Source of the DNA: Siphonodentalium dalli
Taxonomy: Eukaryota; Mollusca; Scaphopoda; Gadilida; Siphonodentaliidae
Assembly (NCBI GenBank): GCA_032622095.1
Contig: CP136069.1
Span: forward strand, 165,346,394-165,410,393
Length of the DNA: 64,000 nt
Direction of reading: 5' to 3'
Below are positions 1 through 64,000 of this stretch, piece by piece. The notes below the pieces were generated by a model. It had not been told where the DNA came from, made no database searches, and was given only the letters and a program-made list of their open reading frames with translations. Position numbers and translations under genes: made by a program. How positions within the stretch are numbered: position 1 is the first letter of the stretch; every line of letters begins with the position of its first letter.

Positions 1-2574
1 CGTAGCCCACAATGATCCACATCATCAACCGCGAATTCCGCGCCACGATTAAATGCAAGCATGTTTTCAAACGACTGACTCCACCAATTGCTCATCGTCG
101 GGAAACTAATGCACAGATTACAATTTTAACCACATACCTGCTTAAATATTGCAGCAATGACATGAAATCAGTCAATCAAAGCACACCACCACCTTGCAGT
201 GAACACACAGCGCTTCATCCAGACACCGTCCAGTCATTAAAAGACCACCAACTGTCCACGACATCAATCAGTCCAAGCATGGGTATGTTCGCCGAAATAT
301 GAGGACCCCCACGTCCGACACGTCGGATGCGAATTTCGTAAAGTCCCCATCGATAGTTATCTACGAAGTCACGTTCCCATGAACCGGCCACGGGAGCACA
401 TGTATCACATAGCAGCAGCGGTAGGCACCCCGGAAGGGCGCAGATCGTCACTATATAGAGGTCAAAACGGTTCAAAACATCAATTAATGTGAAACAAGTA
501 TTTCACTACCTTCAATCGCGAACAGCAGCCAATTCCTGTTCCTCACAATAAAGTATCAACATCGGTACACAAACAACATTCAAAGCCAACCTGATCATCA
601 CACTTTCAGGACCCGGCAATCGGAATGGAAATAAACACCGTACTAATATAGAATGAACTGTCGAATCAACAAACAATGACCTCTCGCAACGAAAAAACTG
701 TATGAGAAACATTTCAGATAACACCCCTGATTGATCTAGACAAAAAAGTTAATTTGAAGATAGATTCTTACTCCAGCTTAGTTAGTAGATGCGCATACCA
801 AGGTGTACATGTACAATGCTGATGCATATGCCATATAATAGACATGAGCGTCTACATTGCAAGCACGTTTGGCCAAACAAGACCAACGCATGTGCCCTTG
901 GAACAATCATAGCTTATTAGCAACGTGCATGTTTTGCGCTATGGTAACCTTATAGCTGTTCACACTATTGTTGGAGGTCATGTGGCTGGAAGCTACTAAT
1001 ATGGTGTGCTCATTGATGAACACATTGAAGGTATCCAAATATTAGCGTAGCAGCTGAAATGAGTATGCCAAAAGGCCAACTTTAATGAATGGGGTGTAAA
1101 TTGAGTTCATATTTCACCTGACACTTATATATTGCCAATTTCCAATATGCAGGTAGGACAGCTCCGTACATCTGGTAAATTACACACCTTTGGTGAGTAT
1201 ACGTGAACTAATTTCGTACCAATTGCTGACGCAATACATTATTATGGTCTGCACGATATGTGAAGTCCATATCTCGAGTATTATTGTATTTACAGTGATG
1301 TTGGTACTCATTTAAATGCATCATACTGGAAACCAACATGACCAAAGTAGTGTACTTGGGACAAATTGGCCTTTCAAAAGTGTCGATAATCAATTTGTTA
1401 TTCTGGTGAATAGAGCTTATAGTTTAACTCTTAGAAACTGTTGTCCTAAGTTCCAAAATGACATATTTTTCGGAACATGGGACAACCTTGCTCTAAAATA
1501 GAGTTAAGGTCTGAACTGTCATTTGCGTGTTCAACAACAAATATTTAGTTCTATTTTGCTCTAAGTGCTAAATTTCACACCCTAGGTCTACACTTCTCAA
1601 AACTTAAGAGATATAACAGTCTTATGCGGATTAGTCCTGATATTTATTATTAGCTAAGACATTAAGGAATCCAACGATGTAAAGTTTTCTACTGTAAACC
1701 ATACATTTCAGTCGTGACGGCAATTCAATCTTTGAAAATCGATTTACTCAAAATCATAAAAAGTGCACTTAGGACAGATTGGAACTCAGGTCGCGCCGGT
1801 TGTTGGTAAAATTCAGATGCTATCACACGGATCGATGTGTTCATGATTTTGAGAAATAGGTTGATTGTCGGAAGTTTGAGTTGCGGTTGTTTTGCACAAT
1901 CAATTCCCCCCATGTTATTATGAATGGCATATGTCCATATTTGATGTACTTACTCAATAAATTATCTATCTAATATACTGTTGTTAGTGCTGAAGAATAA
2001 TGTGTCAAGATGGGATAGACTGTCAACTGGGTTGGTATTTTGAAGGGAAAAAAAGAAGAATATATCTTTGAAGCCATTTTCCTAGATTTTATGTGATTTT
2101 CTCAAATTGGGAGATGTGATCCTTCTAATAATATTATCAAAATTAAAAATTAAATATTCCCGGACCCATTTGAGCTAAAAGTGGTAATCATGCACTGTTA
2201 ATTATGAGCTAAAGAAACCTCTATTTTCATGATCATCAAGGGCGCTAGCTGTAATACAAAAGGGGGTAGATTTCCGTCCAGCGTCACACCCGGAACAGAC
2301 GCATTCAAATACAACAATATAAACACACACTGACTGGTTGGTGCGACCAATATCAGGAAGCCAGGTTTATTGATAATTGCCAGACCTTCAACCAAAATTG
2401 TAATGATTTGAAATCGTTGTTAGCTAAAGAGGACAAAAGTGATATTCATCTCATGCTGCAAGCATGCCAAGGACACATAATAGTGGCGCTCGATGGCGCA
2501 AAAGAGAAGCACTGGTAGACCCACAGAAACATGACAGCCATACTACATGTAATGGACATCCATCTGCATCATTA
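1..2574. other. No gene or repeat recognised
   Basis: Both strands hold only short open frames (under 100 codons) with no recognisable domain, no codon bias that stands out and no splice-bounded exon pattern. I saw no strong internal repeat. It may be intergenic or intronic DNA, but I cannot say more. Confidence 0.5.
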
Positions 2575-3705
2575 GATGAAAGTGTCAATGACACTGTAGC
2601 TCAACTTTGATAGGGATAGTGTCATACATGTACAGTAAACGGAGCGATAATTATTGAGGAAAGTTTGAATGTTCATGCAATGCCAGAGGTCAACCCGAAG
2701 AGCCATATGAAGTTTGAGATTAATTGGATGAAATGTTGGCCGTGGGCGTGCTGAAGTCATGCAAAGTGTAAAATCAAAGAAGACTATCGGCAGCCATGTT
2801 TTTCGTCGAAAATCGTTAATATTCGATAACTCCCATCTAGCGTGATCCTAAACATTGCCTGTAAATGTTCAAAAATATTTCTCCAATAACTGTGGGTTGC
2901 AGAATGTGTCGATGGATTCAAATGTGAAATTCAAGATGGCCACTGGAGGCCATGTTTTTTTTATATAATATGGGGAAAAATCGATAGCCCATACCCATCT
3001 AGAGGTCACTTCAAGATCCATATTAAGGTTGATGACAATTGGATGAGGGATGTAGTATGTAGGGTGTACCAAAGGTTTAGTCACTCAACAAGTAAAATTC
3101 AAGATGGCTGCCAGCAGCCATGTTATTCGTCGAAAATCGTTGAATGTAGATAGATCCCATCTAGAGGTGATACATGTAAATTATCAAAGCAATTCTCCAA
3201 TAAATGCGGACTGCAGGTTGTGACGATGGGTTCAAATTTAAAATTTTATAATAAAAAAAAACAGAAATTTGTACACATTTCGGAAAAAATCGATGTCTCC
3301 CATTATGATGGCACCCCGAAGATCCATAAAAAGTTTGGTAATGATCGGATGAGGGGTGTGGCCTGTAGGGTGTGCGGAAGGATGTAGTCATGCAAAGAGT
3401 AAAATCCAGGATGGCTGCTGGCGGATAAGTTTTCATCTAAAATCGTTCAAATTCGACAGCTCCCATCCAGAGGTGATCCTATACATGCCTGTATATATTT
3501 CAAAACAATTCTCCAATAACTGCGGGCTGCAAGGAGTGTCGATGAATTCAAATTTGAAATCCATTATGGCTGCTGGTGGACATGTTTTTTAACGAATTTC
3601 AGAAACAATCGTTGGCTCTCTTCTATGGGTTGACGTTTAGTACGATCGGATGTGAGATGTCACCTGTGGGGTGTGCTAAAGGAAATTGTTGACGGACGGA
3701 CTACG
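2575..3705 (+). repeat. Dispersed repeat family R1, older copy
   Basis: This region starts with the block around 2581-2610 (GTGTCAATGACACTG then TAGCTCAACTTTG) and ends with AAAGGAAATTGTTGACGGACG near 3680-3700. The same start and end bracket the larger copy at 58.0-59.9 kb. In between, degenerate monomers of about 160 bp recur, with the marks 'aagatggc', 'ggccatgtt' and 'gatcggatgaggg'. The copy is more diverged than the 58-kb one, and it lacks the terminal hairpin seen there. Short open frames inside it are by-products of the repeat. It is probably a non-autonomous transposon; the family is not identified. Confidence 0.7.
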
Positions 3706-3969
3706 GAAAACCACCCCCTTGAACCAGAGCAAACTCCCATGTTATTAAAATTCCATTTGGACCCCCTTGGGTTTTAATTGGTACACCAAGCTTTCTAACT
3801 GTTGTAAATTTCCATCAGACACCGCCAAAAGTTCGAAAATATCAAAATATATTCTACCGCTGCGATAACAGAAACATGTAATGGGCTTAATTTGAGTCTC
3901 CAAATTAAATCTACGCAATTTTGAAGCAGAGTTAATAAGGTCGATAAATACACAAAATAATAATTTAGT

Positions 3970-4228
3970 TTAACCCTTTCTATGCTGAATGGATTCTCAC
4001 ATCAGTTATAAAAGTATACATAGGAACGGTCTATTATTCATTTGGAGGGGTGCTCAGGCAATAAAACAGACGCCAGACAGAAACAGATAATACCATATCA
4101 GAATGATTCATATTCATTGGTGGGACATGTAGTATAATAAGTTCAACAAAGTTGGTCGTTTGTTGAATTTATTATCTGAACATTTCTAAGGGCACTCGTC
4201 AATGAATATTTAGTATAGAAAGGGTTAA
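3970..4228. mobile_element. TTAA-ended MITE (family T1)
   Basis: TTAA stands at 3970-3973 and 4225-4228. The inverted ends read CCCTTTCTATGCTGAAT on the left and CCCTTTCTATACTAAAT on the right (reverse complement). Inside is a palindromic stretch around TTCAACAAA...TTTGTTGAA (about 4140-4170). The TTAA target and the run of C after it are typical of piggyBac-superfamily non-autonomous elements, which is family knowledge, not proof. A second copy lies at 56.88 kb with the same ends and interior. It has no coding capacity. Confidence 0.75.
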
Positions 4229-4984
4229 AGATACGGTTGGCCTTGGCGGTGGGTATCCTGTGAAAATATTTCCACCCGTCAAAAACCGCCACAAACAGAA
4301 AGAACATCAAAATGTAGACAGACTTTGTCCGTATACAAATAAGAAATATCGCATAAACTGTATGTTATTGACATATGTTTGATCATTGTTATGTAAACAA
4401 AGGCATAAAAAGTTACTTTCCTGGTGTTTGTTTATATTATGATGGTAAACATAAAGAGCGTTATTTGTTGGTGAATTCCTGATATGGAATTAATAAAGAG
4501 CGTTTCTGCCATTTATGTGTGATTAGCCAGTAACATTCTGCTGTCTTCTGTAACACAATCATACTCTTGCTTAGGTAAAATATAGTGGGTCTTGATGGTA
4601 GCATGCTGTTTACGCGATGGTCATGGTATATATGAACGAAACTGTATGCGTTTTAATGTTTTTCTTTTTACCGTGATTGGAACAAATATGAATATTTTCG
4701 ACAACAAAGGCCGCACGTGCCTTTAAACATATCTTTATTCTAAATAAAACAAAATTCATTGTGTACATCCATTATAGTAATAACAAATGAGCATATGATC
4801 TGCCTGTATGATAACAGCTTGTTGGAATAATCTCCTATGTAGCTAGAATGATGTGAATTTATAGATGATAACGCGAAGTGACATGAGTACATATAATGAT
4901 TGTGCTTGTTATTGTACACACATACCTTTATTATGTTCTTGCATTTTTGTTCAGATTTCTTCAGTGGGGTCTGACACCTACACA
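4229..4984. other. No gene or repeat recognised
   Basis: This is AT-rich DNA with no supportable ORF. A short phrase AATAAAGAGCGTTTCT near 4490 recurs near 48870, hinting at an old dispersed repeat too short to define. Confidence 0.4.
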
Positions 4985-5519
4985 CCCCTCAGTTATCGTA
5001 ATTCGAGCTGTGGTGGCTGACACCGATAGCCATCCCTAAGTTGTCTCGATTCGAGTGATTTCTTCTGTTGTGAGGCCTGACATCCATCCAACCCTAAGTT
5101 ATCTCGATTCGGGTGATATCTTCTATTGTGGGGCCTGACATCCACCTAACCCTAAGTTATCTCGATTCGGGTGATATCTTCTATTGTGGGGCCTGACATC
5201 CACCCAATCCTAAGTTATAACGATTCGGGTGATTTCTTCTGTTGTGGGGCCTGACATCCACCCAATCCTAAGTTATAACGATTCGGGTGATTTCTTCTGT
5301 AGTGATGCCTGACATCCACCTAACCCTAAGTTATCTCGATTCGGGTGATTTCTTCTGTTGTGATGCCTGACATCCATCCATCTATAAGCTATGACGATTC
5401 GAGTGATTTCTTCTGTTGTGATGCCTGATATCCACCCAACCCTAAGCTATAACGATTAGGGTGATTTCTTCTGTTGTTGGGCCTGACATCCACCCAACCC
5501 TAAGTTATCTCGAATCGAG
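4985..5519. repeat. 58-bp minisatellite, about nine units
   Basis: Starts of the block CTCGATTC/AACGATTC recur exactly every 58 bp (about 5043, 5101, 5159, 5217, 5275, 5333, 5391, 5449, 5507). That gives eight full units plus degenerate partial units on both sides. Each unit also contains 'gtgatttcttctgttgtg' and 'gcctgacatccaccc'. Units differ by a few substitutions (for example TTATCTCG versus TTATAACG), and adjacent units share variants. This suggests local copying rather than one ancient amplification. It is non-coding. Confidence 0.92.
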
Positions 5520-6032
5520 GTGTGGGAAATTTTATCCAAGGGGTACAACGCAGTTGTTGTGTAATTAAATGACTTTGAGGTGTGGCTTGAACGTTTTAGT
5601 TAATGGTATGCATTTCTGAATATAAATTTAACAAAAGCCTGTCAAAATGGAAAGAAATGTTCAAGATTTTTCAATTTGTCACATAGAAATGAAACATTTT
5701 AATCATATTAGAGAATTGAATCTAAGGAAACTGTCTTTATTGCTCTATACGTCGAAGAAAAGTTGGATTCAGTACACGACATACCTTTATTTATAAGGTG
5801 ATGAGAACAACATGATGCCACATTATGGGTTATTCTTACCATATACAGTGGGGCGTTCGACTTACTTTGCGCCCACTCGGGGTTATCGCGAGGTCACAGA
5901 CCGAAATAGTGGCGAAACTTCTTAAATTTGACCGTTTAAACTCCAAAAAGTGTTCTTATGTTCGATATTATTAGTTTTCGGTCCTAAAGGAAGCGTAAAA
6001 ATACAAGCCATACACTTTAAATCACGTTGGGT
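5520..6032. other. No gene or repeat recognised
   Basis: No supportable ORF, palindrome or tandem structure was seen between the minisatellite and the foldback element. Confidence 0.4.
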
Positions 6033-6288
6033 AAAAGTTTACCCAACACAATGATGCATATAGCACCACGTGAACGTTGGTAAATTTTACCCAATGTTGG
6101 GCAATGTTTTATTCAACACAGGGTAACAATTTACCGCTCGGGTATAAACAATCGCCCAACGCAGAAGGGAATTTAATATTGGGTAAATTGTTACCCTGCG
6201 TTGAGTCAAAACATTGTCCAACATTGTGTAAAATTTACCCAACGTTCGCGTGGTTGCTATATGCACCATTGTGTTGGGTAAAATTTTA
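6033..6288. mobile_element. Foldback MITE with ~105-bp arms
   Basis: The left arm (6033-6140) and the right arm (6180-6288) are imperfect reverse complements along nearly their whole length. Shared blocks include TTTACCCAACACAATG at the outside, GCATATAGCACCACG, and GGTAAATTGTTACCC near the centre. Short repeats of 'acccaac' recur within each arm. Such a structure fits a non-autonomous DNA transposon. No clear target duplication was identified, so the exact ends are approximate. The 70-aa and 83-aa frames across it are mirror readings of the palindrome. Confidence 0.78.
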
Positions 6289-6557
6289 GAGTGTATACGG
6301 TATCGAATTGGATTTGAAATATTACACAAGACTGACAAGTAACACTATTCGTCACATTGTTTCTGTGAATCGAGGTTATGTTCAAACGATTTTTTTGTGT
6401 GTCTGTTTGTGGTCTTCCTCTGTATCAAAGTGTTCCTCCGCGATTCAATTACTAATCTTCGGGGCATTGTTGAGGTTTCCCTTTTTGTCTTTTTTGTTAT
6501 GAGTCTGTTTAAAGGACGTCGACCCGGATTCAAATAATATCACAAGTGGTATGGTTG

Positions 6558-6767
6558 AAGCTTCTCTTTGTGTGTGTATCAATGTGATAAAATGAGTTTT
6601 TCCACCGAACTGAATCAATTCCAAGGCTCGGCCCACATATCAGGAATCCTTCTGAAAGTAATCCTGATATGTAGGTGGGTATTCTGATATTAAGGCCGAG
6701 CTATGGGATTGATTCCGTTTGGTATACATACTCATTCTGTCACATTTATATACCAACAAAGAAGCTT
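6558..6767. mobile_element. Foldback element, AAGCTT-bounded
   Basis: AAGCTTCT at 6558 and its complement ending at 6767 bound two ~75-bp arms. Matching blocks are ATGTGA...ATGAGT, GAATCAAT and CTCGGCC, the last flanking the ~45-bp loop. A related left arm without its partner lies at 8096-8200. It is probably a MITE or part of one; no target duplication was established. Confidence 0.65.
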
Positions 6768-7379
6768 CTATACTAGTATGTATGGTGTTGCGACCGAAAG
6801 GAAGTTAAACCCTAACTGAACACAACTACAATGGGCCCTCGTGGGGTTATGGCAATGTCATAGAAACAAAAACTTTAAATTTCTTCTGAAAGTCAGTACT
6901 CTGACTGTATAAGCTCATATGGAGGTTCCTTTGTTAACCAACGCAACCGTAATGTGTATTATCGGCTTGGAAATATCAACCGAGACTGAACAACAACACC
7001 CCGTTGCTCAAGTTGTTTTTTTATGATTCAGGTCATGCCCAAATGAATCTTGGTGGCTGCTGTTGTCTTATTTGATTGATTGATTGATTTACTTATTACA
7101 AAGTCACATATAACAGTGAAACAAGCAAAACGTATAACACTATGTACAACAATTCGCATATCACGTTAAAGACATATTATTTACTTGTTCGGGTTCGTGA
7201 AAATGATCAGTTAGTAGACAGGCGCTATGTCAACTGGATGAATGTAGCATTCTACTAACATCAACGAAAAAGTGAAGCAAATCGACCGTACCACTCCATA
7301 GAAAACATCGTCTGAACTACGTTCAAATGTAAATATTCACTACTCGATTCGGGGCGCATCTATCGGCGATAAACTAACG
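6768..7379. other. No gene; a short (ATTG)n tract
   Basis: Only a small tract of repeated TTGATTGA at about 7072-7095 stands out, followed by 'tttacttattac'. Read on the minus strand this is AATAAGTAAATCAATCAATC, the form of a LINE 3' end with a short tandem tail. The body upstream of the tail is too diverged to call. Confidence 0.4.
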
Positions 7380-7545
7380 AAAATGATTTCACCGTCGAGA
7401 GTCACTGCATTGAATTAATGTATAAGAATGATGGTGTGTGTTGTCAATTTGGATATAATATTTGTAAACATTATTACTTTGAACACGATTATTCTCCTTT
7501 TATATTTTGTCACCCTACCGGAGTGTTTCACATCACTTTAATCAT
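7380..7545 (+). repeat. Dispersed repeat, copy 1 (pair with 27.6 kb)
   Basis: This segment and 27605-27770 are roughly 85% alike in the same orientation. Shared blocks include 'gtcactgcatt', 'tataagaatga', 'ggtgtgtgttgtcaattt', 'gatataa' and 'ccggagtgttt'. A more distant relative may lie near 45.08-45.22 kb ('cggagtgtttcacatgacttt'). Nothing identifies the family. No coding is inferred. Confidence 0.6.
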
Positions 7546-9604
7546 TGTTCATTCCATATACATACACATATACGTGATTATACATAACTCATTAATTTAA
7601 TTATATTACACAATAATAGTCGATAAACTTAACAAGTAGGATAATTACATGTGTTCACTCATAACAATAAATATAAATTTCTGATTCCGCTCACATGGAA
7701 TAAGACACCTTCTTGAAGGCACACCTTATGAATGCACATAGCCTTTTCGTGAGGCTTATATTTTGAAGGGACAGTCGGATTTCTCTCTCGTAGGGTTCTT
7801 CCAATAGATTTGGGGATATATATTGCTTTCTGATTTCATCCAAATTACTGCAAATAATGACTAAATGCTATTCGTCTCTAAATATTCTCCACATACGTTG
7901 CATATCGTATTGTCATTATCATTCGGATGTTTCTTCCATTTTGCGGATTCTATATAGGAAGTTTATGATTTGCTGTTCTGAGCTTCAGAAGATACATAGA
8001 TAGATTAGACCGTATAGTCAGTTTTAATAAAACTATAAAATTTGGCCCTGGAATGCCCTTTCAAGGTCGTCAGCACGGATTCAATTAATATCACAAGTGT
8101 TATAGTTGAAGTTTCTCTTTGTGTGTATATCAATGTGACAGAAGGATTATTTGCACCAAACGGAATCAATCGCAGAACTCTGCCCACATATCGGCAATCC
8201 TTCTAAAAGCGGTGTCTATCGGAATTCTACCGGCAGTGTCGGCATACGCTATCGCGAACACGCTACCAAACTACATTCGCTTTGGCTGTCGATGGATTAT
8301 TGGACTCCGAACGAGAATTCAACAGAGTAAGTCTGTTTCTTGTTAAACAAACGCGAGGGTGCCATTTGCGTTCAAGCCGGGAACAATTAGTGTGTCCGAA
8401 TCACCAAACTACTTAATAGAAACCTAAACTTCGCTAAAGGGATACCTCTATTGAATTGGCTGTCAAACACGTGCCTCGTGATCTTTATTGTAGCTACCTA
8501 CGAAAGCAGACGAGAGATTTGTTACCACAGAAGATAATCTCTTTGATTCGCGGGAACTTGCAACCCTGGAACGCGTTTGTTGTTTCAATGCGTACATCTG
8601 CTCTTTCGCACCTAAATATTCACATCTATTGCTTCTTGATACATAATCAAGTTATCTTCCTGACTTTCGTGGTTTTGTATAATCAAATTTAGCTCCTGTC
8701 TGTTCCAATCGTGACATGATTCCCCCGCGCACGGCGATGGAGTGAATACGTTGCTAAGTACCACGCTTCCGCAAGGTAATTCATCTAATTTCTTCTGTAA
8801 CGTACTCCAACTAATTGTGAACTGGCGTCAAACGGAGCGTAGGGATTGCGAACAATATCACTCTAATTTTCAGAAAGAGGGTTTAGTAACTCTTTGTCAA
8901 GGAACGTGAAGCGGAGGCGAACGGAATCAAACCCACTGATGTCAAAAACATTGCTCGATATATCGTGACTTATGGTCCTATACGCATCTCACGCGGATAA
9001 GTCGATCTTCAAGAGCGATCTGGGGCTCTAGGTTCATTGATGTCTTGATGTCTCATTCAGATAACTGCTTAGTCTAATATATTACGGGGATGGACGTTAA
9101 TTTCCGAATGATTCGCATGAGGATAAGACACCATACTATCAGTTGATACTTTGTTATTTCTATGAGAGGTCGCTTTATTGCTAAATACAGAAAAACAGCG
9201 CGACATGAGTGTTCATTGATCGGGTAATGAACATAGGTTCGTTTCGCTTCCTAAGCTCATGAAAGATTAATTTACTTATTCCGCTGGACTTAATACCATA
9301 AACTCACATAACTATCGGCGAATAGGAAGTTATTTTCCACAAGTTATCGCATATTATCCGTCGCTTAATGCGTTACATAAAGGATACGGTAGCCATTTAT
9401 CTCCAGTGGATATTCTGACGTCAGCCATGAACACTATTTCTACGACATCCTTGGAAGAAATAGGAAAACACTTTACATTTGTGTACTCAGAAGAAATGGG
9501 GAACATTCTTTACTTAGACATTGACGACAAGCATTATACTGCACCAAACAACGTGGTTCGCGACTAGGTGTGCTATATATACTTTTGTGAACAGAAACGT
9601 TGAA
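7546..9604. other. No gene; upstream flank of the GPCR exon
   Basis: No supportable ORF. 8096-8200 resembles the left arm of the 6558-6767 foldback ('tgtgtgtatatcaatgtgaca', 'ggaatcaatcgcagaactctgccc'). The last ~160 bases before 9605 may be 5' untranslated sequence or promoter of the GPCR exon. I could not place a TATA box or transcription start there with confidence. Confidence 0.4.
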
Positions 9605-9949
9605 ATGGATTCCGAATTTGACGTCCCGGACAACACGTACGTCGCCATCAACGAAAGTGAAAATGCCTCCTATACCACAAACTGTACATTCAACGCAACT
9701 CACGGTGACGTTTATGACCCAGCGTGCATGTACGACTATGACATGGATGCCTCGATGGCCATACCTTTAGTGGAGGCAATCCCCGTAGCCTTTGTGTACG
9801 GATTAACCCTTCTACTCGGATTCACTGGGAACTTTCTCGTGATCATTTCAATATCGAGGTTCCGACGGATGAGGAGTATCACGAATGTGTTTTTGTTGAG
9901 CTTAGCGACAGCAGATCTTCTTCTCGTGCTGATATGTGTACCCATCAAG
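9605..9949 (+). CDS. First coding exon of a class A (rhodopsin-type) GPCR, peptide-receptor-like
   Basis: The exon encodes exactly 115 codons from the first in-frame ATG, which is preceded in frame by no other ATG. Residues 1-50 form an acidic extracellular N-terminus with four N-glycosylation sequons (N15, N20, N26, N30). Residues ~57-82 are TM1 with the hallmark GN at 75-76 (position 1.50). Residues 83-93 are the basic first loop (SRFRRMRS). Residues ~94-113 are TM2 with SLATAD, D104 being the 2.50 aspartate. The exon ends after K115 at a consensus donor, phase 0. Known class A receptors bind ligand in the seven-helix bundle at the plasma membrane and signal through G proteins. The TM2 end CVPIK suggests a neuropeptide-type receptor, but the ligand cannot be named. 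No exon for TM3-TM7 was found downstream, so the gene either continues past a very long repeat-filled intron or is broken. Confidence 0.85.
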
Positions 9950-9955
9950 GTTAGT
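9947..9955 (+). other. Splice donor (AAG|GTTAGTG)
   Basis: AAG followed by GTTAGTG sits exactly where the GPCR homology stops after TM2. It leaves a phase-0 boundary. Beyond it the frame reads into low-complexity (CT)n, as expected of an intron. It is a near-consensus GT(A/T)AGT donor. Confidence 0.8.
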
Positions 9956-10109
9956 GTGTGTTTTATTTATTACACGCCCATAGAGGGTTCTGGTGGAGAC
10001 ACCGTTATGCCTATACTGCAGATTTTCGTCTTACTACGCTTATTCCAAGTATCATTTCGATATATTTCCAGGCTACTTCGAAGTGAATATCTACATTTCT
10101 CTTTATTTT

Positions 10110-10164
10110 TTTTTCTCCCTCTTCTCTCTCTCTCTCTCTCTTCTCTGTCTCTATTTCTCTCGCG

Positions 10165-10199
<35 letters not shown>

Positions 10200-10240
10200 C
10201 TCTCTCTCACTCTCTCTCTCTGTCTCTCTCTCTCTGGTCG
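10110..10240. repeat. (CT)n microsatellite in the intron
   Basis: A long imperfect CT/TCTG tract begins about 160 bases after the GPCR donor. It creates Ser/Leu-rich artefact frames on the plus strand and Arg/Glu-rich ones on the minus strand. Confidence 0.9.
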
Positions 10241-10429
10241 TTTACTTTTATTTTTGACGTGATCACCACGCCATTGTGTACACGTAACAGGCGTTCTGCA
10301 TCCATCTTGATCTGGGATGTGTGTTGGAAAATACGATTGCTATCAACATGGCTAATGAAAACGACATGGCCACGTATTTCTCCATCCCACATCCCAGGTC
10401 AGGATGGATCATTTTTCTCCCAGCCCAAG

Positions 10430-10836
10430 AGCTTCATTCTGATATTTTTTTTCTTCTATCAATCTTTGGTATATAATTCAGTATAATAATGTTCGTAATA
10501 GTACGTATCGGGAGACATCTGAAGGGGTAAGTTCGTTACCCGAGCGACCAGGGCTAATACGATTGAGTGAAATCGAAATGGAATGTGAAAAACGACATTA
10601 AAAATCATTGAAACAGCCCACAAGGCTGACCTTAGTTCCTTATATTCGTATTCTTAACTCAGGGAATGTTTATACATTAACCGAATACGATCCTATTCGC
10701 TTTAGTCGGTAACGATAACAATAGAGTGTTTATACTTCGCCGGGCAAGAATTCAGCTATCCGGATATGCAGCTATTCGGTTTTAATTTTCTGGATTAAAT
10801 CATTTGTTGTCGTATAGATTCTAATTCGCTCTGTAT
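10430..10836 (+). repeat. Direct repeat A, copy 1
   Basis: About 400 bp from 'gcttcattctgatat' to 'ctaattcgctctg' are repeated in the same orientation at 12758-13173 with about 97% identity by eye. The chief difference is ~10 bases near 10597 (ACATTAAAAATC here versus ACATGGCTATACGTCACAAAATC in copy 2). The two copies flank ~1.9 kb. It could be a recent segmental duplication or a pair of element ends. No coding sequence is seen. Confidence 0.88.
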
Positions 10837-10969
10837 ATATCCTTTTATTGCCTCCACTATCGGAGAGTTAAATTTAAATAACATAGTTATAAACAATTCT
10901 AATACAAAAATGACAGTGGAATATATGCACATTTAAGGAATATGACAACACAAAATAAAGCGAGATTAC

Positions 10970-11460
10970 GCCCACAGTTACACGCACACACACTGAGTCT
11001 CAGGCACATGCAACCACCCAGCCGCGCACAGGAGTACACGTAAACACGCCCAGACACGCCTAGGCTTAGTCGATTTTACAAACAAACATATACGCGAAAG
11101 AAACAGGCAGGCAGACAGTCACATAAGTATCTAGACAGACATGCATGCTGACAGATAAACATGCAGACAGGAAGCAACACGACTGACAGGCATGCAGATG
11201 CAAGCTGACCGACACGTTCTACACATGCAAGTAAGTTTCATCAAAGATATGGGAATCTAAGATTTGACAATAGAGTTAGATACACGCGCACTCCCTCGCC
11301 TAGCATTCAGTCGCACACGAACTCACCTACCCTCACATGCACTCTCACACAACCAAATGCACACGCACCCTCATTTAAAGACCCACACACATGTACACGA
11401 CCTCACACAGCATCACACACAAAATAGACATCAGTGTATATATATGCAACATTATGTCAA
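10970..11460. repeat. Degenerate CA/ACAG-rich low-complexity tract
   Basis: Runs such as ACACACACAC, ACAGACAG-type steps and CACACG recur over roughly 490 bases. They resemble decayed microsatellites rather than a regular tandem array. The 66-aa His/Thr-rich frame is an artefact. Confidence 0.75.
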
Positions 11461-12234
11461 ATGAACTCATCAAGGTGACATCAAAGACAAATCCGATCAA
11501 CTCACATGGAAACCGTTAGACATTGATCCACCATTATAGACATCAACCCCACTGTATTTCACGAATAATGTTTCCTTCAATTAGAATATGTAGTAGCCAA
11601 AAATCCGGATTATTGGGGTTAGTTTTCCATCTGTAACTCAATGACTAAGAGTTTCATATCGGACCGTAGATACCGTCAAAGGAACAAAAGTGTCAATTGG
11701 ATAAGAAACTGTACAGTAGCGTTTATTGGACAACAAATTGAGTAAATGAGAAAAGAATTTGCTCACGGAGTCCAAAGGCGGTAATTACCGCGTGTTATAT
11801 ACGGAAACATCGAAAGCCGGAGTCAGGTTGAGGCCGAATATTGAAAAATCGACGACCATGGGAAAACCAAAAGTGCCTGATCACGAACACGTTGCTGCAA
11901 AATTATCATTTTAGATGCAATAACGAGAGGGCGCCTTTGACTGTATGGACAGGCGATGCGATGTATTGAATACAAATAATATAAAAATGCATAATAATGG
12001 TGTGAATAAATCAAGTGATGCACGATTTGCATAAAAAATATCATTAAATCGTTCATTCAGACAACGGCTCAAAGTCGACAAGCCATTTGAGAGCATGATT
12101 CATATTGCCTCCAAAGTTTTGCTGCATGCAACACAAATGTGCGTGTAAAATCAGAAATATCCGCTACTTCATCAGACAAATCAATTGGCATGGAACTCAG
12201 GAAGACAGCAAGTAATTCGTCCGAGTTTAGAGCC
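11461..12234. other. Unassigned sequence between the direct repeats
   Basis: No independent gene. On the minus strand, 12069-12320 is open for 83 codons in another frame and abuts the LINE fragment. It may be its decayed continuation, but I could not match it to a LINE domain. Confidence 0.35.
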
Positions 12235-12744
12235 TCAAGCTTTAAATAACATGAAATACCGATTCGGTACAAAAGCCGAGACTCTTTGGCGATGATATTT
12301 ACGGAATTCTCTTTTGGCATCCTTGTACCTCATAAATGCAATATCAAGATTTGAATGAATTCTACCAGAATAAATCCAACGTTTACGATATTCACGCATT
12401 TCTCTATGGAGATGTTTTAGAGTTTGGTCCCAGTATGGTTTGAGATGTTTGTTGAATTTGTTACGGGGTATAGTCTGAGTGGATGCCGAATTCATTGCTA
12501 TAACGAGTTCATCATAGAAACTTTCCAAGGAGCTGTTATCGCATATTGCCATATATGGGAGATGTGCTTCAATCGATTCTTGGTAGTTGAGAAGATGTTC
12601 ATGTGAAGAATCGAGAAGCTCCCACTTGAAACGGACAGGGGTGTTTTGCATCGGTGCAGAGTGGGTAACAAACTGAAAGTTAAATGATGCAAAAAGTGGT
12701 CTATGATTCGATACGTTCAGTGTATCATCATCTAAGACAGACAC
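12235..12744 (-). pseudogene. LINE ORF2 fragment: end of EEP endonuclease and linker
   Basis: Read on the minus strand, the frame contains S-N-H-R-P-L near its start. This is the degenerate form of the SDHRPL motif that closes the apurinic-type endonuclease of LINEs. It is followed by the usual W/K/R-rich linker ('KPYWDQTL', 'YRKRW', 'YKDAKREFRK') that precedes reverse transcriptase. Both the upstream endonuclease and all RT blocks are absent, so this is an internal fragment. The frame ends soon after 'KREFRKYHRQ', with probable frameshifts. It differs from the LINE at 36.7-44.2 kb, so it represents another LINE family. Confidence 0.8.
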
Positions 12745-12757
12745 ATTGATTAGTGAT

Positions 12758-13173
12758 TAGCTTCATTCTGATATTTTTTTTCTTCTATCAATCTTTGGTA
12801 TATAATTCAGTATAATAATGTTCGTAATAGTACGTATCGGGAGATATCTGATGCGATAAGTTCGTTACCCGAGCGACCAGGGCTAATACGATTGAGTGAA
12901 ATCGAAATGGAATGTGAAAAACGACATGGCTATACGTCACAAAATCATTGAAACAGCCCACAAGGCTGACCTTAGTTCCTTATATTCGTATTCTTAACTC
13001 AGGGAATGTTTATACATTAGCCGAATACGATCCTATTCGCTTTAGTCGGTAACGATAACAATAGAGTGTTTATACTTCGCCGGGTAAGAATTCAGCTATC
13101 CGGATATGCAGCTATTCGGTTTTCATTTTCTGGATTAAATCATTTGTTGTCGTATAGATTCTAATTCGCTCTG
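12758..13173 (+). repeat. Direct repeat A, copy 2
   Basis: This is the partner of 10430-10836, starting at 'gcttcattctgatat' 13 bases beyond the LINE fragment and ending at 'cgctctgcat'. It is slightly longer because it keeps ~10 bases (around 12927-12940) missing from copy 1. Scattered single-base differences put the event after most MITE insertions here. Confidence 0.88.
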
Positions 13174-14100
13174 CATTTAAGTTAGATCTTTATCTGGTGT
13201 CATGCCGTCGTGGATTGCCGTCGTGGATTGCCTTTCAACAATTAACTCGAGCAATAGTGTGGTGTTAGCACTGATAGACCAGTCCGCTTTTCGCCTGTGT
13301 ATATGTGTCAGTGTGTGTCAGTTTGATTGTCTCTAATCAGCCGTCCATCGGTGGTCACGCACCTTGATTATTAGCTATTAATATAAATGCTAACTGATGA
13401 TGGTACACGTACTCTGCATGTGCACGGTACATTTGTTGCGCATTCGAGGGAATTAAATGTGCATGATGTCCGTGTACATGTATGATCATATATATGGAAG
13501 AAATGGGATGACACGTTTCAATGGATTCAAATCAAATGGACAATTAGTTCAATAATCTAAATCTGAGTGCGTCGTGGACATATATATACAGGGACGGGTC
13601 TAGAGGGCCTGATTTGGAGGCGTGTGACTGTTCATCTTTGGAATTTCCAACTGCACCAAATCTTGAACATCACCAAACTCAAAAGTCCGCGTAAATTCAT
13701 TTACACACCCCCTTGGGCTTTAATCTAACTTTCCACCCACAGTAATCCTCTAGGTGGCCCCGTATCAGGATTTCCTTTTGATCTGAAACTGTGCCTAAAC
13801 CTGGAAATTGCCCAACCCTAACATGTGTAGTGGTCTGACGTCAAGCAACTTGAATCCCGATTTAATTCAGTTAAATTACATACATGTTTGACTGACCACG
13901 GGGGCGGGTCCAATGCATACTATTATCGGACCGACCATGGTTATGGCCCGGTGTGAGAAAATTTTGAAATCGGAACCCTGAAAATTGCAAAATCCTAGCA
14001 TCCAGACTTGCCTTAAGATTTCCAATTGTTGGACAATAATTTGGTAAGAAAAATATGCAAATCTTTGTCTAAACAATTCACCACTAATAACTTGTTCGAA
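13174..14100. other. No gene recognised
   Basis: Only a small doublet of TGCCGTCGTGGAT at 13203-13228 is visible. No ORF is supportable. Confidence 0.4.
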
Positions 14101-14215
14101 AATCAAACTACGAGAACAATTTCAAAATATTGTTGATGTCAATTTCCAACTAATGTCGTGTCAGGTATGAAATTCCCAGCTTTTGAATATTTTTATTAAA
14201 GTTGGGATGAGACAC
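14101..14215 (+). repeat. Dispersed repeat, copy 1 (pair with 29.27 kb)
   Basis: Blocks 'caaactac', 'aatgtcgtgtc', 'ggtatgaaattccca' and 'aaagtt' align with 29266-29370 in the same orientation, at moderate identity. The family is unknown. Confidence 0.5.
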
Positions 14216-15137
14216 CCCCATCGCCACGGCCCTGTATACATGGACATGGTGAACGCCCAAATAAAACGAGAAACATATTTTAATGTATAATTTGAAAACG
14301 GAAAATGTGTCACATTTGATTCACGATGTTGAAACTTATATATATAATATATAATATACAATCCAATCCGAATGATTAGACACCAATTTGTAGATGTATG
14401 CGACGAAAAGATATCAAAACTGACAATGACCATGCTTTTGGCGCGACACTCACTTCACAGATTGTCTATGAACTCAAACAAACCTTTAACAATGTTGTTT
14501 AAATATCTTTAAAATTACCAATAGATTACATACATGTAATTTTCACCTGAAAGTTTGAGTTGGATATTAATAATTTCGGCATTTCCATTTCTAAATTTTT
14601 TCACTTCACTATACTGCCCAACCATACTCTAGCAGGAAGCGGCTAGATGTTTACAGGTGTACAGAAATATCATATTCCAGTTCAGTGAGAACTAAAGGAA
14701 AACTATTAACAAGTAAATGAGACACATGCATATATGCGTATCTTCGCCGGCGATGTGTAAACACTCTGCAGTAACCTTCGCCGGTTAACGGATTCGCCGC
14801 TCAGATCGCTCACCGGCTATGTGTAAACGGCACCTCAGACTTATATACCATGAACATTTTCAGCAACAACAACCCACAATGCTATGAAACTTTTTTCGAG
14901 CGTGATGCTTTGTTATTATTTCCATAAAATAAAATAGAAACAAAGGCGTTACATATTATTGCAACTATAATATTATTGCAACTATAATAATTTTTCGAAT
15001 TGCAACTATTTTTTCACCATTTGTGAAATGGCCATTATATTATTATATACGAACTTCACAGGTAATGTCAGTACGATTCGATTTGGCGAATTGGCTTTCC
15101 GTTTTATCGAATGTGTCATATTCCTAGTAGTTTATTA
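14216..15137. other. No gene recognised
   Basis: AT-rich sequence with a short TATATA tract near 14335-14362. A small doublet, TATTATTGCAACTATAATATTATTGCAACTATAA in meaning, lies near 14953-14990. No ORF is supportable. Confidence 0.35.
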
Positions 15138-15406
15138 TGGAATACTATTATGGCCACTTCCGAAAGCGACAAAATGTGCGCCATTAGCCGTGCGCCGAAA
15201 GCGCCAGAAGCGACAAAATTTGCGACATTATATTTTGTAGCTTATGTCGCTTTCGGCGCTCGCCAAAACATACGACATTTCGCATTTTTTGGCAATCGCC
15301 GAAAGCGACAAAAACATGCGACATTATGTCGCACATTTTGTCGCCTCTGCCGCTTTCGGTGCACCAGAAGCGCCATTAGGAAGTGGCCCTAATATATAGT
15401 ATTCCA
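15138..15406. mobile_element. Foldback MITE built from GCCGAAAGCGAC motifs
   Basis: The ends are inverted: TGGAATACTATTATGG then CCACTTCC on the left, and TGGAATACTATATATTAG then GGCCACTTCC on the right (reverse complement). The interior carries AAAGCGACAAAAT-like blocks in both orientations ('gccgaaagcgacaaaa', 'tgtcgctttcggc') and GCGACATTATGTCGC, itself palindromic. The whole 269 bp can fold. It is probably a non-autonomous DNA transposon. The 93-aa frame is a by-product. Confidence 0.78.
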
Positions 15407-15976
15407 GGTGCAGATTATGCAACTCTGAATTCGCAAGTGGACTCATGATGAATGTTCACATCGGCTACACAGTGTTCACAGTTAATTGGGCATGGACATT
15501 CATATCAGCGTCCACGAGTTAATCTATGCATATTCAGTATTTAATTCAGCCGTGTGGGTAAGGTGAGACACCAGTCACGTATGGTGATAGGGAAATATCA
15601 CATGGCTATCTCACATGGGCCCAAATGTTTAGAGGTGGGAGACACTGTCGGTTATAGATTTTCGATGTAAAATGATAGCTTTGAGTCAGATACTTCAGCC
15701 AACCGGCGTTTCTGTTTCTGGAAAATATATCTCTTCTCCTATTCATTTCTATGAACCGGGACAGAAAATGTGGATGTTTTAGAACAAACACAAAATCTTT
15801 TATACAATAACTCTATGTTTTAAAAATCTTTTAAGTGAAATATTTGCAACGCCAGATGTTTTTAGTATATTGGTTTCTGAACGATGCAAACGTTCCTTCG
15901 TAGAAATGTTGTTGTTGTTGTTGGAATGGTACTAAGAAGAGATAGATCATCTCTAAATACTTGAATAAAACTAAAA
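15407..15976. other. No gene recognised
   Basis: No ORF, palindrome or tandem structure stands out before the microsatellite. Confidence 0.35.
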
Positions 15977-16122
<146 letters not shown>

Positions 16123-16737
16123 GTGGGCACCTAGAATTTCCGCGTACATTGCGCGCGCCAAACACCATATTTAGGCGCGCTACGTTCTCTAAGGGCATAA
16201 TGTATGGGTGGTCATAATGTCAACAATGCGAAAGAAGAGATCGAATATTAGCTGCAAGTTAAACGTTGCATCACTTGACTTATTTATGTTCACTTCAACC
16301 CCATATAGTCGCTATAATCGACCACAAGACCAGTAATACAGAAGTCCCGTTGTCTGTGGACAGCCATCGGAACTTTTGTTTGTTTGTTTTCTAGTCTTGA
16401 TTGCATGAACTCTCCTGCTATTTGATTTCTGTCCACATGTTCTTATTGTAATCATACCTTCGCCACATCGACCTGTTTTGTTTCATTATTTCCGCAGCAA
16501 TCTCGCATGAAATATTCAAAATGTACGATAAAGGAAGTTCAAATTGCAATCGTTATTATACAGAGTACATTCGAGATAAACCGGTATTAATATATGAGAG
16601 TCGCATGATAAGCTCCATTGGTTGCTAGATAATTGTTTTCTGTATATATCGATCTCATTGGAGAACAACGCCGGATTTGTATACACTGTATTTTTACCCC
16701 TGGTCAAGTGGTCCTGCTAATTTGCTATGACGTTGGT
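16123..16737. other. No gene; start of a paralogous segment
   Basis: No ORF is supportable. The last ~45 bases (from 'ctggtcaagtggtcctgctaa') match 63110-63150, and the match resumes at 17028, so this is the left part of a segment shared with 63.1-63.8 kb. Confidence 0.5.
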
Positions 16738-17027
16738 GTGTCCTTCTTATATGTTAGTATATGCTGGATAGGATATTTTATTTAGGATAGGATATTTTAT
16801 TTCAATATACACATATTAATACATAATACATTTTACAAATATTGTATTTTATATTCGAGGGGGTGGCATAATCAGGCTGGACTGTCTTACAACCACCCCC
16901 TTAAAGATGAATAGATGTTATGATAGGCGGTCGAGATTTCTTGTACAATGCCCGGATATATAATTATGCATCACAAAATGGTTGCATTTAAATGGATTAT
17001 ATGCATGGAGCGTATACGTATATTTTC
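16738..17027 (-). mobile_element. 5'-truncated LINE 3' end inserted in a paralogous segment
   Basis: These ~290 bases are missing from the otherwise parallel segment at 63.1-63.3 kb. Read on the minus strand they end in TTGAAATAAAATATCC, containing AATAAA, followed by a direct repeat of 'tatcctatcctaaataaaa'. This is the layout of a LINE 3' untranslated region with a polyadenylation signal and a short tandem tail. There is no coding sequence. The exact ends are approximate. Confidence 0.6.
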
Positions 17028-17210
17028 TGGTAGAGCAAACTGATGCCGTTAAGAAAAAAATACCGTTATTTTTCTAAAGTTGTAAATATTGAAGTGTTTG
17101 GTTAATCCAAGCGATTTGAGAATATCCACATGTATGAACAATTCAAGAACATGTATATAGTTTAACAATGACTGCGCTAGTGTTTGCAAAACAACGGAAA
17201 TATATTTCTC
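17028..17210 (+). repeat. Paralogous segment holding the unoccupied site for the 63.3-kb element
   Basis: Blocks 'gcaaactgatgccgtta', 'ctaaagttgt', 'gtgtttggttaatcc', 'agcgattt', 'attcaagaacat' and 'tgcgctagtgttt' run parallel to 63176-63293 plus 63749-63835. At 63294-63748 the other copy carries a 455-bp hairpin element. Here the corresponding place (about 17119-17140) is empty. This makes it a natural empty-site control. Confidence 0.75.
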
Positions 17211-17255
17211 CCACCACTACACATTTAGCACAGGCAGCCCATGTGAGATATATAG

Positions 17256-17403
17256 GATCTACAACTAGTCCCCAATTTATAGCGGAATTTACAAAACGAG
17301 TAAAGTAAATTAGGTCTGGACCGAGCCTTTGGCGAGGTCCAGACCTAATTTGCTGGACGAGATTTGTAAATTCCGCATTAAACTGGGGATGAGTTGTAGA
17401 TTC
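17256..17403. mobile_element. Foldback MITE, 148 bp
   Basis: GATCTACAACT at the left and AGTTGTAGATTCT at the right start two arms. They share CCCCA, GCGGAATTTACAAA and AAATTAGGTCTGGACC and meet at a short loop around 'gagcctttggcgag'. The inner 15-base block GTCTGGACC/GGTCCAGAC is perfect. It is probably a decayed non-autonomous transposon. Confidence 0.72.
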
Positions 17404-18027
17404 TATTTATTACATCATCCAAAACCTCGACAAAAAAACATACTTAAATCAACAAATAGGACGCGAAACTAACATCGGTTTATATAAGGCATGCGATGAC
17501 GTTTAACTTAACTATGCGTTGATTGTCCGCGTAAAGAAGTAGTCCCAGATAAATAAAGACCCTTTGGCGTATTTAATAGCGTATATTTAATGACATAACA
17601 ATTCAAACTCTTCATTCATTATAGTTTGATGGAAAAATATTGGAAGCCATAGTATTTTGAGACGTAGCGTACAGAATGTAAAGACACGACAAACCGGAAG
17701 TCAAATGTCACCTGGCATTGCACTATTTCCTGTTATTAAACGAACGTTTAATATCACAATTTATAGAATGGGTTTATTGAATGAAATAAGGGTAGGATCG
17801 TGTAATAAACAATATCACACAACACGTGATCACCCCACCTGTACTATTTGAACGAACCATCAGCATGTCTTGTGTAAACTAAAACAATGGCGACCAACCA
17901 GTTAAGATTTACGTTTCAAGTCAATAAATACGGACGAATTCGTGGACGCTAATTAAAATGGAGATATGCATCCAACAGGTTATACACAGAGATTCTTCAG
18001 CATAAGCTCACTTGCAAACGCAGAGTT
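17404..18027. other. No gene recognised
   Basis: No ORF longer than 65 codons and no visible repeat. Confidence 0.35.
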
Positions 18028-18410
18028 TTAACCCTTTACCCAACAGCACGGCCCTGTGCCAATGCATTCTCTTATATATGCGAGTCGACCATAGGTCGCC
18101 TCGCATATATAAGAGAATGCATTGGCTTAACACATATTCAAAATGATAAAATTGTCAAGAATGTATAGAAAAATATTATAAATATTTTTTTAGGCCAATG
18201 CATTATATATGCGAGGCGACCTATGGTCGACTCGCATATATAAGAGAATGCATTGGCACAGGGCATAACTGTAGCCATCACAATGTGGTCAATGAACCGG
18301 TTCCAATGATATCCATATTTGTATGGTGTTATTGAGACAGACCGAAGATATTTTAGGCTGTTGAAGCTTTATTTGGGCCTTTTTGGCCGTTTTGTTGGGT
18401 AAAGGGTTAA
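18028..18410. mobile_element. TTAA-ended element carrying a double hairpin (copy 1)
   Basis: TTAA lies at both ends (18028-18031, 18407-18410), with inverted ends CCCTTTACCCAACA and TGTTGGGTAAAGGG. Near the left end sits a pair of 67-nt hairpin modules in opposite orientation, 18059-18125 and 18195-18256; the second has lost five bases in its left stem. They are bracketed by CCCTGTG and CACAGGG. The remaining ~140 bases before the right end are shared with the copy at 29689-30053 ('ccggttccaatgat', 'attgagacagaccgaagat'). There is no coding capacity. The TTAA ends are piggyBac-like. Confidence 0.85.
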
Positions 18411-19807
18411 AGAATAATCTACTTTGAGTTTTCTACACTAAACAAATCACCAAGTCGCATATGACGAATCCAGTTGCCTTCTTCGGTTATATGTAAATAA
18501 ATTGTCAGAAGAGATGCGAAACGCACCGCTGGGGTGTTCAGGGGAGGGTGTCGATTAATGTTGCCCAAATGTGTCATTAGATAGGTTTAAATTTTGCCCA
18601 TCAGGCATAACAGACTATAGTTCGTTGTGCCCGAGGCGAGAAAATATTACCCTGTAGTCAAACATCTATGTTCAATTTCCAAACCAAACCATGCCTGTAA
18701 GTATCAGCCTGTTGCCTGCAACATAACAGCGATTTCGTTATAGGCGAGTGGTGCACTACACCTTCCCACTGTATGGGTAATACGCACGCGTATTCAACGA
18801 CAAGACATGCTAGATTTATTATATTGCACCGAAAAATTTGACCTTGTAGAATATAAAAACTATATCCCACCAAAAGAAAATGCTGGACTTCTCAAAGAAG
18901 AGTCCATTCATGCGAATTGAATTTGGTTGCCATTTTGCGAGCCATCTTAAATATTTTTTCCTAAAAACACATCATGTAACACATTTAAGACAGATCAAAA
19001 CAATAATAACCTTTATAACCAAAGATATTTCGATGTTACTTGAGAAATGGTCCAAAACTGAAAAATATTTGTTTTATTTTCATGTCCAGTTTGTGATAGA
19101 ACAATCCAATATTTCTAGTAATGTCAGTAGTTACAATAGTAACAATTAACCAATGTGCATCAGAAATGTTAGTATTCAATGTATTTAGGATAGATTAGCC
19201 AATTTCGTTCATCAACCATACTTGTAAACAATTGCATGGCACGTTTGGGCAATATTTACCATTTTCCATATTTTGGTCGCCATTTTGGTAGCCATTTTGA
19301 ACCAAAGTGACAATTGTGGTTCTTTTGAGTTAAAATATTCATAAGTAATGGTATGCCTCACTTACATTGCACAGTTCTGCTAATTTCATTTCTTGTTGAA
19401 ATATGACTAGAATCCCAATGGTATTTTTTTCTTGTGAAATTTATACCGCGTTCTGTCAAATCGAACTTTTGAGGGATCGGGACTGGCTGGGACTCAACGA
19501 ATTGCATATTTTATTGCTCCAATGATCAGTTAACATGAAGCGTGCAAAATAAAGTCCCAATTCTCAACAAATTCCAAACTGCAGAAACTGATCTAGAAGA
19601 TATTAGTTAAAACACATTAAATTTTCCACTTTCGGTTGCCATTTTGCCGGCCATCTTGGATGGGGAGTTCCAATTTTGCCCAGTAAAGGTGGCATTATAT
19701 CTTACCTTCACAAAATTAATACATTTGTATATATGACAAAAAATTCTTAATATAATTTACTTCAAACTGACGGCGGCCATGTTGGACGCCTTCTTTTATG
19801 GTGTATA
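18411..19807. other. No gene recognised
   Basis: AT-rich DNA without a supportable ORF. 'Gccattttg'-type phrases recur near 18930, 19280, 19640 and resemble decayed R1-like monomers, but the similarity is too weak to annotate. Confidence 0.4.
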
Positions 19808-19853
19808 TTATAAAGTTATTATACAATGTTGTGTACAGTATTATAAAGTTATT

Positions 19854-20009
19854 ATACAATGTTGTGTACAGTATGTGTTTTTCTTGTACGAGTCCAGGTT
19901 GGGGCGAAAAGTCATATTGGACGAGACACGCCAGTGTCGAGTCCAATATGACTTTTCACCACAACCTGGACGAGTACAAGAAAAACTCATACTGTACACA
20001 ACATTGTAT
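19854..20009. repeat. 156-bp near-perfect palindrome, unit 1
   Basis: The arm begins ATACAATGTTGTGTACAG and its reverse complement closes the unit, with the centre at CGAGACACGCCAGTGTCGAG. Each arm is ~70 bp with few mismatches (a GGGGCG/GTGGTG difference near 19905). A truncated 33-base copy of the leading edge precedes it at 19808-19840. The interior contains TCCAATATGACTTTT, which recurs loosely down to 20290. Confidence 0.92.
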
Positions 20010-20023
20010 GATATAAAGTTATT

Positions 20024-20179
20024 ATACAATGTTGTGTACAGTATGTGTTTTTCTTGTACGAGTCCAGGTTGTGGTGAAAAGTCATATTGGACGAGACACG
20101 CCAGTGTCGAGTCCAATATGACTTTTCACCACAACCTGGACGAGTACAAGAAAAACTCATACTGTACACAACATTGTAT
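20024..20179. repeat. 156-bp near-perfect palindrome, unit 2
   Basis: This is a second copy of the palindrome at 19854-20009, offset by exactly 170 bp, separated by the 14-base spacer GATATAAAGTTATT-like sequence. Its arms are more perfect than those of unit 1. After it, TCCAATATGACTTT and its inverse occur several more times (20219-20295), so the array has a decayed third part. Confidence 0.92.
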
Positions 20180-20295
20180 AATGACATTTCGCGATAGAGT
20201 TAATTCGTGACGTCACGGAGTCCAATATGAAAAGTCATATTGTGCAGTCTGGAGTCCAATATGACTTTCGGGAGTCCAATATGACTTTTTCCAGG

Positions 20296-20739
20296 ACTAT
20301 CACGTGGCGGATTTTGCCCAATCGGAAATGGTGTTAGTTAAGGGATGGATAATAAAATCTAACCTATACCCTAACATTTTCCCTTACGGTATAGTCGTCG
20401 GTGGTCTGTGTTCTTCATGACCCGTGTTCTCATAATAAGCTGCCGAATTGAACTGGCTATCATTTTTTTTATCTTCTATAGACATTCAATTTTCAGAAAA
20501 ACATCATTATAATTTGTCCGTGGGTTTGGTAGCGGCAAACCTATCTGGCTGGACGACTAATGTGATCTCTACCGGCGTGACTATAAAGTAGAGATTCGTG
20601 GCGTGATCTATTTGTCGCCCAGTGTGTTCATCCCATCAACCCATCACCACGATATCATTGATAACTGATAGTTTGTGTGGCATTATACAGCCAATCAACA
20701 GACAATCACTGAAATATGCTTTATCATCACAGACCGATC
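20296..20739. other. No gene recognised
   Basis: No ORF or repeat is supportable. Confidence 0.35.
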
Positions 20740-21428
20740 TTAAGGGTATGTTCATATACCGGCCAGTTTTCACAGCATATTTTGCAAGCGACTGATTCAT
20801 GCGAGACGATTGCATGCTATTTACAGGCAAATATCTATAGCATCGCCATACTATGGAACTACATATGTTTTACTTCTCAAGTATAGTTAGCTGTGGTACA
20901 GATGCATTTTATAAGCATTTTTGCATTCGGTTTCTGGCACATTGTAAATTTCTATAACGATATTCCTGCAAACGAATTCCGAGCAAATTTGCGACTGTAT
21001 GAACCTTAAGTATACGTGCAAATTTATTTGCCTGTCATCTTTTTGCAGGCATTTAGATACAGAAAGCTTTGATGTGCCAGAAAACGAACGCAAAAACTGG
21101 TTATGAAACGCATCTCTACCGCAGCTAACTACATGAGAAGTAAAATATATGTAGTTCCCCGCCTGGAGCGTTGCTACCGAAATTTGCCTGTAAATAGCAT
21201 GCAATTATATCGCAAGCCGAGAATCAATCATATCTATTTGAAGTCAAATGCCAGTAGCACCGTTACGAGTGCAAATATACAGAAATTTTACTTCTCATTT
21301 CGTTCGCTTTGGTAAAGATGCATGTTATATGCACGTCTCCGTCCATATTCTGGCACAATTTGGTTTTCTTTGACGAAATGCCTACACAACATACCATGCA
21401 AACTTGCCAGTGCATGAACGTACCTTAA
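20740..21428. mobile_element. Composite TTAA-ended foldback element with three arms
   Basis: The outer ends are TTAAGGGTATGTTCAT (20740) and ATGAACGTACCTTAA (to 21428). An internal ATGAACCTTAA at 20999-21009 provides a third end. 20800-20942 is an inverted partner of 21073-21215 (blocks GATTGCATGC...TTTACAGGCAAAT, 'acttctca', 'tctggcaca'). A third copy of the arm in the first orientation runs from ~21270 to 21428. A simple reading is a 270-bp element (20740-21009) next to or within a related one. No coding is inferred. Confidence 0.75.
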
Positions 21429-21702
21429 ATGGCACTCTTGTTGAATTTGGAATCGTATTGCTTACTGTAATTCGAACCGAATCGAAATTTGTTCGATGCA
21501 AATTCATACATCATTGTTGTCAATGGAATTAGTAAACAGTTGACAGTGGACCTATACTACACCTTGAGAACGAAATGCATGGATACCAGAAGATTCGACA
21601 GATGCAATTAAACTGAGCCATGATTATGGTGCGATTCGACCTTGAACTTCGCTGCGTCTAGTCCCACTCAAGTCCGCAGATATGAATAGACTCTTAAAAT
21701 GA

Positions 21703-22329
21703 CAACGTCGTTCAAGCTTGCAAATAGTGTGTCTCTCATTTGCAGAATGAGGTCCCATGAGGGTGAATTTAGTGATTCTATCCCACACGGCGGGCTAACA
21801 CCAACAAATTCACCCCCTGAGAACCTCATCCTGCTTAGTACTCAACTGCTATGAGAGACCTATAGGATCGCAGTTCCCCAGTTGCATGAAGTTGGTGATG
21901 TTCACCCATTACTCACCTCGATTATGCACTTTATCTTCTGCAAATTTCAGGGGATATATAGAGACTTCGGGAAAAAATAACTAAAAACAATGTTAAATTT
22001 TGAGACTACAGATATTGAGAGACCTAGGATAAGATTGAAGTTCCCCAGTTGAAGTTGGCAATGTTCACCCTTTAGTCACCTCGATTATGAAATTTATTTT
22101 CTACAATTAGGGGATATAGAAACCGATAAAGAGGGAAAGTAACTAAAACAATGTTAATTTTTGAGACTACAGATACTTCCCAGAAGATGAGGCCTAAGCA
22201 GAATGAGGTACCCAGAGGTTGAATTTTGTGTGCTAGCCCGCTGTGCGGGATATCATCACTAAATTCACCCTCTGGGGACCTCATTCTGCAAATGACAGAC
22301 ACACTATTTGCAGGATTGAAGTCGTTATA
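21703..22329. mobile_element. MITE with a hairpin at each end
   Basis: The inverted ends match for roughly 75-95 bases: AACG..TTCAA, then TGCAAATAGTGTGTCT, CATTTGCAGAATGAGGT and GGGTGAATTTAGTGAT. Each end is also self-complementary: 21739-21835 folds on itself, as does 22199-22291, with an apex such as CCCGCTGTGCGGG. Between the hairpins lies a tandem pair of ~163-bp units (starting 21852 and 22015; shared 'cagttccccagtt', 'cacctcgattatg', 'gagactacagat'). So the layout is hairpin, two-unit core, hairpin. It is unrelated in sequence to the 67-nt hairpin family but has the same architecture. Confidence 0.85.
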
Positions 22330-25214
22330 TGACCTTTGACCTTTAGCTGCTGCACCGTCCAGAGGGAGATGTGCACAACTCATATAAAATGAAACAAATT
22401 TTGCATAATGTTTTTTTTTGTAGTACGTAATAAACTTTAATTCAATATCCTGACTTCAAACTCAATTGGTTTTTAACGACTTCCACGCCTGCTTTTGCAA
22501 ACAGGTGTCACACTGTTCTACGATAATGACTTATTCAAGGATTTCCACTTCACCAGAAATAATATATCTCCGACATCATTGAACAAGAGATGTGATGTTT
22601 ATTTTGCTCACATACGCAACCAGCTGCTCTCCGACACCTCCTCTTCACAGGACGTTATTTCACTAATTAATACGTCTGCGAAATTAGCTAGTTGGACAAA
22701 GATAAAATTGTATTAAACAAATTTACCCTCTCTGATCGAACAGATAATTTTCTCTGCGTGTATGCATAAAACTCGTTAGATAACCATATCGTTTTATACA
22801 CACAACTCTCAAATGGATTAATTGAATTAAAAGGGAAATAGTATCAAACCATACTATTTATATACAAGAGAGACAGAACGCTCACAAACTAGCCGAGCGC
22901 TTCAACTCCAGAAATCCCAGGACATTTCTTTGTTAAATTTGTTCATTTGAAATGTCCTGGATTATATAGCGATTTGAAGATTAAATTTTTTTTTTTTATA
23001 TAACAATAGTTTAATCGAGTAGCGGTCTGCTGAACGAGCCAGAAAGTGTGTCAAAGCAATAAAATTATGATATTTAAGCGTCACGCGTATCGTTCTGCCA
23101 TGCGAGGTCTCAATAGTAATTTAACCGGTAAACGGATATCCGAAGAGCTATAAACAAATAACAGCGTGTGCGTGTGATCAAGGCCTCAGTCAAGAAGTTA
23201 GAAAATCGGAGGGCATTCAGTTGGAAAGTCGATGCCATCTCCTCAAGGCGATCTTCATCACCTTATATTGGATGAAACGTCTGGACAATTTGCCTAATAC
23301 CCTTATATCAGCATCGGTCGAATCTTATATTAAAAGTACCGGTTTATATTTAGTATATGTGTCGAGCTCTGTGTATTACGATCGACACGATAAATCCCAA
23401 TAGTATTTATTCTCTGCGGATGCATAGACTCATACTGCATGCATTCTCTGGGAGATCAATGGGCCAGCGCCAGGGAACTCAGACATAGGTAATTTACCGA
23501 TTGTGATCGTAATGGAAATCACCGGAGACAATTCATATAGCAGTGCATATTTATTGTGTGCAAGTACCGTCATATTCGTTTCACTATTGGATATAAATAA
23601 TTGGTTTGGATATCGGGGCAGTGGGGAGAGAAACCTAGCGAGTCATTAACAGTTGCATAACGCCAAATTAGCCATCACATGCACCAGCGAGTGTCTATAC
23701 CGTCTAATACGCACACGATTAGATAGCGAAACATACTCAATAGGGTTCACGATTAGATAGCGATTGGTATTCAAATGCAGTAACAGGTGAGACGCGAGGT
23801 TGAGATTACATTACGAAATGAGTATATTGAGTTAATCATAAGGGTGATAACTCTATATATAACAGGGCCTGGAACCTACGTCACCGGAAGGATAACCCTA
23901 CATCAAAATAACTGTAAATAAAGTTCGACTCGCTACTTCGACATCGTTTTTTAAATAAATACAATCGATTTCGATGTAGTATTATAAGCAAAGGAGCTTG
24001 CGACCTGCAAATCTCAACAAATACAGAAACCGAAAATCGGAAATAATTGCTTATAATGAGAATTTCGCGTTCGCAATTCAAAATCGCGTCCGATTTCCTA
24101 TTTTCGTGCAGGTGCACATGTCAACGCCAATATTTCATGTTCTCAGCGCCCTAAACTCATTTAAAAACCGTATACATTGAGTTTCGGGATATTATAAATG
24201 CTAAAATTTGAATCAATAACAAAAAAATAACTTCTCCGTGGTTTGTTTGTAAATTTCTTAAGACACAAAGACTTTTTATGAATTTGTCTATTAATGGTAA
24301 CGCCCACATCGCGTTGACGCTCACATACTATTGGCCTGTTTGCACTAACAATTGAGTCACCATCCGTATAATCCGGTAGATGAACTAGTAACGATCGTGT
24401 TCACATATACACACTCTGTTAAATGCGTTACAATACACAATGGCTGTTATAGAGATGCCAATATACTATTTGATAATACTATATATAAACACGAACATAA
24501 ATTCATGGCATAATCAGGGATAATCATTGTTTTTATGTTCTCGTTGTATATTCGGTAGTTTAATTAAGTGTATGTCATGTCATTCGTTCTCTTATTCCAT
24601 ATTCATTGTAGTATTATACTTTGTTATTCCAGTCTATTTCCGTTGGATGAATCCATGTTAATTTGTTCATATTTCCAGTTTCGTCTGATAGTTGTCGTTA
24701 AAACGTTATCATGCAATAAAGATTTCTTTAATTATATTCTATTACTAACATTCATTGTTTACCCATGTTTATTGATAATGAATTGAATGTGTTATTCGGT
24801 CCAGGAACCTTCGTTGTCAAACAATTAATCTGGTCACGCATCAATTATATTCGCAATCCAAAACCAAAACATCGGGATATATGTAACGGATAAATACATT
24901 TTAAAACACCCTGACCCATCATCAGTCAATAATCATAAAGTATGTTTAGGTACCCAAGTCCCAAAAACTAATTGGTCACATATATATTAACTATAGCAGG
25001 TTATATAGTGAATTGTGAACATAATATGGTTCCTGTGGCTGGATATTCATTTAGTTTGGTTATGTTTAACATTATATATTACAAAATTTTATATAAACTG
25101 GATATTCCGTTTATTGAATACTTTTGCATACAAAAATGATATCTATACAAGGAAAAAAACTAACTTAAAGTTGAATAGAAGAAAAAATACAACAAAAAGA
25201 GGCTTGTTGTGTCG
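22330..25214. other. No gene; small hairpin only
   Basis: No supportable gene. CCAGGACATTTC...GAAATGTCCTGG at 22917-22959 is a perfect 12-bp stem with a ~20-base loop. 23862-23885 (CAGGGCCTGGAACCTACGTCA) recurs inverted at 28560-28585 and may be an element end. The remaining sequence shows nothing distinctive. Confidence 0.45.
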
Positions 25215-26330
25215 TCTAAGAGGGGGGGGGGGGGTCAAAAAAGAAATTCCGTATATAGGGACGGGGTGGGTGGGTGGTCCAGAGGCGGAAAAAATCGTGC
25301 TTGTAATTTTTTTCTATATAGCTATATATAGCAGCTATAGTGACTCTTTAGCCTCAGATTTAGCAACATTCTGGATCTCACAGGATCCCGGACCACTTCA
25401 CAGTGGACCACCATAATAGCGTTCAGGAAACTTATTATCAGCGGAAGAAATATTTAGTAACACAATTAATATATTACCCAGTTGTATTACTTGAATAAAA
25501 GTAATAAAACATAAAAACTGTATCACAAATTGGATACATGGTGAATACTCAATGATGACTATATATCATTAACATGTTTGTTGCATAACATGAAATTGAA
25601 AAGGGTATCTCATAAATTTCTAATGTCTGAAATACTGTCTTGTCCTGGCATGTAATCAAATTCATTCCTTCTGGTTATTTCTCATCTTGAATGATTGCAA
25701 GTAATGTTAATTTGCAACAATTATCCAAATAAAACTGAATTGGTCATGATGAATGACCGTTAACTGTTTACTGCTCAGACAATCCCAACTGAAGGTGACG
25801 CTATTCTCATTAAATTTCCGAACTTCATCTTGGAGCTTTACTGCTCAACAAGACTAAACTAAAATACTAATTGTATACTGTTTATCACTTACAAATAGAT
25901 GAACTGAAATAAAGTGATGCATTCAGATGCATTAAGAAATGACATTCAATTCTTCATTCTGGTCTATCACCATACCAAACCACATCAAAATTCGACAACC
26001 GACACTTAACTTATATTGCAAAAGCTTTGTACGGACTGAATTTCATGAAGTCGAACAGGGCCCATAACTCTGGTAGGCATTAATAGTCACAACCCGTGAT
26101 ATTATGCATATTCGTTCCCCATTTCTGGTACGTCACCATGCCATAGGGCATACAAATATGACAACCGACTCTTGAGTTATAATGCAAAATGATTGTACGG
26201 ACGGACGGCTCGAGACGTCAACTATATACCCGCCGACTAATATTGGGCGGTATAATAACCATATATCTATGTGTATATATACCTAACCAAAAACAATTCC
26301 CCTCCCCACCCCACCCCACCCCGGTGGAGA
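25215..26330. other. Homopolymer runs and a decayed dispersed repeat
   Basis: A run of 14 G lies near 25222-25235, and a (CCCCA)n tract at 26283-26320. Between them, ~25930-26230 contains two related blocks ('accataccaaac', 'gacaaccgac', 'gagttataatgcaaa', 'acggacggacgg') spaced about 170 bp apart, resembling invertebrate dispersed repeats with GGACGGACG ends. No coding is supported; the 133-aa plus-strand frame from 25015 has no domain. Confidence 0.45.
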
Positions 26331-27080
26331 AGACTTAAAAGAGTTCTTTGGTCATCTACAAATAATTGTGGAACCCCTGACCTGTTTACCACTATTTACA
26401 CTGGTCAGTGTTCTCTGTCAGACACAACACACTCGATTTTTTAAGGCTATAATGGGGTCTAGGGCGATTTGTAACATATAGTGTACCTACACAATGCTTT
26501 ATTATTGTTGTTAGATACTGAAAACACCAGGAAACGTCTGGAAATAAAGTTTATTTTTCGTTTTTTTCTGAGCTGTGTTTACCAATTAGTAAGACAGTTA
26601 ACACAGTTATTGAAGAACGGCTAAAAAAAACTCTGAAATTTTGATAAAAAACATGAGAAAGAGGGGGTGGGTCCCCAAAATTTTGGAGGAAACAAATAAT
26701 TTTTGGGGTGGTGGGTCCCTCTGTTCGGAAAAAAAACTTTTTGGTGTGCAATTTTTTTCAGTCCCCCCCCCCTGGCTGGCTCAACCAATTTTCGTAGCTG
26801 GTTATCTAGCTAAGCCGGCTTAGACACGACGTTCGTGGCTGACGAAATATGGCGGCTCACTGGTAGTCGGCTGAGACGTTATCATTCAGAGTATTTCGTT
26901 TCCGAAATTTTCCTAATACCCGGTTATAGACACCCGCTGGTTTTAGCGTTTGTTGTGAACCCGTATAATTCCAGACCACGCGTGTTTGTTTTTTTTTGGT
27001 GTTGGGCTTTTCCGTTATGCCGAGAATACACGGAGTACTCAGAACATGACTGGCATGGATGTACTATGTAGTTTCCCATC
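26331..27080. other. No gene recognised
   Basis: Homopolymer-rich sequence (a run of 10 C near 26763, A runs near 26625). The small frames have no domain content. Confidence 0.35.
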
Positions 27081-27085
27081 TATAC

Positions 27086-27200
27086 AAATCAAATCAAATC
27101 AAATTAGTTTATTCTCATTCATCATCATGATATGATATATAGAGATCACAAATATACATGTAATACAATATACATAAAAGAGGTATGGCGTTGATACTAA
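27086..27200 (-). mobile_element. LINE 3' end with (TTTGA)n tail, truncated
   Basis: Read on the minus strand the sequence runs '...gatgaatgag AATAAACTAATTTGATTTGATTTG'; it carries a polyadenylation-type signal followed by a short pentanucleotide tail. The body upstream is too short or diverged to show coding. This is the usual form of a 5'-truncated LINE insertion. Confidence 0.5.
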
Positions 27201-27604
27201 CAAATACGTACATATCTTCTAACGTTTACATATCAGGAATATGGTCATATAGGGAAGGTTCGTGCTGTTTAAGTTACTCAAAAGAGGGGTTGGAATGGGT
27301 TGTGTTGTGTTGGGAGCGGTGAACTCGTCAAGTAGAAGTTCGTCTTATATAATCGCTTAATTTAAGTAGGACAGTCACTTTGTTGGAGTTTAATAGGAGA
27401 ACAAATCGGTATAAGTTACATTGCGACTTCTGTCGACTTCAGACGGCTATCATCACTGGCATCTTGCGATATATGCATGCATCATTGAATGCTGAATCCG
27501 ATAGTATTGATATATAATATGTCAAACTATTTTATATTACCTTAAATTCTACATGTTATGTGCATATATTGACAAATGTCAGCGAAATGAGACTGAGTCG
27601 TGTC

Positions 27605-27770
27605 GAAATAAACGATTTCGCCATCGGCAGTCACTGCATTTAATTAGTATATATAAGAATGACGGTGTGTGTTGTCAATTTAGATATAACATTTGTAAAA
27701 ATAACTACTTTGAACAAGATTATTCTCTACTTCTATTCGATCACCTTACCGGAGTGTTTTTTCTTTTATT
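27605..27770 (+). repeat. Dispersed repeat, copy 2 (pair with 7.4 kb)
   Basis: This is the partner of 7380-7545 in the same orientation ('gtcactgcatttaatta', 'ggtgtgtgttgtcaattta', 'ccggagtgtttt'). The 85-aa frame spanning it is the same frame as in copy 1 but not conserved as a protein. Confidence 0.6.
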
Positions 27771-28756
27771 AATTTCAGAAACATTTGAATTTGAAACAAA
27801 AAATTTATAATAAAGCTTCTTCCTGGTTCAACTTAAGCAGTGGCGATATTGCGATTTATTCATTTATCAAAGTTTGGTTTATTTTAGCCTATAATTATAC
27901 ATGTATATGATGCATCAACCAGAATGACCCTTTTTCTTATTCCCTATAATAATATTGATATATAAAGGTCATATAATTACTTATTATTTTATTCATTTGT
28001 CTTGTGATAGTTATTCCGTGAAAAACGTATTAATTAGCCTGCCACAAGTGAAGTAGTCTACTTTTGAGCCGATGTATACCGATTCGCCTCGGCAATATTC
28101 GAGGATCTTATAGCGAGGGAAGAATTATACTCATGCGCTTCCATAAGTTCCATTAACTGTGAAGGCATACACTACTCACTAGTCCTAAAACTAATTGTGA
28201 TATTCGGGAAGTGAAAGAAAGAATTCAGCCAAATTGCCGATTTTGGAATCAAATGTTGACTATATGTATAGGCGTTACCATTTATGTCACAATTCCAGTT
28301 TTAAAAGTCAATGTATGCGTTACCATTTCAAAACTCTGAAACATGCGTCGAAAATTGGTGACGGAAACCACCTGAACGCGATAATCTTTACAACCGTTAC
28401 ATATATATCTCGGTATAGATAACTGTGAGCTAGCAAACAATGTTTTACAGCTCATAAGCAATGATTTTTTTAGTGGTTTATGAACATAGTTTGCAAAAAC
28501 GATAAATACTCACTTCGAGTCGCACCGAGCAGCCGCCATTTTTCAGTGAAAAACTATGTTTTATGACGTAGGTTCCAGGCCCTGTATAACGTACATTGAC
28601 GAAATAACGGAGATTTGTATGAAAGAATTTATAACACCAAAATTGCTCAACTTTAGTCAAATATAATTCAAATTGTCCTATTGGGCAGTTGGGCTTGGGG
28701 ACGTTATGGTTAATTCAGGTTATTGCGATTTAATATTAATCGCTATATAATTGTGA
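27771..28756. other. No gene; one inverted partner of the 23.9-kb repeat
   Basis: 28460-28590, read on the minus strand, resembles 23860-24000. They share CAGGGCCTGGAACCTACGTCA, then weaker 'cgactcg' and 'ataagca/attgcttat' blocks. This fits two copies of an element with that terminus, inverted to each other. The rest shows nothing. Confidence 0.45.
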
Positions 28757-29065
28757 ACCTTTTGGCTAAGATCAAAGTGTAGTATCTGTTCACCGCTGGT
28801 GGAGAACAGGGTCGCTACGCTTTGATCGATCCCATACTGTGAGATACGTCTCTGATGGTGGTCACTCCATCAGACGGGACTTCCACGGTATGGGATAGCA
28901 GCCTGAGGAGGACTGACTGACTGTCCGCTTCTCGCGGGGACTGACGTCCGACGGGAACTTTGACCATCTCGTAAGGGTGGGGAATCATCCCTGAAAGTGG
29001 GGATGCCCAGCCGACAAGAGTGGTCCGCAAAGGCCCCGCGGGCTGTTTAAAAAAAATATATATAT
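28757..29065 (+). mobile_element. SINE-like unit headed by a U2 snRNA-like segment
   Basis: 28758-28791 reads CCTTTTGGCTAAGATCA, one extra A, then AGTGTAGTATCTGTTC. This matches the conserved 5' part of spliceosomal U2 snRNA (about nt 12-47, containing the GUAGUA branch-point-pairing element) in essentially every base but one. Downstream of TCTGTTC the similarity to U2 stops, and a ~250-base GC-richer body follows ('ccatactgtgagatacg', 'gactgactgactgtccgc'). It ends in GGGCTGTTTAAAAAAAATATATA, an A-rich tail. The body has a self-complementary CCATACTGTGAG...CGGTATGGGATAG pair. A snRNA-derived SINE or chimeric retropseudogene is the best reading. It is not a functional U2 gene because stems II-IV and the Sm site are missing. 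Confidence 0.7.
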
Positions 29066-29265
29066 ACGTATCATTCGCTATCCAATCGTGTGCGTATTGG
29101 CTGGCACATACGCTAACATTTACCACTCGATGTTTGTCTTATATTGAGCACGTCTTATATAATACTAAAATTAACACCAACATAATATTCATGTTTATTG
29201 TGTTACTGTGCGGGACATGGTGTATCAGAATGATGTTCGCTCCTCCTTGCCACATCCATGAAAAT

Positions 29266-29370
29266 CAAACTACAAGATCATTTTCAACCTATTGTTGGTT
29301 TGGAAATTACAGCTAATGTCGTGTCGGGTATGAAATTTCCAACTGTTGAAAATTTTGACCAAAGTTTCCA
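29266..29370 (+). repeat. Dispersed repeat, copy 2 (pair with 14.1 kb)
   Basis: This is the partner of 14101-14215, sharing 'atcaaactac', 'attgttg', 'taatgtcgtgtcgggtatgaaattt' and 'aaagtt' in the same orientation. Confidence 0.5.
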
Positions 29371-29688
29371 CGTCCCTGTCCGTGTTCAATATTCGAAATA
29401 TACGGGTTGAAATGACAACGAAAACAAAAACACATTCGCCAAGCCCGAGTAACAATTAATCAAAACAGATTTGCCTGTCGCAGTGCTTCGGCGTTGACCG
29501 TGACGTATAGCGGACACGAGTTTTGCTCACACGAACTAATACCGTTTTCTTTCTGTGTGCATTTCTATATCAACCCGTTTACACTAGTCTGCGTGTAGAT
29601 ATATGTGCAGTTCTATAGCAATGTAAATGCACCCTAAATCTCACTTTCGACATAATTGTTTTTCAACAAGACAAAACCAATAGAGATT

Positions 29689-30053
29689 TTAACCCTTTAC
29701 CCAACAGAAGGGCCCTGTGCCAATGCATTCTCTTATATATGCGAGTCGACCATAGGTCGCCTCGCATATATAAGAGAATGCATTGGCTTAACACATATTA
29801 AAGAAAAAATGGTAAAAAGTGTTAAAAAAAAGTTTTTTTTAGGCCAATGCATTCTCTTATATATGCGAGGCGACCTATGGTCGACTCGCATATATAAGAG
29901 AATGCATTGGCACAGGGCATAACTGTAACTATCACAATGTGCTCAATGAGCCGGTTCCAATGATACCCATATTTCCATGGTTTTATTGAGACAGACCGAA
30001 GATAATTTAGGCTGTTAGGGCGTTTCTGGGCGTTCTGTTGGGTAAAGGGTTAA
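29689..30053. mobile_element. TTAA-ended element carrying a double hairpin (copy 2)
   Basis: TTAA at 29689-29692 and 30050-30053 flank CCCTTTACCCAACA and TGTTGGGTAAAGGG, as in copy 1 at 18.03 kb. The hairpin modules are at 29720-29786 and 29844-29910, both full length and exact reverse complements of each other in their asymmetric apex (GTCGACC...GGTCGCC versus GGCGACC...GGTCGAC). The spacer between hairpins (29787-29843) is mostly A/T. The right portion matches copy 1 for ~130 bases. The two copies differ in the spacer length and by several point changes. Confidence 0.88.
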
Positions 30054-30250
30054 ATGAGAAGACGTCTGGACCGCTGAGTGCGTATATAATTCCCAAATAC
30101 AATCAAGCTAATTCTTAGCGAACTTGGTGTAATGTAATCACTGACAACATAATCGTTAACATATGTTTCCTCCCACGAAGTAGCATGTCTCGGATTACCA
30201 TAGGTATGATAATTTCGGCCAATTTGGCCGGTTACTTCATGTGACTTTTT
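30054..30250 (+). repeat. Mosaic segment M, distant copy
   Basis: 'cccaaatacaatcaagctaattcttagcg', 'gtgtaatgtaatc', 'tgttt.ctcc.ac', 'gtagcat.tctcggatt' parallel 34510-34640 and 35820-35945. It is the most diverged of three copies of this segment. It lies directly against the TTAA element, whose insertion probably interrupted the segment. Confidence 0.55.
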
Positions 30251-30925
30251 CATCTGACGTGTGTGTCGGATAATTGATCTGGAGGATTTATGTAAATGTT
30301 AGCCCAAACTACATTTCCAAGTAACGATGGTTTTGTTGTTTATTTTGAGGAATAATACCGCGTCAGATGAATTCAGCCCAAATATGTTAACAGTTGTCGT
30401 GTCAAACATTCGGCAGTAGGTTAGCGTTATTTAGTATTTGTGGATGTCCTTTAACATGGGGAAAATAGACTACTGCGCTTGAACGAGCATGTGAATTTGT
30501 CGTTTTTAATGTACAGCAACTTGATAATCAATAACAGAGGCATTCTCTGTCAAATAAGGTCGCTCTATTTACGGTATTAATTGCGGAACTTTCTAAAGTA
30601 AACTACGCGTAACGGATACATACGGTAAATTATAGAATGTGCCGGAATCGGCCTAATCGCCCCATGGCCAACTCGCCCAGTCGACGTGTGTCAATTCGGT
30701 ACCTTCTATAACATGTACCCGAGTCCGATTCGGAATAAAAGATGTATACGGGTGTTATATAGCGTTTGGTCCGTTGTTTCTCAATGAATATTATTGAAAT
30801 TTGGTGTATATGTCCGGGCTGTGACATGGAATACAACAACGTTTGAATTGTTTTTAAATTTACAAATTTGTTGATTTTATTCAATTTTTTTTCGTTCTGA
30901 AAACACACTATAAAGTATATATAAT

Positions 30926-31057
30926 ATAATAACGAACACGAGACATACATAATTTATAAACTGTTAACAAAAGATATCAAATTCAATACATGACAAAGAT
31001 GACTCAGTGGAGTTTATAAAGTGAACATAAAAACATTGAGGTAAGAATCTTTTTAAG
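30926..31057 (+). repeat. ~130-bp direct repeat, copy 1
   Basis: From 'acgaacacgagacatacat' to 'gaggtaagaatctttttaag' the sequence recurs at 31097-31227 with only about seven differences. The repeat period is 170 bp. The spacer (31058-31096) is A/T-rich and unshared. No coding is inferred. Confidence 0.9.
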
Positions 31058-31096
31058 GAATGCAACTTTATTTAATGATAATAAACACATAAATTA

Positions 31097-31227
31097 AAAT
31101 AACAAACATGAGACATACATGATTTATAAACTGTTAACAAAAGATATCAAACTCAATACATGACAAAGATGACTCAGTGAAGTTTATAAAGTGAACATAA
31201 AAACATTGAGGTAAGAATCTTTTTAAG
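31097..31227 (+). repeat. ~130-bp direct repeat, copy 2
   Basis: This is the partner of 30926-31057. Its right end joins directly to an R1-like fragment in inverse orientation ('cattactaaaccgtttagcac'), so the pair may belong to the end of that element. Confidence 0.9.
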
Positions 31228-31239
31228 CATTACTAAACC

Positions 31240-31500
31240 GTTTAGCACAGACCACAGTCCACTTCACTCATCCGATCATCACCAAACTTCATATTTATCT
31301 TGATATTGATCTATCAGATGAGAGCTATCAAATATTTTTTTAATTTCATAGGAAAAAATGGTCGCCAGCGGCCATATTGCATTTACGTTATATTTTATCG
31401 CGTCATGTCGATATCTAGTATTACTTAGAAATTTCACCTTTCCAGATTCATAATTGCTCCATTGACTGTAACAGATGAAATTATTCCCCTCTTCGGATAG
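31240..31500 (-). repeat. R1-family fragment, minus strand
   Basis: 'catccgatcatcaccaaacttcatat', 'tggtcgccagcggccat' are the reverse complement of R1 monomer landmarks (atatgaagtttggtgatgatcgg; atggccgctggcgacca). The fragment is truncated on both sides. Confidence 0.6.
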
Positions 31501-31989
31501 AGTGTCACTGAAACTTTATTTTGTCAGACTGTCTGTATAATCACTGATTATATATGGCAATAATCTGTAATAAGATGTAGCACTATTTTATTTTATATTT
31601 ACATGCAGTGCTGTTTTTATACATAAATTCTAATCCCCCTAGATCATCATGTGATCGATCATACATCGCGCGATGACCTGGTTGAATTAAGGGGGGTTTT
31701 ATGGATCACTTCTGTCCTCAAGCTAGATTATACTTATGACATTTAATGGCATGTTGCTAACGTGGAGGGTTAGATATGCTTGAGAAACCACCACTCTTTA
31801 ATTCACACCAAGTTCTCAGCTGTCATGTTCGGATATTAGAACCCATAGCCATGATATATGGTTTATTTTGTGTATACGAGTAATATAGTTATTTTCAGTA
31901 CCTTTATATACCAGTACTGTGTATAACAATGCATATAAATTAATCCATGTATACATGTATATTGATTCAACGGATTCAGTGGTTTTGTC

Positions 31990-32400
31990 CATCAGTCTAT
32001 CAAATTTGCGGGGAAAACATGGCCACAAGCAGTACACCCTGCTAAATTTCGAATTTGAATCAATTGGCGCACCCTGCAGCCAGCTTTTATTGGAGAACTT
32101 TTTCTTATGTGGATATTTTGGATCACCGCTAGATGTGAGCCATATTTTGTTCTCAAACTGTCCTTGTGAAGACATCACTGCCAGCGGTGATCTTCAATTT
32201 TACTATTTTTATGGCTAAATAATTTGGTTGATCCTACAGACGACACCCTTGTCCGATCGTCATCAGATTCCACAATTATCTTCTGGATAACCAGGGTGAG
32301 AGTAATCTAATTTTCCCGAATTTCGTTAAAAAACATTACCACAGGCAGCAATTTGGTATCTTACTCTTTGATCCTCTTTTGCATGACTGAATTGTTTAGC
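31990..32400 (-). repeat. Second R1-family fragment, minus strand
   Basis: Contains 'ttcgaatttgaatcaattggcgcaccctgcag', 'ttggagaac', 'cgatcgtcatcagattcc' and 'ttaccacaggcagca', the complements of R1 landmarks at 3200-3560. It is much decayed and interrupted. The 99-aa and 120-aa frames across it are not conserved. Confidence 0.5.
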
Positions 32401-32671
32401 AACTGTACAGACATATCCCTCATCTGGTTTTTATATACATGTATATCTCTTCATGCGGATAGCCAGTATTACGTAGGTACTTCAACTTTCTGCATTCCTG
32501 TCATCATTTGAAATATAAAAATTTACCTGATACATGCACCCTTCAAAATTTGTTTCGTCGTATCTATTTTAATGACCCGTATGGTAATATTGATACAGAT
32601 ATATTTGTCAAACATTTCTTTGTACAATATACAGGTATTTAGTTTGTAACTAAATCTAGAAATATATAATA

Positions 32672-33172
32672 GTAGCTCGTGGACCCCACTTCGTCCGGGA
32701 TGTTCCCCTCTGATTTTCGGAGAAATGCGCGATTTAACCTTGAATTGACTATTTTAAAGGTGAAGGTCATGTCGGGGTCACGATTTGACCCGTCCAAAAC
32801 ACTCCCCGGACAAAAGTCACGACAAAAGTACCCGTCGAAATCCGCCCGGCTTTATACCCGATTTGACCTTGAATTGACAATTTTGAATGTCAAGATCAGG
32901 TCAGGGTCATGATTTGACCCACCCGAAACACTCCTGGGACAAAAGTAACAGTAGGTATCAAATTTCGTTGAAATACTTCCGTTTTACCAGATTTGACCTT
33001 GAATTGATCTTTTTGAATGTCAAAGTCAAGTCGGGATCAAGATTTGACCCGTCCAAAATACTCCCTGGAAATAATTTCCCCTAGGTATCAAATTTCGTCA
33101 AATCTGTCCGGCAGTTTTCCCGGCCATAGCTAACAGACAAACAGACAGACAAATGTCCAAAATATATATTAA
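32672..33172 (+). repeat. Dispersed repeat with three ~135-170-bp internal units
   Basis: It starts 'gtagctcgtggaccccacttcgtccggg' in form and repeats the block 'atttgaccttgaattga', 'ttttgaatgtcaa', 'ggtca.gatttgacc', 'ctcc.gg' three times (about 32725, 32863, 32990). It ends in 'acagacaaacagacagacaaatg'. The ACTTCGTxCGGG start and the ACAGACAGAC end are features of a dispersed invertebrate repeat class. I cannot name the family. Short frames inside are similar to one another only because the DNA is repeated. Confidence 0.65.
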
Positions 33173-33545
33173 ACTAGCTGATGTACTCGACTTCGTTCGG
33201 GCTAGTTAGGGATTTTTTTTGTGATCGCCTCCATCTGGACAGTACCCAGTATATACAGCGTCTGGCCAAACTATTGTTCAATTGGTCCAGAAACATGCCT
33301 ATATCAGCACGTTCGAGAACATGGTCCCACGTGAAATTGGACCCGTCCATATTGCTCCCGGGATCGAAGTAGTCCTATACACACAAATTTTTAGTCGGAT
33401 CGGTCAAGGTCCAGAAACATGCCTATGAGCGAGGTCAAGTTGACACGTTAAATACCAAATTCGAGCAGTGTTAGAGTCTATAACACATACACACATGCAT
33501 TCACGCATACACACATACATACATACATACAGACAGGTGTTTCAA
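33173..33545 (+). repeat. Second, related dispersed repeat
   Basis: It begins at TAGCTGATGTACTCGACTTCGTTCGGGC in form, the same kind of start as 32672. It contains 'ccagaaacatgcctat' twice (33288, 33410) and ends in (CATA)n/(CAGA) microsatellite at 33485-33540. It directly abuts the previous copy in tandem. Confidence 0.55.
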
Positions 33546-33619
33546 AATGTATAATCGATAGCTACAACAATTCTATGGTAGATAGTTCACGGCCGACCTG
33601 ATGCATGCATCTTAGTTTT

Positions 33620-33847
33620 CTTGTGTTAATATAGTGTCGACTTATGTCGTACATCACCCAAATGATAAATTTTATTCAATCAGAAAGTTGTTCGTGACAA
33701 CTACTAATCTGTCTGGCACTTATCCGTTGATAAAAAAAACATAAATGGTAAGTTCATTTGGACCCTATAGAATACGATGTTCAAACTTCTCCAATAATAT
33801 CCCAACCAGTCAGCTCAATTTCGGAACCTTGTCCTGCACAGTCATGT
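33620..33847 (+). repeat. Mosaic segment M, copy without the 8-bp-TSD element
   Basis: 'gtcgtacatcacccaaatgata', 'caatcagaaagttgttcgtg', 'acaactactaatctgt', 'catttggaccctatag' and 'ggaaccttgtcctgcacag' parallel 35950-36047 plus 36530-36632. Between those two parts the other copy carries the 464-bp element, which is missing here at ~33731-33745. This is therefore a second candidate empty site in the window. Confidence 0.75.
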
Positions 33848-34345
33848 TTAACACTTTGATGACGGGGCCTGAGCTAGCGCAACATCAAAGACCCTGTGCC
33901 AATGCATTATCTTAAATATGCGAATCGGCCATAGGTCGACTCGCATATATAAGAGAATGCATTGGCCTAACAATTTTTTATAAATTTTTCTTACATTCTT
34001 TAAAAAAAACAATCCTTTTTTATAAATTTTTCTTACATTCTATAACAATTTTTATAATTTTTTTCTCATATTCTTTTTCTTTAACAATTTTATCATTTTT
34101 TCTTACATTCTTTAATAATTTTTATCATTTTATTTACCATTATTTCTTACATTCTTCATAAATTTATTATCATTTTTTACATCTTTCTTACATTCTTTAA
34201 CTATTATAAAAAAAATATAAAATTTGGTCGGCCAATACATTCTCTTATATATGCGAGGCGACCTATGGTCGACTCGCATATATAAGAGAATGCATTGGCA
34301 CAGGGTTTTCGCAACAATTTAGGAAGCTACCGTCATGGAAGGGTA
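33848..34345. mobile_element. TTAA-type element with a double hairpin and long AT spacer
   Basis: The left end TTAACACTTTGATGACGG (33848) is matched by CCGTCATGGAAGGGTAAA at the right (to ~34345), with the right TTAA lost. Hairpin modules lie at 33899-33965 (left arm mutated: TCTTAAATATGCGAATCGGCC) and 34232-34298. The 266-base spacer is made of diverged TTTTATAA...TTCTTACATTC units, about seven of them. The hairpin module is the same as in the CCCTTTACCCAACA elements, but the outer end differs. Confidence 0.8.
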
Positions 34346-34479
34346 AAGACCACACACATGAACATTACAAAATTCTGCGTCTGTTACTGCCTGAAAAGCG
34401 ATACGATATTGCTCGTCCGAAAATTACTTTCGACATAGTACAACGATGTAAAGCCAATAGTGATGCCAAATAAGATGAT

Positions 34480-34710
34480 TTAACTAGAGATATGGAACCC
34501 TGAATTCATATATATCTCCGAAATACGATCAAGCTAATTCTGAGCGCACGTGCTGTGATGTATTCCCTGAAAACAGAAGTCATCAATATTGTATGTTTTC
34601 TTCACACTTAGTAGCATTTCTCGGACTCCCATAGGCACGATGGTGTTAGCATTAATGTCGTACATTACCCTAATGATAATTTTGATTCAATCAGAAAGTT
34701 GTTCGTGACA
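34480..34710 (+). repeat. Mosaic segment M, third copy
   Basis: 'atacgatcaagctaattctgagcg', 'gaagtcatcaatattgtatgttttcttcacac', 'attaatgtcgtacatta', 'caatcagaaagttgttcgtgac' parallel 35800-36000. It diverges after 34710. Confidence 0.65.
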
Positions 34711-34786
34711 TGTATAGCAATGTGACACAACGCCAACAGTGATGCCAAATAAGATGATTTATCTGGAGGTCTGTAAACCTGAATAT

Positions 34787-34921
34787 ACAGAGGATCTCCA
34801 AAGAGTTATGTTGGGATATAAGATTTTATGAAACGAGTTTGATAAATTTTATTCACAACGAGTCGTAGACGAAAACGAGTTTCATAAAATCTTATATCCG
34901 AACATAACGAGTTAAAGATCT
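34787..34921. repeat. Foldback palindrome, ~135 bp
   Basis: GATCTCCAAAGAGTTATGTTGG..ATATAAGATTTTATGAAACGAGTTT in form on the left is met by its reverse complement (AAACGAGTTTCATAAAATC ... AACATAACGAGTTAAAGATC) on the right. The loop contains a short CGAGTCGTAGACGAAAACG. It is probably a small MITE; ends are approximate. Confidence 0.72.
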
Positions 34922-35799
34922 TTTATATCACATGAAAAAGAAAATAACTAGAGCTTTATGCCTTTTTAACAAATCAAAATCTGTAAAAGAAGCTGAAAAA
35001 ATGCATGCAAAATGCATAAATGTACGGCGTTGCATGAGACGCTTCACAACCGGAAACGACAGTATTGCGCTCTCTGATTGGCGACGAAAAATATAGTTCC
35101 CCAATTTGCCTCTTTGTTTTTGTTTCTATTTTCGTTAACGCAACGACATTGGGCAATAATTTAACTTTAAAGGTACTCAATCCGATTCGATGGTCTCCAT
35201 ATAATCAGTTTTAAACAACAACCACATTTAAAAAAATGCCGCTTCAGCTATCAGAATCGATTAATTGCCCAAAAATAATGCTATAACCACTGTCAACTAA
35301 AGTAAAAAAAAATATGCCCGAACAGTGTTCTTTATCAACACGTTGTTCGACGAAATTTGGCCTTATTATCAACAGAAAGCCTCTTGATTTTAGAGTTATC
35401 CACCTTCATCCACAATTTGGTCCCAGACCGTCGGCTCGTCGACTATTTACTGGGCCACTATTAATTCTCGATGGTGAAAAATAATAGATTTAAAAAATCG
35501 ATATCTAATAACTCTGAGCTTTGATAGCTGGGTTCCTCGACTCGAATCAAATATATTTTACCTCCGAATCCAAATAAATAGTAATTGAGGGGCGCTTAAT
35601 CGTATTATGAATCTTTAATGAAGAAAGCAATCATTTTGCAATGTCTGGTGTTGGTCTCATGCGCGGTTTTTCGAAATAGTGTTAATCCGCGCGGTAATTT
35701 TGTTGGCGCGATACCCATTATCCCGCGAACCACGCGCCTATTCACTGCGAGTGAGATATGAGGAAATATGTAATGGCTTTTTAATGATATAATAGAGGT
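34922..35799. other. No gene recognised
   Basis: AT-rich, with short frames of no recognisable content. Confidence 0.35.
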
Positions 35800-36047
35800 T
35801 TCATATGATATATAAAGATCTCCCAAATAGCATCTAACAATTCCCGAGAAAACGTGGTGTAATGTAATCCCTGATAATAGAAGTCATCAATACTGTATGT
35901 TTTCTTCACACTACAAGTTGCATCTTTCGGATTTCCATTAATGTTAACATTAATGTCGTACATTATCCAAATGATAACTTTGATTCAATCAGAAAGTTGT
36001 TCGTGGACAACTACTAATCTGTATGGCACTCATCCGTTGATATTTGT
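35800..36047 (+). repeat. Mosaic segment M, copy interrupted by an element
   Basis: This parallels 34560-34710 and 33650-33730 and is cut at 36047 by the GACCCGCC element. It resumes at 36512 and parallels 33745 onwards. Confidence 0.75.
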
Positions 36048-36511
36048 GACCCGCCATATCAAATCCAGTCGTAAGTCGGGATTTTTTTACCCTGTACCAA
36101 TGCATTCTCTTATATATGCGAGTCGACCATAGGTCGACTCGCATATATAAGAGAATGCATTGGCCTAACATTTTTTTACAATTTAAAAAAAAAAATTCTT
36201 GTATTCTTTAACATTTTTATAATTTTACCCATACAGAGCCCCAGACAAACATGAGCAGACGACACTCTTCTATATGCTTCTATATATGTGTATATATGTG
36301 TGGGGCTCCCTGCAGAGTAATGGATGTTTTTTATTTAATGTCCTAAAAAATGTAAGAAACATTTATTTAAAAAAAATGATAAAAAATTGTTAGGCCAATG
36401 CATTCTCTTATGTATGCGAGGCGACCTATGGTCGACTCGCATATATAAGAGAATGCATTGGCACAGGGTAAAAAAAATCCCGACTTAAGACTGGATTTGA
36501 TATGGCGGGTC
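36048..36511. mobile_element. Hairpin-pair element with GACCCGCC ends (copy 1)
   Basis: The 464-bp element begins GACCCGCCATATCAAATCC and ends with its reverse complement. The inverted ends run on through AGTCGGGATTTTTTTACCCTGT into the hairpin modules at 36097-36163 (a fully symmetric apex, GTCGACC/GGTCGAC) and 36395-36461. The ~230-base core ('acagagccccagacaaacatgagcagacg') is shared with 63294-63748 and with no other hairpin element here. The flanks ATATTTGT and ACATTTGA match at 6 of 8 positions, as for a decayed 8-bp target duplication. 8-bp duplications are made by hAT, P and Merlin superfamilies; the terminal bases fit none clearly. It does not code. Confidence 0.88.
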
Positions 36512-36529
36512 ACATTTGATAAAACAAAC

Positions 36530-36718
36530 ACGTCAGTGGAAAGCTCATATAGACCCTATAGGATACGAAGTGGAAACTATAGTATCCCAACCACTCAGAG
36601 CAAATTCGGAACCTTGTCCTGCACAGTTACGTTTAACCCTTTGATGACGGGAGCTGCGCTGGCACAACATTAAAGACCCTGTGCCAATGCATTCTCTTAT
36701 ATATGCGAGTCGACCATA
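36530..36718. mobile_element. Broken TTAA-type element ending in half a hairpin
   Basis: After mosaic sequence parallel to 33745-33847, TTAACCCTTTGATGACGG begins at 36633, as at 33848. It runs through GACCCTGTGCC into the first half of a 67-nt hairpin (36684-36717), which stops at its apex (GTCGACCAT). The next base begins sequence belonging to the LINE region, and the other half of the hairpin is not found at the LINE's 3' side. So the element was cut exactly at the hairpin tip. Confidence 0.82.
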
Positions 36719-36949
36719 TGGAGTTTTTATGCCAGTTCAAAGAGTTGATGTTAGACATTCACTCAGAACTCTTCTGCCACGTGAGCCATTTTTAGATCAC
36801 GCCGATCAATTATGTTTTGAACCAATCAGAACGAAACACTCGGAATTTCCGACATTTTCTGACAGTATAAAACATTTTAATCAATTTATGACTTTCCAAA
36901 CTTGTGGGTTGTCTCTGTTCCGGCTACCTGAGCCCGGATCGCTTGTGAG

Positions 36950-37711
36950 TTGTGTGGTCGATCTGAAAAGATCTTAGCCGCCCGAGCGATTCGGAGTGAA
37001 CGTTTTTGGACTTGGCAGAGGATTATGTTGCTAATCCCCTCTGCCGTTGTCGCGGCCTTGGATAGACTGCGCATTGTGGACACCTTTAGCTGGACTCTAA
37101 CCCAGGCTAAAGGGGGCTTTGTGCGTCTATCCTTTGAGTACCGGATTGCTCCAGCAGTACCCTCTGCTGGCGGTACCTCGGAAGCTGGATTCCACCAGCG
37201 ACCTACCATCCGGTACGGGGATCTGGACCTTTGGGACCAGACCAGGAAGAAGAGGCGGAAGAAGACCCCCTCCAAGAGAAGAAGGGACTCCACAAGAAGA
37301 GCCAAGTGGATACTGGGGCGAGCTGAGAGACGCCCAGCTCCCCCCACTTGGTTGCTGAATCGGTCGTCGACGAAATCTCACCAGCTAGCAGGGACTCCGT
37401 TGATCTGCCGGAGGTCCCTGCTGTCGTCATCGATGCGAGCGGTCACAGGGACGCCGACACCACCCCGGATGTGCCTGCCGCCAGCTTCGATGTGGAGATG
37501 GACACTCTACCACCTCGGACACCGGAATTCCATCTAAACCCGGTGTCCCCCATCTCCACGGGTAGCAACAACAACAACAGCGCTAGCTCCACCCGTACCC
37601 TTGAAGAGGTAGCGGCAGAATCGGAAGCACGCGAGATGAGATGGAAAGAAAACGACAAGGTGAATGAAGAAAAAGACAGACAAATTGCAGCTACGCTCCA
37701 TCTATACCACC

Positions 37712-37763
<52 letters not shown>

Positions 37764-38073
37764 GCAGAAGGAAGAAATCCAAAAAAAGGAAGAAAAAGAA
37801 ATAAAAAATATATTAATGTCTAGATCATCTTTTTTTCATGATACATCGTTATGTTTTACATCTCATAACTTCATACATCACTCCCAAGTGGGTTGTAAGA
37901 GAGGGCATCCTGTCCTTTCAAATCCTCCCTGGGCGCAACTCCAAAACTCCTTTAAAAAAAATTACTTTCCAAGCGAGTCTATACCCAATTCGCTACCCGC
38001 AAGCACAAATCTTACTGTCAGACATTGTTCTACCGAAAGCTATCTAAAAAGATATAGACGTGAAGCAGTCTGA
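36950..38073 (+). pseudogene. LINE upstream ORF ('ORF0'), one homopolymer frameshift
   Basis: I do not recognise a named domain. It is read in one frame from ~36950 to ~37345 and then in the next frame to 38073. The first part has a Trp-rich segment (FWTWQRIM, FSWTL, then VRLSFEYR), a strongly basic stretch (KKRRKKTPSKRRR) and RRPAPP. The second part has TPDVPAASFDVEM, an Asn/Ser stretch and a His/Gln run from (CAC)n(CAA)n at 37707-37762. The same order of motifs is found at 60851-61707. There CCCTCCC stands where this copy has CCCCCC (37339-37344), so one base has been lost here. Past the Gln run the frame may be non-coding. A nucleic-acid-binding role is possible from the basic stretch, but that is inference. 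Confidence 0.6.
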
Positions 38074-38135
38074 AGCTATTCATATATGGATTAAACTTTT
38101 ATTCTGAAAACAAAAATAGTGGAAGTGAACAAAGG

Positions 38136-38747
38136 ATGGCCGCTTCCAATGAGCATGGTATCAAATTACCATCTGCGATGAGGCGGACACGCTCTACTAC
38201 AAGCCTCAGTGAATCCAAAGATGGTGAGCTGACAAAGATAGAAACTGTGTCAGATTTATCAAAGCTCGTCAATCGTGTATCTGACCGAAATACGAAAACA
38301 GTAAAGAAAGCAACAAAAAATTTAAAAAAACTAAAACCAAATGGGGAAATAAGGACACATACGCAGCGTGTGGAGGAAAATGAAAAATGGTGTGAAAGAC
38401 CATGTGATGTGGAATTCTGTGTTGACAAAAATCAGCTGGACGTTATTGTGGATAAGATTTCGGATATTTGTGGGGAAGCTTACTCGATTGAACGTAAGTT
38501 ACAAAAGGATATGAAAGTCCAAATAAATCTTTTTGTCAAAGGCCGAAACATTAAATATGTTTCTATAAATATATATAACAATGGAACTGTGCTGGTTCAA
38601 GGATTAAACAATTGTGTTGAATGGAAACATAAATACTTCCAAGAAATATATAAAGATATCACTGGAGAAATGGTTGATCGAATACAACCGAAGTTGATGA
38701 CCCAGAAATCGAAACGGCTAGCACAAAAACTGAAGAACTATTCTTAG
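38136..38747 (+). CDS. LINE ORF1, N-terminal part
   Basis: It starts at ATG in a good context (AAAGGATGG) and encodes 203 residues. The N-terminal third is basic (KKATKNLKKLKPNG). Residues ~90-185 form an alpha/beta-looking segment with the phrase NIYNNGTVLVQG, a motif type I associate with ORF1 proteins of several invertebrate LINEs. At about 38690 the natural reading appears to shift by one base: the +2 frame is open from 38678 and reads acidic, coherent protein (EELFLAVEES) into the SGNH part. The stop at 38745-38747 is thus probably an artefact of a 1-nt deletion, and the original ORF1 would be ~740 residues. Nucleic-acid binding is expected for ORF1 in general. Confidence 0.75.
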   Translation: MAASNEHGIKLPSAMRRTRSTTSLSESKDGELTKIETVSDLSKLVNRVSDRNTKTVKKATKNLKKLKPNGEIRTHTQRVEENEKWCERPCDVEFCVDKNQLDVIVDKISDICGEAYSIERKLQKDMKVQINLFVKGRNIKYVSINIYNNGTVLVQGLNNCVEWKHKYFQEIYKDITGEMVDRIQPKLMTQKSKRLAQKLKNYS

Positions 38748-40360
38748 CTGTCGAGGAATCTATCTCGAAAGTCGTTCTGCAGAATAGTTCGTTCGACGAA
38801 TTCAGATCTGTACTCGGGCGAGTGGAACAGCAGACGACAGACGCAAATACGTTACTGCAAAATCTGGGCGATGTAATGAAACCGGATACTGCAAACATAC
38901 ATATAAAGCCAAGCATGGCGGCAGAACATTTGGAACTAAACCAGCTGGGCGACCAAATTCTCGGAAAGATACAGGGGTTCATTACATCGGCCCTAACGCC
39001 ATTGCGCAACTCTCTGACCTCAATGGAACAAGAAATAAAGACTCTACAGACAGTTATCCACAATGTCTCTCCTCACATTACCATGGACATAACAAAAACA
39101 AATAAGACACGTGCCGAGTTGTCGGCATGCGTCGAGTCGGCGGCAATACAGACCGACAAGGATCCCCGCGGCGAATCTGATGATAGGAACGAATCCGAGC
39201 CGGAGGTATATTACGGTTTATCAACAGCAAATAGCTTTATGGCTCTGTCAAATGAAAGAATTGTGATGGAGGACGAAATCTACCAGTCACCTCCACAATC
39301 GCCGACAGTTAATATGCCATCACCAAACCGGAAGAAAAGTCGAAAATCAACAATCATGATACCACGACTGGATTATGAAAATGTGATTCTCACAAACTCA
39401 ATAGCCAAACAAATAAGAGGGACTCGCCTGGACCATTCAAGAAATACCTGGGTACACCATATTCCCAACGCAATGGAAGGGTTACATAATTTCCTGGAAA
39501 TGTCACCTGTAAATTCAAGGACGAAGCAATTAGTTCTCGTCACTGGCCATAGTGACATTGAGTCAGAAAATGTGGAAAATGTGCAGCAAATGTTCGAGCT
39601 GATTCAAAACATAAGCCATGATAAATTTCCAAACGCCCGTGTTATTGTGATGGCTATTCTTCCTCGAGCGGAAGCTTCGGCTGTAGATCAAAAACTCTTG
39701 GAGCTGAATGCCAACCTTGAGGATGTTTGTTCAAATCATCAACACCTCACATTCATCGATGTGGGACCTGCCTTCTTGGATGAACATGGTGTTACTAACC
39801 GTATGTTATATCGCGATACTATCCACCTAAATTACAAGGGTGTGGGTGTCCTGTGCATACAATTAAGGCATTTGTTGAACATCGCGCAGAGAGAACACAG
39901 CACGCGGGAAGGAAGACAATACAAGCATAACATTCCCCGCGGCTACGAGGATTATTCCTATAAGAAGCAAGAAAATCCCTACCACAAACAAAGAAGAGAT
40001 TGGAACAACCAACAAAGAAATTATCAACGAAGAGACTATATGCATAAACAATATTCAACACCACAGAGGCATCATAGACAGTCAGCCAGCCAGTATCAAT
40101 ATACTGCGAATATACATAAACAACAATATTCAACACCACAGAGGCATCATAGACAGTCAGCCAGCCAGTATCAGAATACTGCGAATATAGATAAACAATA
40201 TTCAACACCACGTTCTGTGCCACCACAGAGGAATCATGGACAATCAGCACCAGCCAACCAGTATCAGAATACTGCGAATACGGGAACTCAAAATAATTTT
40301 GACATGACTGATTTTTGTGTGGCATATCTCAAGCAGTTCTCACCATCCTATTTTGCTTGA
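38678..40360 (+). CDS. LINE ORF1, C-terminal part with SGNH/GDSL esterase-like domain
   Basis: Open from 38678 (first usual start 38822, a GTG; the real start is upstream in the other frame). Counting from 38822: residues ~190-200 VILTNSIAKQI take the place of block I (GDS-type), ~240-246 VLVTGHSDI the GxND-type block III, and D332-T-I-H335-L-N the DxxH block V. The serine and catalytic His/Asp positions are therefore plausibly kept (TNS, DTIH). Esterase-like ORF1 domains are known in CR1-type LINEs; their role in retrotransposition is unsettled. The C-terminus has three imperfect tandem repeats of QYSTPQRHHRQSASQYQ (40045-40270), rich in Gln/Arg, likely RNA-binding by composition. Confidence 0.85.
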   Translation, partial: SNTTEVDDPEIETASTKTEELFLAVEESISKVVLQNSSFDEFRSVLGRVEQQTTDANTLLQNLGDVMKPDTANIHIKPSMAAEHLELNQLGDQILGKIQGFITSALTPLRNSLTSMEQEIKTLQTVIHNVSPHITMDITKTNKTRAELSACVESAAIQTDKDPRGESDDRNESEPEVYYGLSTANSFMALSNERIVMEDEIYQSPPQSPTVNMPSPNRKKSRKSTIMIPRLDYENVILTNSIAKQIRGTRLDHSRNTWVHHIPNAMEGLHNFLEMSPVNSRTKQLVLVTGHSDIESENVENVQQMFELIQNISHDKFPNARVIVMAILPRAEASAVDQKLLELNANLEDVCSNHQHLTFIDVGPAFLDEHGVTNRMLYRDTIHLNYKGVGVLCIQLRHLLNIAQREHSTREGRQYKHNIPRGYEDYSYKKQENPYHKQRRDWNNQQRNYQRRDYMHKQYSTPQRHHRQSASQYQYTANIHKQQYSTPQRHHRQSASQYQNTANIDKQYSTPRSVPPQRNHGQSAPANQYQNTANTGTQNNFDMTDFCVAYLKQFSPSYFA

Positions 40361-40449
40361 AACCTTTCAATTCTAATGATAATCTCGTAATTATAAAAAA
40401 AAATTTCCATCACCCCAGCTTCTCCGTTCCGTAACGCAACATCTCTAAC

Positions 40450-43400
40450 ATGACATCTAACACAGTCGAACAACAAATCAATTGCAATTTCACAAGACGT
40501 CATCTTAAGTTTTCTTTCTGGAATATTCACGGAATTCGCGACTCGCTTGGTCAAAACAAAGTATGCGATGAAATCTTTGTAGACAATTTTATTAGAAAAT
40601 ATGACATCATAGCTTTTATGGAAACCTGGATTTATAATGACGAATCGCATGTTTCCGTACCGGGATATCAAATGGTCACGAAATATAGAGAAAATAAAAA
40701 GAGGCGCGGGTTAGTTATATATATCCGCAGTAGTCTTATGCAAGGAATACACGTGATTGATACCAAAAGCCCAAATATTATATGGCTCAAGCTTTCTAAG
40801 CAGTGGTTCAGAATAGCGAATGATATTTATTTATGTACAGCTTATTGTGCGCCAGACAATTCTTCAGCCCAAAAGGCTGGTGGGGAAGACACTCTTAAAC
40901 TTATAACGGGAGACATTTCCAAATATGCCGCTAAAGGGAACATTATTATACAGGGCGATTTAAACGCGAGGACAGGATCAATCAAGGACTCGATATCGCA
41001 CGACAATACAACCATGCAAATGCCCCTCCCCCTCGATTATATCCCGGATACTCAATTGCCATGTAGGCGCTGTAGAGATAATAAGATTAACACGCGAGGC
41101 AGAGACCTCATAAAACTTTGCATGGACTCCAGCATGAGGATAGTGAATGGCCGCACTGCGGGAGATTTTCTTGGTAACTTCACCTCCTATCAACCCGCAG
41201 GGAGTAGTGTAGTAGATTATGTAATAGGTAGCCAAGCTCTCTTTGATCGAATACCGTTCTTTCATGTGAACCCATTGACTATTTTATCTGACCATTGTCA
41301 ATGCTGGTTTATCTTAAACATTGGCTCCTCAATTACTGACTCTGAACAGCATGAGACCTTTCCTTTGCGTGCGAAACCACTGCGATTTAAATGGGATGAA
41401 CTGGCCTCATTTCGGTTTAGGGAAGAGTTTAACACACCAGATGTACAGGTCAATTTGCGAAAAATATTTGAAGATGAAGAAAGCTCTTCAAAAGTACTTG
41501 TCTCCAAACTCAATGCTATAATGCATATTGTTGCTTCTAGGTCCCTCAAACGACAATCTACACAACACAGACGAAAACACAATATATATGCCAGTAAACC
41601 CTGGTACGATCATACATGTGCTGAACTGAAACGTCAGTTGACTCGCTCTGTTAAATGCCTAAATGACAACCAACAAGACCTCATCATTCGTGGGCGTTAT
41701 TTTAATTTGAAGAAGCAGTATCGAAAGTTTTTAAATTCCAAACGAAAATCATTTAGACTCGATAAATATCACACTCTTGTGGGGATGGAAAATAAATCAC
41801 CTTCACGATATTGGGCTATTATTGATGAATTAAAACATGAATCTAATGGCAGGCCCAATTTTGCAGGTACTAACTTTCACCCAAAAGAACTATATGATCA
41901 TTTTAAAAATCTAGGCAGTTTGACTGCAGACACTGACCAGTTATTCAAACAGACCGTTCTCGCAGAACTTCCAATATTAGAAGAACGGGCGCGAGATATA
42001 ACTGACCTTGACTATGAAATTTCCGAATTAGAAATCAGGCACGCGATCACGAGACTAGCTAATGGCAAGGCTGAAGGCCTTGATTGTATTAAACCAGATA
42101 TGATAAAAAGCGTTAAAGATCAGCTCATACCTATTTTTAAAAAAATGTTTAAACGACTACTTACAAATGGAGATTTCCCTGAAGAATGGCTTGAGGGTTT
42201 CATAATTCCTATACCAAAATGTAAACACCCAACAACACCAAACGACCTTCGCGGGATCACCATTACCAGTGTATTGGGTAAAATATATGCTGATATACTG
42301 CTTAATCGGCTAACTTCGTTTTTTCAACATAAGGGTATACCTTCGAAATTTCAAGCAGGTTTCCGCAAAGATCATACGACATCCGATAACACGCTTGTTT
42401 TACGAACACTCATAAATAAATCTATACTAAAACGGAAAAAGTTGTATACGTGTTTCGTAGACTTCAATAAGGCTTTCGATAGAGTATGGCGTGAAGGTTT
42501 GCTGTATAAACTAATCAAATTGGGTGTGGGTGGTACAGTATATACCACAGTTAAAAAGATAATCACTGAATATACAACTATTGTCCAATGTGGGATAAAT
42601 AGTTTAACAGACAAATTCCAGGGAGCAGTGGAATTGATGCAGGGAAATAATTTAAGCCCTTTATTTTTCAATATATTCATAGATGAAATTGCTTCGATCC
42701 TACTCGAAAGCAAATCAGACGCCCCAAATGTTTTCGGCGAAGAAGTCCCGTGCTTGATGTATGCCGACGATCTTGTTTTGATTTCAGAAAGCCCCGGTGG
42801 CCTCCAGACAATGCTAAATTCATTACATAAATACTGTCGGGAATGGCAAATTACCCTGAACAGTTCTAAAACAAAAACTCTTGTTTTTCATGCTGGGGGT
42901 CAACATATCTCAAAACCAACATTTACCTTCGGCAACCAAAGTCTTGAATCGACACAGTCATATACATATCTTGGTATTAAATTCTTTGCTTCCGGCAAAA
43001 TGACACATGCTATATTGGATCTAAAAAACAGAGCATCAAGAGCACTTTTCAAATTACGCTCAAGTCTTGATCACGATTTACCTGTCGAAGTATCAACAAA
43101 ACTATTTGACACATGTGTTAAACCGATCCTCACCTACGCATCCGAGACATGGGGTGACGAGACAGTTAATAGACAGTCAAATGAAATAGAGAAATTTCAC
43201 CTAAACTATGCAAAAAATCTCCTCGGTATCAGTAAAACTGCAACAAATGTAGCCGCACTTGCGGAGCTGGGGAGATTTCCAATAAGACTAGATATCCTGA
43301 GAGATATGGTAAAATTTTGGCTCCGTCTAGAAAATATGGACACGAATAGACTGCCGGCCAAATGTCTGGCAGAAATGAAAACATGGACTAATTGCGCATG

Positions 43401-43983
43401 GCTTAACTGTGTCCGGAAAATCATGGTTACATATGGCTTTCAAAACGTATATGAAAACCCGCGTAATATAGACCGACAAACGTTTTCCAACAATTTTCTC
43501 CAAACCATGAAAGAAAAATATGCCAGTTCATGGAAAGTCAGTGATATTTATGGAAAACCCACTGAGAATATTAAGGTAAAATTCATATCCAAATTAAAAC
43601 CGGCTGACACATACGAGCTATCAAATTACCTCAGAAATTTACCGCGAGGTGGCCGTAAAGTGATCTCTAAATTAGTGACCAGCTGCCATAATCTAGAAAT
43701 TGAACGCGGCCGATACACTAAGCCTATTACCCTCAGACTGGACCGTGTATGTAAACAGTGTCATACAGGCGTCGTTGAGGACGAGGAACATTTTATAATA
43801 CACTGTCCTCGATATAATATCCAACGGATATTGCTATATGAAACAATGGAACAAATTACAACAAATTTCATGGAACTTGACGCTAACGCCAAACTACGTA
43901 TACTTTTTGCAGTTGATGATCGACTTTGTAATAGGGCCCTCAGTAATTTTATTCAGACAGCTTCTTATTTAAGACGCGAATAA
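40450..43983 (+). CDS. LINE ORF2: EEP endonuclease plus reverse transcriptase, intact
   Basis: 1177 codons from ATG at 40450. Residues ~20-285 are the apurinic-type endonuclease: FWNIHGI (~23), METW (~57), GDLNAR (~168), SDH near 280. Residues ~520-860 are reverse transcriptase: LANGKAEGLDCI, PIPK, R-G-I-T, FRKDHTTSDN, FVDFNKAFDRVW (catalytic Asp), LMQGNNLSPLFFN, then MYADD with the catalytic pair at residues 773-774 (Y at 771), and LGI. Near the C-terminus C1101-x2-C1104-x9-H1114-x4-C1119 is the CCHC zinc-binding motif common to LINE ORF2. The ORF ends 200 bp before the AATAAA. The lack of stops or frameshifts over 3.5 kb suggests recent insertion. The spacing from ORF1 is 89 bp. Confidence 0.95.
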   Translation: MTSNTVEQQINCNFTRRHLKFSFWNIHGIRDSLGQNKVCDEIFVDNFIRKYDIIAFMETWIYNDESHVSVPGYQMVTKYRENKKRRGLVIYIRSSLMQGIHVIDTKSPNIIWLKLSKQWFRIANDIYLCTAYCAPDNSSAQKAGGEDTLKLITGDISKYAAKGNIIIQGDLNARTGSIKDSISHDNTTMQMPLPLDYIPDTQLPCRRCRDNKINTRGRDLIKLCMDSSMRIVNGRTAGDFLGNFTSYQPAGSSVVDYVIGSQALFDRIPFFHVNPLTILSDHCQCWFILNIGSSITDSEQHETFPLRAKPLRFKWDELASFRFREEFNTPDVQVNLRKIFEDEESSSKVLVSKLNAIMHIVASRSLKRQSTQHRRKHNIYASKPWYDHTCAELKRQLTRSVKCLNDNQQDLIIRGRYFNLKKQYRKFLNSKRKSFRLDKYHTLVGMENKSPSRYWAIIDELKHESNGRPNFAGTNFHPKELYDHFKNLGSLTADTDQLFKQTVLAELPILEERARDITDLDYEISELEIRHAITRLANGKAEGLDCIKPDMIKSVKDQLIPIFKKMFKRLLTNGDFPEEWLEGFIIPIPKCKHPTTPNDLRGITITSVLGKIYADILLNRLTSFFQHKGIPSKFQAGFRKDHTTSDNTLVLRTLINKSILKRKKLYTCFVDFNKAFDRVWREGLLYKLIKLGVGGTVYTTVKKIITEYTTIVQCGINSLTDKFQGAVELMQGNNLSPLFFNIFIDEIASILLESKSDAPNVFGEEVPCLMYADDLVLISESPGGLQTMLNSLHKYCREWQITLNSSKTKTLVFHAGGQHISKPTFTFGNQSLESTQSYTYLGIKFFASGKMTHAILDLKNRASRALFKLRSSLDHDLPVEVSTKLFDTCVKPILTYASETWGDETVNRQSNEIEKFHLNYAKNLLGISKTATNVAALAELGRFPIRLDILRDMVKFWLRLENMDTNRLPAKCLAEMKTWTNCAWLNCVRKIMVTYGFQNVYENPRNIDRQTFSNNFLQTMKEKYASSWKVSDIYGKPTENIKVKFISKLKPADTYELSNYLRNLPRGGRKVISKLVTSCHNLEIERGRYTKPITLRLDRVCKQCHTGVVEDEEHFIIHCPRYNIQRILLYETMEQITTNFMELDANAKLRILFAVDDRLCNRALSNFIQTASYLRRE

Positions 43984-44152
43984 TGTGACAATAACGGGCC
44001 AATGCTAGACAAGAACTTTATATTTCAGAATTTATGCTTGTATATTGCCCATTGATTACCATACCATGTTATATGTTTGTTTTCTTTATTTTCTGTATGT
44101 GTACATGTACATGTATATTGCCATACCCAAATGTATTTGTTTGTAGTCGCGC

Positions 44153-44182
44153 AATAAAGATCTATCTATCTATCTATATATA
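44153..44182 (+). terminator. LINE polyadenylation signal and (ATCT)n tail
   Basis: AATAAA at 44153-44158 is followed at once by GATCTATCTATCTATCTA. Short tandem tails in place of poly(A) are typical of CR1/L2-like 3' ends and fix the LINE's 3' boundary. Confidence 0.85.
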
Positions 44183-44234
44183 TATGAGTGGAACTATACT
44201 CTTCGGGATATTCCGTATTTATGAAGTCTCAAAA

Positions 44235-44345
44235 TTTACAGTTCTCCCAGCGACGAGTACTCATCTGTTGTAATATTGTCCCGAAAAAAACACCGAGAAA
44301 TAAATGATGTTTCCTAGAGGGGAATAGTTCAGGGAAGAAATGAGC
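44235..44345 (+). repeat. Dispersed repeat, copy 1 (pair with 46.15 kb)
   Basis: 'gttctccca.cgacgagtactcatct.ttgtaatat.gtcc', 'aagaaataaatgatgtttcc', 'ggggaatagttcag' recur at 46150-46250 in the same orientation. Looser matches continue to 44410/46440 ('ttgtcccctg.gtgattc'). Confidence 0.65.
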
Positions 44346-44610
44346 AAAGACTACGGGAATTAATCATATAACATAATACAGTTATGTGTAGTTATTGTAC
44401 TTGTCCCCTGGGTGATTCGACACATACTTATTCTGGGAGACCGACACATATCTTCTGAGAGGCGACATGGCAAAAACTTGATCATAATATCTTGGACAAA
44501 TTTGAGGCACATCACGTGTGGTTGCTCCACTACGTGTCACGTACGATTCATATGATCTTGAAGTCATCTTTTCAGATGATACTTACTGTGCATATATATG
44601 CTCAAGTTAC

Positions 44611-44852
44611 TTAACCCTTTCAGTGCCAGGGGCCGATCTCATCGGCCCTAATTTACGGTCTGTAAAATCGGCCCTAAAAAAAAAAAAAAAAAAAATTGTA
44701 AAAAATAATAACAAATGATGAAAAATTGTTAGGCCAATGCATTGTCTTATATATGCGAGGCGACCTATGGTCGACTCGCATATATAAGAGAATGCATTGG
44801 CACAGGGTATATGGGTTGATACAAAAATCGGACCTGGCACTCAAAGGGTTAA
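44611..44852. mobile_element. TTAA-ended element with one hairpin only
   Basis: TTAA at 44611-44614 and 44849-44852; ends TTAACCCTTTCAGTGCCAGG and, on the other strand, TTAACCCTTTGAGTGCCAGG, then GGCCGAT/TCCGAT. One hairpin module at 44734-44800 is preceded by 'aaaaattgttagg' and followed by CACAGGGTA, as for the second (right) hairpin of other copies; the left one is missing. A poly(A) run of 20 lies at 44678-44697. This gives a third kind of TTAACCCTTT end around the same module. Confidence 0.85.
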
Positions 44853-46145
44853 AGACATATTATGCACTTATATCATTGAATAACACCACTATGTTAGCAT
44901 CTAAATAATATACTCATTGGAAGAATGTTGCATTGAACTAAGATACTTGAAGATCCAACCACATCGACTTTTGCATTTCAGAGAACACAACGTTTGAACT
45001 ACGCACACATGTAAATATTTATTACTTTATTCGGGACGCTTTATTCGGATTAAACATTACAACAATGGTTGCGCCAATAATAATCACTGCGTACAATTCG
45101 TTTATAACAATAAAGCTGTTGTCTGAATATTTGGATATCAAATATATGAAAATAACTTATGTTGGCATGCGTATGTCTTATTCTGTTCTGGACACCTCAG
45201 CGGAGTGTTTCACATGACTTTAAACGTTTGAAAATTATATGTTTTGCCGAAAAACACACTGCGTCGATTCTAATCTGCTTATTGATACTCCCAATGAAGA
45301 AAACCGAGTTATAAATGCACAGATATAGCTTATTCTGATTCTTGATATATTAAACGGACATGGTTCAGTAATTGACCGACAAGGAACGCTCTTTATTGCT
45401 CCATGCCAAAGGTCGCTTTTTTTTTTAATGAGATTGAGATTATTCGCCATCGAGACCCAGGATGACACCATAAAGGCTAGGCCTTGTTTCCACTGTGGTC
45501 AGAGAGCGTCCTCGGATGATCTCATTGTCCGATCCCCATCTGGCGTTTATTGATCGCCACATGAATCATCATCGATGTGTCCCGTGTTGAGGTGATCATA
45601 AGTGCAGAGGGCCACATCTCAGAGTGTCGCACGTGTCACTTAACCCACTATGCTAATGCGGCTCACTGAGCTCTATGACGTTACTTTATGTGTCACGTGA
45701 GAGCATTTCAGCCTGTTGTCCTGGATAATAAACTCAATTTGGACATATTTAGAGGTCGAAATAGGTTTAATGTGAACGTAGTTCAACGCGAAATAAGTAA
45801 ACATTTGAGCAATATGTTCTATACAAGCCTATATACCGTGGCAATTTGTTTTGTATCGTGGGCCGTGCATTTCAACGAAATACAGTAATGCCCTGAGAGC
45901 TTTCCGATGAATGGCAACAAGCCATAATTCCGACTAAATCCTGAAAAGTTATCCATAATGCTGCTGTGTTTAAGGAGTCGATTACTTAGGGCATTACTGT
46001 AACTGGTAAAAATTAACTACGATATTTCAGAATCGAACAAAGCCAATATGAACCTATGTGAACTCCAGAATAAGACTGAGATGTAACAAAAAGCGAGCAT
46101 AATGTATGGTTTCAAACCGCAACGGGACTTTGTACTGTACAATTG
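44853..46145. other. No gene recognised
   Basis: No supportable ORF. 45080-45225 is loosely similar to the end of the 7.4/27.6-kb repeat. TTAACCCACTATGCTAATG at 45641 resembles a TTAA-type element end, but no partner end was found. Confidence 0.35.
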
Positions 46146-46149
46146 TTTT

Positions 46150-46260
46150 ATGTTCTCCCCACGACGAGTCCTCATCTTTTGTAATATAGTCCTGTCAAAA
46201 ACCACCAAGAAATAAATAATGTTTCCCAAAGGAGGGGAATAGTTCAGAGTCGAAATGAGT
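46150..46260 (+). repeat. Dispersed repeat, copy 2 (pair with 44.24 kb)
   Basis: Matches 44235-44345 in the same orientation. It is followed by a short doublet of 'tcatcgtatatct.' at 46267-46315. Confidence 0.65.
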
Positions 46261-46465
46261 AATATATCATCGTATATCTGAGTCGAAATTTGTAATATGT
46301 CATCGTATATCTACTGTATTAAAGGAGTTCTGAATTAAATATCAGGAACCGGATGATAAGGAATGAAGTATGACTATATGGAACACATCAAATATCACAA
46401 TACAGATCCGCCTTGGTTTTAAGTATTTGTCCCCTGTGTCATTCCATCAAATACCACACTATACA

Positions 46466-46578
46466 CACCAAATCGTTATAACGACTTTCACAACTCGTTA
46501 TAACGAGTTGCCGGAAATCGTTATAAGGACTTGCAAGGCGTTATAACGAGTTGTTGGAAGTCGTTATAACGAGTTGTG
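46466..46578. repeat. Five CGTTATAACG palindromes at ~22-bp spacing
   Basis: CGTTATAACG begins at 46474, 46496, 46539 and 46562, and a variant CGTTATAAGG at 46519. The steps are 22, 23, 20 and 23 bp. Three are extended to AACTCGTTATAACGAGTT-like 18-mers. Linkers differ (acttt, gccgga, ttgcaag, ttggaag), so the palindrome core is better kept than the spacing DNA. It may be a decayed minisatellite or a cluster of protein-binding sites. Confidence 0.85.
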
Positions 46579-49500
46579 TATCTGTATATTTGGCGAGCGG
46601 TGGTGTTTCGGATGGACCTGATTCGCTTTCGTAATAGTGTTTGAAAAGATTCAGCCCAGTCAGAGGGCCATGGCCCAAAATTGTCAATTATGATGTTTTA
46701 TCTAGCTTGTGTAGCAGGTAGACACACTTAGATGCAGCTATAAGAGATTTCATATTCCTTAAACTTAGGTAAGCATGTCAATGGAGGCCATATCGGACTG
46801 TATGGATAACGAATTGCTTAATTGGATTCCGGTCGAGTTATGCGGCAGCATGATATTCCTCACTATATATGTCTAATTACTTATTGACGGGTGTAACCAA
46901 TTAACAGCTGCGATGACCCCACCCATGGCACCTGACGCACGAAGAATAATATAGACGAGCATCGTTATTATTACGCAACGACTTAACTGAATTATTGAAA
47001 ACGCCTCACCGTGCACTGTCCCCTCTTCTAGTATCTCACCCCTTTATCTCTCTCTCTCTCTTTCCTCCCTCTCTCTCTCTCGTCCCCTATATCTCTCTTT
47101 CTCTTTCACTATCTCTCTCCCTGCTGCTCACGATATCATCATTACTATAATTATAATAGTTTCATTCCTTCCCGTCCGACCCACCCCCTCTACACTTAAT
47201 GAAGAGCGGGCGCGAAACAAAAGGGGAGCAAACTTAATAAAAGCCCTTGGGCTTGTTGTTTAATCCCATTTCCAATCAATCGATCATCTATATTATTCTA
47301 TTTGACTGTCAAATGTTTGTCAAATGTTTAAATATGTTATTATGATTGGAATAAATAAGTTTACGTCATATCGGACTGCTTTCGTTAAACCGTAATAAAT
47401 AAGAATTTCGAATTTAAAATAAGATACGTTACTGATCATCTCATTCGTGATATCGGAATTGTGCACAAATTGCAAGTTCGGTACTTTACGATTTGATAAC
47501 AGTAAATTTATCACTAACTGTATGCACGGATATCCATAATAGAGTGAACAAAGGGGGCGCCGGAATTTGCAATGCAGCAAAGGACTGGCCCATGCAGTCG
47601 CTGATTAGCGGAACAAATCTCCTATAATATTTATCTGATTTACAGCTCTGTAACGATCCATTGAGTTTGTAATACAGAATTAATACTGCCTTGCTCTTTG
47701 CTGTTATTCTATTTAGTGATATCCAAATTGAAAAACGTGAATTTCAAATATTGCTTTTTTTGCTAATCTGATTCTTGATATCCGAATTAATAGATATTAG
47801 TTTCGAATATAAAAGTAATCTCTTTCACGATATATTGTAATCGAGAAAATACCCTAAGTATTCCAAATGCAACAGTAGCTGTAACCTGTAACGATATTGA
47901 ACCTACACGTATTAGCTATAGGTTATGTTGGTCAGATACAGGTATCTACCTTGATATGATAAATTTTGTTCGGGGTCCCACAATTCAACATAATCACATA
48001 TCACACAGAGGGTTTAGCGTTCCATTGCATAAATGAATCAGAGAGAGATAATATTTTATTAACGTGACATGTGCATCCACAATACATAAATGTATTATTA
48101 AACAAATAGTGAATCAGCGTTCTTAAAATAAGGGTTAATGCTTAAAGATGCACTGTCCGGTTTGATACAATTTGTATACGTTTTTGTACACGAACCAGAA
48201 AATAATTAGATCGTACCAATTAATCCATTGATGAGGTTTTAATGGCCAGATGACGACTTTCAAAAGAGGAGGTATTAACAGGTTTTATTTAATGTTTTTT
48301 TTTGTCAGGCGAGAAGAAAATCCAATCACAGTCTGATACAAGAAAACCAATGTCAGAAATGGTAACGCGCTCAAAATCATATAATATATATACCCATGAT
48401 TGTAATTATAGAATATAAAATATATTGGTTTCGCGAATGACCAACTCAGAATTCCGTTAAAATAACAACCAGCACATAATTAACGAACCGGCGACCGACT
48501 CAGCCGTCTCCGAACACAACCCCAAGTGGGCTGCAGAACGAAAAATGTCTATAAAAGTTGAAATATAAGATTTACAAATTATCTTTTTCATTTCTTTTAT
48601 TTGTAATTGACATACTTGTCACAAACTAAAAATCAACATTATTGACATAATATTGTAAAGGACAATAAACGAAATTGAAATTACCAACTACACCTTTTAC
48701 CGGACTCGGCCTCCGGGTCGCAGTTCGACGTTTAAATCCGTCCCAAAAATTCCCATTTCTATAGATAAAACCCCCAGCGCCCAGGCGAAACAAGAATCTC
48801 TACATTAGTATACACACGGAGCGCGAAATAAAGAGCGCCTATGCCTGCGTTCCACAAAAGCGGTAGATAATAAAGAGCGTTTCTACTCTGATGTTTTGTG
48901 CTAGTCTTCGACATGCAAGTTATGGATGATTTTGAGCTTTATAGAAGGGTCACAGCCTTCTTTTTCGAGGAAATTACACAAGGCTTGGGGAAAATGATCC
49001 CGGACCCCTGTGGCGCGATGGCTTATATGACACAGATGATGGTGCTCACAAGTATTTGTCGGGGCAAATGACTTAGCAAATTGTCACTTACTTGTTGTCA
49101 ATTCGGACCTGCATGTATGGCATCTTCAATATGTGTTAGTGGTTATGTTGGGTAGCGGATGCTACTATAGTGACGTTATTTGCAATCAATGTTCATGTTA
49201 TATTCTCCTGCATGGGAGCGGTAAATTGGTTTGGGAATCCTTACGTAGTTGGTGTCAATTCAGATAAAATATTTAACACTATTATATTGAGGTGTTACGA
49301 TAACCCCCTAAGTATTTGCTATGTCAACAGCTCTCTCTTTAATATCTCACTGATGTGGGTCACCACAAGGGGCAAAACTTCAGCTGATAACATACGCCGA
49401 TCGTCACAGGGTCAGAACAATTACAAGTGAATTGTCCCATGGCGTCCATTGATTGCTGGGTGAAACTCATCTAGTGTGCCCGCGGGGAGATATTTTGGCA

Positions 49501-49649
49501 TCATGTTGCCTATCGCAGTTGAATAGGTGCCGCGTTGTCGCCTTTGTGGTATATTTGACTGGTAGGAATCTGTAGGCAAATTCAATTATTGAAACAAATA
49601 ACGATTCATAGGCGCGGATGATCGAATTAGACAGGAGAGAAATGATCGG
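46579..49649. other. No gene; one CT-rich tract
   Basis: An imperfect (CT)n tract lies at 47045-47125. Several frames of 60-86 codons have no domain. 48800-48900 shares 'aataaagagcgtttct' with 4490. No element ends were recognised. Confidence 0.4.
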
Positions 49650-49885
49650 TGCGTTCGCTGTGGTGACATCAACACGACCCGTGTTTCGATTGCTAATATG
49701 ATTACATTTCAGAATATCTACGATATTAGGCCCCCCCCCCCCCCCTCGCTGCGGTGTCAATGGGATGCATATCGTTCGCTATGGTGACACCAACACGGCC
49801 CGTGTTTGGATTTCTAATATGATTACATTTCAGAATATCTACGACATTTAGTCCCCCCCCCTCGCTGTGCTGTCAATGTGTCAAC
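49650..49885 (+). repeat. ~119-bp tandem duplication with poly(C) runs
   Basis: 'cgttcgct.tggtgaca.caacac', 'cccgtgttt.gatt.ctaatatgattacatttcagaatatctacga.att', a C run and 'ctcgctg.g.tgtcaatg' occur twice (about 49650-49768 and 49769-49885). The C run is ~16 in the first unit and 8 in the second. Confidence 0.85.
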
Positions 49886-50054
49886 ACAGCAGACATTCCG
49901 GTGACGACATTGCAACAAGCGGCTACACGAAACGACAGTCATATCTGAATTAAAATGGTATATCATACAACACATAAAGCAGACCATCACTCGCCCGCTA
50001 TGTGGGGTGGATAAAAACGGATTTCCTCAAACGACTCACACAAGCCCACACGGT

Positions 50055-50651
50055 CAGGGTCCGCGCTCGACCGAAATTTACTTTTGGCCAAATGGAACTA
50101 TTTTTTGCCAAATTCTTTTTGAATTTGCCAAATGTTATCCCCGATAGTATCATTTTCTTCAACATTGATTGGATGTTATGTTGGATGTTATGTTTCGACA
50201 CTCGCGGTTTGATCGACGTTTAATATCGATAGGAAAGCAGTTCGTAAATAACTATACTCGCATGGTTTATCATACAACAATAAACAAATCACCGAACAAT
50301 ACAATGGTAGAAGGGTTGCTTCATCAGAAGGGCGCACCACAAGAGGATTAGCTATGTCAACACCACCATCACACTAAATACGGATAATCCCTCCACCCAA
50401 TCGATATTAATGCTATCAGACTAACTGCGTCTTAATGGAGGTGTTCACTTTTCCGAAACCATGTAAAACACCGCTAATATAATTCTATTGTAGTCTCCTA
50501 AAATGAATGGTATTGATTGACCGATATTTTTCAACTTTATTGAGGAATTAATAAGTGACTTGCCAAAACTTTTGCCAAATGAAAATATTGTTTACCAAAT
50601 GTGAATTATTTTTGCCATTGGCAAATTTGGCAAGTGGCAGCGCGAACCCTG
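50055..50651. mobile_element. hAT-like MITE with 8-bp target duplication
   Basis: Ends CAGGGTCCGCGCT (50055) and CAGGGTTCGCGCT (reverse complement, to 50651) match at 12 of 13 bases. Flanks are CACACGGT (50047-50054) and CACAAGGT (50652-50659), 7 of 8 alike. CAGGG-type ends and an 8-bp duplication are the hAT signature. Subterminal blocks of 'tgccaaat' occur in both halves (50095-50130, 50560-50630), as expected for transposase-binding repeats. The interior holds no transposase, so the element is non-autonomous. Confidence 0.85.
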
Positions 50652-51004
50652 CACAAGGTTGATGTCGAATCCGGTCCATGACGTTATATACTAATTTTGA
50701 TGTAATTTCTATTATGTTATTCATGGAATAAATACTGTTTAAACTAAATATTTAGGGCCTCACCCTCGTGTCACTGTTATTGAGACTCAACAGGACGTCG
50801 AACCCCAGTAAATATGTCATATATATATAGGCTGCCAGGATATTAGCAATTGAAAGTGAAATACATAGATTATGTAGACATGTCAACCCTTATTCGAATT
50901 GAACATCAATTATGCATAATTAGAGCCTCAGGGAGCACTAAAACTTTAGCACAATCTTCCTTTATTGAACCATTCCACAACCCCATTTTAATGCTGCCAG
51001 TATA
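50652..51004. other. No gene recognised
   Basis: No supportable ORF or repeat. Confidence 0.35.
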
Positions 51005-51400
51005 TTCTTGAAATAATGCACGTGTATCGGTACCATTCCTACTCCCATATATAAGTTATTTTTATGAGTAATCGCGGTATATTGGTATCTTTACTTTCTC
51101 TGGGCCAATTTTTACAATCGACGGGTTGAATTTCGATGAAATTTTCGTTAAATAAAATGATGCTGCTCATTTGCCAATTTGAGCAGCAATTTCGAGAATA
51201 TATTTTGGACTAGTGAGGTGATAATTAATTACGTAACGCACACCGCGAGCTCCGCCACCGCGGCGTGCCAAGCTCCGGCCGCCAGCGATGGCTCCGTGTT
51301 CAGCCATGTTCCTCCGTGTTCATCTCGCGGTCACCTGTATTATGGCCGTGGTCACCCGTGGTCATAGCGTGGATGTTCCGTGTTCAAGCGTGATCAAGGT
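51005..51400 (+). repeat. ~390-bp direct repeat, copy 1
   Basis: From 'cttgaaataatgcacgtgtatcggta' to 'gttccgtgttcaagcgtgatca' the sequence recurs at 51589-51985, period ~585 bp, about 93% alike. It includes an AT-rich left half and a GC-rich right half (cgcgagctccgccaccgcgg). The 62-aa frame is not kept in copy 2. Confidence 0.88.
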
Positions 51401-51588
51401 TTGTTTAAAACTAAACGGACATTGATACCAGAAACATTCTAAATTGAAACTAAATTGAACATTTATCAAAGGTCCCATAAAGTTATTTTCGATCAGGAAG
51501 ATGTAAATCTATAAAATTCAATAAATATTTATAGTCATATGTTCCTGTCAAAATATTCGAGTTATTTAGTATTGAGTTAGCACTCTGC

Positions 51589-51985
51589 TTGAAATAATGC
51601 AAGTGTATCGGTACAATTCCGCCTCCCATATATAAGTTATTTTTATGAGTAATCGCGGTATATTGCAGATTGGTATCTTTACTTTTTCTGGGCCAATTTT
51701 CACAATCGACGGGTTGAATTTCGATGAAATTTCCGATAAATAAAATGGTGCCGCTCATTTGCCAATTTGAGCAGCAATTTCGAGAATATATTTTGAACTA
51801 GGGAGGTGATAATTAATTACGTAACGGACACCACGAGCTCCGCCACAGCGGCGTGTCAAGCTCCGGCCACCAGCGATGTTTCCGTGTTCAGCCATGTTCC
51901 TCCGTGTTCATGTCGCGGTCACCTGTGTTATGGCCGTGTTCACCCGTGGTCATAGCGTGGTTGTTCCGTGTTCAAACGTGATCAT
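51589..51985 (+). repeat. ~390-bp direct repeat, copy 2
   Basis: Partner of 51005-51400. It has 'tattgcagattggtatc' where copy 1 has 'tattggtatc', and 'catgtcgcggtcacctgtg' for 'catctcgcggtcacctgta'. It leads straight into the CGTG-motif cluster. Confidence 0.88.
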
Positions 51986-52195
51986 TTGGCCGTGGTCACC
52001 CGTTGATCGTACCGTGGTCATAGCGTGGATGGTCCGTGTTCAAACGTGATCAGAGCGTGTTCAAACGTGATCAGAGCGTGTTAAAAATCTGAACACGATT
52101 GAACACGTTTACCCAGACCGTGTTCTTGGCGAGTTCAGATTTTGAACACGGAAAAACCACGGAAGAATCGCGCGTGGTCTTCCGTGGACATGTAA
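51870..52195. repeat. CGTG(T/G)TCA motif cluster
   Basis: CGTGTTCA or CGTGGTCA/CGTGATCA recur more than fifteen times in ~300 bases on the plus strand. Near 52092-52155 the inverse, TGAACACG, appears. The 'aaaaatctgaacacg' and 'gttcagattttgaacacg' blocks make a local palindrome. Units such as 'cgtgttcaaacgtgatcag' repeat directly at 52038 and 52057. It looks like a degenerate short-period array with a fold-back end. Confidence 0.75.
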
Positions 52196-52590
52196 AAAAC
52201 CACGGGCCTTATACTGTAGGTTCCATCGCTGGCCCGGTACTGCAGAACGCATCCAGGCCAGCACTATATAGGAACCTGTACCGACCGGCACGACAAACGA
52301 CACGTGGCCAGAACTGGTCCACTACCAGCATGTATTTTTTTTTACTGACTAGCCTCTCAGATACGACAAAGTTGTATCGTGTCTCTGAACACAGGTGTAT
52401 GTTGCTTACCAGGGATCGGTGGTATGTTATTGCCCTGGTCCATTGACGGCATGTTTACTGATAAGCCTCACAGCGACGACAAGTGTATCGTGTTACCAGG
52501 AGTCGGTGGTATGAACCTATAATAGAGTTATTGTCCAGTGAAATTATATACCTGTATGCCAATACAACCAGCAACGTCTTGGTATGACTA
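52196..52590. other. Unassigned; ~130-bp imperfect doublet
   Basis: 'gcatgt.tttact.a.a.gcctc.cag', 'acgacaa.gt.tatcgtgt', 'accaggga.tcggtggtatg' occur at ~52328-52430 and ~52450-52515. The flanking sequence has no ORF of substance. Confidence 0.5.
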
Positions 52591-54712
52591 TACTCTTGAT
52601 ATTACCTGACGTCTTGATATTACCTGATGTCTTGATATTACATGTCGTCTTGATATTACCTGATGTCTTGATATTACCTGTCGTCTTGATATTACCTGAC
52701 GTCTTGGTATTACCTGGCATCTTGATATTATCTGACGTCTTGATATTACCTGATGTCTTGATATTACCCATCGTCTTGATATTACATGACGTCTTGATAT
52801 TACCTGGCGTCTTGATATTACCTAACGCATTGGTATTACATGACGTCTTGACATTACCTGACGTCTTGGCATTACCTGGCGTCTTGGTATTACCTGACGT
52901 CTTGGTATTTCCTGTCGTCTTGGTATTACCTGACGTTTTGGTATTACCTGGCGTCTTGGTATTACCTGGCTGCTTGATATTACATAACGTCTTCATATTA
53001 CCCGAAGTCTTCATATTACCTGAAGTCTTCATATTACCTGATGTCTTGATATTACCTAGCTGCTTGATATTACCTGGTTGCTTGATATTACCTAACATCT
53101 TGATATTACCTGGCGGCTTGATATTACCTGACCGCTTGATATTATCTGGCTGCTTGATATTACCTAACGTCTTGATATTACCTGACGTCTTGATATTACC
53201 TGACGTCTTGATATTACCTGGCTGCTTGATATTACTTGACGTATTGATATTACCTGACGTCTTGATATTACCTGACCTCTTGATATTACCTGACGTCTTG
53301 ATATTACCTGACGTCTTGATATTACATGGCTGCTTGATATTACCTGGCGTCTTGATATTACCTGGCTGCTTGATATTACTTGACGTATTGATATTACCTG
53401 ACGTCTTGATATTACCTGACGTCTTGATATTACATGGCTGCTTGATATTACCTGACCTCTTGATATTACATGGCTGCTTGATATTACATGGCTGCTTGAT
53501 ATTACATGGCTGCTTGATATTACATGGCTGCTTGATATTACATGACGTCTTGATATTACCTGACGTATTGATATTACCTGACGTCTTGATATTATCTGGC
53601 TGCTTGATATTACCTAACGTCTTGATATTACCTGACGTCTTGATATTACCTGACGTCTTGATATTACCTGGCTGCTTGATATTACTTGACGTATTGATAT
53701 TACCTGACGTCTTGATATTATCTGGCTGCTTGATATTACCTAACGTCTTGATATTACCCGACGTCTTGATATTACCTGACGTCTTGATATTACCTGACGT
53801 CTTGATATTACCTGGCTGCTTGATATTACCTGACGTCTTGATATTACCTGGCTGCTTGATATTACCTGACGTATTGATATTACCTGACGTCTTGATATTA
53901 TCTGGCTGCTTGATATTACCTAACGTCTTGATATTACCTGACGTCTTGATATTACCCGACGTCTTGATATTACCTAACGTCTTGATATTACCTGACGTCT
54001 TGATATTACCTGACGTCTTGATATTACCTGGCTGCTTGATATTACTTGACGTATTGATATTACCTGACGTCTTGATATTATCTGGCTGCTTGATATTACC
54101 TAACGTCTTGATATTACCTGACGTCTTGATATTACCTGACGTCTTGATATTACCTGACGTCTTGATATTACCTGGCTGCTTGATATTACCTGACGTATTG
54201 ATATTACCTGACGTCTTGATATTACCTGGCTGCTTGATATTACCTAACGTCTTGATATTACCTGACGTCTTGATATTACCTGACGTCTTGATATTACCTA
54301 ACGTCTTGATATTACCTGACGTCTTGATATTACCTGACGTCTTGATATTACCTGGCTGCTTGATATTACCCGACGTCTTGATATTATCTGGCTGCTTGAT
54401 ATTACCTAACGTCTTGATATTACCTGACGTCTTGATATTACCTGACGTCTTGATATTACCTGACCTCTTGATATTACCTGGCTGCTTGATATTACCTGAC
54501 GTCTTGATATTACCTGACGTATTGATATTACCCGACGTCTTGATATTACATGGCTGCTTGATATTACCTGACGTCTTGATATTACCTGACGTCTTGATAT
54601 TACATGGCTGCTTGATATTACCTGACGTCTTGATATTACCTGACGTCTTGATATTACCTGACGTCTTGATATTACCTGACGTCTTGATATTACCTGGCGG
54701 CTTCTCACTTTC
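52590..54712 (+). repeat. 18-bp minisatellite, ~117 units, with higher-order pattern
   Basis: The unit is TTGATATTACCTGACGTC with variants in the last six bases (GACGTC, GGCTGC, AACGTC, GACGTA, GACCTC) and in ACCT (ACAT, ATCT, ACTT). Because 18 is a multiple of 3, the array is open over 711 codons on the plus strand (repeating LPDVLI/LPGCLI) and open for 184 codons on the minus strand (GNIKTS). Variants are ordered: a block such as SGCLI-LPNVLI-LPDVLI-LPDVLI-LPGCLI-LLDVLI-LPDVLI recurs at least five times from 53140 onward. The first ~500 bases (before 53100) lack that order and carry TTGGTATT units. There is no start context, promoter or domain, so I call it non-coding DNA. Confidence 0.93.
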
Positions 54713-55117
54713 TTTTTGAATGGATTCGTCTTTAAATTATACAGGTATAAATCGTTAAATAGTCATCTGAAGGGAAGTTCGGAATATAAGCAGACGGCCG
54801 CTAATATAAGCACAGAATGGTTTTTATTATATGCAGCCGTTCGTGAAAATTCGTTATTACTTTCCACGAATGAGATATTTAAGTATTCAAACGCAAACTG
54901 CAGGTATTCTCTATCTGTTCATAGGTGGGAGATGTTGAGAAATAAACTCAACAAACAGCTCATGACCGTTGTTGAACTAATCTGAATATTTCCCGATGAA
55001 ACTACTCGTAAATGATTATTAAGTAAAGAAAAGGTTGTAGGTTTGGGCCTTCATACGAGGTTGATACCGCATGACTCTGCGTCTCTGTGCGGGATTGGAT
55101 GCTGAATTATCCGGATG
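54713..55117. other. No gene recognised
   Basis: A plus-strand frame of 89 codons overlaps the array's end but shows no domain. Confidence 0.35.
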
Positions 55118-56286
55118 TCATCAAGCTCTAAAACCCCTGTCACACTCAGACCGGCGCTTGCATTGCGCTGAAAATGTACCAAAATATGAGTAACACGCAG
55201 GAGGAGCGCGGAAAACTATCCAAAATTTTAAAACAAGGTATGCTCCTATTCCGTTCACCACGTTTTTATTGCACTCTTATTACGACCCATTGCGTTCCTA
55301 CTTTGTCAAGTCTCACGCGCTCTCACTGTTATTCCTCTACGCTATAAACGTCATTAGTGCGTCTAAGTCGCTGTCACTGTGTTGCTTGTACGTTATCAAT
55401 AAGTTTGCAAAATGTCCTCTGCGTGGGCGCGGAGAGTATAAATAGCGCCCCATGCGTGCTCCAGTCATAGTCAGTTTTTAGGTTGTGGGAATATACCCAA
55501 CAATCCACAATAGACTAGTTGTCCGACTAAACCCCTGTCACACTCCGCTGCGATCAGGTCGGCGCTTGCATTGCGCTGAAAAAATATCAAAGCGCCAAGC
55601 TAAACGCATTAAGGTATCCAAGAACCGATTGGTGACGCAGTTGACACTGGCTAGGACGGGAGAGGGTCCCCATGATCGCCCCTGAGTGCCAGAGCGCCGC
55701 GCTTGTTCTGTGCATGCATTATAGTTTAACGGAAGCACAATGAGAGCGCGTGAGAGCGTTAGACTTGACAAAGTAGAAACACAATGGGTCGTAAAAAGAG
55801 CGCAATAAAAACGTGATAAGCGGCATAGTTTTCCGCGATCCTCCTGCGTGTTATTCATATTTTGGTACTTTTTCAGCGCGATGCAAGCGCCGGCCTGATC
55901 GCAGCGGAGTGTGACATGGGTTTTAAGCTTACTGTTGTTGCAGATGACAACATTGGTTTCTTACTGCGACCACGAGTAGCTTGTTTGCATCCTAGTTATG
56001 TCTACTGGACGCTCACGTCGACGGGCTTTTCGCTGCCACGGCGACAGTACTGCACCTGGTCAGAAGGCCGAACCTCTGCGCTTGTTTTGTGCATGCATAA
56101 AACAAGCGCGGCGCTCTGGCACTCAGTGACGGTCATGGGGACCCCCCCCCCCGTCCTAGCCAGTGTCAACTGCGTCACCAATCGGTTCTTGGATACCTTA
56201 ATGCGTTTAGCTTGGCGCTTTGATAATTTTTCAGCGCAATGCAAGCGCCGGCCTGATCGCAGCGGAGTGTAACAGGGGTTTAAGCG
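55118..56286. mobile_element. Foldback element containing an inverted copy of its short form
   Basis: Four arms occur in the order A (55127-55335), B (55528-55730), A' (55735-55926), B' (56085-56282). A is the inverse of A' and B the inverse of B'. All four outer ends share AACCCCTGT.ACACTC and GCGCTTGCATTGCGCTGAAAA-like sequence. So 55528-55926 is one complete 399-bp element (B then A'). The outer A and B' are the two halves of a second, oppositely oriented copy, separated by two unique blocks (55336-55527 and 55927-56084). This can be read as a longer family member that received its own MITE. The ends resemble TTAAACCCC but a clear TTAA duplication is not shown. Frames of 66-136 codons here are by-products. 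Confidence 0.82.
55437..55475 (+). promoter_or_regulatory. Candidate TATA-box promoter inside the foldback element
   Basis: TATAAATA at 55437-55444 lies in a GC-rich setting (GCGTGGGCGCGGAGAG before it, GCGCCCC after). TCAGT, an initiator-like pentamer, starts at 55471, 34 bases downstream of the TATA start. It sits in the unique left block of the composite element. No ORF follows, so this could be a remnant of a lost transposase gene's promoter. This is inference from spacing and sequence. Confidence 0.45.
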
Positions 56287-56817
56287 ATGTTGATTTGGCG
56301 TGGGATATCATTGCTTGTCGATGTAATAAGTTGACCTTATCCAAGTTGTATGTGTTCTAAAATAATCCACACATCGTTTGCTGGTTAAAAGGAATTGATA
56401 CGAGTCAGTCTGAGTGTTTAATGACAACGGGTGACAACCAAATGTGACCAAAGCGCGTGCGAGACGCAGTAGTTATCTGACAATGTGACATGTAACATTG
56501 TCATTTCATCAATACCGACGGAGATAAGCGCTGGTCAATGCTGGTGAATTTCGATTAACCGCCTGTCGACAAATATAACACACGCTTGCAGTCATATTCA
56601 ACAGGTTAGGCTATAATATAGTCTCAATATAATGGACATCTTTCGCAAAATGAACTACTTCTGATAATAATTAAGACTAACTAATAGTATAGTCGCACGA
56701 TGAACTACTACTGATAATAATTACGAATAGCAAAACAATATATATATTAATTTAGGAGTGTTAATTCTAGTTATGCATCTTTAACTATATGCATGCACAG
56801 TGAGATATGAGTGAGTA

Positions 56818-57139
56818 CTTTCTATACAAGAGTATCATTGATGAATAGTTATCCCATAGGAAATGTTCAAATAATAAGTTTAACCCTTTCTATACTAACG
56901 TATCATTAATGAGTAGTTATCCCATCGGAAATGTTCAGATAATAAGTTCAATAAACGACCATAGATCATTTGCTGAACTTATTATCTAAACATTTCCCTC
57001 AATACATATAGGACTCTTTCTGTAATTGTATTTATCTGTCGTCTGCTTATATTACCTGTACATCACTACAAATCAATGATAGACCATTCCAATGTATTCT
57101 TTTTAACAGAGTTTGACAATTCATTAAATATAGAAAGGG
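56818..57139. mobile_element. TTAA-ended MITE (family T1), copy 2, with duplicated left end
   Basis: TTAACCCTTTCTATACTAA starts at 56880. The right end TATAGAAAGGGC stops at 57139 with the right TTAA mutated. The interior shares 'gataataagttca' and 'tttgctgaacttattatctaaacattt' with the copy at 3970-4228. The first ~63 bases are preceded by a near copy of themselves (56818-56880: 'tttctatac', 'tagttatcccat.ggaaatgttca'), so the left end is tandemly doubled. Confidence 0.75.
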
Positions 57140-58009
57140 CAAAATTATTCTACAACTGACATTTGCTTGAAATTGTCCTTCAAATATATGTCAAGGATTA
57201 ATCATGCAAGAACTCGTGAAATTCCATGGCCACAATAAGCGATAAACTATGACAGACTATAGTCTGTAAATCATCCAGCGTAAGTTTAATTTGAATCAAA
57301 TCTAATCACAGTTGTCCCTTAAGCCCACTCAGTTAATTAAAGAATCGCGATTTCCGAGAACAGATCCCAACGGTTGACACAAATTAGTGCAATTACACGA
57401 GTTTCGGAACAAGGTCGTAATGAATGGTCAATGTGGTTGGCCGTAAACTCTGGTAGCGTTATCCATTATATGGTTGTACAGTATATGTTATTCATCAATG
57501 CTCTCAATTAGATCCGGTTTGCCAGTAATATAGTTGTAGATTGAAAGACCTTGATTGAGATTCGTGACCCGTCGATCAAGATAAGACAGTACAAATTTGA
57601 TAATATGTTTCTCAGACACATTTATTTCCAAAATAGGCAGACAGGCAAGTATTTAGATTTAGATTTTAACCTCAAAATAACCCAGCAGGCAGTTTTTTAT
57701 ACCCAATTTACGACAAACGTTTCCCCAACAGGCAGGTTTTTCTGCGTTTACTCTCAAATTATCAACAAACAATTTTGGGTATGTAATTTGACTTACAGCT
57801 TAAACAAACTAAAAAGAACAAAAAGTAATGTTATCAGAATTAACCAAAGGAAATATCAAGTTGAAATGCTCAGTATAGTGGACAGAATGATAACGTGGAC
57901 ATCGCATTGTGAAGCCAGGCGACAGGATAATACATGTATAAATATTTATTTTGTAATTTTCTGTGGGCCACAAAAAAGCACAGCGGGCCATATTTTTATC
58001 AGTGTGGCA
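57140..58009. other. No gene recognised
   Basis: A plus-strand frame of 165 codons (57551-58048) runs into the start of the R1 element. It has no domain and no likeness to a LINE or transposase. I do not accept it as a gene. Confidence 0.4.
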
Positions 58010-59927
58010 AATGAAAGTGTCAGTGACACTGTAGCTCAACTTAGGTAGGGGAGTAATTTAATGGTTGACAGTAAATGGAGGAATTAGGAAAGGTGCTAAT
58101 TGAAATGTCTAAGCAAGACAAGATGTACATGTCAATATCAACATTCGTGACAAGTTCCATAATGATCGGATCAGGGATGTGGTCTGTAGGGTGTGCCAAA
58201 AATTTAGTGATGAAAAGAGTAAATTCTAAGATGGCAACCGGCGGCCATGTTTTCTTGGGGAATGACCCCAAAATGACTCGTTTCCATCTACATGTCAATG
58301 TCAACATCCATGACAAAACTTTCATGAAGATCAAACAAACAGATCGGTCTATAACCCATGCTAATGGATTTTGTAGAAATATTTAGTCATACAAAGAGTA
58401 AAATCCAAAATGGCCTTTGGTGGCCATTTTTTTTGTGCCGAATGACCCCAAAATGACTCGTTCCCATCAAGAGGTCACCCCAATGATCCACATGAAGTTT
58501 GGTGATGATCAGATCAGGGATGTGGTATGTAGGGTGTGTCAAAGTATTTAGTGATGCAAAGAGTAAAATCCAATATCGCTGCCGGCGGCCATGTTTTTTG
58601 GCCGAATGATCCTAAAATGACTCGTTCCCATCTACATGTAAATGTCAACATTAATAACAAATTTTATGATGATCAGACAAACAGTACGGCCTGTAGCCGG
58701 CGCCAATGGATTCAATTTTGAAATCCAAGATGGCCACCAGCGGCCATGACTTTTGGCCGAATTACCCCAAAATGATTCGTTCCAAACTAGGGGGCACCCC
58801 AATGATGAGTATGAAGTTTGGTGATGATCGGATCAGGGTTATGGTCTGTAGGGTGTGTGAAAGTATTTAGTGATGCAAAGAGTAAAATCCAAGATGGCTG
58901 ACGGTGGCCATGTTTTTTTGCCAAATGACCCCAAAATGACTCGTTCCCATCTAGAGGTCACCCCGATGATCCGTATGAAGTTTGGTGATGATCGCATCAG
59001 AGATGTGGTCTGTAGGGTGTGTCAAAGGATTTAGTGATGCAAAGAGTAAAATCCAAGATGGCCACCAGCGGCCATGTTTTTTGGCCGAATGATCCTAAAA
59101 TAACTCGTTCCCATCTACATGTAAATGTCAACATTTATGACAAATTTTATGATGATCAGACAAACAGTACGGTCTGTAGCCCGCGCCAATGGATTCAAAT
59201 TTGAAATCCAAGATGGCCACCAGCGGCCATGTTTTTTGGCCGAATTACCACAAAATGACTCGTTCCCACCTACATGTCAATGTCAACAATCATGACAAAT
59301 TTCATAAAGATACGACCAGAGATACGACCTGTAGCCCGTGCGAAAGTATTTAGTGACGCAAAGAGTAAAATCCAAGATGGCTGACGGTGGCCATGTTTTT
59401 TGGCCAAATGAACCCAAAATGACTCGTTCCTATCTAGAGGTCGCCCCGATGATCCATATGAAGTTTAGTGATGATCGGATCAGAGATGTGGTCTGTAGGA
59501 TGTGTCAAAGGATTTAGTGATGCAAAGAGTAAAATCCAAGATGGCCACCAGCGGCCATGTTTTTTGGCCGAATGATCCTAAAATGACTCGTTCCCATCTA
59601 CATGTAAATGTCAACATTCATGACAAATTTTATGATTATGACACAAACAGTACGGCCTGCAGCCCGCGCCAATGGATTTAATTTTGAAATCAAAGATGGC
59701 CACCAGCGGCCATGTTTTTTGGCCGAATTACCCCAAAATGACTCGTTCCCATCTACATGTCAATGTCAACATCCATGACAAATTTTATAAAGATCAGACC
59801 AAAGATACGACCTGTAGCCCGCGCCAAAGGAAATTGTTGACGGACGCACACACACGCACACACGGACGACAGACGCCAACAACCCATGGCAATAGCTCAA
59901 ACTTACAAAGTAAGTTGAGCTAATAAA
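58010..59927 (+). repeat. R1 element with ~160-bp tandem monomers and a terminal hairpin
   Basis: It begins at AGTGTCAGTGACACTGTAGCTCAACTTAG (in form) and ends at TAGCTCAAACTTAC-AAA-GTAAGTTGAGCTA (59893-59922), a hairpin whose right half is the inverse of the left end's TAGCTCAACTTA. Landmarks 'aaatgactcgttcc' recur at about 58273, 58452, 58617, 58773, 58933, 59098, 59254, 59414, 59580 and 59737: ten monomers of 156-179 bp. Two monomer kinds alternate (one with 'aggtcaccccgatgatcc', one with 'ctacatgt.aatgtcaac'). The last six form two copies of a 481-bp A-C-C triplet. Frames of ~60-100 codons repeat with the DNA and are not genes. It is probably non-autonomous. Confidence 0.85.
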
Positions 59928-59997
59928 CATAACATCAATTGTGTTTGGCCTAACTATATTATATATCTAATTGAGAAACCGACGTTTTTTTCGTGGC

Positions 59998-60204
59998 CAT
60001 TCTTCTTCTTCTTCTTCTATCTTCTTCTTCTATCTGGTAGGTACCTCCTATGGTAGGAGAACCGCCATTGGCGTAGGTTGAACCTAACTGTAGGAATAGT
60101 CAGCTCCGCTTATCTACATCCTTCATACTTAGTTGAAGAGATTCATAATAAGGTGAATATAAACATAACATAAACAAAACATGGGATGTGGCTGGGTTAC
60201 ATTC
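59998..60204 (-). mobile_element. LINE 3' untranslated region and (GAAGAA)n tail
   Basis: Read on the minus strand, the LINE coding fragment is followed by ~200 bases ending in 'ggaggtacctaccagatagaagaagaagatagaagaagaag' in form, a GAA-type short tandem tail. With the fragment at 60205-60700 it makes a 5'-truncated LINE insertion. Confidence 0.7.
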
Positions 60205-60705
60205 CTAATTTGAGTTTAGGAAAGTCTTCTTCTTAGTGGATGTAGTCATTATGTAGAGTCTGTGTTGATGCAGTTTATAGCAGAGACCTCTGGAAGCGAC
60301 CTCAATACGGCATGCCAGTTGAGATGGTATGTTCAGCTTGGAGCAGTCAAGTGTCATCTGCAGCATTCTTTTCTTTGACATCATGATCTGTTCTGATAGC
60401 AGTGGTGATTCGGCGGCGATGATGTCATTAATAGTCTGAAGAAGGGGACCTCTTATTGCTTCCAATCTGTGACAGTCCAGTATGAAGTGCTCCATGTCTT
60501 CTACTTGGTTCAGACAGAGGGGGCATACATTTGTTATAGAAGAGTTTGAGAATCTAGCTCTCTGTTTCTGTAAGATATAAGTTCCTGCAGCCATTTTCAG
60601 TTTGATTGTAGCCATTGTAACAGCAAAAGGGTTGGTTCCACATGTTTCCCAGATAGGGTGGATCTTCCCTGCTTGAGCATCTTCAACGTTTAAATAGGTC
60701 TAATT
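60205..60705 (-). pseudogene. LINE ORF2 C-terminal fragment with zinc-binding motif
   Basis: The frame is open upstream of the ATG at 60615 to about 60705 (phrases YLNVEDAQAGKIHPIWETC, then MATIKLKMAAGTYILQ). It contains CPLCLNQVEDMEHFILDC: C-x2-C-x8-H-x4-C, the C-terminal CCHC of LINE ORF2. The phrase 'ATIK.K...GTYILQ..RA.F' before the zinc motif is typical of an invertebrate LINE group different from the 36.7-kb element. The endonuclease and reverse transcriptase are missing, so the copy is 5'-truncated. Confidence 0.85.
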
Positions 60706-60850
60706 GCGTTTCCGTCCTATATAATTATATACGCTCCGAGATATGACCGCGATTCTTGTACATGATATGTAGGCCAATATATATATGCTTGTCCCCACAC
60801 CCGGCTGTAACTAGCAATCTGATTGGCTACAACGACACGTTTAAATCACC

Positions 60851-61707
60851 ATGTACACCACCACCCTTGACAGTTGGGTATCAGAGAACGTGCGCGAAAC
60901 ACCGGGGGAACAGGATTCACGTTTCCGGTCACTCAGGGGATGGACGTACCAGCGAGAGCTCCTCGCTAATCCTAGAGTGGCCGTTGATTTTTTTTGTCGA
61001 GCTTGGCTGACCATGGGAGATTTAATCCTCAGCCAATTTCGCAACGTGTTGAGCGGCTACCAATCTGCCCATTGTATTAGCTGGTCTCTCCATGCTAATA
61101 CGGGTAGATTGTACGAGGTTTGAAGTTCCAGGTCACCCCGGTAGAACCCTCTACCGGCCGTGGCCTGGAAGGACCGACCGGACTCCACCGGTCCGGGGCT
61201 GCCGGGACCACAGGCAAGAAGATAACGAAGACCCTATCAAGACGTCGCATGGATGCCATCAGGAGGGCCGAGTGGAAACGGGGAACTGAGAGACGCCCAG
61301 TTCCCTCCCACTTGGCCTCCGGGGCAGAAGATCGGCCTGTTGCAGATGCCACCACCAACAACAGGAGCAGGGATGCCGAAGTCATCCCGGACGTCCCTGT
61401 CGTCGGCGTGGACAGCGGAAATGGGGACACCGACGTCACCCCGGACGTCCCTGCCGTTGTCTTCGTTGTGGAGATGGCAAAACCACCTGGCCAGTCTCCA
61501 CCAGGGGCGGAATCTACCACAATCTATACAGACGATGTGATCCAAGCGATGGAAGAGTCCCTGCAATTCTACACCCCAGGACCTGACTACGACCGCATAT
61601 TCGCCATGATAGAGAAAACGCGGGCATTAAGAGCACTGACTGAGACAGCCAACAACAACAGCGACAACAACACCACGCCACTAAAATACCGGTTTGGGGG
61701 GAGCTAA
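60851..61707 (+). pseudogene. Free-standing copy of the LINE ORF0-type protein, one frameshift
   Basis: ATG at 60851 opens a 90-codon frame: Trp/Phe-rich segment (FFCRAWLTMGDLILSQF), then HCISWSLHANTGRLYEV. It stops at 61121-61123, but the next frame continues from there (KFQVTPVEPSTG), with RRRMDAIRRAEW, RRPVPS, TPDVPAVVFVVEM and an Asn-rich end (NNNSDNN). The same order is seen in 36950-38073. The homopolymer that is shifted there is intact here (CCCTCCC at 61306-61312), and the shift here lies at ~61119, where the other copy is in frame. The two copies thus correct each other. No ORF1 or ORF2 follows. A CCAAT in inverse (GATTGG, 60821) precedes it. Confidence 0.6.
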
Positions 61708-62145
61708 TCCCGGGATTGTCGAAGGCGTCGAATGGGCCCTTCCTTAATCCCTCATTTTTTGCCTTTAATTGAGATATCAAACAAGTAAAAAACTGAAATA
61801 TAACACATTTTGCAAAATTCATTTTTTCTTCTTTCTTCTTACTTTGGCAGGTGGTTATTCCCTTCACATCGGGGGAATATTGGGGTGAAGGAAAAGATCA
61901 CTTGATATTTTCGACCATCCCGGGCGCTTCGCGCCCAACTACTCTCTTTATTATCGGGGAAATATGAATGATCCTTGAACTGGCAGTTACCACCAATCCT
62001 GACGTTGCTCTAGCATGCCGAGTGACGTCACATGCGCCTGATCCTTAGGTCGGCTACTGAATTATTCTTTTTGGTGTGAGTTAATCGGAGAACCTATAAA
62101 AATACACTTAAATTAAGGAGACATCGCTATAATTGTTGAGACAAA
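61708..62145. other. No gene recognised downstream of the ORF0 copy
   Basis: No LINE ORF1 or ORF2 follows. A pyrimidine tract and AG (CTTCTTTCTTCTTACTTTGGCAG, ending 61851, in form) would make a fair splice acceptor, but no coding exon is evident after it. GGGCGCTTCGCGCCC (61922-61936) is a perfect small hairpin. Confidence 0.4.
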
Positions 62146-62297
62146 ATCGTTATCTCGGCAACATCGTGGGGTATACATCGGGTACATCGGGTACATCGGG
62201 ATTTAATACCCGGATGGCTCCGCCCCGGGGTTCAAAATCTACATCCAGGTATTAAATCTCCATGTACGTGTACCCCCGATGTTGCGGAAGATAATTA
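62146..62297. repeat. Imperfect foldback, ~150 bp
   Basis: 'ggcaacatcg.ggggtatac', 'acatcgggatttaatacc.gg' on the left pair with 'cc.ggtattaaatctccatgt' and 'gtacccccgatgttgc' on the right. The left side also holds a triple of 'cgggtacat'. The apex is 'atggctccgccccggggttc'. It is probably a decayed MITE. Confidence 0.65.
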
Positions 62298-63105
62298 ATA
62301 TTGAAAAATTCACGAAATATTGATATTCCGGTCTCATATATGCTCTGAAAAATACTTGCCATGGTCACAGCCATTTTACTGCTCTTTTCAATTTTGTGCA
62401 TAGAAGTCATACAAACGATCTATATTTTTACCATATCAGAAATAGACTAACGCGGAACGCTCTTCTCTGTCCCATGTCGTGCAAATGGCTGTTTTTTTGT
62501 TTGGTACCCTTAACATTGTGTTCAAAGTTGTAATTTGTATGACTTCAATGCGTCTTCATAATGCTCGTAGAAAGGTAGAAAATTTTGTATTTTGGATCGC
62601 CAACCGCCATGTGTCTTCAAGGAGGAGGTCAAGTGACCAATTTCGAATGGACATTTCCATGCAAATCTCCGCAGCAAAAGTTACAGAGTTGCAAATATTT
62701 CTGGGTGTGACTTTGTGCGGCATTGAAACTTTACACATTTATCTGGCGGGTCGGTTTGGAATTTCTTCCATTAAATGTTGATTTTTGTTGTTGTTTTTTT
62801 ATTGATTTTTAAAAACTAGGCAAGTGTTGTATTTCCAGAAAAAAATTCTCAAAAATTGCCAATTTACCAAGCCCAGCCGCCAGATAAATGTTATGTCTGT
62901 TTAATGATATGGCTGCTTTAGTTCCCACACAATTGCTTCATATATAACTTTTGCTGGGGAGATTTGCATGGAACTCCCCATTCACTTGACCTCCTTGATG
63001 ACTGAAACGATGATACACCACAATGAACAAAACTTGTACATGGCATCAATATTCACACAAGACTGTGTAAACTATATATATACTGTGCGGCGTCTGCCCA
63101 TGCTA
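62298..63105. other. No gene recognised
   Basis: A plus-strand frame of 100 codons (62479-62781) has no domain. Nothing else stands out. Confidence 0.35.
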
Positions 63106-63293
63106 TATCACCCGTGGTCAAGTGGTCATACTAATATGCTGTGATACTGGTGATCCTGCTGAATTGCTATGGTGCTGGTAGGGCAAACTGATGCCGTTAT
63201 GAACAAGTACCGTTATATTGTCTAAAGTTGTCATTTACGCAGTGTTTGGCTAATCAGAGCGATTTAAAAAAAACCCAGTGTGTTTATATATAC
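63106..63293 (+). repeat. Paralogous segment, left part (pair with 16.7-17.2 kb)
   Basis: 'tggtcaagtggtc', 'gggcaaactgatgccgtta', 'taccgttat', 'tctaaagttgt', 'gtgtttggctaatc', 'agcgattt' match 16700-16737 plus 17028-17118. The last eight bases (ATATATAC) are the left target duplication of the following element. Confidence 0.75.
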
Positions 63294-63748
63294 GACCCGC
63301 CATATCAAATCCAATCGGAAGTCGGGATTTTTTTTACCCTGTGCCAATGCATTCTCTTATATATGCGAGTCGACCATAGGTCGCCTCGCATATATAAGAG
63401 AATGCATTGGCCTAACAATTTTTTACAATTTTAATAATTTGTTCTTGTATTCTTTAACAATTTTATAATTTCACCAATACAGAGCCCCAGACAAACATGA
63501 GCAGACGACACTCTTCTAGGTGCTTCTATATATGTGTTGGGCTCCTGCAGGGTAATGGGTGTTTTTTTTTATTTTTTGTCCTAAAAATTGTAAGAAACAT
63601 TTATTTAAAAAACATGATAAAAAATTGTTAAGCCAATGCATTCTCTTATATATGCGAGGCGACCTATGGTCGACTCGCATATATAAGAGAATGCATTGGC
63701 ACAGGGTAAAAAAATCCCGACTTCCGACTGGATTTGATATGGCGGGTC
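63294..63748. mobile_element. Hairpin-pair element with GACCCGCC ends (copy 2), perfect 8-bp TSD
   Basis: 455 bp beginning GACCCGCCATATCAAATCC and ending with its inverse. The flanks are ATATATAC at 63286-63293 and again at 63749-63756. Hairpin modules lie at 63344-63410 and 63633-63699, and the inverted ends run without a break from the outer terminus into them (~115 bases). The core 63411-63632 matches that of 36048-36511 ('cagagccccagacaaacatgagcagacgacactcttct'). The unoccupied paralogous site is at ~17119-17140. This is the clearest mobile copy in the window. It has no ORF of substance and so depends on an enzyme supplied elsewhere. Confidence 0.93.
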
Positions 63749-64000
63749 ATATATACGCAACATTCAAGAACATATATGTTTTTGAAAAATGTAATAATGC
63801 CTGCGCTGGTGTTTCTAAAACGACGTGAATAACTATCTTGATTATACTGAGTCGATTTTCACCAACTAATACAACCAGTATTAAAAGTATTTCGCAATAA
63901 ATATGTTTTTGAATGTTTGATACGCAAAATGGCTTTTCCTGTTTATGTTCAGAATATAACGGTACTTGTTGTTAACATCACCAGTTTGCATCTAACAGCA
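63749..64000 (+). repeat. Paralogous segment, right part, then unassigned DNA
   Basis: After the target duplication, 'attcaagaacatatatg', 'taatgcctgcgctggtgttt', 'aaaacgacg' match 17138-17205. Beyond ~63835 nothing is recognised. Confidence 0.65.

Follow-up and report, generated by a model that had tools for sequence, protein, structure and literature searches.

In the window, the whole stretch of 64,000 nucleotides of Siphonodentalium dalli contig CP136069.1 that was analyzed (genome assembly of 2.227 Gb in nine contigs), small non-coding jumping elements of several kinds house a 67-nt hairpin, mostly as pairs (Table 1). The stem has 31 pairs with one mismatch, and the computed fold as RNA reaches -50.9 kcal/mol (z -13.9), a value that none of 200 shuffled sequences equaled. 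All the modules that the original prediction had listed lie where it placed them, including the 62-nt version at 18195 and the half module at 36684. The sequence CCAATGCATTCTCTTATA had 23 matches in the window with up to three mismatches, against 0.12 expected from shuffles, and one of them, at 13910, was judged by eye to lack a hairpin. The T/G asymmetry between outer and inner arms is indeed kept in most copies, the exceptions being 33899 and 36097, both with GTCGAC on the inner side. The bracketing by CCCTGTG...CACAGGG, proposed for every pair, holds for five pairs (one with the variant CCCTGTA at 36090), but the hairpin at 44734 is a lone one with no partner and has the CACAGGG side alone.

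Table 1. Elements with and without the hairpin cassette in the window (positions are those of the window).
Feature	Position	Strand	Outer ends and flanks	Hairpins
Family A element	18028..18410	+	TTAACCCTTTACCCAACA outer ends, TTAA; TIR CCCTTTACCCAACA	
Cassette M inside the A element, CCCTGTG-hairpin-interior-hairpin-CACAGGG	18052..18263	+		18059-18125, 18195-18256 (5-bp deletion)
Family A element, second copy	29689..30053	+	TTAACCCTTTACCCAACA ends	29720-29786, 29844-29910, both perfect
Family B element, young type	33848..34347	+	TTAAC[A/C]CTTTGATGACGG ends	33899-33965, 34232-34298
Family C element	36046..36513	+	TIR GTGACCCGCC, ~45 bp; ATTT either side	36097-36163, 36395-36461
Second family B element, left part	36633..36721	+	TTAAC[A/C]CTTTGATGACGG end	half hairpin at 36684
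Family D element	44611..44852	+	TTAACCCTTTCAGTGCC ends, TTAA; TIR CCCTTTSAGTGCC	one, 44734-44800
Family C element, second copy	63294..63748	+	ATATATAC either side	63344-63410, 63633-63699, both perfect
Module-free TTAA element, another family	3970..4228	+	TIR CCCTTTCTATRCT; TTAACCCTTT relative without cassette	

The position of the cassette within its host is not symmetrical in the first A element, with 24 bp to one end and about 150 bp to the other. The B fragment shows a sequence break at the hairpin apex, with a non-LTR retrotransposon adjoining, the D element lacks the other half of the cassette, and in the second C copy the first bases of the GTGACCCGCC TIR are altered.

Outer ends and target sites

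The hairpins are found in elements with four different outer ends, as had been claimed: TTAACCCTTTACCCAACA (family A), TTAAC[A/C]CTTTGATGACGG (B), GTGACCCGCC (C) and TTAACCCTTTCAGTGCC (D). The ends of A, B and D start with TTAACCCTTT and have TTAA as their target, while 8 of the 11 two-ended copies of C are flanked by an identical 4-bp AWWT duplication, so the cassette is found with two types of target site. Copy lengths were 233-473 bp for A (a few flanking bases included) and 425-471 bp for C with the cassette; seven loci that overlapped or were duplicates were excluded from the A length and C duplication sets, and eight from the hairpin comparison. The short length, terminal inverted repeats, high copy number and target site duplication are those of MITEs. 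Families A, B and D also have the TTAA duplication and CC[C/T]T termini by which piggyBac elements are defined (PMC2872659), but C, with AWWT and the TIR GTGACCCGCC, does not. The piggyBac transposase domain PF13843 had 128 matches in the genome, many of them open. No autonomous partner carrying the ends of any of the four families turned up in a script scan of four piggyBac loci (L036-L039, of which two are alike), which gave no matching TTAA end pair. The suggestion that the host MITEs are unrelated can be kept only for C against the rest, because A, B and D have TTAA-CCCTTT in common and look like one superfamily.

Abundance in the genome

A whole-genome search with the 67-nt module, the check proposed in the original prediction, gave 89,295 exact copies (44,703 + 44,592), and exact 18-mer hairpin arms were found 322,838 times (161,504 + 161,334); the reversed controls gave 0 and 0 in both cases. 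In a sample of 264 kb, made up of the window and 20 fixed-position stretches of 10 kb, all 25 module-bearing elements and relics (including the B relic L014 2386) could be assigned by eye to A, B, C or D. A 26-mer query had no matches in viral contigs or in prokaryote genomes.

A chimeric family and the movement of the cassette

The clearest evidence of exchange is a chimeric family, A2, in which A ends surround a C-type cassette. By position it is A-like at 4-108, C-like at 28-390 and again A-like at 389-450, one crossover lying within the left hairpin, which both share, and the second at a TA of 2 nt. The right junction occurs exactly 301 times in the genome, although some of these may be broken, since of the three A2 loci read one had no right end. 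Because some elements are clear mosaics, the hairpin unit has passed between kinds of element, and the claim of a discrete cassette moving between families of differing ends is borne out by A2.

This mosaic also contradicts the view that all the elements are a single transposon family and differ merely through divergence of their outer ends. The TTAACCCTTT start shared by A, B and D would fit such a history, but C duplicates AWWT while the others have TTAA, and beyond the shared ends the outer parts of the four families in the window gave no mutual match at E 0.01, their hairpins being near-identical. We consider it very improbable.

A different origin for the pattern would be that M is a transposon in its own right, with CCCTGTG ends and TA as its insertion site, and that it entered each host element once. 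The boundaries of M are identical across all families, and TA is next to it in several cases (TTTTA-M-TAAAA in C, ATA preceding M in D, and TA adjoining M in A2 and in the odd copies L058 and L063); in addition, L074 has both hairpins with the C terminal repeat on neither side. However, the borders of M in A and B have no TA duplication, the left junction GAAGATACCCTGTGCC predicted for a TA insertion into the A arm had 0 occurrences, and M with TA on both sides was not seen in unrelated DNA, none of the 25 cases in the 264-kb sample being a stand-alone M. Furthermore, L074 has TTTTTTTTA on its left as in C and no TA on its right, and L050 resembles a diverged B end. Insertion of M as a transposon is thus, in our opinion, unlikely.

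In the stand-alone candidates (L063/L064, L058 and L074) the interior is of C type, and the C repeat is missing from one end or from both.

Pairing and decay of the hairpins

In the comparison of old and young hairpins, five pairs were altered on both sides. The covariation score, from 15 hand-picked rows of which 14 were distinct, was 0.122, compared with 0.073 when shuffled (reached in 0 of 500) and with at most 0.046 when the partners were slid, even though the number of pairs altered on both sides was by itself not unusual (52 of 500). The young hairpins presented the opposite picture, with 31 changes in 68 hairpins and not a single paired one, but most of these hairpins had been picked by an exact match to one arm, so that paired changes in the matched part would go unseen. 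These 68 come from 84 full hairpins, 16 being excluded because they were not 67 nt long, were closer to the old type or were too different. In the fixed-position sample, 13 changes in 22 young hairpins were again all unpaired. The concerted changes between old and young pairs, together with the one-sided decay among the young, suggest that the hairpin matters to the lineages that multiply, while individual copies, all 31 changes being one-sided, do not look to be kept.

The same one-sided decay weighs, with the caveat of the exact-arm selection, against the hairpins being maintained through transcription into dsRNA that feeds small-RNA silencing or a host use. The stability of the stem and its very high copy number are what this would lead one to expect, but Rfam gave no matches within the window, and we regard this explanation as highly unlikely.

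Singleton changes were fewer in the hairpins than in the right arm of the same A elements (9 of 1760 bases versus 24 of 1435, p 0.0014; in the fixed-position subset 3 of 799 versus 15 of 619, p 0.0011), and the C elements gave 12 of 1015 versus 26 of 1119 (p 0.05; fixed-position subset 4 of 376 versus 12 of 419, p 0.08), figures to be read with the caution that many loci were picked by an exact arm and that undetected subfamilies would inflate the singletons of the flanks. Of 34 candidate stretches, counted in both orientations, 18 entered the A alignment, the others having no hairpin arm near the short end; it finally comprised 14 after L081, L083, L023 and L077 were dropped, and L041 was missed by the filter. 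The deficit of singletons is what genome-wide homogenization of the hairpins by gene conversion, which would also move them between families, should produce. In the same direction, 55% of the exact arms lie within exact hairpins, while an equally long stretch of C interior gave 31%, genome-wide figures that mix family ages. Nevertheless, the constant mismatch at the tip persists and none of the corrections seen was paired, and the choice of loci by an exact arm and possible subfamilies could affect the comparison, so that homogenization appears to us a very doubtful explanation.

Search for cassette-free versions

Relatives without the module had been proposed as a check. The TTAACCCTTT element at 3970 is one, of another family, but none of the candidates inspected, sought through exact junction patterns, was an intact A, C or D element free of the module. 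For A there were five places, judged from the printed matches; four retain CCCTGTG and C5:41070048 reads as a deletion with a remnant of the apex. The three places for C were all read, and L031 retains CCCTGTG, L029 an interior piece, and L030 is deletion-like. The D left arm followed by a letter other than C was found at 285 places in the genome, of which five were read: L084-L086 are mutated or deleted cassette copies, L087 is a truncated fragment without a TTAA end, and L067 has a short insertion ahead of the cassette. All the inspected candidates for A, C and D thus resemble fragments or cassette copies that have been damaged.

Relation to known elements

Foldback-type DNA transposons such as Galileo have long inverted repeats and undergo recombination between copies, whereas the palindromes described here lie internal to the terminal repeats. 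Among piggyBac-type MITEs, the TTAA target and the CCCTTT termini of A, B and D, along with the abundant transposase domains in the genome, are familiar features, and C is the family that does not fit. The idea that no described family has this layout has to be given up, as there is a precedent in the CMITEs of Acropora corals (Wang et al., 2010, PMC2872659). As described in the accessible part of that paper, these are TTAA MITEs of ~100 bp, with a copy number estimated at 1600 in A. millepora, in which different CCCTTT-type TIRs surround one common interior of 75 bp, more conserved than the TIRs, and which also form tandem arrays. All of them are reported there at TTAA, unlike family C, and the word hairpin does not appear in the text; what is added here is the paired 67-nt hairpin cassette, the second target type, the scale and the chimera. 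MER6, a MITE with a SINE V domain, is likewise a case of a conserved internal domain common to elements that are mobilized differently, but there, in the available text, the domain was traced to a SINE (PMC6887750), while here a hairpin pair extends across DNA transposon families of one genome.

Proposed origin and possible role of the cassette

The explanation that we consider probable is that several MITE families, three of them piggyBac-like, share a hairpin cassette that was spread through recombination or template switching. A, B, C and D are non-autonomous DNA transposons, whose outer ends would be the parts on which transposases act, presumably of piggyBac type for A, B and D and another one for C. 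Each has one cassette inside, CCCTGTG-hairpin-AT-rich interior-inverted hairpin-CACAGGG, which probably arose in B and then reached A, C and D, a direction suggested by the B versions being the most diverged (relative divergence rather than a tree). At least one transfer, that of A2, took place by recombination or template switching, with a crossover in the hairpin and another at a 2-nt microhomology, and each recipient family would then have multiplied with the cassette inside. A point against this account is that in A and B the borders of M have no duplication and no empty counterpart is seen. As the ability to pair persists in the lineages that multiply, the hairpin probably aids mobilization, for instance by offering a palindromic binding site or by forming a cruciform. 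In the accessible part of the piggyBat paper, piggyBac ends are described as having identical palindromes of 19 bp, to which the CRDs of the transposase bind (PMC11707139).

A bolder reading, which we consider rather unlikely, is that the paired hairpins act as a portable amplification cassette serving transposases of different classes, in such a way that every family that acquired it reached high copy number, no cassette-free form multiplied, and pairing itself, not the sequence alone, was kept. If so, genomic parasites would share an exchangeable cis-acting part. The source of MITE interiors, and why a few MITEs become enormously abundant, are open questions in the field, as the CMITE paper concedes for its own elements, the origin of whose interior it gives as unknown (PMC2872659). 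Since old and young versions of one cassette, two target types and a chimera occur together in a single assembly, both matters become countable, namely the frequency of interior swaps and whether the hairpin raises copy number regardless of the outer ends.

Abundance and outer ends of the hairpin elements

The predicted 67-nt hairpin module is present in the window where it had been proposed, and its 18-base arm has 23 matches there (≤3 mismatches allowed), well above the 0.12 expected by chance. The host genome (2.227 Gb in nine contigs) holds 322,838 exact copies of the arm and 89,295 of the full hairpin, and the reversed control sequences of both gave zero genome-wide matches. Exact hairpins alone amount to 6.0 Mb (0.27% of the genome), mutated and half hairpins being additional.

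We read the window, 20 stretches of 10 kb at fixed positions and small loci picked by exact matches. Sorting by eye the first two (264 kb) gave 25 module-bearing elements or relics, including several halves, relics or copies cut at a stretch end (L010, L014 2386, L019, L023, L024, L027 and the half at 36633). They fell into four outer-end families, A (9), B (10), C (4) and D (2), and none of the 25 lay outside these types. The cassette, i.e., two inverted hairpins around an AT-rich interior between CCCTGTG and CACAGGG, lies in A at 24 bp from one end and ca. 150 bp from the other. The D copies read retain a single hairpin each. The most diverged hairpins, whose tip reads GTCTCCC-AT-AGGGAGCC, belong to B, which also has a younger type with the tip GTCGACC, common to A, C and D. 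In three loci (L058, L063 and L074) the interior is of C type, but the C terminal repeat is missing from one side or both; the cassette adjoins TA in L058 and L063, and these are possibly stand-alone units.

Other features are listed in the table. The steady hairpin spacing suggests long-unit tandem arrays that include these elements, and the half B hairpins in seemingly one longer repeat indicate that an old cassette copy may have travelled with another element. The non-LTR retrotransposon abuts with its 5' side the hairpin apex of the half B element at 36633, whose missing half was not seen past the 3' side.

Features in the window and at other loci
Sequence	Position	Feature
Window	3970-4228	TTAA element of another family, without cassette
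Window	19845-20188	another palindromic element; 169-nt inverted repeat, 89% complementary, smaller inverted repeats within
Window	36722-44170	non-LTR retrotransposon; 1182-aa open frame with reverse transcriptase and endonuclease domains
Window	52594-54696	2.1-kb array, 18-bp unit, ~117 copies; frames open on both strands
Window	63294	C copy; eight-base repeat adjoins altered end
L014	2386	half B hairpin, apparently in same longer repeat as L023
L016	2328-2640	B element; arm motif CCAAYGCATTCTCTTATATATG ~six times in tandem (hairpin arm expansion)
L023	6096	half B hairpin, apparently in same longer repeat as L014
L081	4-108	similarity to A
L081	28-390	similarity to C
L081	389-450	similarity to A
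First contig	~742000-926000	perfect hairpins spaced steadily, ~14.5 kb then ~11.2 kb

Target sites and cassette exchange

The original prediction was of a cassette moved between unrelated MITEs with four different outer ends. Three of the four ends have a common outermost part: A, B and D all terminate in TTAA plus CCCTTT, and C in GTGACCCGCC. Identical 4-bp flanks (ATAT, ATTT or AAAT) were found at 8 of 11 two-ended C copies; in L029 and L052 the flanking four bases mismatch at one base, and the remaining exception is the copy at 63294 with its eight-base repeat. Of the 11, three (L029-L031) have lost the cassette and were counted for target duplication only. Target duplications of 4 bp occur in several transposon superfamilies. 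Cassette-bearing elements therefore show two target-site specificities, suggesting a different transposase for each.

The movement itself is borne out by a chimeric family, A2. L081 and L083 begin and end with A termini, whereas their interior and right hairpin are of C type; L082 is the same mosaic with the right end lost. In L081 the left crossover is somewhere within the ca. 80 bp of left hairpin common to A and C, and the right one at two bases, TA. The right junction (TGGCACAGGGTATTTTAGGCTG) has 301 exact genome copies, so the mosaic has multiplied. Self-insertion of the cassette at that TA, with duplication, would have left the junction GAAGATACCCTGTGCC, which has no exact genome match. 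This argues for recombination or template switching, although A2 possibly arose by such self-insertion through an intermediate since lost.

A search for module-free relatives had been proposed as well. The window holds a cassette-free TTAA element, but of another family. Exact patterns, which diverged cassette-free forms could escape, gave 5 candidate places for A, 3 for C and 285 for D; no intact cassette-free A, C or D was among those inspected (all 5, all 3 and 5 of the 285), all being deletion or mutation derivatives or truncated.

Conservation of the hairpins

Hairpins change slowly. In A there were 9 singletons in 1760 hairpin bases versus 24 in 1435 in neighbouring parts of the same elements, and in C 12 in 1015 versus 26 in 1119, a difference not significant in the fixed-position subset of C (p 0.08). 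Genome-wide, 55% of exact arms lie within exact hairpins, a figure that pools families of different age, versus 31% for an equal-length C interior stretch. Part of these differences could come from exact-match locus choice and hidden subfamilies.

An alignment of 15 hairpins picked by hand, most of them from old B types and with 14 of the rows distinct, had both-sided changes at five base pairs. Their number is by itself unremarkable (52 of 500 shuffles); the covariation score was 0.122 versus 0.073 shuffled (0 of 500 shuffles) and ≤0.046 with slid partners. Among 68 young 67-nt hairpins 46 were perfect and all 31 changes one-sided, many of these loci having been picked by an exact arm, so that paired changes in it are hidden; the fixed-position subset (22 hairpins, 15 perfect) had 13 changes, none paired. 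Read together, these sequence patterns suggest that multiplying lineages retained pairing and that resident copies lose it. A cis role in mobilisation would account for this more readily than would repair between the arms or selection acting on every single copy.

Relation to known elements

Among top-ranked open-licence papers we met no description of a cassette of this kind. Coral CMITEs (PMC2872659) are TTAA MITEs with differing TIRs and a single conserved interior, whose origin the authors left open while proposing that it has a part in transposition. According to the piggyBat paper (PMC11707139), piggyBac ends have 19-bp palindromes to which the transposase binds. Like CMITEs, the elements here have one conserved interior within differing TIRs; unlike them, they have a second target type. 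This, together with an unusually clear chimera, is what the present case contributes, and the hairpin cassette might conceivably, if improbably, be an amplification unit functioning with different transposases.
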